Source of the DNA: Antedon mediterranea
Taxonomy: Eukaryota > Echinodermata > Crinoidea > Comatulida > Antedonidae
DNA length: 64,000 bases
Reading direction: 5' to 3'
Assembly: GCF_964355755.1 (NCBI RefSeq)
Contig: NC_092679.1
Coordinates: 6,014,001 to 6,078,000 of the forward strand
Shown here: positions 1 to 64,000 of the stretch, one piece after another
How the letters are laid out: the number at the start of each line of letters is the position of its first letter
Numbering within the stretch: the first letter of the stretch is position 1
The notes under the pieces: model-generated
Databases searched by the model: none
What the model was told of the DNA's origin: nothing
The model's input: the letters and a program-made list of their open reading frames with translations, nothing else
Program-made: the position numbers and the translations under genes

Positions 1-399
1 TTTTAAATTGCGCAAACATTCTTTGCGCAATTTTAAATTGCGCAAATCGTTCAAATCGCGCATAACATATACATATATATGGCTCTGCTATTTCACAGTC
101 AAATCTGGCGCCATGTTTGTTTATGTTCACCGACTTTGATTTAATTTACATTTTTCAAAATATTAAAAATGTTTCCTTGATGGTCCCGAAATGTCAGTCT
201 TTTTGTCATTAAATCTTTTTTTTAAATAAATTGTATTTAAATGAAATTCTTCTAGCCGATCACAAATTCAATTGATAGTTCTTTATTTTATACACATTCT
301 TGTACAAATATTTTACTGTATATATTATATGCATATATAGGCCTATATAAAAAAATCAAGATCAAATAAGTTAAAACTGCCTCAATATAGATTTATTTT

Positions 400-432
400 T
401 ACAACATGTTTCGGGCATAGCCCATCATCAGG
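400..432 (-). ncRNA. Hammerhead-ribozyme-like motif
   Basis: Read on the minus strand, the stretch has the core CUGAUGA, a GGGC/GCCC stem II with a UAU loop, then GAAA, an ACA/UGU stem III and a GUA cleavage triplet. Penelope-like elements are known to carry hammerhead motifs in their terminal repeats. Two points weaken the call: one extra U lies between the core and stem II, and I could not pair a convincing stem I. It may act only as a dimer or be inactive. Confidence 0.45.
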
Positions 433-649
433 TGAAGAGAATTGTAACAAAGGATAACATATATAAGTCACAAAATTACATAATAAAACAAATCAGCCAA
501 TCAAAGATGTTAACAAACAAAAGGCATATTTATAATGGCACGCCTCCAAAAGCTATGGGGTACAAAGCAGGAATGGTTGCTTATAAAGCAGCAAATTTAA
601 GACAAAGACAAAAGCTTCAAGTGTAAATAATTGTTAATATGTGAATGTC

Positions 650-1299
650 TCTGGCAAAATTAATGTTTAAAAGATCTAAATTGTACATTTATGCCGGTAG
701 GGCAAGAGTGCCAAGCTTTACAATTATTCTTTCTTCTATAATTCTACGAGATGTCTCAGAACCATTACATACCTTAACACCAGAAATTTTAATATCCGAA
801 ATAAAAGGGAATGCTCATTATTACAAAAATGGGTGGCTACAGGTAATCCGGGAGTCTTTAGTTTAATAGACCTAACCTGCGTTTAGTTTCACCAATATAA
901 AGCATATTACATTTAGTACACCGTTACACGAAATACAATAAACTAGATTTCTAGTGGTGCACGTAATACGATCTGTGATAACATAATTACCAGAAGGTCC
1001 TACTATTTGGTTTGAACATGAAACGTAATTACATGTCGAACATCTATTTCTATTACATTTGAATGTTCCAGTTGATTCATTACCTTTGTTTTGTAATTTA
1101 GATTTAACTAAAGTGTCTTTAATGCTTTGATCACGTCTGTAAGCTATCATGGGTGGTTCTTGAAAAATATCTTTTGTAGCGGATTTAGCTTCAGTCAAAA
1201 TTGAAAAGTTATCGCGGACAATAACCTTCTTATTCATAGGATGATACGTGAGGACTAGAGGTATGCGGTCACAAGCATTTGTATTAGGTGTAGGTTGCA
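650..1299 (-). pseudogene. Penelope-like linker and GIY-YIG endonuclease fragment
   Basis: The minus-strand translation has a linker with PTPNTNACDRIPLVLTYHP, then a cysteine-rich block (KCNRNRCSTC, CISC) as in the zinc-binding linker of Penelope-like elements. The following GIY-YIG domain is reached only after a frameshift shared with the second copy. Relative to unit 2, this copy lacks about 26 bp at about 870 that encode part of the endonuclease helix, and about 80 bp at the junction near 1300. It is a dead fragment. Confidence 0.7.
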
Positions 1300-1302
1300 T
1301 AT

Positions 1303-1785
1303 TTTGTCCTCGTGCGTATTTTGAGCAGAATGTGTTACGAGATTTTAAGGGAAAGAAACCAGATTTATTCAAACGGTATATTGATGATTGTGTTGGTGTT
1401 ATGTCGGGAACTTTAGATGAACTTAATGAGTTCATTAACTTCGTGAACAATTTTCATCCTGCTATAAAGTTTACTCATGAAATTTCTGACAAGTGTGTGC
1501 CTTTCCTTGATATTAGTTTATCTATTGATAAACCTGGTCTTTCTATCCGTTCACTACAAAGATACTGACGCGCACACTTATCTAAATTACAACTCTTCGC
1601 ATCCTCCAGCTTTTAAGAATGCTATACCGTATTCGCAACTTGTTAGACTTCGACGTTTATGTAGCGATGATGATGACTTTAACATCAAAGCATCTGAGAT
1701 GATCGATTTTTTCAATGCACGCGAATATCCTATGGAGCGACAAAACTCGCAAAGACAAAGAAAACCACTGGGAATTACAACTTAA
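1303..1785 (+). pseudogene. Penelope-like reverse transcriptase fragment
   Basis: The reading starts with YFEQNVLRDF and contains RYIDDCVGV, the catalytic YxDD box of the RT palm. It continues through FHPAIKFTHE and VPFLDI, then needs a frame change near 1545 to continue into HTYLNYNSSHP and the RLRRLCS segment. This is the order seen in Penelope-like RT palm and thumb. The fingers are missing and the frame is broken, so it is a remnant. Confidence 0.7.
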
Positions 1786-2066
1786 AACCACAAAACCTTT
1801 TGGACTTAACATTAGGAACATACTCCCAGATCGGTAAAATTATTCCATTGACTACCAAAATTGAAGTTTCAATATTAACCACCATTTAAGCTGTTTTTAG
1901 TTTCATTCCAAAATTGTTTATATCTCTACCAAGCTACCTTCTTTGTTTTCTACTCTTATTCAGACTCCACCCTGTCACCTTTTGTTGTATTTCTTTTATT
2001 CCTGTCCACCCAGGCAGCACTTGCCAGTTCTTATACTATGACGTTATCCAAATTCCTTCACTTGCA

Positions 2067-2102
2067 CTGCTGAAGGGCTAGTGTTGCCCGAAAGCTCCGC
2101 TA
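2067..2102 (+). ncRNA. Degenerate hammerhead-like motif, plus strand
   Basis: The plus strand reads CUGCUGA, a GGGC/GCCC stem II, GAAA, an AGC/GCU stem III and a CUA triplet. The layout is that of a hammerhead, but the core has C where A6 should be and an extra A before stem II. A related copy at 43301 has the normal CUGAUGA. It marks the outer end of the plus-strand Penelope arm and is probably inactive. Confidence 0.35.
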
Positions 2103-2276
2103 ACTTTTCTGACTGTTTTACTTTATCGTTTTGATTTAGCTTTTCGATTTTTTTTGTATCTCCATTAAGTTGCAGCCACTGATACCCACAGCTTTGTCAT
2201 TTTTTCAGTTATTTGCCTTTGGATTTATATATATATATATAAATCAATTGTGTTGCATAGCACTAGCACTGTGTAA

Positions 2277-2466
2277 ATTATATATAAATCATACTGTCAA
2301 ATTATAGAAACAGTGCTCATATTCGGAACATGATCTCATATTTTTTGTATGAAAAACTACGGAACTTTCACCTAATGAGCTATGCTTGACGCGATTATGA
2401 GTTGATGTTCCGAATATGAGCACTATTTCTATACTTTGACAGTATGATTTATATATATATATAAAT
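2277..2466. repeat. Foldback element (MITE-like)
   Basis: Two arms of about 45 bp form a near-perfect inverted repeat: TCATACTGTCAAA...CTCATATTCGGAACAT on the left and its complement ending at 2447 on the right, about 70 bp apart and bounded by TA-rich tracts. It encodes nothing and fits a small foldback DNA transposon. The same insertion is in unit 2, so it predates the duplication. Confidence 0.6.
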
Positions 2467-3294
2467 CAATTTAAAAACATAAAAAAACTCAAAACCTGGG
2501 AATAATTAAGTAATTAACCAGTTTAAAATTAGGAAATCTGTCAGAATAAGAAATATATTTTTATTATGTATTATAAATTGCATTTTAATTTAAACTTTTT
2601 ACAACAACTAATTCTATGTATGAAAATAGTCCAATTTTAATTTATAGTTTTTTTTTCTCAATGTGTTGTCATGTATCTTCATGCATCTTTTGCTATAGGC
2701 CTACAGAAAGAATTCACATGTACGAAAGTAATAAAATCAATATCTTCTTTGTTAGAAAAACATTATCGCTTTTTGATGATGAACTACTCTAAAATGTATA
2801 TAGGAAATGTTTTTTTTATTTTATATCTATTATGTTGTGTTTATTGTTTTATGTTTTTTATGTAAAAGGGTCCTGCGAAAACAGAAGTGTAAACTTCTCT
2901 ATGCAGGATCCTTGCCATCATTTATGCTATGAAACTGTATTTATAAAGGATGAGTAAATAAATGTGAATTGATTGATTGATGAAGTCACATACTGATACT
3001 GAAAGAGATGTATAAATCAGGAAATTTATCCAGACATGACACAGATTTTTTAAAAAGGGGTAATGTATACAAATATTGTAATACAAAGCATTCATTATTT
3101 GGTTTATAACATCCTAACAACTAAGCCCATACAAAAATATAGCACTATGAATGGAGTAGAATCATTATAGATTTGCACACAACTAAAACAGCCTCACTTG
3201 CACAATATTTTACAAAAATATAGCTGAACATGCAATATAACACCTAATCATAAAGATGGATGAAATAAATGCATGACACATGATTGAATTAGCG
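2467..3294. other. Gap between repeats and gene A
   Basis: No coding sequence seen. The part at about 2870-2985 contains an 18-bp hairpin around GGATCCT and ends in short ATTG repeats, which resembles the 3' end of a non-LTR retroelement. The rest is AT-rich sequence downstream of gene A. Confidence 0.4.
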
Positions 3295-6200
3295 CTATAA
3301 TTTGCTTAGCTGCACCATTATCGCTCCTATCCCACCAAAAGAGGGCACACTTCGTACATGGTCACTTTTTCCGACATGTTCCTTGAAAAATGCTAAAGTT
3401 TTTTCCCATGAGTCTTCTTGGGCGACTGAATGTTCGTCTGGGTAACCACCATAATTAACAACTACACCTGTAACAATAAATAAGACAAAAATAGGCATTT
3501 GTATCAAAATACTGTAGTAGAATAGCACACACCATCGTAAATAGTAAAATATGCAATAGAGTAAGTTCAGTCTGAGCAGTAGAGTAAATTCATGTTTCAA
3601 TCTACTGCATAGATGTTAAGCTCTGTCTACACTATCAAACTAGTTTGACCAAAAAAAGTGTGATGTTCCCAAATATGAGTGATATGACCAAAAATGGTAG
3701 TGATATGACATCATCATGTCCAAATATGGGCACACAAGATTTTTTGTTATCACATACAGTGTGATAGTGTAGAGAGAGTTTTAATCTATTTCCTAATTTG
3801 CTGGTAGGATAAAATGTGTCTGAATTAGTTTGGTACTGTACTATAACTTTCTTAAAATAGACAAATACTCACTGACTAATTTGTGATAACATAAGGAACA
3901 AAGAGGAGCATACGGTGGCTCAATGAGATGGCCAGCTCCAGGGTAGCTTAATATCTTCCAGTTGTCTTTGCCATGTTCTTTAAGATATTCACAGCCTAAC
4001 TTGGAAAATAAATCACTGGACCAGCTTTTATCATCAAGACCATTGATGAAAAGAAATTGACATGTAGCATCTTCAAGCTGTGAAAATAACAGACAATTAA
4101 CCTATTTGTATCCGTTATTTCTATTGAGGGTTTATATGTGACTATATACTACATGAATATGATTACATACATATTCAATATATCTTAAACGGTCATTGAA
4201 AGATCTATTCTTCAACAAAGAACTTACATTCATAATTGTTGAGTGGTCAATATCTTCTCGTTTGCAGGGCCAAAAACGACTAATGTCAATAATATCATCT
4301 TTTGTAGCTACCCTATCAGGAAAAACACTAGAGAAAAGAATTATAATAATACATGTTATTAGCATACAAACCTAATTGGTTAATAATAATAATAATATCC
4401 TAGATTTATGTTGTGAAACCTCTAAGCGCTGAACATTATTACCCCAGTCATTTTGGATCAAACACATATGGAAATATATTCCCATAATACAGCTAGTAAT
4501 CAGGTTATCAAGGTTATGTCTTGATCTAACCGGGTTTCCATTTATACACCTGGGTGGAGAGAGGCAAATGTAAGTAAAGTGTCTTGCCTAAAGATACAAG
4601 CAATGCAGCGAGAGTTGGATTGAAACCTCGATCTCACGATCAGTAATCAAACGTCGAACACACTGCGCCACACGCCCTCACAAAAAAAATATATATGTTT
4701 AAGCATTCACACAGGTGTGGATATTCCTTCAGAATTTATCAGTCCTCTCTGCAGTCAGAAAGTCACAAACCTTTTGATTATAGTACTGTATTGTCTTGAA
4801 TAAATTCTAGTTTCCGAAAGTGCAACTCCACAATTCTCTGCAGTCATAGAAAGTATAATTAAGAATGTATCTTATTTGCTTTTTCTTACTTCATAATATA
4901 GTTTGCAGATTGTTTTCCTTTGTATAAATTTCCAGTCCCACCTTCAGTGTAGAATGGACTTCCATTAATGCACACACATGCCTTGATCTACAAATAGTTA
5001 GAAAAAACAGCAATTAGCTCTTATGTTTTAAATATAATTATTGTAAGGTATATAAGTATATATGTGTGTGTGTGGGGGGCGGGGGAGTGGTGTTGGAGAT
5101 TTTTGTCTTTCTCATGATTTAAATCATATTGAATCTTGGTAACCTTTGGTCCACAAATGATTGACAGTTTTACAACAATTTGAGCACCAGTAGACACTCC
5201 GATGATGCCTATCCCAGAATCCATCACAAATTGATTGTTTAACATCCAATCAACTGCCTCCTGCAAAATAATTATTAGAAATTTAGAAATAGTTCACAAC
5301 CAAACTGCTATATTAATTCCTTACTTTATAAGCCAAACAATATCTTTTTTGAAGAGTGAAAAACTGTGTTTAATCTAGGTCTGAGGGCTTAGGTGGTCAG
5401 TAGGTTCATTACTGGTTAATGGGTCTTCTTGTTGATAACAAATATTAATGTTCACTAAACTATATGAACTTTGGATGCACAATTTATGTATCAATTTGAC
5501 TTGTTGACATGTCATTCTGATGAACTTGAACATATCTTGTTGAAATCTTGATATAATAATGCATATCTTTAGCAAATACTGTAGTGTAGTTATCTAAAAA
5601 CTACAATTGTAAACACAATGTATAGGCACACAGAAAAGTTAGCACTTTTCCCATCTTTTACATACCCGTCATACTCCTTACTATTCTACAGTAGTACCAT
5701 TCCATGCCCCCCCTCCCCCTCCCCCAGGCCAACTTGATTATACAGATCAATATTTACCTCAAAATATACCATATCAACTTGTTTGATGTCTGTTACCAAA
5801 TCTTCATAAGCAAAATATGCCAACGCAAGGGAAGCAAAACCATGGGTGGCAAACAAAGAAGAACGAAACTCTGTGACTCCTCCAGAAGCACCAAATAAAT
5901 CAATAATACCTGGAAATGGACCCTTACCTGTAACATAAATTAAACAAAGCATAATTCGGCATTGTAGGCGAGGTGATTAATTAATTAACAAAGTTGTTTC
6001 TTTAACAAGACATTTGTCAATACCTTTTGGTTTAAACAATGTTCCTCTAATATTTCCACTTCTAACCTCTATCCTGTCAACATCTTTTCCCATATACCAC
6101 CTTTCAACTGTCGTCTTGCCCAGAACAGATTGTGTTAGTGATTCAATATTATTTGAGTAAAAATTTGCAGTTGACAAAAATCCTTTATACACTGTTATAT

Positions 6201-6629
6201 GGAATAGGAGCGGCGTTGTAACATCTTTCTTGACTAATCTTGTACCTGCTTTTTGTCCAGGTGAAGGTTGCATGTGTGTGAATAAACCCATCGGCCTAAT
6301 TCCTGAAAAAAGTATAATCTGTTCTGTGAGACTGTAGTTAACCATTTATACTTTTTAAATTAATTAATGTGTCCAATTAATGACAGATTCATTTTGATAT
6401 TTGTTAGTAGCTACTCACCCTTGTAACTACCGCCAATTGACGGGTGCGAATCGACTTTCACTGCCCCGTTTACGTCAGGAATAAAATGTGCATACGCTTC
6501 AAAAGTCCTTCCCCTTTCCTCCACAAATGCCCGAATTGTTACATTTGGGAATTCATGTACGCCGTACACACATACCGAAATAGTTTCATCAATAAATGCT
6601 GCTGCTGGAGTAACTATAAATTGTGTCAT
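3295..6629 (-). CDS. ACOT/BAAT-family acyl-CoA thioesterase or acyltransferase, gene A
   Basis: Eight exons join in frame: 6629-6419, 6302-6024, 5927-5758, 5260-5144, 4987-4890, 4327-4228, 4077-3873 and 3467-3295, giving 450 residues. All introns are GT-AG. The N-terminal domain (about 1-140) is of the bile-acid-hydrolase/transferase type. The C-terminal alpha/beta-hydrolase domain has the nucleophile elbow GVSTGAQ (Ser243), Asp340 or Asp341, and His375 in YPGAGHLIEPPY. The protein ends in SKL, a type 1 peroxisomal signal. Members hydrolyse acyl-CoA to free acid and CoA, or transfer the acyl group to glycine or taurine. A serine nucleophile favours thioesterase, since BAAT uses cysteine. The usual GxSxGG elbow has Ala in place of the last Gly. 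No break was found, so the gene looks functional. A retroelement ends 186 bp upstream of its ATG. Confidence 0.85.
4530..4682 (-). repeat. tRNA-derived SINE in intron 5 of gene A
   Basis: On the minus strand a polymerase III A box (GTGGCGCAGTGTG) and B box (GGTTTCAATCC) are followed by a body with GGCAAGACACTTTACTTACA and CTCTCTCCACCCAGGTGTA. This is the head and central domain of a tRNA-derived SINE. The same insertion is in gene B, so it predates the duplication. Confidence 0.65.
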
Positions 6630-6814
6630 TTTTTCCCACGAACGGATATTTCAGATCGACTTAATAGCATAGGAGATTATTATTTATTTAGTCAAGTAAC
6701 TTTGACCATGACCAAAGATAATCGCCAGATAATCTTTGCTATGACTCACACACACACTAAACACACATAGTCATGCGATAGATAAAAACAAAGATAGTCT
6801 ATAGTTATATCTTT

Positions 6815-8145
6815 GGTATGACAAACAAACATGATGGTTTTAATGGTGGTTTTGCATTAAACTGGTTTGAAAGTTATTTAGTAAACCGTAAACAGTATGT
6901 TGCGTTAGGCTCATTTAAATCATCAGTGGAGGCTGTAAATTGCGGAGTGCCTCAAGGGTCGGTTTTAGGACCACTACTATTTTTAATTTATGTAAATGAT
7001 CTTTCTAGATCAAGTGACACTCTGAAAGTCATATCCTTTGCTGATGATACTACGATTTTGTTTTCTCATTCTGATATCAATGTCTTATATAACACCGTCA
7101 ACACTGAACTAAATAAAATGACTGACTGGTTCATCTCAAATAAGCTTATTGTTAATGTACAGAAAACTAATTACATTTTATTTCGTACTCAACAAAGACA
7201 AATTGATTTCTCAAATCTTAATATTTACATTAACAATAATATTATTGAACGTAAACCCGAAGTACTATTCCTCGGAGTTTATCTACATGAATACTTGAGA
7301 TGGACCAGTCATCAAGCGTATGTATCTAAAAAGATATCTAAAGTAATTGGCATCCTTTGTAAATTAAGACACTTTTTTCCACAACATATCTTACTCTTGT
7401 TATATAACACCCTTATACAACCTCATCTTCTTTATTGCAACATTATTTGGGCAGCCGACTACCCATCAAATTTAGAAAAACTTAATAAACAAATTAAACG
7501 TGCTGCCCGTATTATTACTTTCTCTCACTATCTCGCCCCTTCCCAACCTTTACTTAAAAAACTCAATATTCTTAGTCTACATGATCTATTTACAACACAA
7601 ATTGCTTCCTTTATTTTTCAATTCTTTAATACCAAACTCCCTGTGACAATGTCTAATCTATTAAGTCATACAAAATCACACAAGTACTATTTACGTATCG
7701 ACAATAAATTTCAGCATCTTGATGTACCTCCTTTTAGACTGAAAATTTCCGAATATTTTGTTTCTGTTTCAGGACCGCGAATCTGGAATGATCTTGATGA
7801 TAAACTAAAGCATTTTAAATCTCTTTATACTTTTCGTAAAAATTTTAAAAAATATCTTATTTCTTTATACTAATTTTAATATTATGATTGTAGTACACTG
7901 AAAGTATTTTTATTTCATCGTTTTTGTTTTTATTTATTATTTTATGTAGTAAATTGTATTAGTTTAAATGTATGTGTATTGTTTCTGGGGTCTTTCTCGA
8001 GACAAGAAACTTGTTTTCTTCTAGAGAAGACCCCAAATGATGGCTTATTACTATGTTTTCACTTATGTACACACCTATAATTATATTATTGTATAATGCC
8101 ATTGTTGAATAAATAAATGTTTTTTGAACTTGAACTTGAACTTTT
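6815..8145 (+). mobile_element. 5'-truncated non-LTR retrotransposon (CR1/L2/Jockey-like)
   Basis: The insertion begins inside the reverse-transcriptase domain and ends after a 3' UTR in a short tandem tail (GAACTT repeated three times, 8124-8143). Tails of this kind are typical of CR1/L2-group LINEs. It lies between gene A and duplication unit 2 and has no counterpart upstream of gene B, so it may have landed after the duplication. Confidence 0.75.
6818..7873 (+). CDS. Non-LTR reverse transcriptase, C-terminal part
   Basis: An uninterrupted frame of 351 codons carries reverse-transcriptase blocks in the expected order: ALNWFESYL near the start, GVPQGSVLGPLLFLIYVNDL at about 45-64, the catalytic FADDTT at about 75-80, then FLGVYL and the thumb and connection region to about 230. 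The C-terminal tail has SGPRIWNDLDDKLKHF, as in CR1/L2-like ORF2 proteins. The endonuclease and RT fingers are missing, so this is the 3' part of ORF2 and cannot retrotranspose alone. The first ATG is just where truncation left it. The open frame argues for a young insertion. Confidence 0.8.
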   Translation: MTNKHDGFNGGFALNWFESYLVNRKQYVALGSFKSSVEAVNCGVPQGSVLGPLLFLIYVNDLSRSSDTLKVISFADDTTILFSHSDINVLYNTVNTELNKMTDWFISNKLIVNVQKTNYILFRTQQRQIDFSNLNIYINNNIIERKPEVLFLGVYLHEYLRWTSHQAYVSKKISKVIGILCKLRHFFPQHILLLLYNTLIQPHLLYCNIIWAADYPSNLEKLNKQIKRAARIITFSHYLAPSQPLLKKLNILSLHDLFTTQIASFIFQFFNTKLPVTMSNLLSHTKSHKYYLRIDNKFQHLDVPPFRLKISEYFVSVSGPRIWNDLDDKLKHFKSLYTFRKNFKKYLISLY

Positions 8146-8664
8146 GTACACATGAAAGTACCAATGAGAAAGGAGCGCTTCGGCGCGGTGTGGAAATAAA
8201 TACTTATCAACGAAACAATCGCATATCGTAAACTTTTGATTTTATTTACACTAATAATTCTTTTTTACAAAAGAAGCTCGCGGAGAAAATAAAACGTCAA
8301 CACATGAAACAACAGTGAAAGGCCAGGTTTACGGGATTTTTTTTCAACACGTGGCAGCACAATAGTAAAAAAAAGTTCGTGCTTTAAATAATTGTTCACC
8401 GACTTTGATTTAATTTACATTTTTCAAAAAATTAAAAATGTTTCCTTGATGGTCCCGAAATGTCAATCTTTTTGTCATTAAATCTTTTTTTTTTAATAAA
8501 TTGTATTTAAATAAAATTCTTCTAGCCATCACAAATTCAATTGATAGTTCTTTATTTTATACACATTCTTGTACAAATATTTTACTGTATATATTATATG
8601 CATATATATATATAAAAAAATCAAGATCAAATAAGTTAAAACTGCCTCAATATAGATTTATTTT

Positions 8665-8697
8665 TACAACATGTTTCGGGCATAGCCCATCATCATG
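8665..8697 (-). ncRNA. Hammerhead-like motif, mutated core
   Basis: Counterpart of the motif at 400-432. The GGGC/GCCC stem II, GAAA, ACA/UGU stem III and GUA triplet are unchanged, but the core reads AUGAUGA in place of CUGAUGA. Loss of C3 would be expected to abolish cleavage. Confidence 0.4.
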
Positions 8698-8940
8698 TGA
8701 AGAGAATTGTAACAAAGGATAACATATATAAGTCACAAAATTACATAATAAAACAAATCAGCCAATCAAAGATGTTAACAAACAAAAGGCATATTTATAA
8801 AGGCACGCCTCCAAAAGCTATGGGGTACAAAGCAGGAATGGTTGCTTATAAAGCAGCAAATTTAAGACAAAGACAAAAGCTTGAAGTGTAAATAATTGTT
8901 AATATGTGAATGTCTCTGGCAAAATTAATGTTTAAAAGAT

Positions 8941-9641
8941 CTAAATTGTACATTTATGCCGGTAGGGGCAAGAGTGCCAAGCTTTACAATTCTTTCTTCT
9001 TTCTTCTATAATTCTACGAGATGTCTCAGAACCATTACATACCTTAACACCAGAAATTGTAATATCCGAAAGGGAATGCTCATTATTACAAAAATGGGTG
9101 GCTACAGGTAATCCGGGAGTCTTTAGTTTAATAGACCTTAAATGTTCTACAAACCTATCACCTAACCTGCGTTTAGTTTCACCAATATAAAGCATATTAC
9201 ATTTAGTACACCGTTACACGAAATACAATAAACTAGATTTCTAGTGGTGCACGTAATACGATCTGTGATAACATAATTACCAGAAGGTCCTACTATTTGG
9301 TTTGAACATGAAACGTAATTACATGTCGAACATCTATTTCTATTACATTTGAATGTTCCAGTTGATTCATTACCTTTGTTTTGTAATTTAGATTTAACTA
9401 AAGTGTCTTTAATGCTTTGATCACGTCTGTAAGCTATCATGGGTGGTTCTTGAAAAATATCTTTTGTAGCGGATTTAGCTTCAGTCAAAATTGAAAAGTT
9501 ATCGCGGACAATGTTAATAACCTTCTTATTCATAGGATGATACGTGAGGACTAGAGGTATGCGGTCACAAGCATTTGTATTAGGTGTAGGTTGCAATGTG
9601 TCCTCGTGCGTTAACTGGCAAACTTTTCTTTGAGATTTCAC
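8941..9641 (-). pseudogene. Penelope-like linker plus GIY-YIG endonuclease
   Basis: Two overlapping minus-strand frames give the linker (9641 down to about 9205: LQPTPNTNACDRIPLVLTYH, then CSTCNYVSC and CISC) and the endonuclease (about 9195-8960). The latter has MLYIGETKRRLGDRFVEHL, matching the YIG, arginine and histidine positions of GIY-YIG nucleases, and later IIEERR. One extra base near 9205 separates the frames and is shared with unit 1. Penelope-like elements use this domain to nick target DNA. This copy is inactive. Confidence 0.75.
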
Positions 9642-9675
9642 AGTAATGTCAGATGATGTGCTTGCCTCTTTATGG

Positions 9676-10148
9676 GGTATTTTGAGCAGAATGTGTTACG
9701 AGATTTTAAGGGAAAGAAACCAGATTTATTCAAACGGTATATTGATGATTGTGTTGGTGTTAAATGTCGGGAACTTTAGATGAACTTAATGAGTTCATTA
9801 ACTTCGTGAACAATTTTCATCCTGCTATAAAGTTTACTCATGAAATTTCTGACAAGTGTGTGCCTTTCCTTGATATTAGTTTATCTATTGATAAACCTGG
9901 TCTTTCTATCCGTTCACTACAAAGATACTGACGCGCACACTTATCTAAATTACAACTCTTCGCATCCTCCAGCTTTTAAGAATGCTATACCGTATTCGCA
10001 ACTTGTTAGACTTCGACGTTTATGTAGCGATGATGATGACTTTAACATCAAAGCATCTGAGATGATCGATTTTTTCAATGCACGCGAATATCCTATGGAG
10101 CGACAAAACTCGCAAAGACAAAGAAAACCACTGGGAATTACAACTTAA
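9676..10148 (+). pseudogene. Penelope-like reverse transcriptase fragment (unit 2)
   Basis: Near-identical to 1303-1785, with the same palm fragment around RYIDDC and the same thumb-region segment. It carries a further 1-2 base insertion near 9763 just after the YIDD box, so it is more damaged than the first copy. Confidence 0.7.
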
Positions 10149-10428
10149 AACCACAAAACCCTTTGGACTTAACATTAGGAACATACTCCCAGATCGGTAA
10201 AATTATTCCATTTACTACCAAAATTGAAGTTTCAATATTAACCACCATTTAAGCTGTTTTAGTTTCATTCCAAAATTGTTTAAATCTCTACCAAGCTACC
10301 TTCTTTGTTTTCTACTCTTATTCAGCCTCCACCCTGTCACCTTTTGTTGTATTTCTTTTATTCCTGTCCACCCAGGCAGCACTTGCCAGTTCTTATACTA
10401 TGACGTTATCCAAATTCCTTCACTTGCA

Positions 10429-10464
10429 CTGCTGAAGGGCTAGTGTTGCCCGAAAGCTCCGCTA
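10429..10464 (+). ncRNA. Degenerate hammerhead-like motif (unit 2)
   Basis: Same sequence as the motif at 2067-2102, with core CUGCUGA, paired stem II, GAAA, paired stem III and a CUA triplet. The A6-to-C change is shared, so it was present before duplication. Probably inactive. Confidence 0.35.
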
Positions 10465-10644
10465 ACTTTTCTGACTGTTTTACTTTATCGTTTTGATTTA
10501 GCTTTTCGATTTTTTTTGTATCTCCATTAAGTTGCAGCCACTGATACCCACAGCTTTGTCATTTTTTCAGTTATTTGCCTTTGGATTTATATATATATAT
10601 ATATATATATAAATCAATTGTGTTGCATAGCACTAGCACTGTGT

Positions 10645-10836
10645 AAATTATATATAAATCATACTGTCAAATTATAGAAACAGTGCTCATATTCGGAACA
10701 TGATCTCATATTTTTTGTATGAAAAACTACGGAACTTTCACCAATGAGCTATGCTTGACGCGATTATGAGTTGATGTTCCGAATATAAGCACTTTTTCTA
10801 TAATTTGACAGTATGATTTATATATATATATAAATC
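10645..10836. repeat. Foldback element (unit 2)
   Basis: Second copy of the foldback repeat at 2277-2466, with the same arms and a slightly longer TA tract on the left flank (about 10586-10611). Confidence 0.6.
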
Positions 10837-11658
10837 AATTTAAAAACATAGAAAAACTCAAAACCTGGGAATAATTAAGTAATTAACCAGTTTAAAATGA
10901 GGAAATCTGTCAGAATAAGAAATATATTTTTATTATGTATTATAAATTGCATTTTAATTTAAACTTTTTACAACAACTAATTCTATGTATGAAAATAGTC
11001 CAATTTTAATTTATAGTTTTTTTTTTCTCAATGTGTTGTCATTCTTCATGCATCTTTTGCTATAGGCCTACAGAAAGAATTCACATGTACGAAAGTAATA
11101 AAATGAATATCTTCTTTGTTAGAAAAACATTATCGCTTTTTGATGATGAACTACTCTAAAATGTATATAGGAAATGTTTTTTTTTATTTTATATCTATTA
11201 TGTTGTGTTTATTGTTTCATGTTTTTTATGTAAAAGGGTCCTGCGAAAACAGAAGTGTAAACTTCTCTATGCAGGATCCTTGCCATCATTTATGCTATGA
11301 AACTGTATTTATAAATGATGAGTAAGTAAATGTGAATTGATTGATGAAGTCACATACTGATACTGAAAGAGATGTATAAATCAGGAAATTTATCCAGACA
11401 TGACACAGGTTTTTAACAAAGGGGTAATGTATACAAATATTGTAATACAAAGCATTCATTATTTGGTTTATAACATCCTAACAACTAAGCCCATACAAAA
11501 ATATAGCACTATGAATGGAGTAGAATCATTATAGATTTGCACACTACTAAAACAGCCTCACTTGCACAATATTTTACAAAAATCTAGCTGAACATGCAAT
11601 ATAACACCTAATCATAAAGATGGATGAAATAAATGCACGGCACATGATTGAATTAGCG

Positions 11659-14600
11659 CTATAATTTGCTTAGCTGCACCATTATCGCTCCTATCCCACC
11701 AAAAGAGGGCACACTTCGTACATGGTCACTTTTTCCGACATGTTCCTTGAAAAATGCTAAAGTTTTTTCCCATGAGTCTTCTTGGGCGACTGAATGTTCG
11801 TCTGGGTAACCACCATAATTAACAACTACACCTGTAACAATAAATAAGACAAAAATAGGCATTTGTATCAAAATACTGTAGTAGAATAGCACACACCATC
11901 GTAAATAGTAAAATATGCAATAGAGTAAGTTCAGTCTGAGCAGTAGAGTAAATTCATGTTTCAATCTACTGCATAGATGTTAAGCTCTGTCTACACTATC
12001 AAACTAGTTTGACCAAAAAAAGTGTGATGTTCCCAAATATGAGTGATATGACCAAAAATGGTAGTGATATGACATCATCATGTCCAAATATGGGCACATA
12101 AGATTTTTTGTTATCACATACAGTGTGATAGTGTAGAGAGAGTTTTAATCTATTTCCTAATTTGCTGGTAGGATAAAATGTGTCTGAATTAGTTTGGTAC
12201 TGTACTATAACTTTCTTAAAATAGACAAATACTCACTGACTAATTTGTGATAACATAAGGAACAAAGAGGAGCATACGGTGGCTCAATGAGATGGCCAGC
12301 TCCAGGGTAGCTTAATATCTTCCAGTTGTCTTTGCCATGTTCTTTAAGATATTCACAGCCTAACTTGGAAAATAAATCACTGGACCAGCTTTTATCATCA
12401 AGACCATTGATGAAAAGAAATTGACATGTAGCATCTTCAAGCTGTGAAAATAACAGACAATTAACTTATTTGTATCCGTTATTTCTATTGAGGGTTTATA
12501 TGTGACTATATACTACATGAATATGATTACATACATATTCAATATATCTTAAACGGTCATTGAAAGATCTATTCTTCAACAAAGAACTTACATTCATAAT
12601 TGTTGAGTGGTCAATATCTTCTCGTTTGCAGGGCCAAAAACGACTAATGTCAATAATATCATCTTTTGTAGCTACCCTATCAGGAAAAACACTAGAGAAA
12701 AGAATTATAATAATACATGTTATTAGCATACAAACCTAATTGGTTAATAATAATAATAATATCCTAGATTTATGTTGTGAAACCTCTAAGCGCTGAACAT
12801 TATTACCCCAGTCATTTTGGATCAAACACATATGGAAATATATTCCCATAATACAGCTAGTAATCAGGTTATCAAGGTTATGTCTTGATCTAACCGGGTT
12901 TCCATTTATACACCTGGGTGGAGAGAGGCAAATGTAAGTAAAGTGTCTTGCCTAAGGATACAAGCAATCCAGCGAGAGTTGGATTGAAACCTCGATCTCA
13001 CGATCAGTAATCAAACGTCGAACACACTGCGCCACACGCCCTCACAAAAAAAATATATATGTTTAAGCATTCACACAGGTGTGGATATTCCTTCAGAATT
13101 TATCAGTCCTCTCTGCAGTCAGAAAGTCACAAACCTTTTGATTATAGTACTGTATTGTCTTGAATAAATTCAAGTTTCCGAAAGTGCAACTCCACAATTC
13201 TCTGCAGTCATAGAAAGTATAATTAAGAATGTATCTTATTTGCTTTTTCTTACTTCATAATATAGTTTGCAGATTGTTTTCCTTTGTATAAATTTCCAGT
13301 CCCACCTTCAGTGTAGAATGGACTTCCATTAATGCACACACATGCCTTGATCTACAAATAGTTAGAAAAAACAGCAATTAGCTCTTATGTTTTAAATATA
13401 ATTATTGTAAGGTATATAAGTATATATGTGTGTGTGTGTGGGGCGGGGGAGTGGTGTTGGAGATTTTTGTCTTTCTCATGATTTAAATCATATTGAATCT
13501 TGGTAACCTTTGGTCCACAAATGATTGACAGTTTTACAACAATTTGAGCACCAGCAGACACTCCGATGACGCCTATCCCAGAATCCATCACAAATTGATT
13601 GTTTAACATCCAATCAACTGCCTCCTGCAAAATAATTATTAGAAATTTAGAAATAGTTCACAACCAAACTGCTATATTAATTCCTTACTTTATAAGCCAA
13701 ACAATATCTTTTTTGAAGAGTGAAAAACTGTGTTTAATCTAGGTCTGAGGGCTTAGGTGGTCAGTAGGTTCATTACTGGTTAATGGGTCTTCTTATTGAT
13801 AACAAATATTAATGGTCACTGAACTATATGAACTTTGGATGCACAATTTATGTATCAATTTGACTTGTTGACATGTCATTCTGATGAACTAACATATCTT
13901 GTTGAAATCTTGATATAATAATGCATATCTTTAGCAAATACTGTAGTGTAGTTATCTAAAACACAATTATATAGGCACACAGAAAAGTTAGCACTTTTCC
14001 CATCTTTTACATACCCGTCATATTCTACAGTAGTACCATTCCATGCCCCCACCCCCCCCCCCCCCTCCCCCAGGCCAACTTGATTATACAGATCAATATT
14101 TACCTCAAAATATACCATATCAACTTGTTTGATGTCTGTTATCAAATCTTCATAAGCAAAATATGCCAACGCAAGGGAAGCAAAACCATGGGTGGCAAAC
14201 AAGGAAGAACGAAACTCTGTGACTCCTCCAGAAGCACCAAATAAATCAATAATACCTGGAAATGGACCCTTACCTGTAACATATATTAAACAAAGCATAA
14301 TTCGGCATTGTAGGCGAGGTGATTAATTAATTAACAAAGTTGTTCCTTTAACAAGACATTTGTCAATACCTTTGGGTTTAAACAATGTTCCTCTAATATT
14401 TCCACTTCTAACCTCTATCCTATCAACATCTTTTCCCATATACCACCTTTCAACTGTCGTCTTGCCCAGAACAGATTGTGTTACTGATTCAATATTATTT
14501 GAGTAAAAATCCTCAGTTGACAAAAATCCCTTATAAACCGTTAAATGGAACACAAGTGGTGTTGTAACATCTTTCTTGACCAATCGTGTACCTGCTTTTT

Positions 14601-15488
14601 GTCCAGTTGAAGGTTGCATGTGTGTGAATAACCCCATGGGCATAATTCCTGAAAAAAAAAAAGCTGTGTTTAGAGTACCTTCGGCACACATGCACATTTT
14701 CAAAGTAAATCATGTAGTTTAACATTGATTTGATCATTTGGTTGGTTTAGTATGGTAGGGATAGAGTGATTTCTATATTATTTTTATTTGTAATCGTCTT
14801 CACTTAACAATACAATAGAGAGATGTATTTTTAAGATTTCAAAACTGTATAGCAAATTCAATAGATACCAAGATAGTGTGTTGAATTTCCAACAATGGTC
14901 GGTTTGTGTTCCGCTGGAGGAATTGTAACCACAGTGAAAAAAATTTATGATATGATGCTAATATTGTAAAAATACTCATATGACTAAATAAGAGGCCCAG
15001 GACAGGGGCTCCAAATAACTCACCATTGCGCCACCTCAATTTAATGAAGGGGCGTCGTCGTAGCCGTATCACATCAGTATTTAATTAATTATGAATATGA
15101 TGTTGAATTTTATTTATAATAGATTTAATCATTATTAATATTATTATTAAGCAACACTACATTATTATTTTATTATGTTATACTATTAATTTTTTTAATT
15201 GTTTAGTTTTTAGGTTTGTACTAGGCGCCTAGGCCTAGGCTATATTATTATGCCTCTCGCATAGGGTCTCTACTCACCCTTGTAACTACCGCCAATTGAC
15301 GGGTGCGAGTCGACTTTCACTGCCCCGTTTACGTCAGGAATAAAATGTGCATACGCTTCAAATGTCCTTCCCCTTTCCTCCACAAATGCCCGAATTGTTA
15401 CATTTGGGAATTCCTGTACGCCGTACACACATACCGAAATAGTTTCATCAATAAATGCTGCTGCTGGAGTAACTATAAATTGTGTCAT
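11659..15488 (-). CDS. ACOT/BAAT-family acyl-CoA thioesterase or acyltransferase, gene B
   Basis: Eight exons join in frame: 15488-15278, 14648-14370, 14273-14104, 13624-13508, 13351-13254, 12691-12592, 12441-12237 and 11831-11659, again 450 residues with the same phases as gene A. Exons 4 to 8 are nearly identical to A; the elbow is GVSAGAQ (A has GVSTGAQ), and His375 and C-terminal SKL are kept. Exon 2 differs more, for example GIMPMG against GIRPMG and ED against NF near its middle. Intron 1 is about 630 bp against 116 bp in A and is unrelated in sequence. A poly-C tract follows the exon 3 donor inside intron 3. The role should be as in gene A: peroxisomal acyl-CoA hydrolysis or conjugation. 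The gene starts about 670 bp from gene C in the opposite direction. Confidence 0.85.
12894..13046 (-). repeat. tRNA-derived SINE in intron 5 of gene B
   Basis: Orthologous duplicate of the SINE at 4530-4682, with the same A and B boxes and only a few base changes. Confidence 0.65.
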
Positions 15489-16158
15489 ATTTGAGGTATA
15501 TTCAGAGAGCGAACAGCGTCATTTCGCATTTCGACGATCGAGCATTCTCTACTTCTCTCTACGGAGCGCCATTCATGCCTTTATTTACTTCCGAAATAGA
15601 AATAGTACTACGGTAACTGGTTCAGTGGACCATACCAAATTTAGCACCAGTGGAGCACAGTGAAAACATAAAAATTAATTTTAATATCGTTTCGTATGTT
15701 ATCACATTGTGCTCATGTGGACCCAATTTGGAGCCAGGGGAGCATAGTGATATAAAATAGAAGTCACTGAATTTTAATATCTTTTCGTATTTTAATACAC
15801 TTTGCTCAATTGAACCCTATTTGTAGCCAGGGGAACACAGTGATTTAAAATAGAAATAAGTCACTGAATTTTAATATCTTTTCGTATTTTAATACGCAGC
15901 GCTATACAATCTTTGGTTTATGTAATTCTTTGGAGTTAGTCATGCGTTAAAACAGGGGGCGTGTGTGTTTACATCGTGACCATCCAAGCGTAAAAACCAG
16001 CTTATAAACAATCTTTTGGATTTCCGATGCGGACTACTCGCGACACAAATCGTAGTAACATTTTACAACTTCAACGAAAAAATGGTTCTTAAAAGATTAG
16101 CCTACTTTTTTTTAACGCTTGGCTGGTCTTTCGATGTTAACCGTTAATCTCTTGCAAG
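15489..16158. promoter_or_regulatory. Divergent promoter region between genes B and C
   Basis: The ATGs of B (minus) and C (plus) are about 670 bp apart and point away from each other, so this stretch must hold both promoters and 5' UTRs. No clear TATA box was identified for either. An in-frame TAA at 16138 shows that the gene C frame cannot extend further upstream. The middle holds a degenerate tandem repeat. Confidence 0.55.
15615..15905. repeat. Degenerate tandem repeat, about 3 units of 95-105 bp
   Basis: Three successive blocks share the order: GTGGACC-like start, AATTT/ATTTG, AGCCAGGGGAGCA, CAGTGAT, AAAATAGAA, then TTTTAATATCTTTTCGTAT. The second and third blocks share longer strings such as GAATTTTAATATCTTTTCGT. 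It lies in the shared upstream region of genes B and C. Confidence 0.65.
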
Positions 16159-19100
16159 ATGGCTTCCATTAATATAGCACGAAAATCGTGTATTTTTTAT
16201 CGCATGTCTAGGACTAGGCCTAGCCGGCCTAGGCCCTTTCTTGTATTTGGTAGGCCTACATCTTCTGTGGAAAGAAAAATGGCAAAATTTATAGTTACTC
16301 CATCAGCATCATTTATTGATGAAACTATTTCGGTATGTGTGTACGGCGTACAGGAATTCCCAAATGTAACAATTCGGGCATTTGTGGAGGAAATGGGAAG
16401 GACTTTTGAAGCGTATGCTCATTTTATTCCTGACGTAAACGGGGCAGTGAAAGTCGATTCGCACCCGTCAATTGGCGGTAGTTACAAGGGTGAGTAGCGA
16501 CGTCACTTAGATTGTTAACAATTATCACAAGAAACGTATCATACAGTGTATGAATAGACATGTTTTATATTTTTGGTCATTTTTTCAGGAGTGAAGCCCA
16601 TGGGTTTATTCACACACATGCAACCTTCACCTGGACAAAAAGCAGGTACACGATTGGTTAAGAAAGATGTTACAACGCCGCTCCTATTCCATTTAACAGC
16701 TTATAAAGGATTTTTGTCAACTGACGATTTTAACACAAGTAATATTGAATCACTAACACAATCTGTTCTGGGAAAGACGACAGTTGAAAGGTGGTATATG
16801 GGAAAAGATGTTGATAGGATAGAGGTTAGAAGTGGAAATATTAGAGGAACATTGTTTAAACCAAAAGGTATTGACATGACAAATGTCTTGTTAAAGAAAC
16901 AACTTTGTTAATTAATTAATCACCTCGCCTGCAATGCCGAATTATGATGTGTTTAATATATTTTACAGGTAACGGTCCATTTCCAGGTATTATTGATTTA
17001 TTTGGTGCTGCTGGAGGTAACATTGAGTTTCGTTCTTCTTTGTTTGCCACCTATGGTTTTGCTTCCCTCTCGTTGGCATATTTTGCGTATGAAGATTTGG
17101 TAACAGACCCAAATGAAGTTGATATGGTATATTTTGAGGTAATTATTGTTGGGCTAGGGTTGGCGCAAAAAATGGTAAATGGAAAGGTGAAAGGTCAAGA
17201 TAAAAAATGGCTCATTAAAATGTCATTAATCTGTAATTAAAGTTTATTTTTTTATAAAACAAATAATATACTTTTCCGGCTTTATAAATGTCTCTTGGCC
17301 AATAAAAATACAACTAATCAGATAAACAATTAATAAAATACAAATTATTTTTGCAGGAGGCAGTTGATTGGATGTTAAACAATCCATTTGTGATGGATTC
17401 CGGGATAGGCGTCATTGGAGTGTCATCAGGTGGTCAAGCTGTTCTGAAACTGTCGACCATTTGTGGACCGAAGGTTAAACAGCTTGCAACTTAATCATTA
17501 AAATTGCTTCACTATACGCCTGTAACGTTGGGGTGGGGTGTTGTAGTTGAAGAGCGCTTTTCAAACTAAAGACAGCGTAAATAGGCCAAATTAGCTCATA
17601 ATGATGGTTTAATCCACCACCCCCCTCGTTTGATATGTACACAATACCAGCTGCCTTCATTTAATTATTAAACTAGCAATTTACATGAGTGCTAATTGGT
17701 GTTATTAAAACATTTAGATTAAGGCGTGTGTGTGTATCAGTGGAACTCCATTCTATACCCCAAATGAGCCTGCAAGATTATACAAAGGGAAGGAATCCAC
17801 TTGTTTAAAGTAAGAAATAATCTGATTAATTACTTTTTACCAAATTGGAAAAAATACTCGCTCTAATGTGATAGTTACATATGTTTTCAGAAGATTAATG
17901 AGTTTTGCAACCTATATAGTAGCTGAAACTATTATTTAAACGTTTAAGATTTTCAGGTTTTTTAGACGTTTAAAAGATGTATTGTCCCCCAAAAACATGA
18001 AAAATTAAGACCATCAACCAAAAACCCACTGGATGCATGAAAGCCAATTTGACTATTTTTGGCTTTAAATTACGGTTTTTCAGGTAAATAATATTTATGG
18101 TAATAATCAGGTAATAACAGTATTATGTGACATTAAAATGGTATATTAAAAAAATATTTAAGAATTAATTTTTCAGGGAGACAATGCATCTTTAATAGTA
18201 GTTTGTGTGCAATACATTTTGCATGTTAACAACATGTATAAAAACAGGACATAACATATATATGTTTTTTTTAGCATTTTTCTTGATAGAGTAATTAGAG
18301 AAGATGACATTGTTGACGTTAGTCGTTACTGGCCTTATAAACGAGAAGATATTGATTATGCAACAATTATGAATGTAAGTAATTTAATTTAGTAATAATC
18401 ATATTATAAAACAGTCCTCTAAAAGTGGAGTTGTGGCTTGGTGGTTACTACTTCTTCAAGGGTCCTGGGTTTAAGTCCCGTCACATGGATTTTTTCTAAG
18501 GACAAAATTACAACTCCACTCCCAAAGACTTGTAATATAAGACTTTGTTTATGTAGAGCATCTTGTGTATATGTTTGTCTTGTGAACCTCTGAGGGTCCC
18601 TAATGATCAGCAAGTGCTGGATGGATCACCCTCATTAAATATGGTCAAAAAAAGTCTTTAAATGATGCACAGATAGTGTGTAGTGCTCCTTTTCAATATA
18701 CTTAACTGTTGTATACTATTGTATCATTAGGTTGTCTATCTGTTATTTTCACAGCTTGAAGATGCTACATGTCAATTTCTTTTCATCAATGGTCTTGATG
18801 ATAAAAGCTGGTCCAGTGATTTATTTTCCAAGTTAGGCTGTGAATATCTTAAAGAACATGGCAAAGACAACTGGAAGATATTAAGCTACCCTGGAGCTGG
18901 CCATCTCATTGAGCCACCGTATGCTCCTCTTTGTTCCTTATGTTACTACAAGTCTCTTGGTGAGTGTTATGCTACCATACTATAATACAAATAACTATTT
19001 TCTGTCTTATGCCTAGACCTATTGTGTTTTTATCTATTGTTACAGGTTTAGTTATTAAATATGGTGGTAACCCAGACGAACATTCAGTCGCCCAAGAAGA

Positions 19101-19215
19101 TTCATGGGAAAAAATGTTGGCATTTTTCAAGGAGCATGTCGGAGCAAGTGACCCTGTACGAAGTGTGCCCTCTATTGGTGGGATAGGAGTGATAACGCAA
19201 CAAAGCAAATTATAA
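16159..19215 (+). CDS. ACOT/BAAT-family acyl-CoA thioesterase, gene C, with N-terminal extension
   Basis: Eight exons join in frame: 16159-16489, 16589-16867, 16969-17138, 17357-17473, 17718-17809, 18275-18374, 18755-18959 and 19046-19215. Starting at 16159 gives 487 residues. Starting at the second ATG (16279), which aligns with genes A and B, gives 447. Both ATGs have A at -3 and G at +4. The extra 40 residues hold about ten Arg/Lys and one Glu, as in a mitochondrial presequence, while the C-terminus is the peroxisomal signal SKL. The elbow is the canonical GVSSGGQ, and the histidine motif is YPGAGHLIEPPY. Exon 5 is two codons shorter than in A and B. Phases match A and B. An intact acyl-CoA thioesterase is the most likely product, perhaps sent to two organelles. 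Confidence 0.85.
17974..18193. mobile_element. MITE in intron 5 of gene C
   Basis: The ends are inverted copies of AGATGTATTGTCCCCC (left, at 17975) and GGGAGACAATGCATCT (right), flanked on the right by TTAA. The same termini bound the elements at 24508-24853 and 45336-47822, so this is a short non-autonomous member of that family. TTAA flanks suggest a piggyBac-type target; TA is also possible. Confidence 0.65.
18420..18655 (+). repeat. tRNA-derived SINE in intron 6 of gene C
   Basis: The plus strand has an A-box-like TGGCTTGGTGGTTACTA and a B box GGGTTTAAGTCCCG about 40 bp later, the spacing of a tRNA-derived promoter. The body ends with AGTGCTGGATGGATCACCCT. It sits between exons 6 and 7 and does not touch splice sites. 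Confidence 0.6.
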
Positions 19216-19304
19216 CACTAATTCAAGTTTATAGCACACCTAGATATCAGTTATATGAACAGGAACAGGAATAATGAACAGGAATAATGAACAGGAATAA
19301 GAAA

Positions 19305-21010
19305 AAAATCAGCTAGAAGTTTACCACTGTGCGCTAGTATACCTATTTTGGTTGTACTCACACACTGTGATAATGAATAGTATACGATTAAAATCAGCGA
19401 GAAGTTTACCACTGTGCGCTAGTATACCTATTTTGGTTGTACTCGCACACACTGATAATGAATAGGATACGATTAAAATCAGCGAGAAGTTTACCACTGT
19501 GCGCTAGTATACCTATTTTGGTTGTACTCACACACTGTGATAATGAATAGGATACGATTAAAATCAGCGAGAAGTTTACCACTGTGCGCTAGTATACCTA
19601 TTTTGGTTGTACTCGCACACACTGATAATGAATAGGATACGATTAAAATCAGCTAGAAGTTTACCACTGTGCGCTACTATACCTATTTTGGTTGTACTCA
19701 CACACTGTGATAATGAATAGTATACGATTAAAATCAGTGAGAAGTTTACCACTGTGCGCTAGTATACCTATTTTGGTTGTACTCGCACACACTGATAATG
19801 AATAGTATACGATTAAAATCAGTGAGAAGTTTACCACTGTGCGCTACTATACCTATTTTGGTTGTACTCACACACTGTGATAATGAATAGGATACGATTA
19901 AAATCAGCTAGAAGTTTACCACTGTGCGCTAGTATACTTATTTTGGTTGTACTCACACACTGTGATAATGAATAGGATACGATTAAAATCAGTGAGAAGT
20001 TTACCACTGTGCGCTACTATACCTATTTTGGTTGTACTCACACACTGTGATAATGAATAGTATACGATTAAAATCAGTGAGAAGTTTACCAATGTGTGCT
20101 AGATTACTATATACCTATTTTTGTTATACTAGCGTAAAATGATAATGGATAGGATACGATTAAAATCAGCGAGAAGTTTACCACTGTGCGCTAGTATACC
20201 TATTTTGGTTGTACTCACACACTGTGATAATGAATAGGATACGATTAAAATCAGCTAGAAGTTTACCACTGTGCGCTAGTATACCTATTTTGGTTGTACT
20301 CACACACTGTGATAATGAATAGGATACGATTAAAATCAGCGAGAAGTTTACCACTGTGCGCTATTATACCTATTTTGGTTGTACTCGCACACACTGATAA
20401 TGAATAGGATACGATTAAAATCAGCTAGAAGTTTACCACTGTGCGCTACTATACCTATTTTGGTTGTACTTGCACACTGTGATAATGAATAGGATACGAT
20501 TAAAATCAGCCAGAAGTTTACCACTGTGCGCTAGTATACCTATTTTGGTTGTACTCGCACACACTGATAATGAATAGGATACGATTAAAATCAGCTAGAA
20601 GTTTACCACTGTGCGCTACTATACTTATTTTGGTTGTACTCACACACTGTGATAATGAATAGTATACGATTAAAATCAGTGAGAAGTTTACCACTGTGTG
20701 CTAGATTACTATATACCTATTTTTGTTATACTAGCGTAAAATGATAATGGATAGGATACGATTAAAATCAGCGAGAAGTTTACCACTGTGCGCTTTGTAC
20801 CAATTTTGGTTGTACTAGTAGCACACAGCAGTGATAATAAATAGGATAGTGATAATGAATAGGATACGATTAAAATCAGTGAGAAGTTTACCACTGTGCG
20901 CTACTATACCTATTTTAATTGTACTCGCGCACAGTGACACTAGACAAATAGGATAGTGATAATGAATAGGATACGATTAAAATCAGTAAGAAGTTAAGTT
21001 TACCACTGTG
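19305..21010. repeat. Satellite array, 85-bp unit, about 20 copies
   Basis: The string GAAGTTTACCACTGTGCGC recurs at exact 85-bp steps (19316, 19401, 19486 and on). Units vary at the CTCACACACTGTG / CTCGCACACACTG position, and the first seven alternate between the two. A divergent unit type with ATATACCTATTTTTGTTATACTAGCG occurs twice, about 600 bp apart, so blocks were copied together. The array starts about 90 bp after the gene C stop codon. Open frames inside it are artefacts. Confidence 0.95.
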
Positions 21011-21015
21011 TATTA

Positions 21016-22895
21016 TGTAGCGCAAGCGGTTGTAAAGTTATACACTAATTAAAATAGAGGCCATTTTGGACGCCATCTTGGATTTCTAAGAGAGCACAAA
21101 GGATTGTTCCAATCATAGTTCTGGACCTTTTCTGATAAAATCAGCTTGTTACGAGAAATGTCTGGGTCTTCCTATATTTATGAACTAGCTCTTGGACACA
21201 GTTATAATAATATTTACATACAGCATAATTATAGTGTAGGTTACATTCAACATAACATTTTTGTATAAATCTTCTGCAATTTTACTCTATTGAGGTATGT
21301 TAGTAGTATGGTTTGGGGGAAAGCAGGCGTAATGTCGGTAGTACGACCAGTGTCATCTTTTTATCCACCTCATTCTCAATTTGAAGTCACAAAGACAAAA
21401 CTCCACATCATCAAGGTTCCTGCAAGGGTCAGAAAAATCTAAAAAAATATTTTTTTTAAATATATATTTAATGTCTGGATGTAATAGACTTAATTTAATT
21501 GCAAACTTAAATTATTATTGTTATTATAACAATATGACTGGGTAATGACAAAAAGATCGATGTTGTTATGGTCCTCATGGCCGCCCATACAAATACACTT
21601 CATCATTCTGCCTTCTTTGGCGGCCACCACCACCACCACCAAGGATCGAGAGACGTTTGAACGAGCAGGTAAAATTTATACTCTATTAGGTATTTTAGTA
21701 ATGTAGGCCTAGCTATTATTAGTGATGCTAATGCACTTTCTCTAGCTTACGTAATTAACTAGGCCTAATTTAAAAACATTAATCCGGTGCGCAGCGATGA
21801 TAATGGTGAGCGACCGTGAAGTCACGCCAGTTTTGGTGGTCATCTGGCTGGCAGAGTACTGTCTTTTCCCACTTCCACAGAGCCATATACCATATAAAGA
21901 GTTACGACATTGGATTATAGTCACGTGATATGCAGATCAAATTGTGTCAAACTTGTCTCCGTTAATGCATGTAAAATATAGGAGCAACAAAGTACTTTCA
22001 ACTTTTTCTTATATTAAAAAAAATGTGATTGCACATTTTACGGTGAAATATCGACGTACAGAAGTACTTGCGGCAAAGAATATGCGCTAGTACATTATAA
22101 AGTTCGATTGATTGATTTTGGAACGAAACATCCCATAACTACGTCCTATTAATAACAATAATATTTTCAATTCATAATGCATGCTTTGATGACTAAATAA
22201 AATAATAAAGTGTCGTGGATATATTTGTTAATATGCTGAAAAGGGTATGAACAATATTAAAATAATAAAGGCAAATGATTACAAATGAAATGATGAACGA
22301 GTCTCTGAAAATTTGTGTCAAAAACACACAGAGAGCCATATATACTGTATAAAAAGAGGGGTGAATTTGTTTGTTTTTTGTATTGGTTCATGCTTTGATG
22401 TATCCTGACTTTCTGTAGGCCCTAACATTTATTCTTTTGTTATTATAGACACAATATATATATATGTTACCAAATTAATACCATTAATAAAATTAATTAC
22501 TAAAATAAAAACGGAATATAAGCGTTATTTCATAGACCAAAAAATCTAAAAATAATGCATGAACTACAGGAAAACGCTATACAAAATAGACGCGCGCGCC
22601 CTCAGCGTGCGAATTCTTTGACACAAAAATGGCTTCTAATTTTCAATGTCGTAACTCTTTATATATATGGCTCTGTTTTTCCAGCAGTAAGGACGCCGCC
22701 ACGAAGGTCACAAAAAAGTCCTCCCTCACAACAGTGTCAGTGTCAACTCTCCAAAGCCAGAACCAGCTTAAAAAGTGCTTATTTTATTTAAAAATATTTG
22801 CTTATTTATTACTGGTATGCCTAGGTCACTGACTTAAGGGTGGCCCGTCTTTAAACTTTCTATTCTTAACTTATTGAATTGAATTGAAATATATA
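21016..22895. other. Intergenic, with an inverted repeat pair
   Basis: No gene could be supported. The string CAATGTCGTAACTCTTTAT followed by ATGGCTCTG occurs on the minus strand near 21885-21915 and on the plus strand near 22644-22676, with a weaker echo at 70-100 in the window. It may be the ends of a decayed element of about 1 kb. An ATG at 21579 with a short His-rich frame and a donor at 21669 was seen but stops before the donor. Confidence 0.4.
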
Positions 22896-23191
22896 TTTAT
22901 ACTGGGTAACCTCTTCAGTCAAAGACTGGTCTCCCAGAGGGCCCAGTTATGATCAGGGGCTATGATGTACTAATACACCGGGGTAACCCCCTACTCGTCT
23001 CGAAAGATGTACTAGGTTCTTTAAAGTGCACACGAGCTAGATGTGTACACTGGACCTACGGTTTATAGTCCTTATCCGAGAAGACTCGTTCTACCACCAG
23101 AACCATGGAGTGAGTGAGCCTCGAACCCCTGCCGATGTTATGGCTACGTAATTACGGTTCAACTGTCTTAACCGCTCGGCCACTCACTCAC
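22896..23191 (-). repeat. tRNA-derived SINE, full-length copy
   Basis: On the minus strand it begins with a tRNA-like head: GTGGCCGAGCGGTTAAGAC (A box, serine/leucine tRNA type) and GGGGTTCGAGGCTCAC (B box). A body of about 200 bp follows, ending ACCCAGTATAAA. Related copies are at 29203-29446 and 54796-55108, so the family is active or recent here. Confidence 0.8.
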
Positions 23192-24507
23192 TTATAAAAC
23201 CGGTATCTTTGCAACAACATTCCCTTCTAATTTACTGACAGCAATGAAACCGAACAAACATAAAAAAATAAGACCCGTTTTCAAAAGTGGTGCTGCAGAA
23301 CTTTTTTCTAGTGACAGTGGTAAAATATAGGAAATGTCAATTTGTGACATCTTAAAGAAAAAAAAACCAATAAATTTTATATAAATAAAAAAATACTATT
23401 TTTAATTACAAATAGTTTCGTGGACAATTGTAGTTGAAAATTAGTCCAAAAAAATAGTCAAATTCTTCAATAAAATTTCTTATAACTAAACTACATTATA
23501 AATAAGCTCGGAGCTACCCTTCAGAAAATTGTTTTGTTTGTCTTGGTGATTTTGAAGATTCATCAAAATGTAATTTATTTTCTCATTTGTAAATGAATCA
23601 TTCTGATTGGCTAATGAGCTGTCACAAGTGATTGGGCTTCAACAATGCTTTACATTATGCAAATTCTTATTTTTCATAGATTCATTGCTTCTGGTTGGTT
23701 GACCATTTTTTAGATTTAAGTACAGAAAGATGCTCTTTTGTCTTTTAATGAAAACTTTTGATGAGAGGTACTTGGCCTTATTAAAGATTGATAAGTGATA
23801 CCAATGAGAGAGTTCTTTAGCTAAAGTACAGGTAAGAACGATTATTCATTTCTATTTTATTAAACTTTCTGTCATAGCTATCTGCTGTCTATGTTGTGTT
23901 GTCACATTTATTAGACATATTTATTAAATAAGAAATCCTAAATGTTAGTTTTACTGGTCAATTTGATATACCGGTAAATTGAGGAATCAGACGGACGAAC
24001 AAACAGGTTTAAACATGTTTTTGCCACATACTTTATAATGTTCCTGACTGAAGGAGGAACCATTTATGTCTGGAAATCTCATTAGCTATCTTATGAAATA
24101 ACCCATTGTAATATTGTTGTAAGATTTTACCACAAACCTGTTTAGATTTGACTGTATCCTTTCATTCAATCATAAAACCTTTTTTGTAAATTCACGCTTG
24201 GAAAACAAGACATTTAAGATTTTTCATAATTGTTCATTGAAAATTGTTTTTAAAAAGTAGCTAATTTGTGCTGGTTGTGTATGAAAAATTACTGATAGTT
24301 TTTAGTGTAACATTTAGTATGGATTGATTGCTAGGTTTTGTAGAACAAGCTAAGGAAGGTATGCTAGTGTATTACAAATTGAATAAAAGCCCTCTGCTAA
24401 ATTGCAATATATTTTAGTAGATTCAAAGCAAAATTAATATTAGAGGTAAGCTCTTAATAAAGTGGTATGCAATTTGAAAATGAATCATACCACACAGATT
24501 AAACCAA
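23192..24507. other. AT-rich stretch without a supported gene
   Basis: No coding signal. A good donor (ACAG|GTAAGAAC, intron from 23832) exists and could end a non-coding first exon feeding the acceptor at 27111, but nothing else supports it. Confidence 0.35.
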
Positions 24508-24853
24508 AGATATATTGGAATGTCCCCCTAAAAAATAATTGAAAACTTTTTTTTTTATTTTTCATTTTAATGTCACATTAGTTTGTTCACTTTGACCAAA
24601 AACTGGATCGAAAAATAAATTTAATTTAAAGCAAAATTACTTTAGTTTTTTAATACTTTAGTCTGTTAGAAAATGAGTTTTTGGTTAAAATTAACTTTTG
24701 TCTTTTTATAATATAAGTGAAATAATTATATTTTGGGGTTTTTTTTTAATACAGAAGTGAATATCTTTATTAAAACTGCAAGATTACATATTTAAGTCTG
24801 ATTATATTAATCTTCATTTTTCATGTTTTTGGGGGAACAATACACCTTTAAGG
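24508..24853. mobile_element. MITE with decayed left terminus
   Basis: The right end GGGGGAACAATACACCTTTAA and left end TATTGGAATGTCCCCC are inverted and match the termini at 17974 and 45336. Inside is TTCACTTTGACCAAAAACTGGAT, also present in subterminal positions of the larger element. Confidence 0.6.
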
Positions 24854-27111
24854 AGACACTTTGATGGGTCTCAAAGGTGTCCATTTAATAGGGATTCTAC
24901 TGAAACAATAATGGAACTATTGGTATAATTTCTGAATACACACTATGGCACCACTTAGTCGCCATCAAACTTAAAATACTGACTCAAAGAATTAAAGTAT
25001 TTTGTAAATCAATTGTTACAATACATTATAGTCTGTGGGTATGGATATGATACATCCTTTTGTGTATTATTGTTCTTAATTTATTAACCAGAAAACAATG
25101 CATAATATTGATAAATGAACCGTACCTTAATTAAAATAAATAAATATTGTTGTGTAATAATTTTATCCCTTCAATGTACAATGTTACAGAAATATGTCTA
25201 TATTGTCATACCAGATGGTATTGAGAAATCAATTCCTAAATCGTCAGAGCAGATTTTTTCAAACATAAAACTGTGTTTTAGATACAGGTGTTGTTTAGTC
25301 TAATAAATAAAGTTTTTAAAATGTTGGTTTTCATTTCAAAGCTCAATTAAAATTTTCTATCTATCTATCTGCTGCCCTCTATATATTTGTTTGTTACAAC
25401 TTTTTTTTAAACTAGCAACAAACTAATGTGTGTTGGAACCATGGCGGTATGGTAAATACAAGATAGACTCGAAAAGAAGCCCATACTAGCTTTATTTCGA
25501 GATGGGCTTCTAAAGGTTTTACAGTATCCAAATGATTTCAAACTAATGGGAGGAGTGTGTGTGAGTTAAGATAAGATGCTTTGCCATTTCCGGGAACACA
25601 TACTAATATCAATTTTTTTTTACGATATTATTTATGTTCTTTTCCACTTCCCTCTCCTTAAAAAAACGTTTTGTGCAGTCATTAACCCTTTAAACAAAAT
25701 TCAGTTCATTTTTCTCCGATAATCATCTTAATATAGATTTGATCAAACCACACATTATATTGATTCAGCACAAGGTCAAATACAAGGTCATTTATTATGT
25801 AAACCATATGTAGTTTATCTATTGCCATTGTTAAGATCCATCTATAACCTTACAGCATCCTTATGAACTTGCGTTACCTTTTATTATTTCTCACTTCGAT
25901 ATTTTTTATTAAGAACATTGATTAATTTTTTTTCTAAAATGTCATTTAATGTCATAATTAATATTTTCATTTGGCTTTGAAATTAACATTCTCCCGGCGA
26001 CAGTTGATGTCTTATATTTGCAGGTTCTAAAAAAACCTTTATATGAATTAATAAACATAGATTGTTGTGAATATATGCCATTTTAATAGTTATTCACTTT
26101 GACCAAAAATTGGATTTGGAAAAAAATGAAAAAAAAAAAACATAATACAAAGCAAAAACAATTGTCTGTCGGGTGATGGTTTTTTTTAACTGTTTAAACT
26201 TATCTTTTTATTAAGTGAAATTATTATTTTTTTTTGTTTTTTTTGATGGAATAACTTAAACTGCAAAATGGCCTATTCAAAATCTGATATTATTATTCTT
26301 CATTTTTGGTAGAAAATACATTTTTAAATAAGGTGCATAGAGGAAAATTAAAACTAACAACATCTTGTGACAAAACTAACAACAACTTGTGACAAAACTA
26401 ACATCTCGTGACAAAACTAACATCTCACATCAAAATTAAAATCTCACAGTAAAACTAACATAACATCGCACAACAAAATGAACATCAACCAATTTACCAT
26501 CTCAAAACAAAACTGACATCTCACAAAGAAACTGAAATCTCATAGTAAAACTAATATCTTCCGCAACACAATTAACATCTAAAACAACACTTGGGCGTAA
26601 ACAAATTATTTATTTGTAACATTGAAACGTGCTAGGAAACGCACAAAACAAGGCTATCTATCTTACAGTGTCACCACATGTTCAATGTGCATTCAATTTC
26701 ATTTTCTATTATAAAAGAAAGTTGGTATTTCTTTCAAAGAAATAGTAGAATTTATAGATGTTTTCTGTGCACGTAGTCCACAAAAGACTTCTCATTCTTG
26801 TGGCAACTGAGTAGGGAGTCGGACAACTTCCTTGTTTGCAACATTTCTTTGGGATTTTTTGACAATTACGAAGAAATTACAAAATCCTGAAGATTGTAAT
26901 GTTACAGCCAATTTGATTATTTATCATGGTATTATATATTTTTGTTTTTACTTATATTTATAATGTATTTAAAAATTGGTATTGCACTCTGAGAAAGTTT
27001 GATGATAAATATACAAAAACAAATGTTTAAATCAGTCTAACTTAATACATGATTTTCTTTATTTTATGAATGATATCTCATTAAGCATGATGTTGTTTTG
27101 TTTTTATACAG
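24854..27111. other. AT-rich intergenic stretch with decayed repeats
   Basis: No gene was found. At about 26025-26340 a degraded relative of the preceding MITE is visible through ATTCACTTTGACCAAAAATTG and flanking T-rich arms. At 26345-26590 there is a degenerate minisatellite of about 20-25 bp based on ACAAAACTAACATCTC. Confidence 0.45.
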
Positions 27112-27342
27112 GTTGTTTAAAAGAATACATATTAGCCAATATGGACTATCTGGATCCTCGTCAAGAAAGAAAGTTATCTAAGAAGAAGTTGGAAGCCAAA
27201 CAGTTATCACTGCAAGGAACCACCAATTATGGAATGACATTGGACGAAATTGAAATGAATTACATGGTACCGCAAGAAATGCCAGAATTACCCCCAGCGC
27301 CATCTACAAAGCCTCGCCCTAATTTTCATAGATACGTCAAAA
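27112..27342 (+). CDS. Alternative 5' exon 1 (67 codons from ATG 27141)
   Basis: The exon is bounded by TTTTTATACAG at its left and AAAA|GTAAGTAC at its right. The frame from the ATG at 27141 runs to the donor, leaving one base (phase 1). The peptide is Lys/Arg/Glu-rich at first (RQERKLSKKKLEAK), then acidic and proline-rich (MPELPPAPSTKPRP). Upstream of the ATG the frame is open to the acceptor, also in phase 1, so the exon could be internal and symmetric rather than the first coding one. No known domain was recognised. Confidence 0.6.
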
Positions 27343-28815
27343 GTAAGTACTGTTAACAATTATCATGTACAAAGTGCCCTTTTTTCATTGTAAGCTATTT
27401 CTTAAAACTTTAGTTCTTGGAATTTCTTTGAGTCTAAACTTAATCTAGTCTAGCCAACATTTAATGACTAACACGGAAGCGTGTTTTTCTCTAGTTTATG
27501 ATTATCGAAAGGGGTTTTGTTACAGGTGTGAAGAGGAAATAAGGTAGAAATTTACAGAAGGTACATTTGAGATATTTAATGACTTACCGATGTGGAAAAT
27601 CTGTAACTAATACATTAAAATTTAACAATCATTCATTTCATCAATTGCCATACAAATAATACAGAGCATAAAATAAGGATCAACCTAGAAGTAACTTGTC
27701 TTAGTTGGCCCTTTAACATGGTAACAAAAATAATAACAACAAGTGAGAATATGATGAAGCATCAGTAATAATAATAATACAAATTAAATGTATAATGTTT
27801 AAGTAAATATTTCACTCACTATTGGTTTTTATAATGGTTAAGGAATTTGTAAAGAGAAAAAACCAAAGTTTTGCTGTTCAAGGAAATAGGAGAAAATGAA
27901 AGATCAGAGACAGAAACAAAACTCAGGCTTGAAAAAGAAAATTGTGGTATTAAATCCGTGGAGATTTGCAGTAAAAAAATTTCATAAACTTCACCTGATG
28001 TTTGTTTTTGTGAATGCCATATTTGAAATAGTATTTTCAAAAGTACTTCTTAATTTATCTAACCAAATTAAATGCAAAATTAGACTAGGTAACATTTTTT
28101 TTTCAATTAGTTAGTTTTTCTTATCACTTCCTGTCTTTAAAATCTTTTATATGCAGAAGGAGGATCTGTAATAATTACTATAATTGATTTATAACTGCAG
28201 CTGTAACAACATCTACAAACAAAATGCTGAAGTCGGAATATTATATTATTTATCCTCTTATTTTATGAGTCATGCAGAAAGGCATGAAATTGGCTAAATT
28301 TCAAAAAAATCTGGAAAGAAACTGGATATCTAATAACATGTTACTAAATTTATTTCCTGTCAACAACACATTTATTATTATTTTTTCAATGTGTAAAATA
28401 ATAAGTTTGCTGCCTTCACTTCACTCAGACTAAAGGTTTAGAGTTTTAATTGCACCCACAGGATAAAATGGGGTTCAAAACGGGTCAATTTAGAATCTTA
28501 AAGAACCTGTTGTGGTTTTAAAATTTAATCTTACGTGTACAATTTCCTGTTCGATCTAGAGCCAAGCCTTAAATAATAATACTGGAAAAATTATTATTAG
28601 GGTACAAGTGTATATTCAAGACGCTTTCGGATAATAACATTTAGTATCATCTTGTTTTATCTTTAACTTAACTTGTAAAGATTTCTCTACAGCTGAATTC
28701 ATTTTAGAAGTTTTTTTTGTATCAGGAATTTACTTTGCTAAATTGTGAAGCCTTGTGAAAGGAATAACTTTGAAGATTTTCTTTTTGGAAATAACATTTT
28801 TACGGGAAGTTAACA
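27343..28815. other. Intron or intergenic, nothing recognised
   Basis: AT-rich sequence with no repeat family or exon that I could identify; short open frames on both strands lack coding character. Confidence 0.4.
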
Positions 28816-28900
28816 ATGTATCCAGACGAAATTACAATACAAAACGCGACGAGTCCACTTGGACAACAAGTGCTTTCTTACCACCATGGGACTTATTTTT
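28816..28900 (+). CDS. Alternative first exon 2 (28 codons)
   Basis: The ATG in AACAATGT opens a frame of 28 codons that ends at TTTTT|GTAAGTTT in phase 1. The peptide starts MYPDEITIQN and is followed by a Gly/Gln/His stretch. No acceptor is obvious just upstream, as expected for a first exon. It is too short to score as coding alone; support comes from the donor and the shared phase. Confidence 0.5.
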
Positions 28901-29202
28901 GTAAGTTTGTGAGATATTTTTGCTATTGTCTAGTAGCACTATATAGTAGTATTATAAATATAATTGTTTGTTCAACCAAGTTTTATTCATGATAGAACAA
29001 ATTTAAATAAGGCGTGTTGGATTCATTGGTTTGTTAGTATAGCCATTATATAGTTTTATTATAAAAATCCTAGATCAAAAATGGATTGAAGGATTCTTTC
29101 AAATTATTCTGTTAACAAATTTAAATATGATTGTAAATGTTCTGGTTTATAGTGTTAAATGAATTTCATAATTTTTTTTTATGTTTGTTTGTTTGTTCAT
29201 TT

Positions 29203-29446
29203 TTATACTGGGTGACCTCTTCAGTCAAAGACTGATCTCCCAGTGGACCCAGTTGGTGATCAGAGGCTGTGATGTACTAATACACCGGGGTAACCCCCTA
29301 CTCGTCTCGAAAGATGTACTAGGTTCTTTAAAGTGCACACGAGCTAGTTGTGTACACTGGACCTACGGTTTATAGTCCTTATCCGAGAAGACTCGTTCTA
29401 CCACCAGAACCAGGGAGTGAGTGAGCCTCGAACCCTTGCCGATGTA
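29203..29446 (-). repeat. tRNA-derived SINE, 5'-truncated
   Basis: Same family as 22896-23191, about 95% alike by eye. It stops inside the tRNA head after the B box and lacks the A box, so it is a 5'-truncated copy. Confidence 0.8.
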
Positions 29447-30276
29447 TGAAACTACTAAAATAAAGCTGTGTGTTTAAAAATCAATGAAACTGTTTGTGGT
29501 ACTTCTTTACCATCTAAGTTTTTTTTTATTTCAACATGGTTTTTGTAGAAAAGAAATTTCCAAATTCAAAGTAGAAATGTGTATTGTATTGTGGAAAATA
29601 CAACAGATTATGTAGTGTACTCTGTATAGAGAAGAATAACACAGTTTATAAATCAACAAAAATCTAAAAATTTACCACACCTCCTCTCGATCTGCTCCAG
29701 ATAAATTATTTTGAAATTAATAAAACTATCTTAAATAAATAAACTTCTAATAGACATAATGGTTTTTATATGGTACAATATTTGCTGTTAATTTTATGAT
29801 ACTAGTTTCTATCACCTCTCTTGATATCAAACAACAAATGTCATTGGCTGTTCTGTAGTTTGTTGATCAAATTCTGTACAACCAAAATAAACATGTGCAT
29901 TACTTTGTTAGGAGCAAACTTTGTACCTTAGAATTTCCTTCAGCGTGCCATACAGAGGTTCCTGTTCTATAAGCCAATTTGATCATAAATAATTTTATTG
30001 CTTAATCTATTTATTTAGATCCTTGATATTATAGCAATTTTTATGATTCAATTTGAATACTGCCATAGCTGATGTTAGCTACTGTATTCTTAGTCGACAG
30101 TAACATACTATTCTAAAAGTTTGCAAATTTTTGACGGATTTATTGAGGTGTATAACTTCAGCAGAATAATTGAACTATTTCTAGCCACGTTTTAACTGGA
30201 AACGAAAACATTTATAAACTTCTTACGAGTAGTGAAGGAATAACTTTTTATAGTATAATCTGCAATTGTTTCCAAA
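29447..30276. other. Intron, nothing recognised
   Basis: AT-rich sequence with no feature I can support. Confidence 0.4.
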
Positions 30277-30340
30277 ATGATTTGTCCAGTATCTATGGAA
30301 CTTGACCATGCAGGAGAGACTAGCTGTGATGATAATAATG
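30277..30340 (+). CDS. Alternative first exon 3 (21 codons)
   Basis: The ATG in AAAATGAT starts 21 codons (MICPVSMELDHAGETSCDDN...) that end at AATG|GTGAGTTA in phase 1. The peptide is acidic and cysteine-containing. As with the other short first exons, only the start-plus-donor arrangement and matching phase support it. Confidence 0.45.
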
Positions 30341-32183
30341 GTGAGTTAACTACTCTAACCTTGTATTCTTCCTCTGGATGTAGAGGAGGTACATCTACAA
30401 GCTAATCTTATAAATATTAGCTAATAATATAACTTTTACTTCCTTAAAGGTAAAGTGATGAAAAAGTTATATTTTCATAAATAAATTCATGGGGATCCTC
30501 ATTTATTATCTTAACTCCATTCTCTCTCCCTCTTGAAACGTTTTTCGGCATTTCAACATTATGCTTTCCACGATTTGTTTCCACATTTTTCTGTTTTGGG
30601 CAGGATGGTTTACTATGCTAAAGTTTACATTTTTCCTTTTAAATCTTTTTTTATTTGGTTATATTACCCAAAATAAAATTATAAGAAAAAAGGTTTTATT
30701 TTACTTGCAAGAAGATATGGTTGACATTTATGAAGAGGGGTTTTCTACTTTTAGTGGCATTAGAGCTTGCTCCTGAGGCAGAATAGGCTGTTGTTGGTTT
30801 ATCCAGCTCAGGTAAGCGGCACTACAAACATCACTGTTGGCATATAAGAATATATGGAGGTGAACTTCTCTTTATCATGGATGGGGTTAATCAGCACTAT
30901 CTGGCTACAATATCTGTATTTATTTATTTGTAGGGCTATTTATATATTAACTGAAGATTTAATCTCGGCTACCAAATATATTATCTATTTGAACATCATC
31001 TCCTCATTTTGATTGGTATTAAAACTGGAATGTGTAAAAAAAGGAAAAACATTTTTCTTGATCAATGTATGTCTGTCATCACTGGTTTCTGTGTCTTTTA
31101 AGTATTGGAGAGAATGACTATGACATCATTGGTACGTACTGTACTGGAGAATCGTGAGAAGCGACTACTCTGTACGTCTATACATATCTTATTTGTGCTT
31201 TCGCTTTGTAATCACAAGTCAGGGGCGCCTAGGTGGGCTTTCCACTTCACTACAACACAACAACCAATCATGAACTCATCCAAACTGTCATGCTAGTGAT
31301 TGGTCAACTCACTTGTGTTTCACGTACACCCTTACGATACAGTACGTCCAAGTGGAAACCCAGCTTGACCACAGCAACTGTATTGAATAATTATTTAATC
31401 GTGGACGTTGGCATGTTGGTCAAGATAGGATTGATAGGCACAACTGATTATTTTGTTGATTTAGTCCAAATGGTCAAATTCTTTCAAGGTAGAAATACAG
31501 TACTTGCATTGAAAACACTTGAATGATGCAAATAACAGATTACAGTACATTGATTAATACAGATACATTACTATAAAAAATATGTTTACTTTTAGGAATG
31601 TTTGTGGCTATAATATTCACATTCAGACTGGTCAAACAAATATTAGCTATAGGTCTTCATTAATGAAGAAATTTATGTTAACAAATGCTTAAAGAGAAAT
31701 ACTGTTGTAGGATTCACACTACAGTTGAGTAATTTGATGACTTCTCCAAATCTATATAGTAATTCTAGTTGAGTGCATCAAGTCATAGGTACTATGGAAC
31801 CTTGTTAATACTGTTTTCAACAAGTTAAAATGTACAGTATGGTATTAACAAAAGGTTACGCTCAACCATAGCTAAACACAAGAGCCATTATGACTCTAAA
31901 ACCCATCACAATAGTACAATAGCTAAGGATGTACTTTACCGTACATGGCATACAATTAAACTTTTCCAAACCCTGTATGGAAAATCAGTGAAGCATGACC
32001 TGACTCAGTAGTGACGTTTCTTTAGGACCATGTTTTTTTTGCCCTGAGCACAACCCGTCACTCTGATCCAGTTCCTTCCTCTAGTTTTTACTCTCAAAAT
32101 AGTAATATCTGTACTAAGTTGGAGGGCAAGTGTACTATTTGATTCAGAAGTAATAATATCTGTTTGTTAGGCTTACCATCAAT
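30341..32183. other. Intron, weak inverted repeat only
   Basis: Around 31210-31370 GTGGGCTTTCCACTT and AAGTGGAAACCC are inverted, with CCAATCA/TGATTGG between them, so a small foldback element may be present. No exon or gene was found. Confidence 0.3.
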
Positions 32184-32214
32184 ATGGATCAAAGTCAGGA
32201 TGTTGAAAATAGAC
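32184..32214 (+). CDS. Alternative first exon 4 (10 codons)
   Basis: A very short exon, MDQSQDVENR, ending at AGAC|GTAAGTAC in phase 1. A decayed echo of its donor region (GAAAATAGACGCAAGT, with GC for GT) lies about 125 bp downstream, so the site has been locally duplicated. Confidence 0.4.
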
Positions 32215-32613
32215 GTAAGTACCTCTATTCTAAAATTTAGTTCTATTTGATACTTGTTGAGTTTTATGTTTCTTAATTAGGAAAGTGTATACTGTACCTT
32301 TTGTCATAGATAAAATATAGTAATAAATAATTGAAAATAGACGCAAGTTTAATTTTTTTAATATTCTAAATCTACAGTATATCTATTTGACAAAGTTTTA
32401 TGTTCTGAATTTGATGATGATTTGATTTGAATTTATTTGGAATGAGTATAAATACATTCAAAGTGATAACATTAACTTCTGTAACTGACATAACAGAGAC
32501 ATACATTTATAGAAGATTTTCCAATATAGCCCAAAAAGCGTTATTATTTCCATTTGGGGTAGTAGTTAGTAGTGTGTATCTGTATATCTGTATTTTTTAA
32601 GTCATAGGTAAAA

Positions 32614-33245
32614 TAGAGTATAATAACCAGTGATGAAGACCAATTATAAAATTATTTAATTGAAACGTTTCTGTTTAATATTTTAATAACTCTTGACAAT
32701 TGATACACTCTCACCGCTCTTTATTAAAGGAATACCGCCAAAAAGAAAATATGATAATATTGCATTCCATTTTTAGAAGTAAATTTTATTAATGGAATAG
32801 CACACATCGTCCTGTTGTTGTCGAGCACTTTTAAAAAGACTATAAAAGGTAAAAATTAAACAACCTCCGCATCTGGTCCTTTTGTGGTTCATTACATTTG
32901 TTGTTATAGCAAAGTTTATCGTGTCGGCTTTTTATATAGAGTATAACAACCAGTGATGAAGACCAATTCTTATAAAAATATTTCATTGAAACGTTTCTAT
33001 TTTGTTAATAACTCTTGACAATTGATACGCTATCATCTTTAGTAAAGGAATACCGCCAAATAAGGAAATGTAATAATATAATGATATTGCATTCCATTTT
33101 TAGAAATGTTATTAATGGAATAGCACACATTGTCCTGTTGTGTTCGAAGAGACTAAAGGTAAAAATTAAACGGCCTCCGCATCTGGTCCTTTTGTGGTTC
33201 ATCACATTCGTTGTTATAGCAAAGTTTATTGTGTCGGCTTGTTAT
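32614..33245. repeat. Tandem duplication, two units of about 320 bp
   Basis: Both halves run from TAGAGTATAA(T/C)AACCAGTGATGAAGACC through AGGAATACCGCC, TTGCATTCCATTTTTAGAA and CCTCCGCATCTGGTCCTTTTG to AAAGTTTAT(C/T)GTGTCGGCTT. They differ by small indels. No coding content is apparent; short open frames on both strands of the second unit are chance. Confidence 0.85.
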
Positions 33246-34224
33246 TAGGATAAGGCCTATGTTTTATGTAATCTGTGAAATATGTGATAAAAATAGTTAG
33301 TTATCGAAACTCAATCAATCTGCTTTCTGTTTCAACATGCGCATATCCTATTAGCCACTTAATGGTTCTTTAAAATTATTGCTTTTTTCAACATCATTTG
33401 TATAGAATATCACAATGCAATGCAGTTTCAACTTTGTTCATCATGATAAACATAACTTTTTTAATTGTCATTTTCAAATGTCATTTTTTGTAATTGTAAT
33501 GCGTCCATTTTTTTTTTATGCTTAGGGACTACAAAGACAAGCCACTTTGGCTTCTGTGTGTCTTGACCATAAACAATGTAAACTGTCTGTTGATGTTGAA
33601 TAAATGTTGTTGTTTAAATAAAAATTATTGGTTTTGTATTGTGGAGAAAAAAGTCAACTTTTTTCTTCATGGTTGGATGCACTTATCCGATCAAATCCCA
33701 ATATTTTCTTTATGAAAAACCGGTAGAATGTAATTCCTGTGGTGGAATAATCCCTATCCTGTATCGTCATACTAATTTATTTTTGTTGACATCACAAAAA
33801 CAATTTATTGTAGGAGGTAGTACAACTGTGATCCTGGTCCAATGTCAACAATTGTGGTCTAAATCCGTTATTCTTATTGCCAATGGTCATGACATGCACT
33901 TTTATTATTATAGTATAGTTTTATTATTTATTTCCAGTACTTGTTTTTCCCCCTTCATTTTACTTTCTTTAAACTGTGTTTTTCACTTTTTAACTATATC
34001 ATCTTCATTGTGATACTAGGTAACTAATAGCGATTAAAAGGCACCCTTTCAACCCCCCCCCCCCCCCCTCCAAACAAAATGAATGTTATTTGTCTCTCCA
34101 ACTCCAGGCCAAAAACAAAACACAAAATGCTTATAATTAAAATTAATTTATTCACAAGTTTGAAGATACAACTTAACTAGAAATGAATTTTTCACAACAT
34201 TACAATTTCATAAAAAAACCAGTT
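33246..34224. other. Intron with a poly-C tract
   Basis: AT-rich with one run of about 16 C near 34052. No exon was recognised. Confidence 0.35.
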
Positions 34225-34482
34225 TTATGGTAGGAACTTGAAGATTTCCTGCGTAGACAAAACATTCAAACTAGGCCAAAACAAGTTGCAACTGAAAGTT
34301 GCTTCTTGACTGATGCAACCGATTCTTTTCGTCAAGTTCGTTAACAGTTTACCGCATTCTAGGTCATTGATGCGCTTTTTCAAAACACAACTTCGTAGTG
34401 AATCACAGTTTCCTGTTTTACGATTACTCAATTTACCTAAATTTAAGTGCTGACTGTTGAGTCGTTTTACGTGACGCGCCAT
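34225..34482 (-). CDS. Small intronless ORF, antisense in an intron
   Basis: The ATG at 34482 (TCAATGG) opens 85 codons: a basic N-terminus (MARHVKRLNS), a central KKRINDLECGKLL segment that could be helical, and a C-terminal part with CNLFWPSLNVL. Five cysteines are spread along it. On the same strand an AATAAA lies about 75 bp after the stop, and codon use looks balanced. I do not recognise the family. It could be a genuine small gene inside the large intron, a retrocopy, or chance; the polyadenylation signal and unusual GC content in this AT-rich region favour a real gene. Confidence 0.4.
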   Translation of the reverse strand: MARHVKRLNSQHLNLGKLSNRKTGNCDSLRSCVLKKRINDLECGKLLTNLTKRIGCISQEATFSCNLFWPSLNVLSTQEIFKFLP

Positions 34483-34488
34483 TGACAC

Positions 34489-35871
34489 CTCTGCGACAGC
34501 TGTTTTATCTTTTCGTATATTTTGAAAGATTTTCGGTATCTATTATGGGATTGATAGTGACCTGATTAAAATATGACCCAGGTTTTAACGATAGATGACG
34601 TTTACGATGGTCATCTTGTCATTGTAGGGGCGTGTGAAGGGAGGGTTTGTTGGCTCTAATTCAGAATTACGATTAAATCAACTTTTTTTGTAAAGTAAAA
34701 TTAAATAGATATTAATATAGAAATGCATTATTATTTTTAACACAGAATTTTTTTACTTAAATTAAAATGCAGCGATGCAATGAACCGAACACAAAGCAGA
34801 AAATGGTTTCCAGCGTATATTTGTAACAATTATTCAACAAGAGATTCATATTCTTTGTTATGTGTCCCGTGTGCTTATCTAAATAAGAATTTACAATTAT
34901 GTACTTATTTATGTACATTACATTTTTGCATGGATTAAATATTTATCTAATTATTTTAAAATCCATGATGTTTGGAATGATTGCCAAAACATTTAGATAT
35001 TGTTAGACATTTTAAAAACATGTTATGACAATATAGACAATGTGGTGTGTACTTTAAATATAAACCATTTACTATTACGTTTGAGCCCTCGGGCGCTTCA
35101 AGATCTGGTCCAAATCATAGTTTAAATTTTTCTTAAAGTTTGATTAAATGTGAAATTAAAGTGCAGTAGTAACCTTGCACTGGATGGTAGCCAAAATATG
35201 ACTTTTATTTTGGTCACAAAATCTGGACATTCAAAATGAGGTGGTCACTTACGGTAATCTAATTGGCAGATATCCTGATAAGAAGGATCTAAATGATTAA
35301 TATAGGTCATTTGTCTTTCCTGGCATTTTACCATATAAGGGAATTATCAATAATAATATAAAATTATTAAGTATTGAACTTTTAAACCTTATTTAACAAA
35401 AATACCAAGAAAGTAGTACAGGAACATATAATAACAAACACACAATCATTGCAACACACAAACATGTTAAATATTTATACTGTAGATTATAGTATTGGAC
35501 TGTTATTGTCAAGGAAAAATTATAATTTGTATCAAATTGCATATATAATTAAATTGGATGTTAAGCTTAGAACTTTAAGCAAAGCCTTCCTGATAACAAA
35601 AAAAAGTACCTTGAATGTGGAGTGAATCCCCTTAATCATTTTATCATAACATTAGTTTGTTTATGATTATAGGAAACGTTTAAGCTTTTTATCCTGTAAC
35701 GGAACTTAAAGGGACATTTCAATTACTGTAATCTATTTGTTTTTACAGTAATTATAGAAAATTGGTAAAAGTTAATATTCTATCTGGCAGTTAAAATAAA
35801 TAAATGAATAAAAATAGGTTCTTGAATTAACTTTTTTCCTGAAAATGTATTTAACATGAGATAAATTGTTG
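34489..35871. other. Intron, nothing recognised
   Basis: AT-rich. A CAGCTG-containing, less AT-rich patch at 34490-34660 may be the promoter of the antisense ORF. Otherwise featureless. Confidence 0.35.
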
Positions 35872-36150
35872 TACGTTGTCCTAGTGGGTAGTTGTCCTAG
35901 TGGGTACTTGTCCTAGTGGGTAGTTGTCCTAGAGGGTAGTTGTCCTAGTGGGTAGTTGTCCTAGTGGGTAGTTGTCCTAGAGGGGAGTTGTCTTAGCGGG
36001 TAAATGTCCGGGTGGTAGTTGTCCTATGGGGCTTATTGTCCGGGTGGTAGTTGTCCTATCGGGGTTATTGTCCAGGTGGTAGTTGTCCAGGTGGTAGTTG
36101 TCCAGGTGGTAGTTGTCCAGGTGGTAGTTGTCCAGGGCGTAGTTGTCCGG
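35872..36150. repeat. Minisatellite, 15-18 bp unit
   Basis: About 17 copies of GTAGTTGTCCTAGTGGG and variants (AGAGGG, CGGGTG, CAGGTG). The right-hand copies are the shorter GTAGTTGTCCAGGTG. The valine-rich open frame across it is a product of the repeat. Confidence 0.9.
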
Positions 36151-39040
36151 ATACGAAAAGTAATATATCTGAAGTTAAAGAAATATAGAGGGCAGCAGAA
36201 TACTGTGTTTAAAATTTATAACATTTTCAAACAAAAGTACTGTACAGTAATAGGCCCTGTACAAGCAGCACTTTCAGACAAGGCTGTAAAAGAGACCTAG
36301 CTCCGAACAGAAAGAAGCTATCACCTATCACCTGTTTTAAGCCTCGTAAATCTTCAATGTATGTCATATAAAGATAATATATTAATGGTCAATTAAAACC
36401 TCATTTTTATTGGTGTACAGTAAGTTTACCTTTTTTACAATCAATTAGGAGCTACCTCAATATCTAATAAATTGGGCTGTAATTCTGCCTTTTTAGTTTC
36501 TTTGTTTAAAAATTTAAATTTTGTGGGAATAGTTCCTATATGTTTAAATATAACCAGCTGTCCCAGTATGATTATATTATTAATTTTATTATTATATTTA
36601 TGAGCAAAAATTTATGATTAAGGTAACAAATGTATGATTTATTTTATTATAGGAAATGTATTATTGCAATATATAGTATGGAACTATATCCTCCATGATT
36701 GTAATAAAACGTTTCATTGTCATCTTTTGTCTGTTGTTACATTGGATCTGTTTTTGTGAACAGTTTTTTGGGTGTATCCTGGTAGTACCACGATATAGTG
36801 GTTATTAATATCGATATTCTTTATTGTTGAAAATAAACATCTTCAACTTTGTCTCGGGGAAAGAAATTTACCTTTTTTAGCCACAACAAAATGAACCACC
36901 CAAATGGCTAGTTTGCTAGGGTGAATTTCAAGCCCTTTGATTTGGGAAAAAAACTATACATCTGTTACAGAATGCTTACAAGTTACAGTAGATTACAAAT
37001 GGTAGACAAAGGTAAAACGATGGATACGTTTCACTGATAATAGGATATCTTGCCTTTCCTCCTCTAACCCATTCATGCGTCATAGGTCACACAATCCAGA
37101 TAAAATGTTAGAGTGGGAATTAGTGGTCCTAATGAACCAATTTGCGTAAAATGTATCCCTGAATTAGGGAAGTGTCAGGTGATCAACCTTGTTGATATCT
37201 TTGGAAGGAACTAATACATATACTTGTTCTAATCATAATTTGATATTGATTTTTAATACAGTATTCATTTGTATTTATATTGTCTTATATAATACCTAAA
37301 CAATGTTTCTAAGTGCTTTGCACACAAAATTGATCCAAAAAGAAGAAAAGCAGAGGAACCATTTACACTGCTCCATTTTCCAGCACTTTGAAGCTCCCAT
37401 GTGAGAGCTCGCCGGATCAGTATTTGCAAAAACTTAAGTGGTGAAAAGGCATCTGTCTATCCTACCAAAATAAGAAGAAAAAAGATGTTGCTTGAAAAGA
37501 TGTAGTAAGAAAATGATATGAAAAAATGTTCACATAGCTTGTTGACATTTTTCTTTTAATGTAGAAACTAATGTAGTATATTATTACAAAAAAACATGCA
37601 GTGCTTAAACACAACTGAAAATGTTTGACAAAATCAGAGGATGATCTAGGGGGTTAGTTGCACCAGAGGGACTCACTTCCCTTTTTGACAGCTTTAATGT
37701 ACCGTAATCATGTTAGCTCTGAAAAATCCTTCAAAAAGTATCAGGAAATTTTACAATCTATAGTAAAAAATAACAATATAAGTTATAATGACAGGCGTAT
37801 AAGGAGTTACTGTTTCAAAACAACATTGTAAAATTCTTTTTTTTTTAAATCCCAGCTGGAGGTATACAGAAGCATTTAAGGAAATCCCACAGGTGGTTTT
37901 CTAGTATACTACTGTAATTGTATATTTTGTTTCCTTTTTAGGTTACTTAATATACTATTGTCTTATCAAGTATAAGTTCACATGACTAGTAGTAATAACT
38001 TTAGCAGTTTCTATTCCATAATAAATAACTAAAACGTAATAATAGTTAATACTTATAGTGCACAAATGTAACAAAATACATAGCTCAATTTACAGGGATG
38101 ATGACCCATTCGTGAGTACATATGTACTTATATGGAAGTTGTGCAAGAAGCCCATAAATTTTCCTTAAAGTTAATTCAAAGTTAATCAAGCATGGAAAGT
38201 CACTCCTTCCTTCATGATTCAAGAATATGATCTAGAAGCCAGGCCTTCTGAATTGAACTCAGTTCGACATATCCATGCTTCTGCAAAACATCTTGGTTGA
38301 ATTCTTCATTATTTAGTAATTTTTACAAAAAGTAGAATATAGTTCTTCAATTCCATTCTTCCGGTTGGAATCGAAGAAAAGAAAGGAAAACTTGCTGGAG
38401 AGAATTGCTTCCTGTGATTTTAGTTTCATTGTGCCACGCATGGGATCAGAATGCTCCTGTAATTTTTGTCTGCCAAAACAATTGAGAACTCTGTGATTGG
38501 ATCTGTGCTTTGAACTACGGAAGGAGTTGGTGTGATTGTTCCTAACCATCAAATGAATTAGTTTGCAGTTGAATTGTTTTCATTTATGTCCTGTATTTGC
38601 GCACAGGGTTAGCTGCTTACCTATGCATATAGTAATAAGTTTTTTCAAGGTTTTTCTTTTGAGCAAGTCATTTTATCCGACTTGTATTACTTCGTAATTA
38701 TCAGTCATCGTACTAAGTAACAATTCCAGAACTTGCTATTTTTTCCTCCTGTTTGTATAAAGTGCCTTGGAATATTCGGTACAAAAACATTTATGCTGAA
38801 ACTGATTGTTAAATTGTTTTATGAACTTTTTGCTGAAAGAGAGTTTTTCGGTACCAAAAGCCTGTCTATTTGAGTGAATTTTCCAGAACTTTTTTATCAA
38901 TTGTTGCAGTTTCAAGTTGTTGCTGGTGTTGTAGAAGATTTTTACTAAAATCACTATTCCAGAACTCATCTTTTTCCTAATTTATTCATATAAATCTGAA
39001 CTTTGTTACTCTATCCATAAGTCTAAGATTTTGTAGTCAG
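36151..39040. other. Intron with one dispersed repeat
   Basis: At 37340-37400 a segment (AAAGCAGAGGAACCATTTAC ... CCAGCACTTTGAAGCTCC) is matched in inverted orientation at 62600-62660, so it belongs to a dispersed repeat. A tiny ATG exon candidate at 36999-37011, phase 1, is noted but weak. Minus-strand open frames at 38313-38552 and 38736-38969 show nothing recognisable. Confidence 0.4.
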
Positions 39041-39203
39041 ATGAAGATGGATGAAAACAGCAGTTCAACAATTGAAATAGAAACTTTGAATACTGTTGGT
39101 AATGTAGGCTTAACAGTGAACTGTGGCAGACAGATTGAAAATAAACGATTAACGGTCTTTAATGATTACCAGTGTATTGATGAAGTGGATCCTACTGCTG
39201 AAG
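39041..39203 (+). CDS. Alternative first exon 5 (54 codons)
   Basis: The longest of the downstream alternative exons. From the ATG at 39041 it encodes a Ser/Thr/Asn-rich, acidic peptide (MKMDENSSSTIEIETLNTVG ... ECVDPTAE-like end with DEVDPTAE) and stops at GAAG|GTAATGTG in phase 1. It is preceded by TTGTAGTCAG, so it might also be an internal exon. No domain was recognised. Confidence 0.55.
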
Positions 39204-40190
39204 GTAATGTGCTCATTATTTTTTACAATGTCAAAGTTCAGGTTTGGATAATGGGGTGATGTCATCTTGACAATGTTTAGTTCTTACAGTTTTGAATGTA
39301 GATGCTTTAGACCATGAGGGATCAACCAATGAATCCTAACTGAGAATAAAAATGTGTATGACTATAATTCTGTAGTTTTCCATGGTGTTTTTTTTTAGAC
39401 ACAGTGAAGCAAAATGTTACCTATACTCTTCTAATTTAATACTCTTACTAACTAAAATAATACTTTTTTTTTGTCAAATACCAATTAGGTAGCACTTAGA
39501 GAGACTTGTTAGGAGCAGTGTCTTTAAAATGAATTGAATATTGTTCGATAGTAAAAATCTTGTCTTGTACACAGAAAAACGAAAATCATTTGGCAATAGA
39601 CCAATCTAAAACTAGTTTTTTTTTTTGACAGTTACCGGTTATGAAACCAAAGTTATTTTAGAACAGACAAACATAGCCAGTGTTACAGTGGCTCATTCCA
39701 AATACAGCATAGGAAACCATTGTCTTTTAGTTGCAGTCTAAACCATTTCCTTTTCTAATATTAATCGGAAAAAAAAGAGATAATAATAGTTCATTTTAAG
39801 AGGCATAGATTTAATCACTATCCTAGAAAATAAATAATAGTAAGGACAACATTTTCATTAAATATTTTAGCAATAACTAATCTGAATTTGGAGTGAACAT
39901 TTTTCACTATATATATGATTTGTGGTGGTACTGTAATGTGAATGCTACACCGGGCGAAAATGTTCCCTGTAGGTGGTTGTTGAGGTTTGCGGTGTCACTG
40001 CCTAAGAAACTGCAAACAAATTAATAACACCAACATTCAGTATAAGCTTCGAAGCAACGAAGACTTAAATTTTGTTTTGTACCATAAAGGTCAGAATTCC
40101 AGGTCATTTAAGCAAACTAGTCATTCTCTGTTAACGAAATTGAATAAAAGTCAATAGACTACACAAATATTCCCTTAGGATATTAATCAA
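39204..40190. other. Intron, nothing recognised
   Basis: AT-rich sequence without supportable features. Confidence 0.35.
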
Positions 40191-40199
40191 CATGAATTA

Positions 40200-40435
40200 A
40201 TATTTGGCCGGAAGTGTTAGGAAGTTTGCAGAAGCTTGGGTTTACTTTATAGAGTTGAATATTAAATAACTACTGTAAAGTCAATTTATAGCGCCCTCAG
40301 TGTGGTCTCTTTATTTAGCAAAAGTGGTCTGAAGTTTGCAGAAGCTTAGTAGGTTTACTTTATATATTTGAAAGATATAACTACTGTAGAGTCAATTGCC
40401 AGCGCCCTCAATGTAGTCTCTAGTATTACCGGAAG
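40200..40435. repeat. Tandem duplication, two units of about 115 bp
   Basis: Both units contain GAAGTTTGCAGAAGCTT, GGTTTACTTTATA, AACTACTGTA(A/G)AGTCAATT and AGCGCCCTCA(G/A)TGT(G/A)GTCTCT in the same order. Confidence 0.75.
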
Positions 40436-40594
40436 GGTTTGTGGTTCTATTCCTATTGTTGCTCCAAACTTTATTCTCATTTTGTGCAAAACTTTGAGTG
40501 ACTTTGTGTAAAACTTGTGAAAATGTTACCTATGTGCAAATGTTTAACCACTTTACATAAAACTTTTAACCCTTCAATTTTGTAAACCTTTAAG

Positions 40595-40800
40595 CCATTT
40601 TGTGCAAAGTTTTACCTATTTTGTGCAAAGTTTGACCTATTTTGTACAAATCTTTACCTATTTTGTGCAAAGTTTTACCTATTTTGTGCAAATCTTTACC
40701 TATTTTGTTCCAAGTTTTACCTATTTTGTGAAAGGTTCATTTAATTTTTGCAAATATTTACCTATTTTGTGCCAAGTTTTACCTACTGTGCAAAGTTTGA
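40595..40800. repeat. Minisatellite, about 21-24 bp unit
   Basis: Roughly nine copies of TTTTGTGCAAAGTTTTACCTA with small changes; a looser fringe of the same motif (TTTGTGCAAAACTTT) starts at about 40480. The Phe/Tyr-rich open frame is a product of the repeat. Confidence 0.85.
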
Positions 40801-41836
40801 TTTACCTACTTTTAATTGGCATAATGACAAGAATTAACATTAAAAATCAATATCTGCATTATAAAGGTTTGGTTCCTAACCAAATAATGGTTGAATAGAC
40901 GATGATTACAGCTTTTAATTTACAGCTAATTAACTTCTCTCTTGTATATTTTATCTTTTTAACTATCATTAATGCTGCATATTGTTAAAGTTATTAGGAA
41001 GCATTCAATTTGCGATTATGTTTAAATTCTTTAAAGTTAAATACGGTTTTTCCCTACTCCGTTTAACTTTAAAGACTTATCTCCCTGATGCAATGTATTA
41101 AATAGTTAAAATGATAATTATAATTAATATGATTTAGTATCTATATTCCATAATTGGTAAACAGATACCAACATATGTTTTTAATTATTGACAACATTGT
41201 GTTTGTTTACCACACAATCTTGGCAGTGTGCCATTAATAATCAATAAACATGACATGTGATTTCCTACCTAGAAGTATTGTAAATAACTTTGTATTACGC
41301 CGCGGTATTCACTTCATATGTATATAAACGATTGGATAATGATTATTATATAACACTTTACTTAAATAAAGAATTGTAAATACACATCGTATTGTCACAT
41401 GCTCTTTTAAATATTAACCGGTATTGTAAATATTGAACAGAGAAACCTTGCTGGTACATTTAGTTAGAGATTGCTGAATAAAATGATCATCAAATTTTGG
41501 CAAGAATTCAGCTAAGCTACAGTTAGGCCAGATAACTACCAAGGCTATGTTTACAACAGGTATTTAGAATAGAGACTATATGTAATATTCTATAATATCA
41601 CCAAGGATATGCAACTACAAAAGACACTTGGCAGTGAGTGGCTAGTTGAGCTCATGTTTAATTCATTTTTTGTCATGCTGTGCACTGTGACAAAACCACA
41701 TTCCATTATTGATTGCTATTCTGTGAATAGATCGCGCTATTTACGTAGCCAACCAAAGCAGTCTCTCAACAGATATATTACCGGCAGCTACTTGTACTAG
41801 ACAGTTCTATTAAACTAGACAATAATTTTATTTAAC
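40801..41836. other. Intron, nothing recognised
   Basis: AT-rich. The part just before 41837 should hold a promoter if the next exon is a first exon, but no core element stands out. Confidence 0.3.
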
Positions 41837-41897
41837 ATGTCGGCCAACGAGTTCTACCATTATCCAAGTAATAACAACGGTTGGAATGTAATTTACT
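41837..41897 (+). CDS. Alternative first exon 6 (20 codons)
   Basis: ATG in AACATGTCGG starts MSANEFYHYPSNNNGWNVIY, ending at TACT|GTAAGTAA in phase 1. A strong donor and a polar Tyr/Asn-rich peptide of the same flavour as the next exon. Confidence 0.5.
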
Positions 41898-43290
41898 GTA
41901 AGTAATTCTTTTGAACTGTTTTTATATCTTTTAATTAATTGTTTATGTTAAGATCATCATTAATAATTAGAGAGGAAGGTACAGTACAAATCTGTGTGTA
42001 CATTCATCGGATGATTTTTCGTTCTCGAAACAACCTAACACCTTCTGAGATCCATGATGTCATTGGCTAAAATTATTTTACAATAAAATAGAGGAACCAT
42101 AGGCCTACAGTTTCTTGATGTGATTTTGATCAAGATAAAATGAACCTAGATTAGTGGAGACATATGGTAATAATATTATGTGGGTTTTTGTGGGATGTAC
42201 AGCATGGGTGTGGAGTTGTGATATGCGCACTAAATAATATTTCGTAAAAGGACAAGATGCTTGTTTATATAAAGAAAATGCTTTTAATAAATTATTTAAT
42301 ACATACATGTGCTTCAAATTAACAAAGAAGTTATTTGTAAATATTAAATTATAAAATTTAGTAAGAAATATTAGATTTGAAAAGAATATATTGAAACATA
42401 TATTTAAATGAAATATACTAAACTTATAATATGAATTTTTAAAAAATGTTTCAATGTCAATAAAAAAAAAAATGATTTCATTGAGGATGAGGAAATAATT
42501 ATAAAAGTAAAATCTAGATTTGAACTTGCAGTTATCCCTGCAAATTATATATCCTTCTACTACTAGTGGAAATGATATTAATAAACCTTATGGCATCTAA
42601 TATATGCGGACTTTCTACCACATAGATTAAATTTCATTTTATATCAAGAAAAAGAATAATCCTAGATTACTTTTAAGTACGATATGCAAATTATTTTATT
42701 TTTTATTTCCTTATAAATAGATAAAAAAACATATATAAACATGACAGTTAATTTTATTGTTTCTTATTATTCATAAGCTAATATTTTACATTTAATAGCC
42801 AGTAGTAAAACTCATTAACATAATTCAAAATAAATATGCAAATTATTTTTTCCAACTACTTGTGTATAAAAGGAAATATTAATACCTTAGCTTCCTTTTT
42901 CATTCATAAGTTGAGTTGTATTCATAGACGGATGTTATTCGTAGTAAAAAAAACCATCTTGTGAATGAGTTTATGCTAATGACTTAACCGACCAATAAAA
43001 TCAGTGGAAAATGTATGGGAATAATTAGTCATACGTAAGCAAAATGAAATTGGCTCACTGCCAATATTCGTTTGTGACGCGATGTAATTTATTATTCTAA
43101 GACACAGAGATATAGAAAATTATAATTAGAAATACAGACGGATTGAACAATATATGTTATAAAAAGTCTATAAAAATTATTTTACTGTATCATCAGAGTA
43201 TTAGAATATAGTACTGTATAAACAAACATTGCCAAATTTTAAGAATTTAAAAATTACTTTTTAATATTTATTTATAAACATTTTATGCTA
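41898..43290. other. Intron, nothing recognised
   Basis: Very AT-rich; no repeat family or exon recognised. Confidence 0.35.
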
Positions 43291-43294
43291 ATGA

Positions 43295-43620
43295 CTTGCA
43301 CTGATGAAGGGCTAGTGTTGCCTGAAAGCTCTGAAAATGTTTCTGGCTGATGGTTTTAATTTAGTTTTTGGCTTATTTTTTTGGATCCTTATTGACATCC
43401 AGCCACCGATGACCACAGCACTGTCATTTTTTCAGTGCTTATGTTATTTTGTATCTCCATTGAGATCCAGCCACTGATGCCCACAGCATTTTCATTTTTT
43501 CAGTAATTTTCTTTTTTCAGTAAAATTCCTGTGGTTTTGAAGGATGCACCTTTGTGCTAAGTGTGCCACCGATCTAAAGGTGTAATTCCAAATAAATAAA
43601 TAAATAAATAAATACAGTAT
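43295..43620 (+). mobile_element. Penelope-like 3' terminal remnant
   Basis: It matches the outer plus-strand ends of the elements at 2060-2220 and 10420-10580: CTGATGAAGGGCTAGTGTTG, CTGAAAGCTC, then ATCCAGCCACCGATGACCAC and CATTTTTTCAG. The latter block occurs twice. Here the hammerhead core CUGAUGA is intact, although stem II has a mismatch. An AAAT microsatellite closes the remnant. Confidence 0.6.
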
Positions 43621-44305
43621 AAACTAAACATCTTACATCAAAATATGTTTATTATCATACATTCTAACTATCAATCTATAATTTCCTGTATATTTTCATC
43701 TTTTAAAAAAATATCTAAACATTTTTATGATAAATTTGATGAAAAACGGTCTGAAGATGAAATTCATTAAATTTGCTTCGGAATTTATCTGAGGGCGTGC
43801 TTTTAGTAGAATTTCTGTCTTTGATTTGAAACAAATTTAGAGAATGCTTTTTTGGACAGTTTTGTAAATAAATAAATTTAGATCAATTTTATTCACAAAA
43901 TTCCTGCGGTTTTGAAATTATAAAAAGAACGTCACAGGATACAATTGCTTTATAGAAAAAGAGTATAATTTTTAGAAACTTTTAGTTGTTGGATAAATAA
44001 TGAGCTTTACTCACTGTTTACATTGTTTACTGAAGTGTGACCAGAATGACAAAGCTATAATGGTATAATGAATGGAAGGCTGAACAATCTCCCGCCAGCC
44101 TCTCAAACACAACCTCTGATTGGTTGATATCAATGGTCATAGAAAGGCGTGTATTAAAGGTGGTCTTTGAGCACATTTTATCTACCCAGTCAAGCGTGAA
44201 ATGAGAAGGGTGCTTTGGGCCTGTATGTAGTGTATTTAGTCATTGGATTAAGCCATCACTGCCAAGTGTACTTATACATAATACGGCCTTTCCCCTTTTT
44301 GGAAC
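43621..44305. other. Intron, upstream of exon 7
   Basis: No repeat or exon recognised; the 300 bp before 44306 are less AT-rich and may include a promoter. Confidence 0.3.
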
Positions 44306-44381
44306 ATGTCTTCCCCTGGGTCTATGTTACACCATAATCAACACTTCAACCAATTGGACAGAAGTCCCACTACTGACTATG
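44306..44381 (+). CDS. Alternative first exon 7 (25 codons)
   Basis: ATG in GAACATGTCTT starts MSSPGSMLHHNQHFNQLDRS and ends at TATG|GTAAGTCA in phase 1, with a near-perfect donor. Joining it to 51727 gives ...TTDYA then PLPTYLPPP without a break. It is the alternative first exon nearest the shared exon. Confidence 0.55.
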
Positions 44382-45335
44382 GTAAGTCATTTTTCTAACA
44401 TGGTTGTTGAACCAAATCTCCCTGTCTCTTCATTATTTTGTTTATATTGAAGTGTACTGCTGCAGCTGCTATATAAATAAGACAATTTAGTTTATTTTTA
44501 TATTAGGGATAAAATGATGTAGTTATTGTAGCTTGATGTGTTTTCATACAACACAGAGGAGTTGTATGCAGGGAGTTGTAAAATAACAACTCCCTCACTC
44601 TATTATGACTTGGACTGTTTGGTATGCGAGTGTTTAGATCATAGATCACACCCTTGAGTGATTTATTGGGTTAACCATGGAGGTATAAAATTAGATCTAT
44701 GGGTTAAATACCTACCTTAACTTGTGTTCAATTATCCCATGTTTTAAAAGCTATTTTTTCCTAGAATGTACAGTTCTGTTCAGATTCTTCAACTTCAGTT
44801 CACCAATTATTTTGTCTTATAGCAATAATGTATTTATAAAACAAAGACAAAACCATTTATCTTTCTTGATTCGGGTAACAATAATCAAATAAGAAATGGG
44901 TACCAGTATACGTCAGAAATAACCTGGAAAACTATTAACACGTCATCATTTTTAGGACATTCATACAAACACTTACAGAAACTGTGCCATAATGTAAGCT
45001 CCAAATGATATGATTTAAATTCAATTTCAAATTCTTTATCTGAATTGAAGTACCGAAGTAATAAGTTTCCCCACTGTTTTTAATATATAAAATTCATTCA
45101 TCGCTTTTAGTCCGTTGTTCATTAGACAAAAGACAAATGGCACATGTGTTTAGTTGATTAATTAAACCATGTTTAATAATCCAAACCAACGATTGGTCCA
45201 TCACTGGCAGGATATGCAGATTAAATGCAGAGTAAATTGGCGGGTAACTTTTTTTTTTGGATTATTAATATTTTGGAAAAATCTCAAGGTACTGTATTAT
45301 AAACAGTAAATTGCAAATTGAACAATAACCTTATT
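44382..45335. other. Intron, nothing recognised
   Basis: AT-rich, with no exon or repeat family identified. Confidence 0.35.
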
Positions 45336-47822
45336 TTTAAAGATGTATTGTCCCCCTAAAAATGAAAAATAAAGATTAAAAAAATCTAATTTTGAATAGA
45401 CTGTTTTGTAGTTAACATAAAGTTATTCACTTCCACCGAAAAAAAATCCGAAAAAAATATTGATTTCGCTTATAAAAAAATCAAAATAAGTTTACCATTT
45501 TTTCGAACTCATCGGCTCAGAAATTAGGCCGGTAGAGCTAACTCATACATATGCATGATATGTTAATGAGCATCCACACAGCAGAGATCTGATCTAACAA
45601 TGGACGATGCACGTTGTATGTACACAACAACACCACCAGAGATCGACGCGACTCGACTGTGGGTTTCCCTGGCATGATCGTATAAATATGTAAAGTTTTT
45701 TTTTTTAAAGCTGAGCTGTTAATGTGTCGGTAAGTAGGCCTAGACGGTTATTTTAAATATAATAATATATATAACGCAATAATAACAGGAAGGTAAATTA
45801 ATTAACTTAGCCTGGGATTTTTTCAGTTCAGGGCTAGCCTAGGCTAGAATAATTAATACATGCTGCTGCATATTATTAGGCTAGTAGCAAGCACACTGTG
45901 ACAATCGGGTCCCTGCAGAAGATGCCCAGCTAGGCCCTATACATTGTACTCTTCATAGACTGGCCTAGGCTATATGCCATCAATCTTAACTACATTCCGA
46001 AAATACAGCCAGCTTGCTGTACCATATATATTTACAGTTGAAGTTTGTTTAACTAATTTTTATGATAAAAATAAAACAAACATTTTTCAGGGAAAATGGT
46101 TGCAATACAAGCCTGAAATTGAGAACCTTCCAGCAGCACAGACAGTACAAACAAGTAGACAGAGGGGAAAAGCCAGCTTAGCCATTTTACAACACAAACA
46201 AATGTTCTCTGTACTGTAGTAAGTCAAATATTTATTTTCTCTTTTTATAAGTTATAACATTATAAGTAATGTGTTTTAATTACCATAGAAAGGTAGTATA
46301 CTTATTTGACTATGTCAAAGTAAGCAATTTCACTAGCCCAATTTTGCACTAAATATGCATGATCTATTTTTTCCAGATTTTCATACTTTGCTTTTACTTT
46401 TTTTAAAGACGTTGAGCTGATGAAGACTGGAACAGAGGTCACCCAAAGACAACAATGATAGACTCGGTATTGGAATATGATTGGATATTGCAGGAAAAAT
46501 ATTTCTGACTCTCCTGCTGCATTCGGCCAATATGTTCTTGTCCAGCTTGTAAAATATTGTATAATTTTTTTTGTATTATATGTACAGTATATTATTTTGT
46601 AAACATAACATTCAATAAATAAAAAAAAACTACTACAACAGTACACAGGATAAATTCTTCAAATTTACTTACACTTCATAATTTTACTGTAAATATTACA
46701 GTGCAAAAGGAGTTAATAAAATATATATATACAGTATATCTTATTGAATTCCTGTATTGTTTTTTGTGTCAATTTGTCTACTAATTATCAATGTGTTGAT
46801 TGTGGCAGTAATTACGACAGCTATATAGTCTTCTAAGATCGCTCACATCCATTACAAAGTGTCATTTTAATAGTAAGAAACGTTTCAATAAATTGTGAAT
46901 GTTGCCACTGTACGATACATTTTGTTTCTCACTACTTGCTCTTATTGTTCAATCAATCAACCTAAAAAAAAAAAAAATTTGTGTCAAAATATCTGCATAA
47001 AATGTTTATTTGCGGAATGTTAATTTGAACCTATTGCATTTGATACAGAAAATATTTTTAAAATATTGCATCAGTAAAACATCCAAAACAATATTTAGAT
47101 TTTCTTTTTTTTTAATTTTCACTGCCGAATAGATAGTTGAAATCAACCAATAAACCAATTCATCATGATAGAAACAAAAATACATCCCTTCTGGTGGTGG
47201 TCTACTGTAGCCCTAGCTAGCAGTGTACTGCCTAGGCCTACTACACTCTACTTCTAGAGACAGAAGTAGGCAGCAGTTAGGCTACTCGAGACTGTCAGTG
47301 CTAATAGTAGTAGTAGACTAGTAGTACAGTAGCAGCAAATTCGGGCCTAGGCCTAGCTAGGCCTCTCCTGTTAGCGAAACAAAAACTCCTCAAATGAATA
47401 AGATTCAACATCAAAGTTACCAACTGTAATTCTAACTTAGCATTCTGCTAGCTGTAGTTTTCTTCAAGCAAGATTCGTCTCGCATCACCACTCGACTCTC
47501 TCGCACGCATGCATTGCATGCTATCGTTGTTGGCTGTTGATTTGGAAAGCATCATCATCCACACGATGTATCCATACAATATGAATATTTATGAGCTAAC
47601 TCAGGTCAAGGGTTAAATTAAACCGGAACACATTTGTCTTCCAGACAAATAGCTTCCGGTTGGTTAATTTTTGCATTAAATTGCGATTTTCCCGTGTAAA
47701 AAATTATTTTTTTCAATCCAAATTGAGGTCAAAGTGAATAACTTTTATGTGCAATTAAAATGGCCTATTCAACAAAAATATTGAAAATTTTTTTTTTTTC
47801 AGGGGGACAATACATCTTTAAT
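45336..47822. mobile_element. DNA transposon with long inverted ends, about 2.5 kb
   Basis: Left end TTAAAGATGTATTGTCCCCC and right end GGGGGACAATACATCTTTAA are inverted. The subterminal parts also match in inverse order (AAAGTTATTCACTT / AAGTGAATAACTTTT, and GAGCTAACTCATA / AGTTAGCTCAT-type strings), so the arms extend about 200-250 bp. TTAA flanks both ends, as in piggyBac-type insertions. I see no transposase. Within it, 46091-46217 looks like an exon: TTTTTCAG acceptor, about 43 open codons, then GTA|GTAAGT beside the stop. It may be a captured or lost gene piece. Confidence 0.65.
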
Positions 47823-47879
47823 TTAAAGCCCCAGACAAAAAAAAAAAAATATTCTAAAGTTATACAGTACTTCGTATTA

Positions 47880-48255
47880 AAAACAATCATAGAGTGTCAC
47901 AGTGTGACGTCACAACGATAGAGGGCGCTGCATGGTTGCAAGCCAACCAAAAAATGCGTTCAGCGCTACTATGTTCATAAACAGTAAAGATCTGTATTTC
48001 TATCAAATTATGTATCTTAGCTTGTTGTTTTTAACTGTAGTTGAAGAATTAATAGATTATTAAAAACAAATAGTGATCTGTTGAAATTTTAGTTTGTTTT
48101 TATTGAGAATTATTATATTTTAAAATTACTACTTCAATAAAGCCTATTCCAAACCATTGGTGACTTTGGAGTCACTCACTCACTCCGAACGCATTTTGGT
48201 TGCGCCAGCAACCACGCAGCGCCACCTACTGTCGTGACGTCAGCACCGCGATACT
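47880..48255. mobile_element. MITE with 60-bp inverted repeats carrying TGACGTCA
   Basis: Left arm (about 47900-47965: TGACGTCAC, AGGGCGCTGC, TGGTTGC, CCAACCAAAA, ATGCGTTC) is repeated in inverse orientation at about 48184-48245 (GAACGCATTTTGG, GCAACCACGCAGCGCC, GTGACGTCA). About 220 bp of AT-rich sequence lie between. It is inserted directly beside the right end of the preceding transposon. Confidence 0.75.
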
Positions 48256-50004
48256 CTTTACTGTATATAGTTAATAATACCTTAAAATGTATGATACTAT
48301 AAGTAGTCCAAACAAATTCTGTACTCTCACATGTTACATAAGATACTTCTCATTTCTCCTTCAATGTTTTTTTGAAAAATTAATTATTTAATATGATTAT
48401 CATTAATTATGGTCACTCACATCTGTTCAAATGTATACCCACTTGTCAATGCCTACACAAGGACTTCACCTATTATGTAAATGAAAATAATAGAGTCCAC
48501 TACTAATTAAAAATTATAATTATTTACTACATCATTAGCAGTTCCATGTTGTTTTAACTGGTGATATCCATAATTATTAATTAACATATTTAATTGTCAT
48601 TATATAAAATGAACTTGAAAATTGGATATTGAAATGAATGAAGGTTTAGTACCGGTACCATTATTTAACATAGTTCGGAAATAACAAATTAAGTTGTAAA
48701 AGTTACCTTGATAAATCAGCCCACATAGTTTGATTTTTACAGGTACTGTGGTACATTGTTGTACTGTTACCAGTATAAAATGACTTATTTCAAGATTGAA
48801 CATCAGTATTATGGTGTGTAAAACAAGTGCTAAACCAATCTACCTTTAATGTTGAAATAAATTCATCTGGTTTCTGATTGTTGAGAATTTTTCTTTGGTG
48901 TTTCACCAAAAATTTTTCCTGGAAAATTCTCAAAAAACCACATTATAATTGCAATAGTATACTTTAATTTGAAACCTTTATGTGATATATTAATAAATTA
49001 ACACCTTTGAAAATGAATGTCATTTCAACATGTTACCACTCACTAATGACCTTAGCAACCCACACATTCATGTAACATATGGTACTTTGTGATAGTATAC
49101 AACTGGAGGCCTATTGTAAAGCTTGAACATATAGGCCTACAGTTTAACACTCACATGGGTGTTATGGTCTGGTCATACTGTATTTAAGAACCATGTTTTT
49201 CCACATATTTTTCCAACATCTATATTGAAAAACACATTTTTAATTGGCTTTCCTAAGTAATTTAATTCAATGTTCTATTTTATAGCAACAAACAAAGAAT
49301 ATTTATGAAAAGAAAGTATATTGATTCTGATATTTTTTTAAAATGCAATGAACAATTGAATAGAAATAAAATTAATAAAATGAAATGTTATCTTTATGTA
49401 AGTTTAATATCAATAATAGATTACTTTTAGGGGACATTTTATATTATAATGTCAAAATTATCAAGTAAAATGCAGAAAAATAGTTTTATATTAGAGACAA
49501 AGTCTGAACAATCGTTGCGTTTTACACAATTGATAAGGAAGTATTATACTGTATATTATTATATATTATATTATGTATTCTGTACATAACAATAGTTTAA
49601 AAAACTAAGCTTATACTCCAATAGTTGGTACTATAGTAGTAGACAACAATATAATATTTTATCTAAATATGTAAGTTTAAATAGTAAAAGAATCTTTTTA
49701 TATAATATCAAAAAGGTTAAATGGATAATCCTACTATGGAATGTACAAGATAATCCTGTGAAATCGTGCAGTTTGACTGCAAAATCCATTTATGATAATT
49801 ATTCTACTTATAATAATCTGAGTTAATATTTAAAGAATGAATGAAATATCTGTAGGAGTAGTACTGTATACTGTACAGTGCTGTAATAGAATACACTTCT
49901 TATTCTACAGATTCAATATACCACCGTAGGATGACTAAGTTACATATGATAAAATTGGTTTATATATCGTTTGGAAGGTGGGCCCCCTTCATTGTGGCAC
50001 ATTC
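48256..50004. other. Intron, nothing recognised
   Basis: Strongly AT-rich; no feature that I can support. Confidence 0.35.
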
Positions 50005-50175
50005 CTATTCAACTTCAACTTCAACTTTATTTTCCAAATAATATTTTGTTTTACAATGATAAATAATATTACATTTTAAAACATAAGGAAGGAGCTAGAA
50101 AATAGTGTAAACACTAATCAAGTCCAGCCCCTCTTACATAAATTATACTAAATTTTTACAACTATGGGCAATAAT
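50005..50175 (-). mobile_element. Non-LTR retroelement 3' end, minus strand
   Basis: The plus strand reads TTCAACTTCAACTTCAACTTTATTTT; on the minus strand this is a 3' tail of GAAGTT repeats after a T/A-rich 3' UTR that includes GGGGCTGGACTTGATTAG. The tail type matches that of the element at 6815-8145. Only the 3' end is left. Confidence 0.5.
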
Positions 50176-51726
50176 AACACAGGCCTAAAAATAAAAACTT
50201 AATAAGTTAAAACAATCCCATTTATATATTTTAAAATTTAAATATTACTGCACTTTTTCATAAATAAAATAAATAATTATATTCAGGAGAGCAAACTACA
50301 ATAACGCTACAGCCAACCTTTATTCAGAAGCAAGAGGACACCAGTAAGGGGACATTTGTGTGTCACAAAGGTGTCTCTTAGCGGTTATATTACATTTACA
50401 GTGTACATTATCAGCTATCTGTACCAGGCAATTTAAATATATTGTGATTGTTTTACTGTTTGAACTTCAGCCAGTCTGGAAACTTATCTTTACATTGTCT
50501 TTGTTCAAATCAACCTGTAATCTAAATATTTCATAATATATTTCAAATGATCAACATCCTCAATAGCTTGTGTCATTTCAAGAGGTTTATGATGACATTA
50601 TCGTCATGGTAATGACCTACTGTAGTAATGACCTGCTAATAGACATTGTCCCATGGTGGAGGTGTCATTACCTTTGATACCATATGGTCGTTGAACGTCA
50701 TAAATATGTATTCAACGTTTATTTGATGTCTGTCGTCAGATACCCTATTGCATAATATTAAGGACAAGTGGAATGGTTTTTAAATGAAACAATACAATAT
50801 TTGGTAGTTAAAATACAATACTAATAAGTTAGTTTATATTTATAATTTATATTTTAGAAACCTGTTATCCTAATTCAAATATACAGATTGTATTACGATT
50901 ATCATATAATACATATTTGTTGTATGTAATTGTATGAATTATGAGGAGACGATGATATGATGAATATTCAATGTGTTATTTTGTACATACGTCACAAGTC
51001 ACAATTATTATTAAACAATAATTATGTTTACATAATTATCAACTTAAAATACTAAAACAGAAAATGTTCTACATATCATTATGGAATATTAATTATAATA
51101 CAATGTTAATAATAAGTTACACTCATTAACTTGTCGCAACTTATTTTATAGGATTTAATTTTTATGTTAATTATTTACTAAAACATACGTTTATCTTGCT
51201 AATTGCTATTTTAGTTCGTACTTTAATGAATAAATTACAGACTTACATTAGTTAATGATGCGTGACAGTTTTGTCATAAGATATAGTACAATGGCCTATA
51301 CCTTCTATTAAATTCTATTACGTTATAGTATACTTGATCACAGTGCATGAATTTAGTTAAACCCTATTTGTATACTGTACTTTGACTCTTATCCAAAAAC
51401 TACTAAACTGGCACAATGGTACAGAAGGAGTCTGGACTGAAGGGCATAAGTTCAGACAGTCGCCAGCTAGTTTATCCTTACTTTCAATCTCATTACTTTC
51501 TTTCTCCATCCTTTAAATGGCAATAATGTGCATAAAAGTAACATTTACATGAAAAAAAAAGAGTACAGCCATCAAGCTAGTGTGTAGAACAGCTCTATGT
51601 GGCTCCCATGGACATACTGTAATAGGGTGTAATTCTACAATACGGGCATTTTTTTTATTCTTACACATAATAAAATAGTTATCATCGATGCACAACTAAT
51701 ATATTTTTCTTGTTCGTTTTTTACAG
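50176..51726. other. Intron leading to the shared exon
   Basis: AT-rich; a decayed fragment with GGTGTCTCTTA at about 50330-50390 echoes sequence beside the MITE at 24853. It ends in the acceptor TTCGTTTTTTACAG. Confidence 0.35.
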
Positions 51727-52066
51727 CACCACTACCAACTTATTTACCACCACCAATATATGGCAATAAACCACATGACAACAAGCTCCACGACCCAAAC
51801 CACCACTATGAAGAACTACCCAGCCCCGCCATGGTTGAAACAATGATAGCTTCAAACAACGGACCTGTAAGACCACCAAGCAGTGCCCCAACAGAGACAT
51901 ACGATGATGCTCGTGACAGCGGATGCTCACAGTTCTCGCAACCGGAAGCTGATCAGCAGATGATGCAACTCGACAGACTTGATTCAGGTTTTTCAAGTTT
52001 TACCGGAACAAGACTACCACTGACGCAGCAACAGCTAAAACCAAGCGTAAAACAGATGAATCCAAG
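51727..52066 (+). CDS. Shared coding exon with DSG motifs (possible IkappaB-like N-terminus)
   Basis: The acceptor TTTTTTACAG and donor CCAAG|GTATGG bound 340 bp open in one frame, entered in phase 1 and left in phase 2. It encodes about 113 residues rich in Pro, Asn, His, Gln and Ser with no stop. Two acidic DSG sites occur: YDDARDSGCSQFS, and RLDSGFSSF, which fits the beta-TrCP degron DSGxxS. In IkappaB/Cactus proteins such a motif in the N-terminal signal-response region is phosphorylated by IKK and leads to ubiquitination. The order acidic DDxxDSG, then RLPLTQQQL, recalls that region, but without ankyrin repeats in the window the family is a guess. Beta-catenin-type and other degron proteins remain possible. 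Confidence 0.6.
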
Positions 52067-54795
52067 GTATGGTGTAGCCACACAATTTATTGATTTTATA
52101 CTAATTTAATGTAAACCCACTGTCTGTTCTTCCTAAAATTGGCGAGTAAAACATTCCTCATTGGGCAACTTCAATCTTACAAAAAAGTAAATAAGGTACA
52201 GTAAGGCAAATGTATTAGTTGTAATACTGTATGGGAATTTGAGAAAACAGAGGATTCAGTAGAATATTAGTATTGAATATAATAACAATACAGTACCTAA
52301 AGAAATTGTTATTGGTATAGAAATATATTACCATTTTTTTCGAAAGACATTTCTTTTTTTTAAAGTCTGTTTAATTTCATAAAATATTTAGTAATTAAAA
52401 GAAATGTTCTTTTTTTATTATTATTTTGTTTGAAAGAAATAAATGTTAAATTGAATTGAATATATCTATGTATACAAACACACAGAAGAGAATGATAACA
52501 TCTTGTATAAGGCTGTGAAAGATTCAACTGGCTCGAAACCGAAGAATAGATGAGTTTATGTCTTGTCCTTCACCGCATATATGGAGTTTCGATTCAACAG
52601 TATAATATTCCAAATTTATGATACTTTAGTAGTTTCATATTAATATTGCTTCCTATTGCCCAGGGCCACTTTCTTGTCTCTTGTGTGTTCTGACCCATTA
52701 AGATTAACCAATTATGAGTGGTCAAGGCTGATTGACTGGTCAAGAAACGTTTCCTCCGTGCAATTAAGTACAGTACCCTGGCATATGTCTGATATAAATA
52801 ACAGAAAATCAAAATATTGTTAAAAATTTATATTTCATTTTTTGCCACTTCTATCAATTCTCCTTACATTACATGGCAGTAATACAAACAAAATGATATA
52901 ATACAGTTTCAAAAATATAATATAATATACGGCATGAGGATGGTACTGTACACTAACGTGGCAAAAAAAATTCATATTTAATTTCTTTGACTAATCTTGA
53001 CGCATCTTGAATGACTCAGACCACAGTATAGGTATTAAGTGTAATGTTCTTAGTCACTGTGACAAGAATTTCAGTGTTTTGAACTGCACTGTTATATGGG
53101 TCAAAAGGCTGTGCTTTTATGGTTTGATCATATTATCTTTCAGCATTAAATTAATATATCTCTAAACAAACTTTTTTTTCACACTGCTGCTCTAGCCCGC
53201 TACGTCACATGAGATAACTCATTCATTAGATGAAATCAAGCAGCAGTATAGTACTACATTTTGACATTTTTGTTAAAATGGAAACTCGACTATAATTTAT
53301 AGGTACCACCTGTTGAATCCAAAAAACTGCTGGGAAAAAAGTCTAATGACAAATCCCAAAGCATTTCTGGTATTTATGAGTCCCATGATATTACTATAAT
53401 TCACTGTCAGATAATCATTGAATTATTATCAAAACAGTCCATTGAAGTTTTTGTTTGTAATAGGATACTTGAAGTATCTAGGCTTGATGAAGTGACCCCC
53501 AGACTTGACCTTAGCAATAACAATAAGCGAGCAGCGTTTTTTGTAAGAAATATTCTTGTTCAAAGTTGAATTTACATAATTTTGCACGCACTTTGAAACA
53601 AGTGAGCATGTCTGTTTTTTGCCTCAAATAGCTACACAGTCTGGTGCCACATTAAAACAAAAAATACTCGCACCTGCAGCTATTTGGATACTGTACAGTT
53701 TATCCATGGAGGTAAAAATAAATAATTTGTTACCTCCATGGTTTATCTGATTATTGAAGGGAAAGGCTGCCTTATTGATGCTATAGCCACTAGCCTCAAC
53801 AGCTATTATAGTGTGGCTATCTGGTCTCTCCAGGAGACTTGAAAATATTGTATAAATAAAGTTCCTTTCCATCAACCCCTTGGACCTTTTCTAAACTTCC
53901 TATACAAAAACATCTAAATTATTTAAAGAATTTGTAGGTTTCTCAAGAATGTAGGCCAATGTCCATTTAATCCTTTCTCAAATAATTAAGAACTTCTTAA
54001 CTATTGTTTATACTGCTATTTTAGGTTTCTTTGAAGTTCAAGTTCGTTAAAACAAAACAAAACATTCATACTGATTGAAGGCCATTTTTACTACAAATAT
54101 CCTTGCTGCTAAAACTCCCAACAGCAGGCCATTGAAGGAGTGGTCAGCTAATCCTTGACCACTTCCCATATCAGACATCTAATGTTTGCTTTTAAAATTC
54201 AAGCCAGTCTTGAGAAGTTTATTATTGGTTTATGCTGAAATTAAATACTGTATTCTTTTGTTATTATTTTAATTATCTTGAAGGATAATTTGTATCATTA
54301 AATTAAGTCTTCAAGTAAAAATAGTACTGTTTAATTTTCCAATTAAACACTTCCTTAAAAAAATTAGACACCATGCCTGTAATCAATAAAGTACAAGGTT
54401 CACGATTGGTCAAAACCTGTTTAAAGCACTAGGTATGTGATTGGTCAAAAGCACTTATTTAAAGGTCATGAAATACTACATTTAGGACACTGCCTTGCTT
54501 ATTTCTTACTACTGTACATAGTAATTGTAAACTCTTAATTTTTACCAACTTACTGTACTACTGTATAATACGTTTTCCATGATTTTGTTTCCCGGTTTAA
54601 AAATAAAAAAATTCATTTTAATCAATAATGTTGTAGGAAATGTAGATCTTAGTTGTTCAACATTTTTCTTATTTACTGACATTACCAAAACAAAATTTTG
54701 GTAATTGAAAGTTCATAGTTTGCAAGACATTGTTCTTCTACCGCCGGTGAAGAATGGCTAAAATGGCGATTACTGTATAATTTTTTGTTTTATCT
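52067..54795. other. Intron, nothing recognised
   Basis: AT-rich; short frames on both strands show no coding character and no repeat family stands out. Confidence 0.35.
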
Positions 54796-55108
54796 TTATA
54801 CTGGGTGACCTCTTCAGTCAAAGACTGATCTCCCAGAGGGCCCAGTTGGTGATCAGTGGCTGTGATGTACTAATACTGTTGTACTAATACACCGGGGTAA
54901 CCCCCTACTCGTCTCGAAAGATGTACTAGGTTCTTTAAAGTGCACACGAGCAAGTTGTGTACACTGGACCTACGGTTTATAGTCCTTATCCGAGAAGACT
55001 TGTTCTACCACCAGAACCATGGAGTGAGTGAGCCTCGAACCCCTGCCGATGTTATGGCTACGTGATTATGGTTCCACTGTCTTAACCGCTCGGCCACTCA
55101 CTCACTCA
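54796..55108 (-). repeat. tRNA-derived SINE, full-length copy
   Basis: Third copy of the family at 22896-23191, with both polymerase III boxes. It has a 15-bp internal duplication of TACTAATAC at about 54868-54893. Confidence 0.8.
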
Positions 55109-55309
55109 ATTATTACCTGAATTGTTTATGAGGACTTCGGACAGGGTCCGCTGCTTTTAGCCATGCATACACTAATTGTATATCTTTTAAGTAGTTATAT
55201 AAATTGAGTACAACGTCATAGTTGACTGAACATGGTTCATTGTACCTTATACTTATTCGCATGTGATACAATACTTTGTATTTATTTAGATCACACACCC
55301 ACTAAAATA

Positions 55310-55890
55310 TCAAGACCTAGTACATTCTTTCCCATTCATTTGATGTCTCCAGCTATGAGATGATGCAGCAATTAGTATTGTAGAATACTTACAAAATATT
55401 TACAACCCTGGAAAATGCATAATCACCAATGATGGTTCATTATACTGTAGGCCTTTTACCGACATTTCAAACAATGTGTCTGGCTTTCTGATTTTAACAC
55501 ACCCTCTGAATTCATTACAGTACCATTCATTTGATGTTTCTAACTATGAAACAGATCTTTTGTACAATAGGCCTACAGAATGACAGTAATCAGTACAATG
55601 ATGGTTTAATTGTATTATTAACAAAGGTTTCAAACAAGGTTTATTTAAATAACAAACCCTCCAAAATGTTAAAAGCTAGGCACATTCTTTACCATTCATC
55701 TGATATCTCCAGCTATGATCCAGAACTCTTGTACAATACTTGTTATTAAGAAAATCACACAATTTCTGTAATAACACCCTGGAAAGTGCATTCAAGTGCT
55801 AATAATGATTGTTCATTATCTTGATCCAACATTTCAAACATGGCTTATATAAAATAATACTCTAAAGTGTCAAAAGCTAGACACATTATA
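55310..55890. repeat. Degenerate tandem repeat, about 200-bp unit
   Basis: Blocks with AAAAGCTAG(G/A)CACATT, CCATTCAT(T/C)TGAT(G/A)TCTCCAGCTATGA, ACCCTGGAAA(A/G)TGCAT, ATGATTGTTCATTAT and ACATTTCAAAC recur about three times, increasingly diverged. Open frames in it are artefacts. Confidence 0.7.
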
Positions 55891-56139
55891 TTATATTTTA
55901 TTTATGTTAAAGGAAAGTCTTTAAACAGTGATTGGGTTCGCTTTTGACAATCCTGGCTTTTATATATATTTTTATGTATTCTGTTGTAATTGTAATGAGC
56001 CGATATTGAATAAATCAAACCAAATTATATTCTATTATTCATGTGTCTAGAATACCTGAATAGAATGTCTTTTTATAGATTGAGTTTGAAGTTGATGTTC
56101 TTATTTTTAATGACTGTACTCTGTATTAAACAGATATCA

Positions 56140-56360
56140 GAAGCGGATTACAATTCTATATTTAGAAGCGGTTACGTTTGACTATGTTACCAATTGTATT
56201 TGTAGATTTTTATTACATGATCGAATCAGAGTGCATTAGTGATCTCCTAGAACACCATAAAACGCATTATTTCCGAAGGGCCCTGGACTCCCCAGTGTAT
56301 TTGCTCACTACAATCGTATGTGCCCTCCACCAAAATAATCCTGGATCCGCCCCTCTGGAT
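56140..56360. mobile_element. Possible hAT-like MITE
   Basis: The right end ATCCTGGATCCGCCCCTCTG is a familiar type of DNA-transposon terminus (CAGAGGGGCGGATCCAGGAT inverted). The left candidate CAGAAGCGGATTAC is a weaker inverted match. No target duplication could be confirmed. Confidence 0.35.
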
Positions 56361-57396
56361 TAGGATGAAATTTAATTTGAGCAAATTCGTAATTATTCGA
56401 TAAAAACGACAGAGGGAGGCATACCATTGTTTTAGTAACATCTAACGTTTGAAATCAATACCAGATCAATACCATGCATAATCCCACACGTTATTAAAAA
56501 TAAATTTTCTCTTGTGGGGTTATTAATTTTAAATCATTTACGTTTTTGGATCTCTTATGATATTAACTACTCAATCGATAAAATCATTTAAATCTTAAAA
56601 ACTCATTTTATCATTAATCAAAAATTAACAGATAGATTACATATCAATAAAATAATCCTATGAGAATATTTCTAGGCGGTATTCAGACATACCGTCATTT
56701 TGGAAGCATCCCCTACGAAGGTTTGTTTAACAGAGTGTCCCCAGGATATTTTTTAGATCATTATTTTCAAATAAAATAGAGGATAATATCTTGTACTTGA
56801 TTAGCAACAAAGAAATTCAATCAATTAAAGGGAAAGCGCATAACCTTTTTTATTTTTTTTTAAAGTTGGCTTTGCTACCTATCCTAATTTACTGCAGTAA
56901 TGATCCTCTTTATAAATTCATACAGTATTTTGTAATACTGTTTAATATCTTTTTTCAGCTGGTTCATTTTCATTACTAGCCTAAACGTTTTGTAGCTGAG
57001 AAGAATAGGACTGATTTTTAAAACATAAATTGTAAATGAATCTATAATGAGTAATTGTAGGCTAATGTTAAAAAGTAAGTTCTCTCTTGTTTACCCATTC
57101 TACATCCTAAATCCACAATGAGCTTTGTTCATACAATTTATCCAACCTTTCTTAAAAGATTCCAAAGATAATTTTTAAGACCATTTATAAACTAATTAGG
57201 CTGCCTTATGGAGATGGAATCAGTTTGATTAATTTACCATTGGGCATAAATTGTAGGATTAAACTGATTTAATCGCAAACTTAGGGTCATGGAAACGCAA
57301 ATAAAGATGTAACGATAATGAAAAACAACAGAGAACATTCAGAATCTTGGTGATGCGTAATAGTTTTAGAGGCTACAGTGATTTACAGTTAGAATA
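56361..57396. other. Intron or promoter region before exon 8
   Basis: AT-rich; nothing recognised. If 57397 is a first exon its promoter should lie here. Confidence 0.3.
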
Positions 57397-57614
57397 ATGA
57401 ACTGGAACAAAAGGAACCTTCCGCTACCGGACTACCATCCTAATGTGTATTGTACAGGCTTTACTTTCAACCACGAAGATGCACCAGTATACTATACTGC
57501 AGGCTTTAATAAATTCAGGAAACCAGCAAACTACAGCAGATGGGAAGAGTCTAACAGCACAAGAAGGGCTCAGCAGGAAACAGTACCACCCCTAGCAAAT
57601 CGCCAGTCCTTACA
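57397..57614 (+). CDS. Late alternative first exon 8 (72 codons), phase 2
   Basis: From the ATG at 57397 the frame runs 72 codons to the donor TTACA|GTAAGACT, leaving two bases. The peptide is aromatic-rich at first (LPLPDYHPNVYCTGFTFNH, then VYYTAGF), basic in the middle (NKFRKP) and ends Ser/Arg/Gln-rich. Sequence upstream of the ATG has stops in frame, so it is a true start rather than an internal exon. Its exit phase equals that of 51727-52066, so it can replace the whole earlier N-terminus, including the DSG motifs. It shares the proline-aromatic style of PLPTYLPPP in the shared exon. No known domain was recognised. Confidence 0.6.
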
Positions 57615-59345
57615 GTAAGACTGTTACAATTATGTTTCTACCATGTCTTCTTAAGACATTTAATTATTGACCTCGTGCCTAAATTAGTAATGATAATGGT
57701 TTTGTTTCTAGTAACCAGACACATTTTTGTTTATTGCAAAACTGTTTTTTTACATAGAGATGTCATAGGTCAGGTACAGGTAATACCAACATTCTTGAAA
57801 CTTGGGTATAGAGACAATATTGTATATTCCTTTGCACTTCTAAATGGCACTGATATATAAATGTGTTTGTGTATCGTTGAACTTTTGGTGTTATGTTACT
57901 GCTTATTGGAAAATCTTCGAATCAAAAAGCATTGTTCAATGTTAGTTTGCAGAGCTCGGTTCTCTTATATAAAAGTGCATGGACAAATAAACATTAGCAA
58001 ATGTTTGGCAAATAATGCTATCTCAAAATTGTCACCTCTGGCCTCTGCAGGATATTGTATTCACCTACTTGGTGTAAATTACAAGCTAACATTTTAGTGC
58101 ATTATAATATATCATTAATGTTGAACATTTATTTAAAGATACTTTGCAGCATCATTTTGCACTACAGTATTATTTGTTGTCATGCTAATTTGAGGTAAAA
58201 TTTGGCAAGTCATAAAACTCTATTTTCAGTTTTGTTTATACAAATACTTTACTTTCATCAAAATTGAATACAACAACAATTTAAGCACTTTGGCTCTTTT
58301 ATATTTAAATACCTTTTACCACAAAATTCTTTAGAACGTCGTCAAATACAAATATTTAACTTTTTGAATAAAAGTTTTAGAATTTAGAAACATTTTTAGA
58401 TTAGTTATGTTCAGAAGAACTGCCTAAATTCATACTCATACGGACATGGCGCCAAGGTAATGTTGTTATATTGTTATGTCGAGACATTTTATGCGATGTT
58501 TGTATTTAGGATTACAAGTTTTAGAATTGTATTTAAGTGAAAAATATGAATACTATTAAATTTGGAATACAGTACCAATTTTAACCAAATTTTGAGCTTG
58601 AATTTTTGGAGAGTTTAAGTTTGATGGTCAGATTTTAGAAATGTTAGTTTGTACAGTTTATATCTGCAAAGTTCTATCCATAAGAATTTGTTATTATAAA
58701 AAAAATTGTTATATAGTATAAACAAATAAAAATGTTTTTTTAGTTTTTTAAACGATCAAGATATTCTTTAATTTGATTAATTTTACCAGGCAGTTTGAGT
58801 CTGATTTGAATCGTTTGTTTGTATTTAAAACTAAAATGAAGAAAGTGTATTGTATTCAAATACAACATCTTGCCAAATCAAACTTTGACTTTGTCCTTTA
58901 TGGGTGTCAATCTAGGTTTCATCTTTGAACAAGTTCCAAAGTTTAATAGGGTTATCGCAAGTCAATATTATATCCAGCAGGTTTAAAGCACAGCCGGTTG
59001 GTATGTATTTCAGTTTCAGTTTTTGTACTGACCAATTTTGGGACTTTTTTGGAGCTCATTAGGACAGGAGAAAGGACTAGAAACTTTTGCTTGTTGTGTT
59101 CTTAATATTCATCATAAATGGTTGCAGTATCGATTCTTTTTACGGTAAAAATAATTGATTTTTACGGTAAATATTAAGAAGATTTCCATGATGATGATGA
59201 ATGGTTGTTTTAAAGAATAAAATCAGAAAGGATGACATGACTTTTTTTAATGCTGCCATAAGTGATCAAAAACGAGAATCTACCTCTGTTTCCATTTAAA
59301 TGTTGACAATGTATATAATACCACTACCTCTTCACAAAAAGTAAT
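57615..59345. other. Intron, nothing firm
   Basis: AT-rich. A possible micro first exon, ATGGCGCCAAG|GTAATG at 58446-58456, leaves in phase 2 like its neighbour but is too short to support alone. Confidence 0.3.
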
Positions 59346-59625
59346 CTTAAAAAGAGGCCCTTGTTAGCATAAACAAGTCGGCTAAACCTGTGGTAGCCAC
59401 TGTGAACCGTGAACGACCATGCAGTAGGTTTCCTTTGGTCCACGGTTAGAATCCCATCCCCGATTTCCGTGTGTTTCACCTTACGAGTTGGAATACATGT
59501 ATATAGTGCACCATCTTTCGGATGAGATGTTAAGCAATGGTTATCATATGAGGAGAACCAAAACTAGGCAAAAGGTGGCTCATCCTGTGACACCACTTCA
59601 CCTTGTAAATAGAAAATAAAACTAT
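59346..59625 (+). repeat. tRNA-derived SINE-like repeat
   Basis: A B-box-like GGTTAGAATCCC follows a GTAGCCACTGTGAACC-type A box region, then the body contains CATCTTTCGGATGAGATGTTAA, a string typical of invertebrate tRNA SINEs. Confidence 0.5.
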
Positions 59626-60204
59626 TTCAAAGAGGATTTGATAGAAAACAGGAAAGTCAAGAAGGAAATATTTCGGGATGGATAGGGTGAAATTTAAGGT
59701 ATTGTAATTTGTTGGAAAGCAATCTTTAACATGTGATTAAATTTCAAGGGTACAACTTTCTTTAAATCATATAGTTTCATTTTCCAAATTGTATAAATAC
59801 ATTAAAACCTCCTCCCTATCCACTGCATCCTTTTTCTCAATTTATGCTCAATGGATAGGTATACATAGTTTATGAAAAACTTATATTGTATTTTACTTAA
59901 CTTTCAGTATTTACACAACTCTAGGATGGGCTGAATTTGAATGTAATCAACATCAAAGCATGGACCTATACATTAGGTTTTAATAATTTAATTAATCCAA
60001 TTTATAAGTCCATGATTGGCAGATGATTGCAATGTTAGGGTGGTGTTATGTACCTGTCAGTCTCTCATTAAAACTCATCAAACCATGAATATAAATTGGT
60101 AGAATATACAATTTTACACACCTAATTAAACCGACACTATAAAGTTAGTAAATTCATGAAGGCAAAAAAACAAAACAGGCAAGTAATACCTGTAGTTAAC
60201 AAAA

Positions 60205-61515
60205 TATCATCCTGGCCATTTGATATTGAAAAGAAAACTCAATCAGATAATGTCAATCCATCAGATAAAAGTGGGAAAAGTTAGTCAATTACACAATTAA
60301 TGTTTTTTTATGTGTTTCTTGGCGTTTTGGCTATTTGATATTGAGGACAATCTCCATCAGATAAAGGTGTGAAAAGTTACTCAATTACATAATGTTTTTT
60401 TATGTGTTTCTTGGTGTTTTGGCTATTTGATATTGAGGAAAATCTCCATCAGATAAAAGTGTGAACAGTTACTCAATTACATAATGTTTTTTTATGTGTT
60501 TCTTGGTGTTTTAGCCTTTGAGGACAATCTCCATCAGATAAAAGTGTGAACAGTTACTCAATTACATAATGTTTTTTTATGTGTTTCTTGGTGTTTTAGC
60601 CTTTGAGGACAATCTCCATCAGATAAAAGTGTGAACAGTTACTCAATTACATAATGTTTTTTTATGTGTTTCTTGGTGTTTTAGCCTTTGAGGACAATCT
60701 CCATCAGATAAAAGTGTGAACAGTTACTCAATTACATAATGTTTTTTTATGTGTTTCTTGGTGTTTTAGCCTTTGAGGACAATCTCCATCAGATAAAAGT
60801 GTGAACAGTTACTCAATTACATAATGTTTTTTTATGTGTTTCTTGGTGTTTTAGCCTTTGAGGACAATCTCCATCAGATAAAAGTGTGAACAGTTACTCA
60901 ATTACATAATGTTTTTTTATGTGTTTCTTGGTGTTTTGGCCATTAAGGACAATCTCCATCAGATAAAAGTGTGAACAGTTACTCAATTACATAATGTTTT
61001 TTTATGTGTTTCTTGGTGTTTTGGCCATTAAGGACAATCTCCATCAGATAAAAGTGTGAACAGTTACTCAATTACATAATGTTTTTTTATGTGTTTCTTG
61101 GTGTTTTAGCCTTTGAGGACAATCTCCATCAGATAAAAGTGTGAACAGTTACTCAATTACATAATGTTTTTTTATGTGTTTCTTGGTGTTTTGGCCATTA
61201 AGGACAATCTCCATCAGATAAAAGTGTGAACAGTTACTCAATTACATAATGTTTTTTTATGTGTTTCTTGGTGTTTTGGCCATTAAGGACAATCTCCATC
61301 AGATAAAAGTGTGAACAGTTACTCAATTACATAATGTTTTTTTATGTGTTTCTTGGTGTTTTAGCCTTTGAGGACAATCTCCATCAGATAAAAGTGTGAA
61401 CAGTTACTCAATTACATAATGTTTTTTTATGTGTTTCTTGGCGTTTTGGCTATTTGATATTGAGGACAATCTCCATCAGATAAAAGTGTGAACAGTTACT
61501 CAATTACATAATTAA
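60205..61515. repeat. Satellite array, mostly 85-bp unit, 14 copies
   Basis: The unit contains AAAGTGTGAACAGTTACTCA, ATTACATAATG(T)7, ATGTGTTTCTTGG and GACAATCTCCATCAGATA. Central units are nearly identical at 85-bp spacing and come in two forms (TTAGCCTTTGAGGAC and TTGGCCATTAAGGAC). The first two and the last units are longer (TTGGCTATTTGATATTGAGGA) and look ancestral; a further diverged half-unit precedes them at 60205. Confidence 0.95.
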
Positions 61516-62990
61516 TTTTGTTTGTAGGTGTTCTTGATTTGCTGGCCATTTGATCCTGAAGAAAAACTTTATTTGATACTTTTCAAACTGTGTAAATTTC
61601 CGTTCTTAAAGTAAATAATTAATTCCTTCTTATGATTTAAAAGTAGACCAACTAGTTTTACGTTTCATTTGGGTAAGTATTTAGGTTGCCTAGTTTGTAA
61701 TTATTCTTGGATTTTATATTTAGATTATCGTTTACAATGAGGTAAGTGGTACATTTTACATTTTAAGAAAGATTTTATTCTGTTCTTGGTTTTTTTAACA
61801 GCATATGTAAAGTACCAGATTAGCATAACTAAATATTGATGTATTTGTACCAACAGAGAAGAGTGAAGTTACTAATTTCACTCTTCTGTGATAACCAAAA
61901 TGCAGTGAATTGGTATTGGTGTGTGGTAAACAATAAACAAACATAGTAATGCTGTAATATTTCAAGTAAACAACAAATATTCTGAAATTTCCGGACTTAT
62001 CAGTATGACTTGTTTACTTTGTGGATGTAATGTACAATAGTTCATAAGATAAAATCTCATAAGATCCTTTAAGTATTTGGATATATGATAAAAGTATTTT
62101 ATTATGATAAAAGTCTACCAAAGCGTTTGTATAGTTATAAACTGTTTGTTTACATATAAAGTTACCATAGTTTACACTATTAGCATGACCTGTAGAAGCC
62201 AAGTAATAAAAAAAGACATTTACATTTTTAAATGCTTCATATTAACTGTCTTGTTTTGAAGGTTTGCACGACGAAATCAAATGTTTGCGGTACACGATGT
62301 ATATATAGTTCTGAAAAGAACTGTTAACTTTGATCGTTCTCATCCCTGAACTTTATATCAACTTTCTTGCTAATGTTGTATTAATGGGTCATACCTACAT
62401 GCAACAAAAAAACTCTCAAGCCAAAGAGTTAAGATCACAATGGGTGGCTAAAATCTATAAACCACATTGAGACTTATTTATAAAAGGCTTGATAGGCTGG
62501 CAGAGGCGAGGTGAAACATCCTAAAATAACTTTTAATGTATATGTCATGTATGCTAGTTCTCCATCATCCTAAGGTTTTAATACTGTTCCGGTGAACTCT
62601 ATACTGGAGCTTCAAAGTGCTGGAGAACAGAGCAGTGTAAATGGTTCCTCTGCTTTTCTTCATTTTTTGGTTATTTTGGGATATTTTATGAATAATTTTA
62701 TAGGCGCTATTTACTGTAAAACTACCATTATTATTATTATTTAACAACAAAGAGCAAGATTTTTCTTCTCGGAGTCTGAGTATAGGCCTATATTTGATCA
62801 CCAGGAGAAAGTATTATCCATATTATAGACTCAGTGTAATGTTCCTTGAGATACTCAGACATGTTACTTTACAGTTTAGTTAATACTTCATGGGTATCCT
62901 AATGCTAATTCTTTCATCAAACATAAGTTTGGAGTACTAAGATACTTTACATGCTTTTTAAAATGAGCATCGTATTATGGTGTGATCAGC
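61516..62990. other. Intron, one dispersed repeat
   Basis: The segment 62600-62660 is the inverted match of 37340-37400. An ATG immediately before a perfect donor (ACAATGAG|GTAAGT, 61737) was seen. No gene was supported. Confidence 0.3.
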
Positions 62991-63001
62991 ATGGGTGGAA
63001 G
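62991..63001 (+). other. Candidate micro first exon MGG(R)
   Basis: ATGGGTGGAAG|GTAAGAAT: a start followed at once by a strong donor, leaving in phase 2 as required for the acceptor beyond the window. Eleven coding bases are too few for independent support. Confidence 0.15.
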
Positions 63002-63680
63002 GTAAGAATCTAGACTTTATACATTTCACAACAGGATTAGACACATTACAGATGTAAAACATGTTCTATAGGGGTATAATCAGGGAAGTATATTGTGTAT
63101 ATTGGCAACATGGGGAGGGCATTAGGTGGCCTTTGATCTCTCATATCCATAACCATAAGTGTTGTATTGTGGTTTACCATAAACTTGAGGTTTTGCTGTT
63201 TTGTGTACTCACTACCATTTTGTTCTACCGTAACTATTTTTAAAGATATGTGTGTTCAAAAGCTTTCTTTACCTAAATTATACTACAGTACAGAAAGAAT
63301 GATATTAGTATAATTATTAGTAAGTAAGCCTGAATCCGATAAAACTACTTATTTTACTATGTAATTACGATAGTTATATTATTACTATTATTAGGTTCTT
63401 CAAATCTAGCCAACAAATTTTTGCGGTTTAAATTGTTTTGACCCAAATTGTACCTGGTATTTCCATTACATATTGACACACAGTAGGTGTATTAGAGTCA
63501 CGCTATGAGTACTTGGTAGAATGAAACTTCCTTTTAGATTAGTATATTACATTATGAAATATGTAATTCAACTTATTGTGACTTTTTGGTTCACTATGAA
63601 CATTTGTACCGTGTTTCTTCCAACGATGCGCTTTAAACAGCTTGCAAGAGCTTTAGAAATAATCTCACAGGAAATTTGAA

Positions 63681-63721
63681 ATGATGGCGGAGGAAAAGGG
63701 AGTTAGGGACATTTCTCCAAG
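63681..63721 (+). CDS. Candidate alternative first exon (13 codons), phase 2
   Basis: ATGATGGCGGAGGAAAAGGG opens MMAEEKGVRDISP and reaches CCAAG|GTCAGA in phase 2. The ATGGCGGAGGA context is common at animal gene starts, and the local GC rise suits a promoter-proximal exon. The donor is weaker than the others. Tentative. Confidence 0.25.
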
Positions 63722-64000
63722 GTCAGAGTTCAGGAATATAGATTTACCAATTATTTATTGGTGGTTCATTATTCAATAAGGGCTAGTGTTATGTTATGTT
63801 TTCACTATGTTATAGATACTGAAACTAGAGACAGATGTAAATACAAATAAAGACTGTTATTTTATTCAGCTCAAGAAGTCGTGTCTCCATAACAACTTCG
63901 TGTCTCTCGTGCGCCCTCTATATCTTCTAGAAGATCATATTAATTATTTAGTACAATAATGTAACAGCTAGATGTTTATTTATGTTAGCCCAATAGATTA

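Follow-up and report, generated by a model that had tools for sequence, protein, structure and literature searches.

A candidate gene with alternative 5′ coding exons that would exchange the cytoplasmic N-terminus of a predicted type II membrane protein

Our analysis of a 64,000-nucleotide stretch of animal-like DNA, referred to here as the window (G000:C10:6014001-6078000, in a genome of 354 Mb in 18 contigs; G+C content of the window about 32%), makes it likely that a single gene uses alternative 5′ coding exons to swap the cytoplasmic head on a common single-pass type II body. The gene would extend from about 27 kb in the window to about 4.8 kb past the window end, with the stop at C10:6082767. 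We infer that several 5′ exons, each with its own ATG, splice to a common acceptor at 51727. The phase is fixed, with one base left over by each of these exons, which means that the common body stays in frame whichever head is used. A probable further head, H, has phase 2, and would skip 51727 and fit the next acceptor instead. Promoter choice would then pick the cytoplasmic N-terminus, either one of 10-67 residues or one of 72 residues together with loss of the 51727 segment, and the transmembrane (TM) helix and outer part would be constant across the forms. The most likely role of the heads is to govern where the protein is produced and which partners bind its inner end.

Seven candidate heads lie on the + strand upstream of the common acceptor, and all leave phase 1 (head coordinates run from the ATG to the last base before the donor, which is marked by a slash). 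Head A is encoded at 27141-27342, with its ATG at 27141 in an exon spanning 27112-27342, and contributes 67 residues (MDYLDPRQERK...FHRYVK) before the donor AAA/GTAAGT. The coding parts of the other heads are 28816-28900 for head B (28 residues, TTT/GTAAGT), 30277-30340 for head C (21 residues, ATG/GTGAGT), 32184-32214 for head D (10 residues, GAC/GTAAGT), 39041-39203 for head E (54 residues, or 52 from the ATG at 39047, AAG/GTAATG), 41837-41897 for head F (20 residues, ACT/GTAAGT), and 44306-44381 for head G (25 residues, ATG/GTAAGT). The donor at 30340 also offers an 11-codon phase-0 frame. The initial annotation had described exons ending at 27342, 28900, 30340, 32214, 39203, 41897 and 44381, each with an ATG, an open frame and one base over, and all seven are present in the sequence; its range of 10 to 67 residues for the N-termini likewise agrees with our enumeration (67, 28, 21, 10, 54, 20 and 25). 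It had also credited every exon with a good GT donor; six of the donors are GTAAGT or GTGAGT, and that of head E at 39203 is the weaker GTAATG. An A is found at -3 in six of the seven head ATGs; the exception, 39041, carries C there, although an in-frame ATG with A at -3 follows at 39047.

The first common exon, at 51727-52066 on the + strand, enters in phase 1 and leaves in phase 2, and encodes about 113 residues of predicted cytoplasmic tail containing PPIY and DSGFSS. Its first two bases complete a codon, so exactly one base is needed from the head, as had been proposed, and its acceptor is strong (score 8.1). Five exons beyond the window bring the body to six. These are the TM exon at C10:6078529-6078746, three further exons at C10:6079096-6079244, C10:6081294-6081401 and C10:6081978-6082217, all with consistent phases, and the last exon at C10:6082567-6082767, which ends in the stop. 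When heads A-G were each joined to the body in silico, all seven gave one frame with a single stop and 428-485 residues.

Downstream of the common acceptor, 57397-57614 on the + strand is probably a further head, missed in the initial annotation. This candidate, head H, was picked for length and codon score from 12 GTRAG sites on the + strand in 52067-64529, and encodes 72 residues (MNWNKRNLPLPDYHPNVY...) ending at the donor ACA/GTAAGA in phase 2, with a codon p of 0.026. Because it lies 3′ of 51727, head H would have to be spliced to the TM exon (C10:6078529), where the acceptor takes phase 2, and the joined product is in frame and open to the stop, with 377 residues. The head H form would lose the PPIY and DSGFSS of the 51727 exon and keep the NPLY. 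The other GTRAG sites in 52067-64529 include 63001, with two phase-0 frames (13 and 17 codons), and 57074, with a 9-codon phase-1 frame.

Coding signal was scored with a codon model built from 6992 codons, taken from the longest frames at 22 kinase loci of this genome. Heads A-G were each compared with equal-length, ATG-started open stretches that were presumed non-coding (n = 86, 416, 693, 1380, 111, 725 and 504, respectively), giving p values of 0.011, 0.113, 0.037, 0.028, 0.009, 0.264 and 0.398. Four of the seven heads (A, C, D and E) thus fall below 0.05 and head B does not, and the scores of heads F (41897) and G (44381) are indistinguishable from noise. What speaks for heads F and G is their donor, start context and phase. 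Codon scores have little power on very short heads in general. The earlier reading of one gene with different N-termini on a common body is partly supported: it is strengthened by the one frame through six body exons, including the downstream ones that were out of view in the initial annotation, but it is weakened at heads F and G by these p values (0.26 and 0.40). The highest-scoring coding segment in 20-69 kb is exon 51727-52066 (32.4); head A ranks third on the + strand (17.2). When we scanned 28-51 kb for the best-scoring codon segments regardless of ATG or splice sites, several of these unanchored and presumably non-coding segments outscored every head but A, the highest reaching 13.9 (- strand, 47460-47573) and 12.8 (+ strand, 48159-48251).

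Since the exons in the initial annotation were hand-chosen, we relisted donors regardless of phase. The + strand of 20000-51700 contains 16 GTRAGT sites (10 GTAAGT and 6 GTGAGT). An open ATG frame of 10 codons or more leads into nine of them, six of which allow phase 1. The other three of the nine were absent from the earlier list, namely 23109 (phase 0, within repeat family D6), 46218 (phase 2, 81 residues, codon score -5.1) and 49397 (phase 0, 31 residues, codon score -7.3). With no start-context filter, at least six phase-1 donors appeared in 59 of 5000 dinucleotide shuffles, and six in any single phase in 162 of 5000. Filtering for GTRAGT, an A at -3 and a minimum of 10 codons leaves six donors on the + strand of 20-51.7 kb, all of which allow phase 1. 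Under this filter none of 5000 shuffles had six phase-1 donors (mean 0.72) and one of 5000 had six in any phase. Accepting A or G at -3 retains the same six donors, and six were reached in phase 1 in none of 400 shuffles and in any phase in three of 400.

Real sequence served as a second control, using selected intervals that lie outside + 27000-44400 and that omit, from the joined sequence, 112-116 kb and 121-134.6 kb. Only five donors, in phases 0, 2, 1, 0 and 2, passed the A filter in about 174 kb of other strand, compared to six donors, all allowing phase 1, in the 17.4 kb of + 27000-44400. With the looser GTRAG donor and the A filter, the same 17.4 kb interval has nine donors, seven of which allow phase 1. 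The phase tests and controls exclude head E, as its donor at 39203 is not GTRAGT. One caveat is that we chose the A(-3) and GTRAGT filters with the exons already in view, so the shuffle and control figures overstate the strength of the result. The odds near 1 in 2000 originally attached to the shared phase carried selection, as is evident from the unfiltered count of six in nine donors and the unfiltered shuffles; they come to about 1 in 85 without the filter, and are better than 1 in 5000 only with the post hoc A(-3) filter. ATG-donor pairs that combine a purine at -3 with a codon score above 2.5 number seven on the + strand of 20-51.7 kb, six of them in phase 1. Five of these six are heads from the initial annotation and the sixth, 21668, is not; heads F and G do not reach that score. 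By the same criteria there is one pair on the - strand of 20-51.7 kb, and there are seven (+) and four (-) pairs of mixed phases at 82-121 kb. Set against these counts in 39 kb, seven in 31.7 kb show that density alone is not special.

The acceptor before 27112 scores 7.4, compared to a median of 1.3, a 90th percentile of 4.1 and a 95th percentile of 5.5 in random 200-base stretches, and the frame of head A is open from this acceptor through the donor. Because the score is above the 95th percentile, 27112-27342 is probably a second exon preceded by an unseen upstream leader. For heads B-G and head H, no candidate acceptor within 200 bases of the start codon exceeds the 90th percentile (best scores -0.95 to 3.3), and by this measure these heads look like first exons. 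This test is weak, because the six body acceptors score 0.9, 2.1, 4.1, 5.8, 8.1 (51727) and 8.7, and three of them are also below the 90th-percentile line. With a strong acceptor at 27112 and a weak test for the other six, the claim of at least seven promoters is not established. A shared promoter motif was considered and dropped; among the eight upstream stretches compared, head H included, the best common 13-mer (upstream of 28900 and 30340) was equaled in 3 of 33 random sets.

These results leave several alternatives to weigh. It is a serious possibility, somewhat short of an even chance, that the real alternative 5′ exons are limited to A, C, D, E and perhaps B, and that F and G are chance intronic ATG-donor pairs that fell into phase 1 by luck. 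This would account for their high codon p values, compared to 0.009-0.113 for the other heads, and for the 59 shuffles that produced six phase-1 donors without the A filter, but both heads have a full GTAAGT, an A at -3 and at least 20 codons, and donors that pass the combined filter of GTRAGT, A(-3) and 10 codons are rare in the other strand sequence (the five described above); moreover, the codon test has little power at such lengths. We consider it rather unlikely that there are fewer promoters than heads, with some heads being second exons after shared non-coding leaders and splicing making the choice. Exon 27112-27342, with its acceptor and its frame open from acceptor to donor, fits this arrangement, and acceptors near the other heads are possible given that three of six body acceptors are no better than the best found there; against it, the other six heads and head H show no acceptor above the 90th percentile in the 200 bases searched. 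For head H in particular, we think it improbable that 57389-57614 is an internal exon alternative to 51727-52066 (phase 1 in, phase 2 out) instead of a first exon, because the AG at 57387-57388, from which a phase-1 frame would run open into the ATG exon, scores -5.7 as an acceptor, whereas the six acceptors of the body range from 0.9 to 8.7.

Least probable of all, in our judgment, is that the ATG exons are chance features, or parts of other genes lying within the introns, with the true first exon elsewhere. The modest unfiltered phase test, the ordinary density of weak candidates and the unanchored codon segments of similar score in the same stretch are in keeping with such an origin, but the shuffle and real-sequence controls and the length-matched codon p values below 0.05 for four heads are not. 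In addition, of 10 open reading frames searched against Pfam, the eight from 22-56 kb gave no match, so no other gene was recognized among them. Taken together, one gene with exchangeable heads is supported by the seven heads in one frame, the phase tests, the codon p values of the heads and the top-scoring, single-copy exon at 51727, as well as by the lack of an acceptor above the 90th percentile at six of the seven heads and by head H having the phase its position demands. Counting against it are the strong acceptor of head A, which argues against a promoter exon there, the weak donor of head E, the lack of coding signal in F and G, the unanchored segments that outscore heads, the lack of a shared promoter motif, the ordinary candidate density, and the post hoc filters.

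Genome searches with the protein of exon 51727 and with the C-terminal domain matched only themselves, and the exons at 27112-27342, 39003-39203 and 57389-57614 are single copy genome-wide at the sensitivity of the search, which argues against a common transposon as the source of these head exons (A, E and H, the three heads that the copy search covered). The TM peptide has one weak extra match on C9 (E 0.48), and a COX1 search gave no match. By eye, the heads show no likeness to one another. Two candidate extensions of the gene were rejected. An olfactomedin (gliomedin-like) end was dropped, as the one olfactomedin match reported for the genome is on C11 and not at this locus. The Ig exons from C10:6094143 onward lead to a reading frame with a TM segment and a kinase, and the gene's own stop precedes them, so we assigned them to a separate PTK7-like gene. 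A broad literature search returned no paper that we recognized as being on this gene, although we do not claim its absence from print.

The head-A protein, on which the hydrophobicity scan was run, has one strongly hydrophobic helix. Its 19-residue Kyte-Doolittle windows above 1.6 start only between 219 and 236, with the best starting at 226-232, and none lies at the N-terminus. It also has a juxtamembrane NPLY and Cys residues before the helix, and six G-x-y triplets (GPRGYNGSQGQTGPSGAG) form a collagen-like stretch outside it. The Cys-rich C-terminus ends in HYWKCPKMS. The body is accordingly modeled as a type II membrane protein with a cytoplasmic tail, a TM helix, a short collagen-like stretch and a Cys-rich C-terminus, a layout that predicts that the variable N-terminus faces the cytoplasm. 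We take PPIY, DSGFSS and NPLY to be putative motifs for WW, beta-TrCP and PTB binding, respectively. The body has no useful match in the libraries searched (Pfam and PDB sequences). Pfam gave no collagen match and no Peptidase S9 or beta-propeller match in the body; in the C-terminus, a search to E 10 found no SRCR or C-type lectin domain and a single irrelevant weak match (E 0.32). The PDB sequence search had no match at E up to 1. A coiled-coil heptad score was equaled by 430 of 2000 residue shuffles. We offer tentatively, as a possibility that we hold at less than even weight, that the gene represents a previously undescribed family of receptors, short, collagenous and type II, whose start site would determine not just the label at the tip of the tail but all of the signaling content on the inner side, heads A-G keeping the PPxY/DSGxxS segment, head H replacing it, and the NPxY beside the membrane staying in all forms. 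If so, one outer face would carry eight or so interchangeable inner ends.

Class A scavenger receptors and membrane collagens (MARCO, MSR1, collagen XIII) have a cytoplasmic N-terminus, one TM helix, a spacer, a collagen stretch and a C-terminal part. The predicted layout here resembles theirs, but has only six G-x-y triplets and no Pfam domain in the C-terminus. In working principle, the closest analogies are DPP6/DPP10 and plectin. In the mammalian dipeptidyl peptidase-like proteins DPP6 and DPP10, both of type II topology, alternative first exons supply differing cytoplasmic N-termini and the core that carries the TM segment is shared; DPP6 has five variants and DPP10 four (PMC3973911). The gene described here would be like them in its predicted type II topology and in alternative first exons that vary the cytoplasmic N-terminus; unlike them, its body is short, collagen-like and Cys-rich with no peptidase-like match, and more heads are proposed in one gene, with two acceptors of different phases. 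Plectin, for which a dozen alternative first exons are mentioned (PMC8468861), differs in being a 500 kDa cytoskeletal linker and not a membrane receptor, and we claim no sequence relation to it. Teneurin-1, also a type II membrane protein, has an alternate promoter, but its extra exons are non-coding and leave its N-terminus unchanged (PMC3127987); no teneurin domain was seen in the gene here. Because this kind of gene is known elsewhere, the locus is a good new example and not a new principle. It offers a clear case in which ideas on the origin of alternative first exons can be tested, and, if transcripts confirm it, would be a compact case in which phase enforces the joining of seven or eight inner ends to one outer receptor face.

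A BAAT / acyl-CoA thioester hydrolase-like gene is also represented in the window, between positions 3295 and 19215, by fragments of three copies, two on the minus strand and one on the plus strand. Pfam domains PF04775 and PF08840 were matched in all five of the frames tested from these copies. The two minus-strand acyltransferase copies flank a retroelement reverse transcriptase frame at 6785-7870 (PF00078, E 2.3e-15). Judged by eye, their frames are near-identical over much of their length at an offset of ~8.36 kb, a likeness in sequence that suggests a recent duplication.

Two tandem arrays lie at window positions 20025-20995 and 60257-61581. Both have an 85-base spacing, with 92-base spacings at or near their edges; the arrays themselves are unlike.

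Beyond the window, a further long tandem repeat (C10:6084871-6085788 in contig coordinates; 6871-7788 of the downstream stretch L002), whose two strands have several open frames, sits between the predicted type II membrane protein gene and the next gene downstream. This neighbor spans C10:6094143-6148514, from 6143-6460 of stretch L003 to position 514 of L034, and has several Ig-like exons, a transmembrane segment and a kinase domain. The kinase domain reads HGDLAAHN where the catalytic motif HRDLAARN is usual, and the gene resembles the pseudokinase PTK7.
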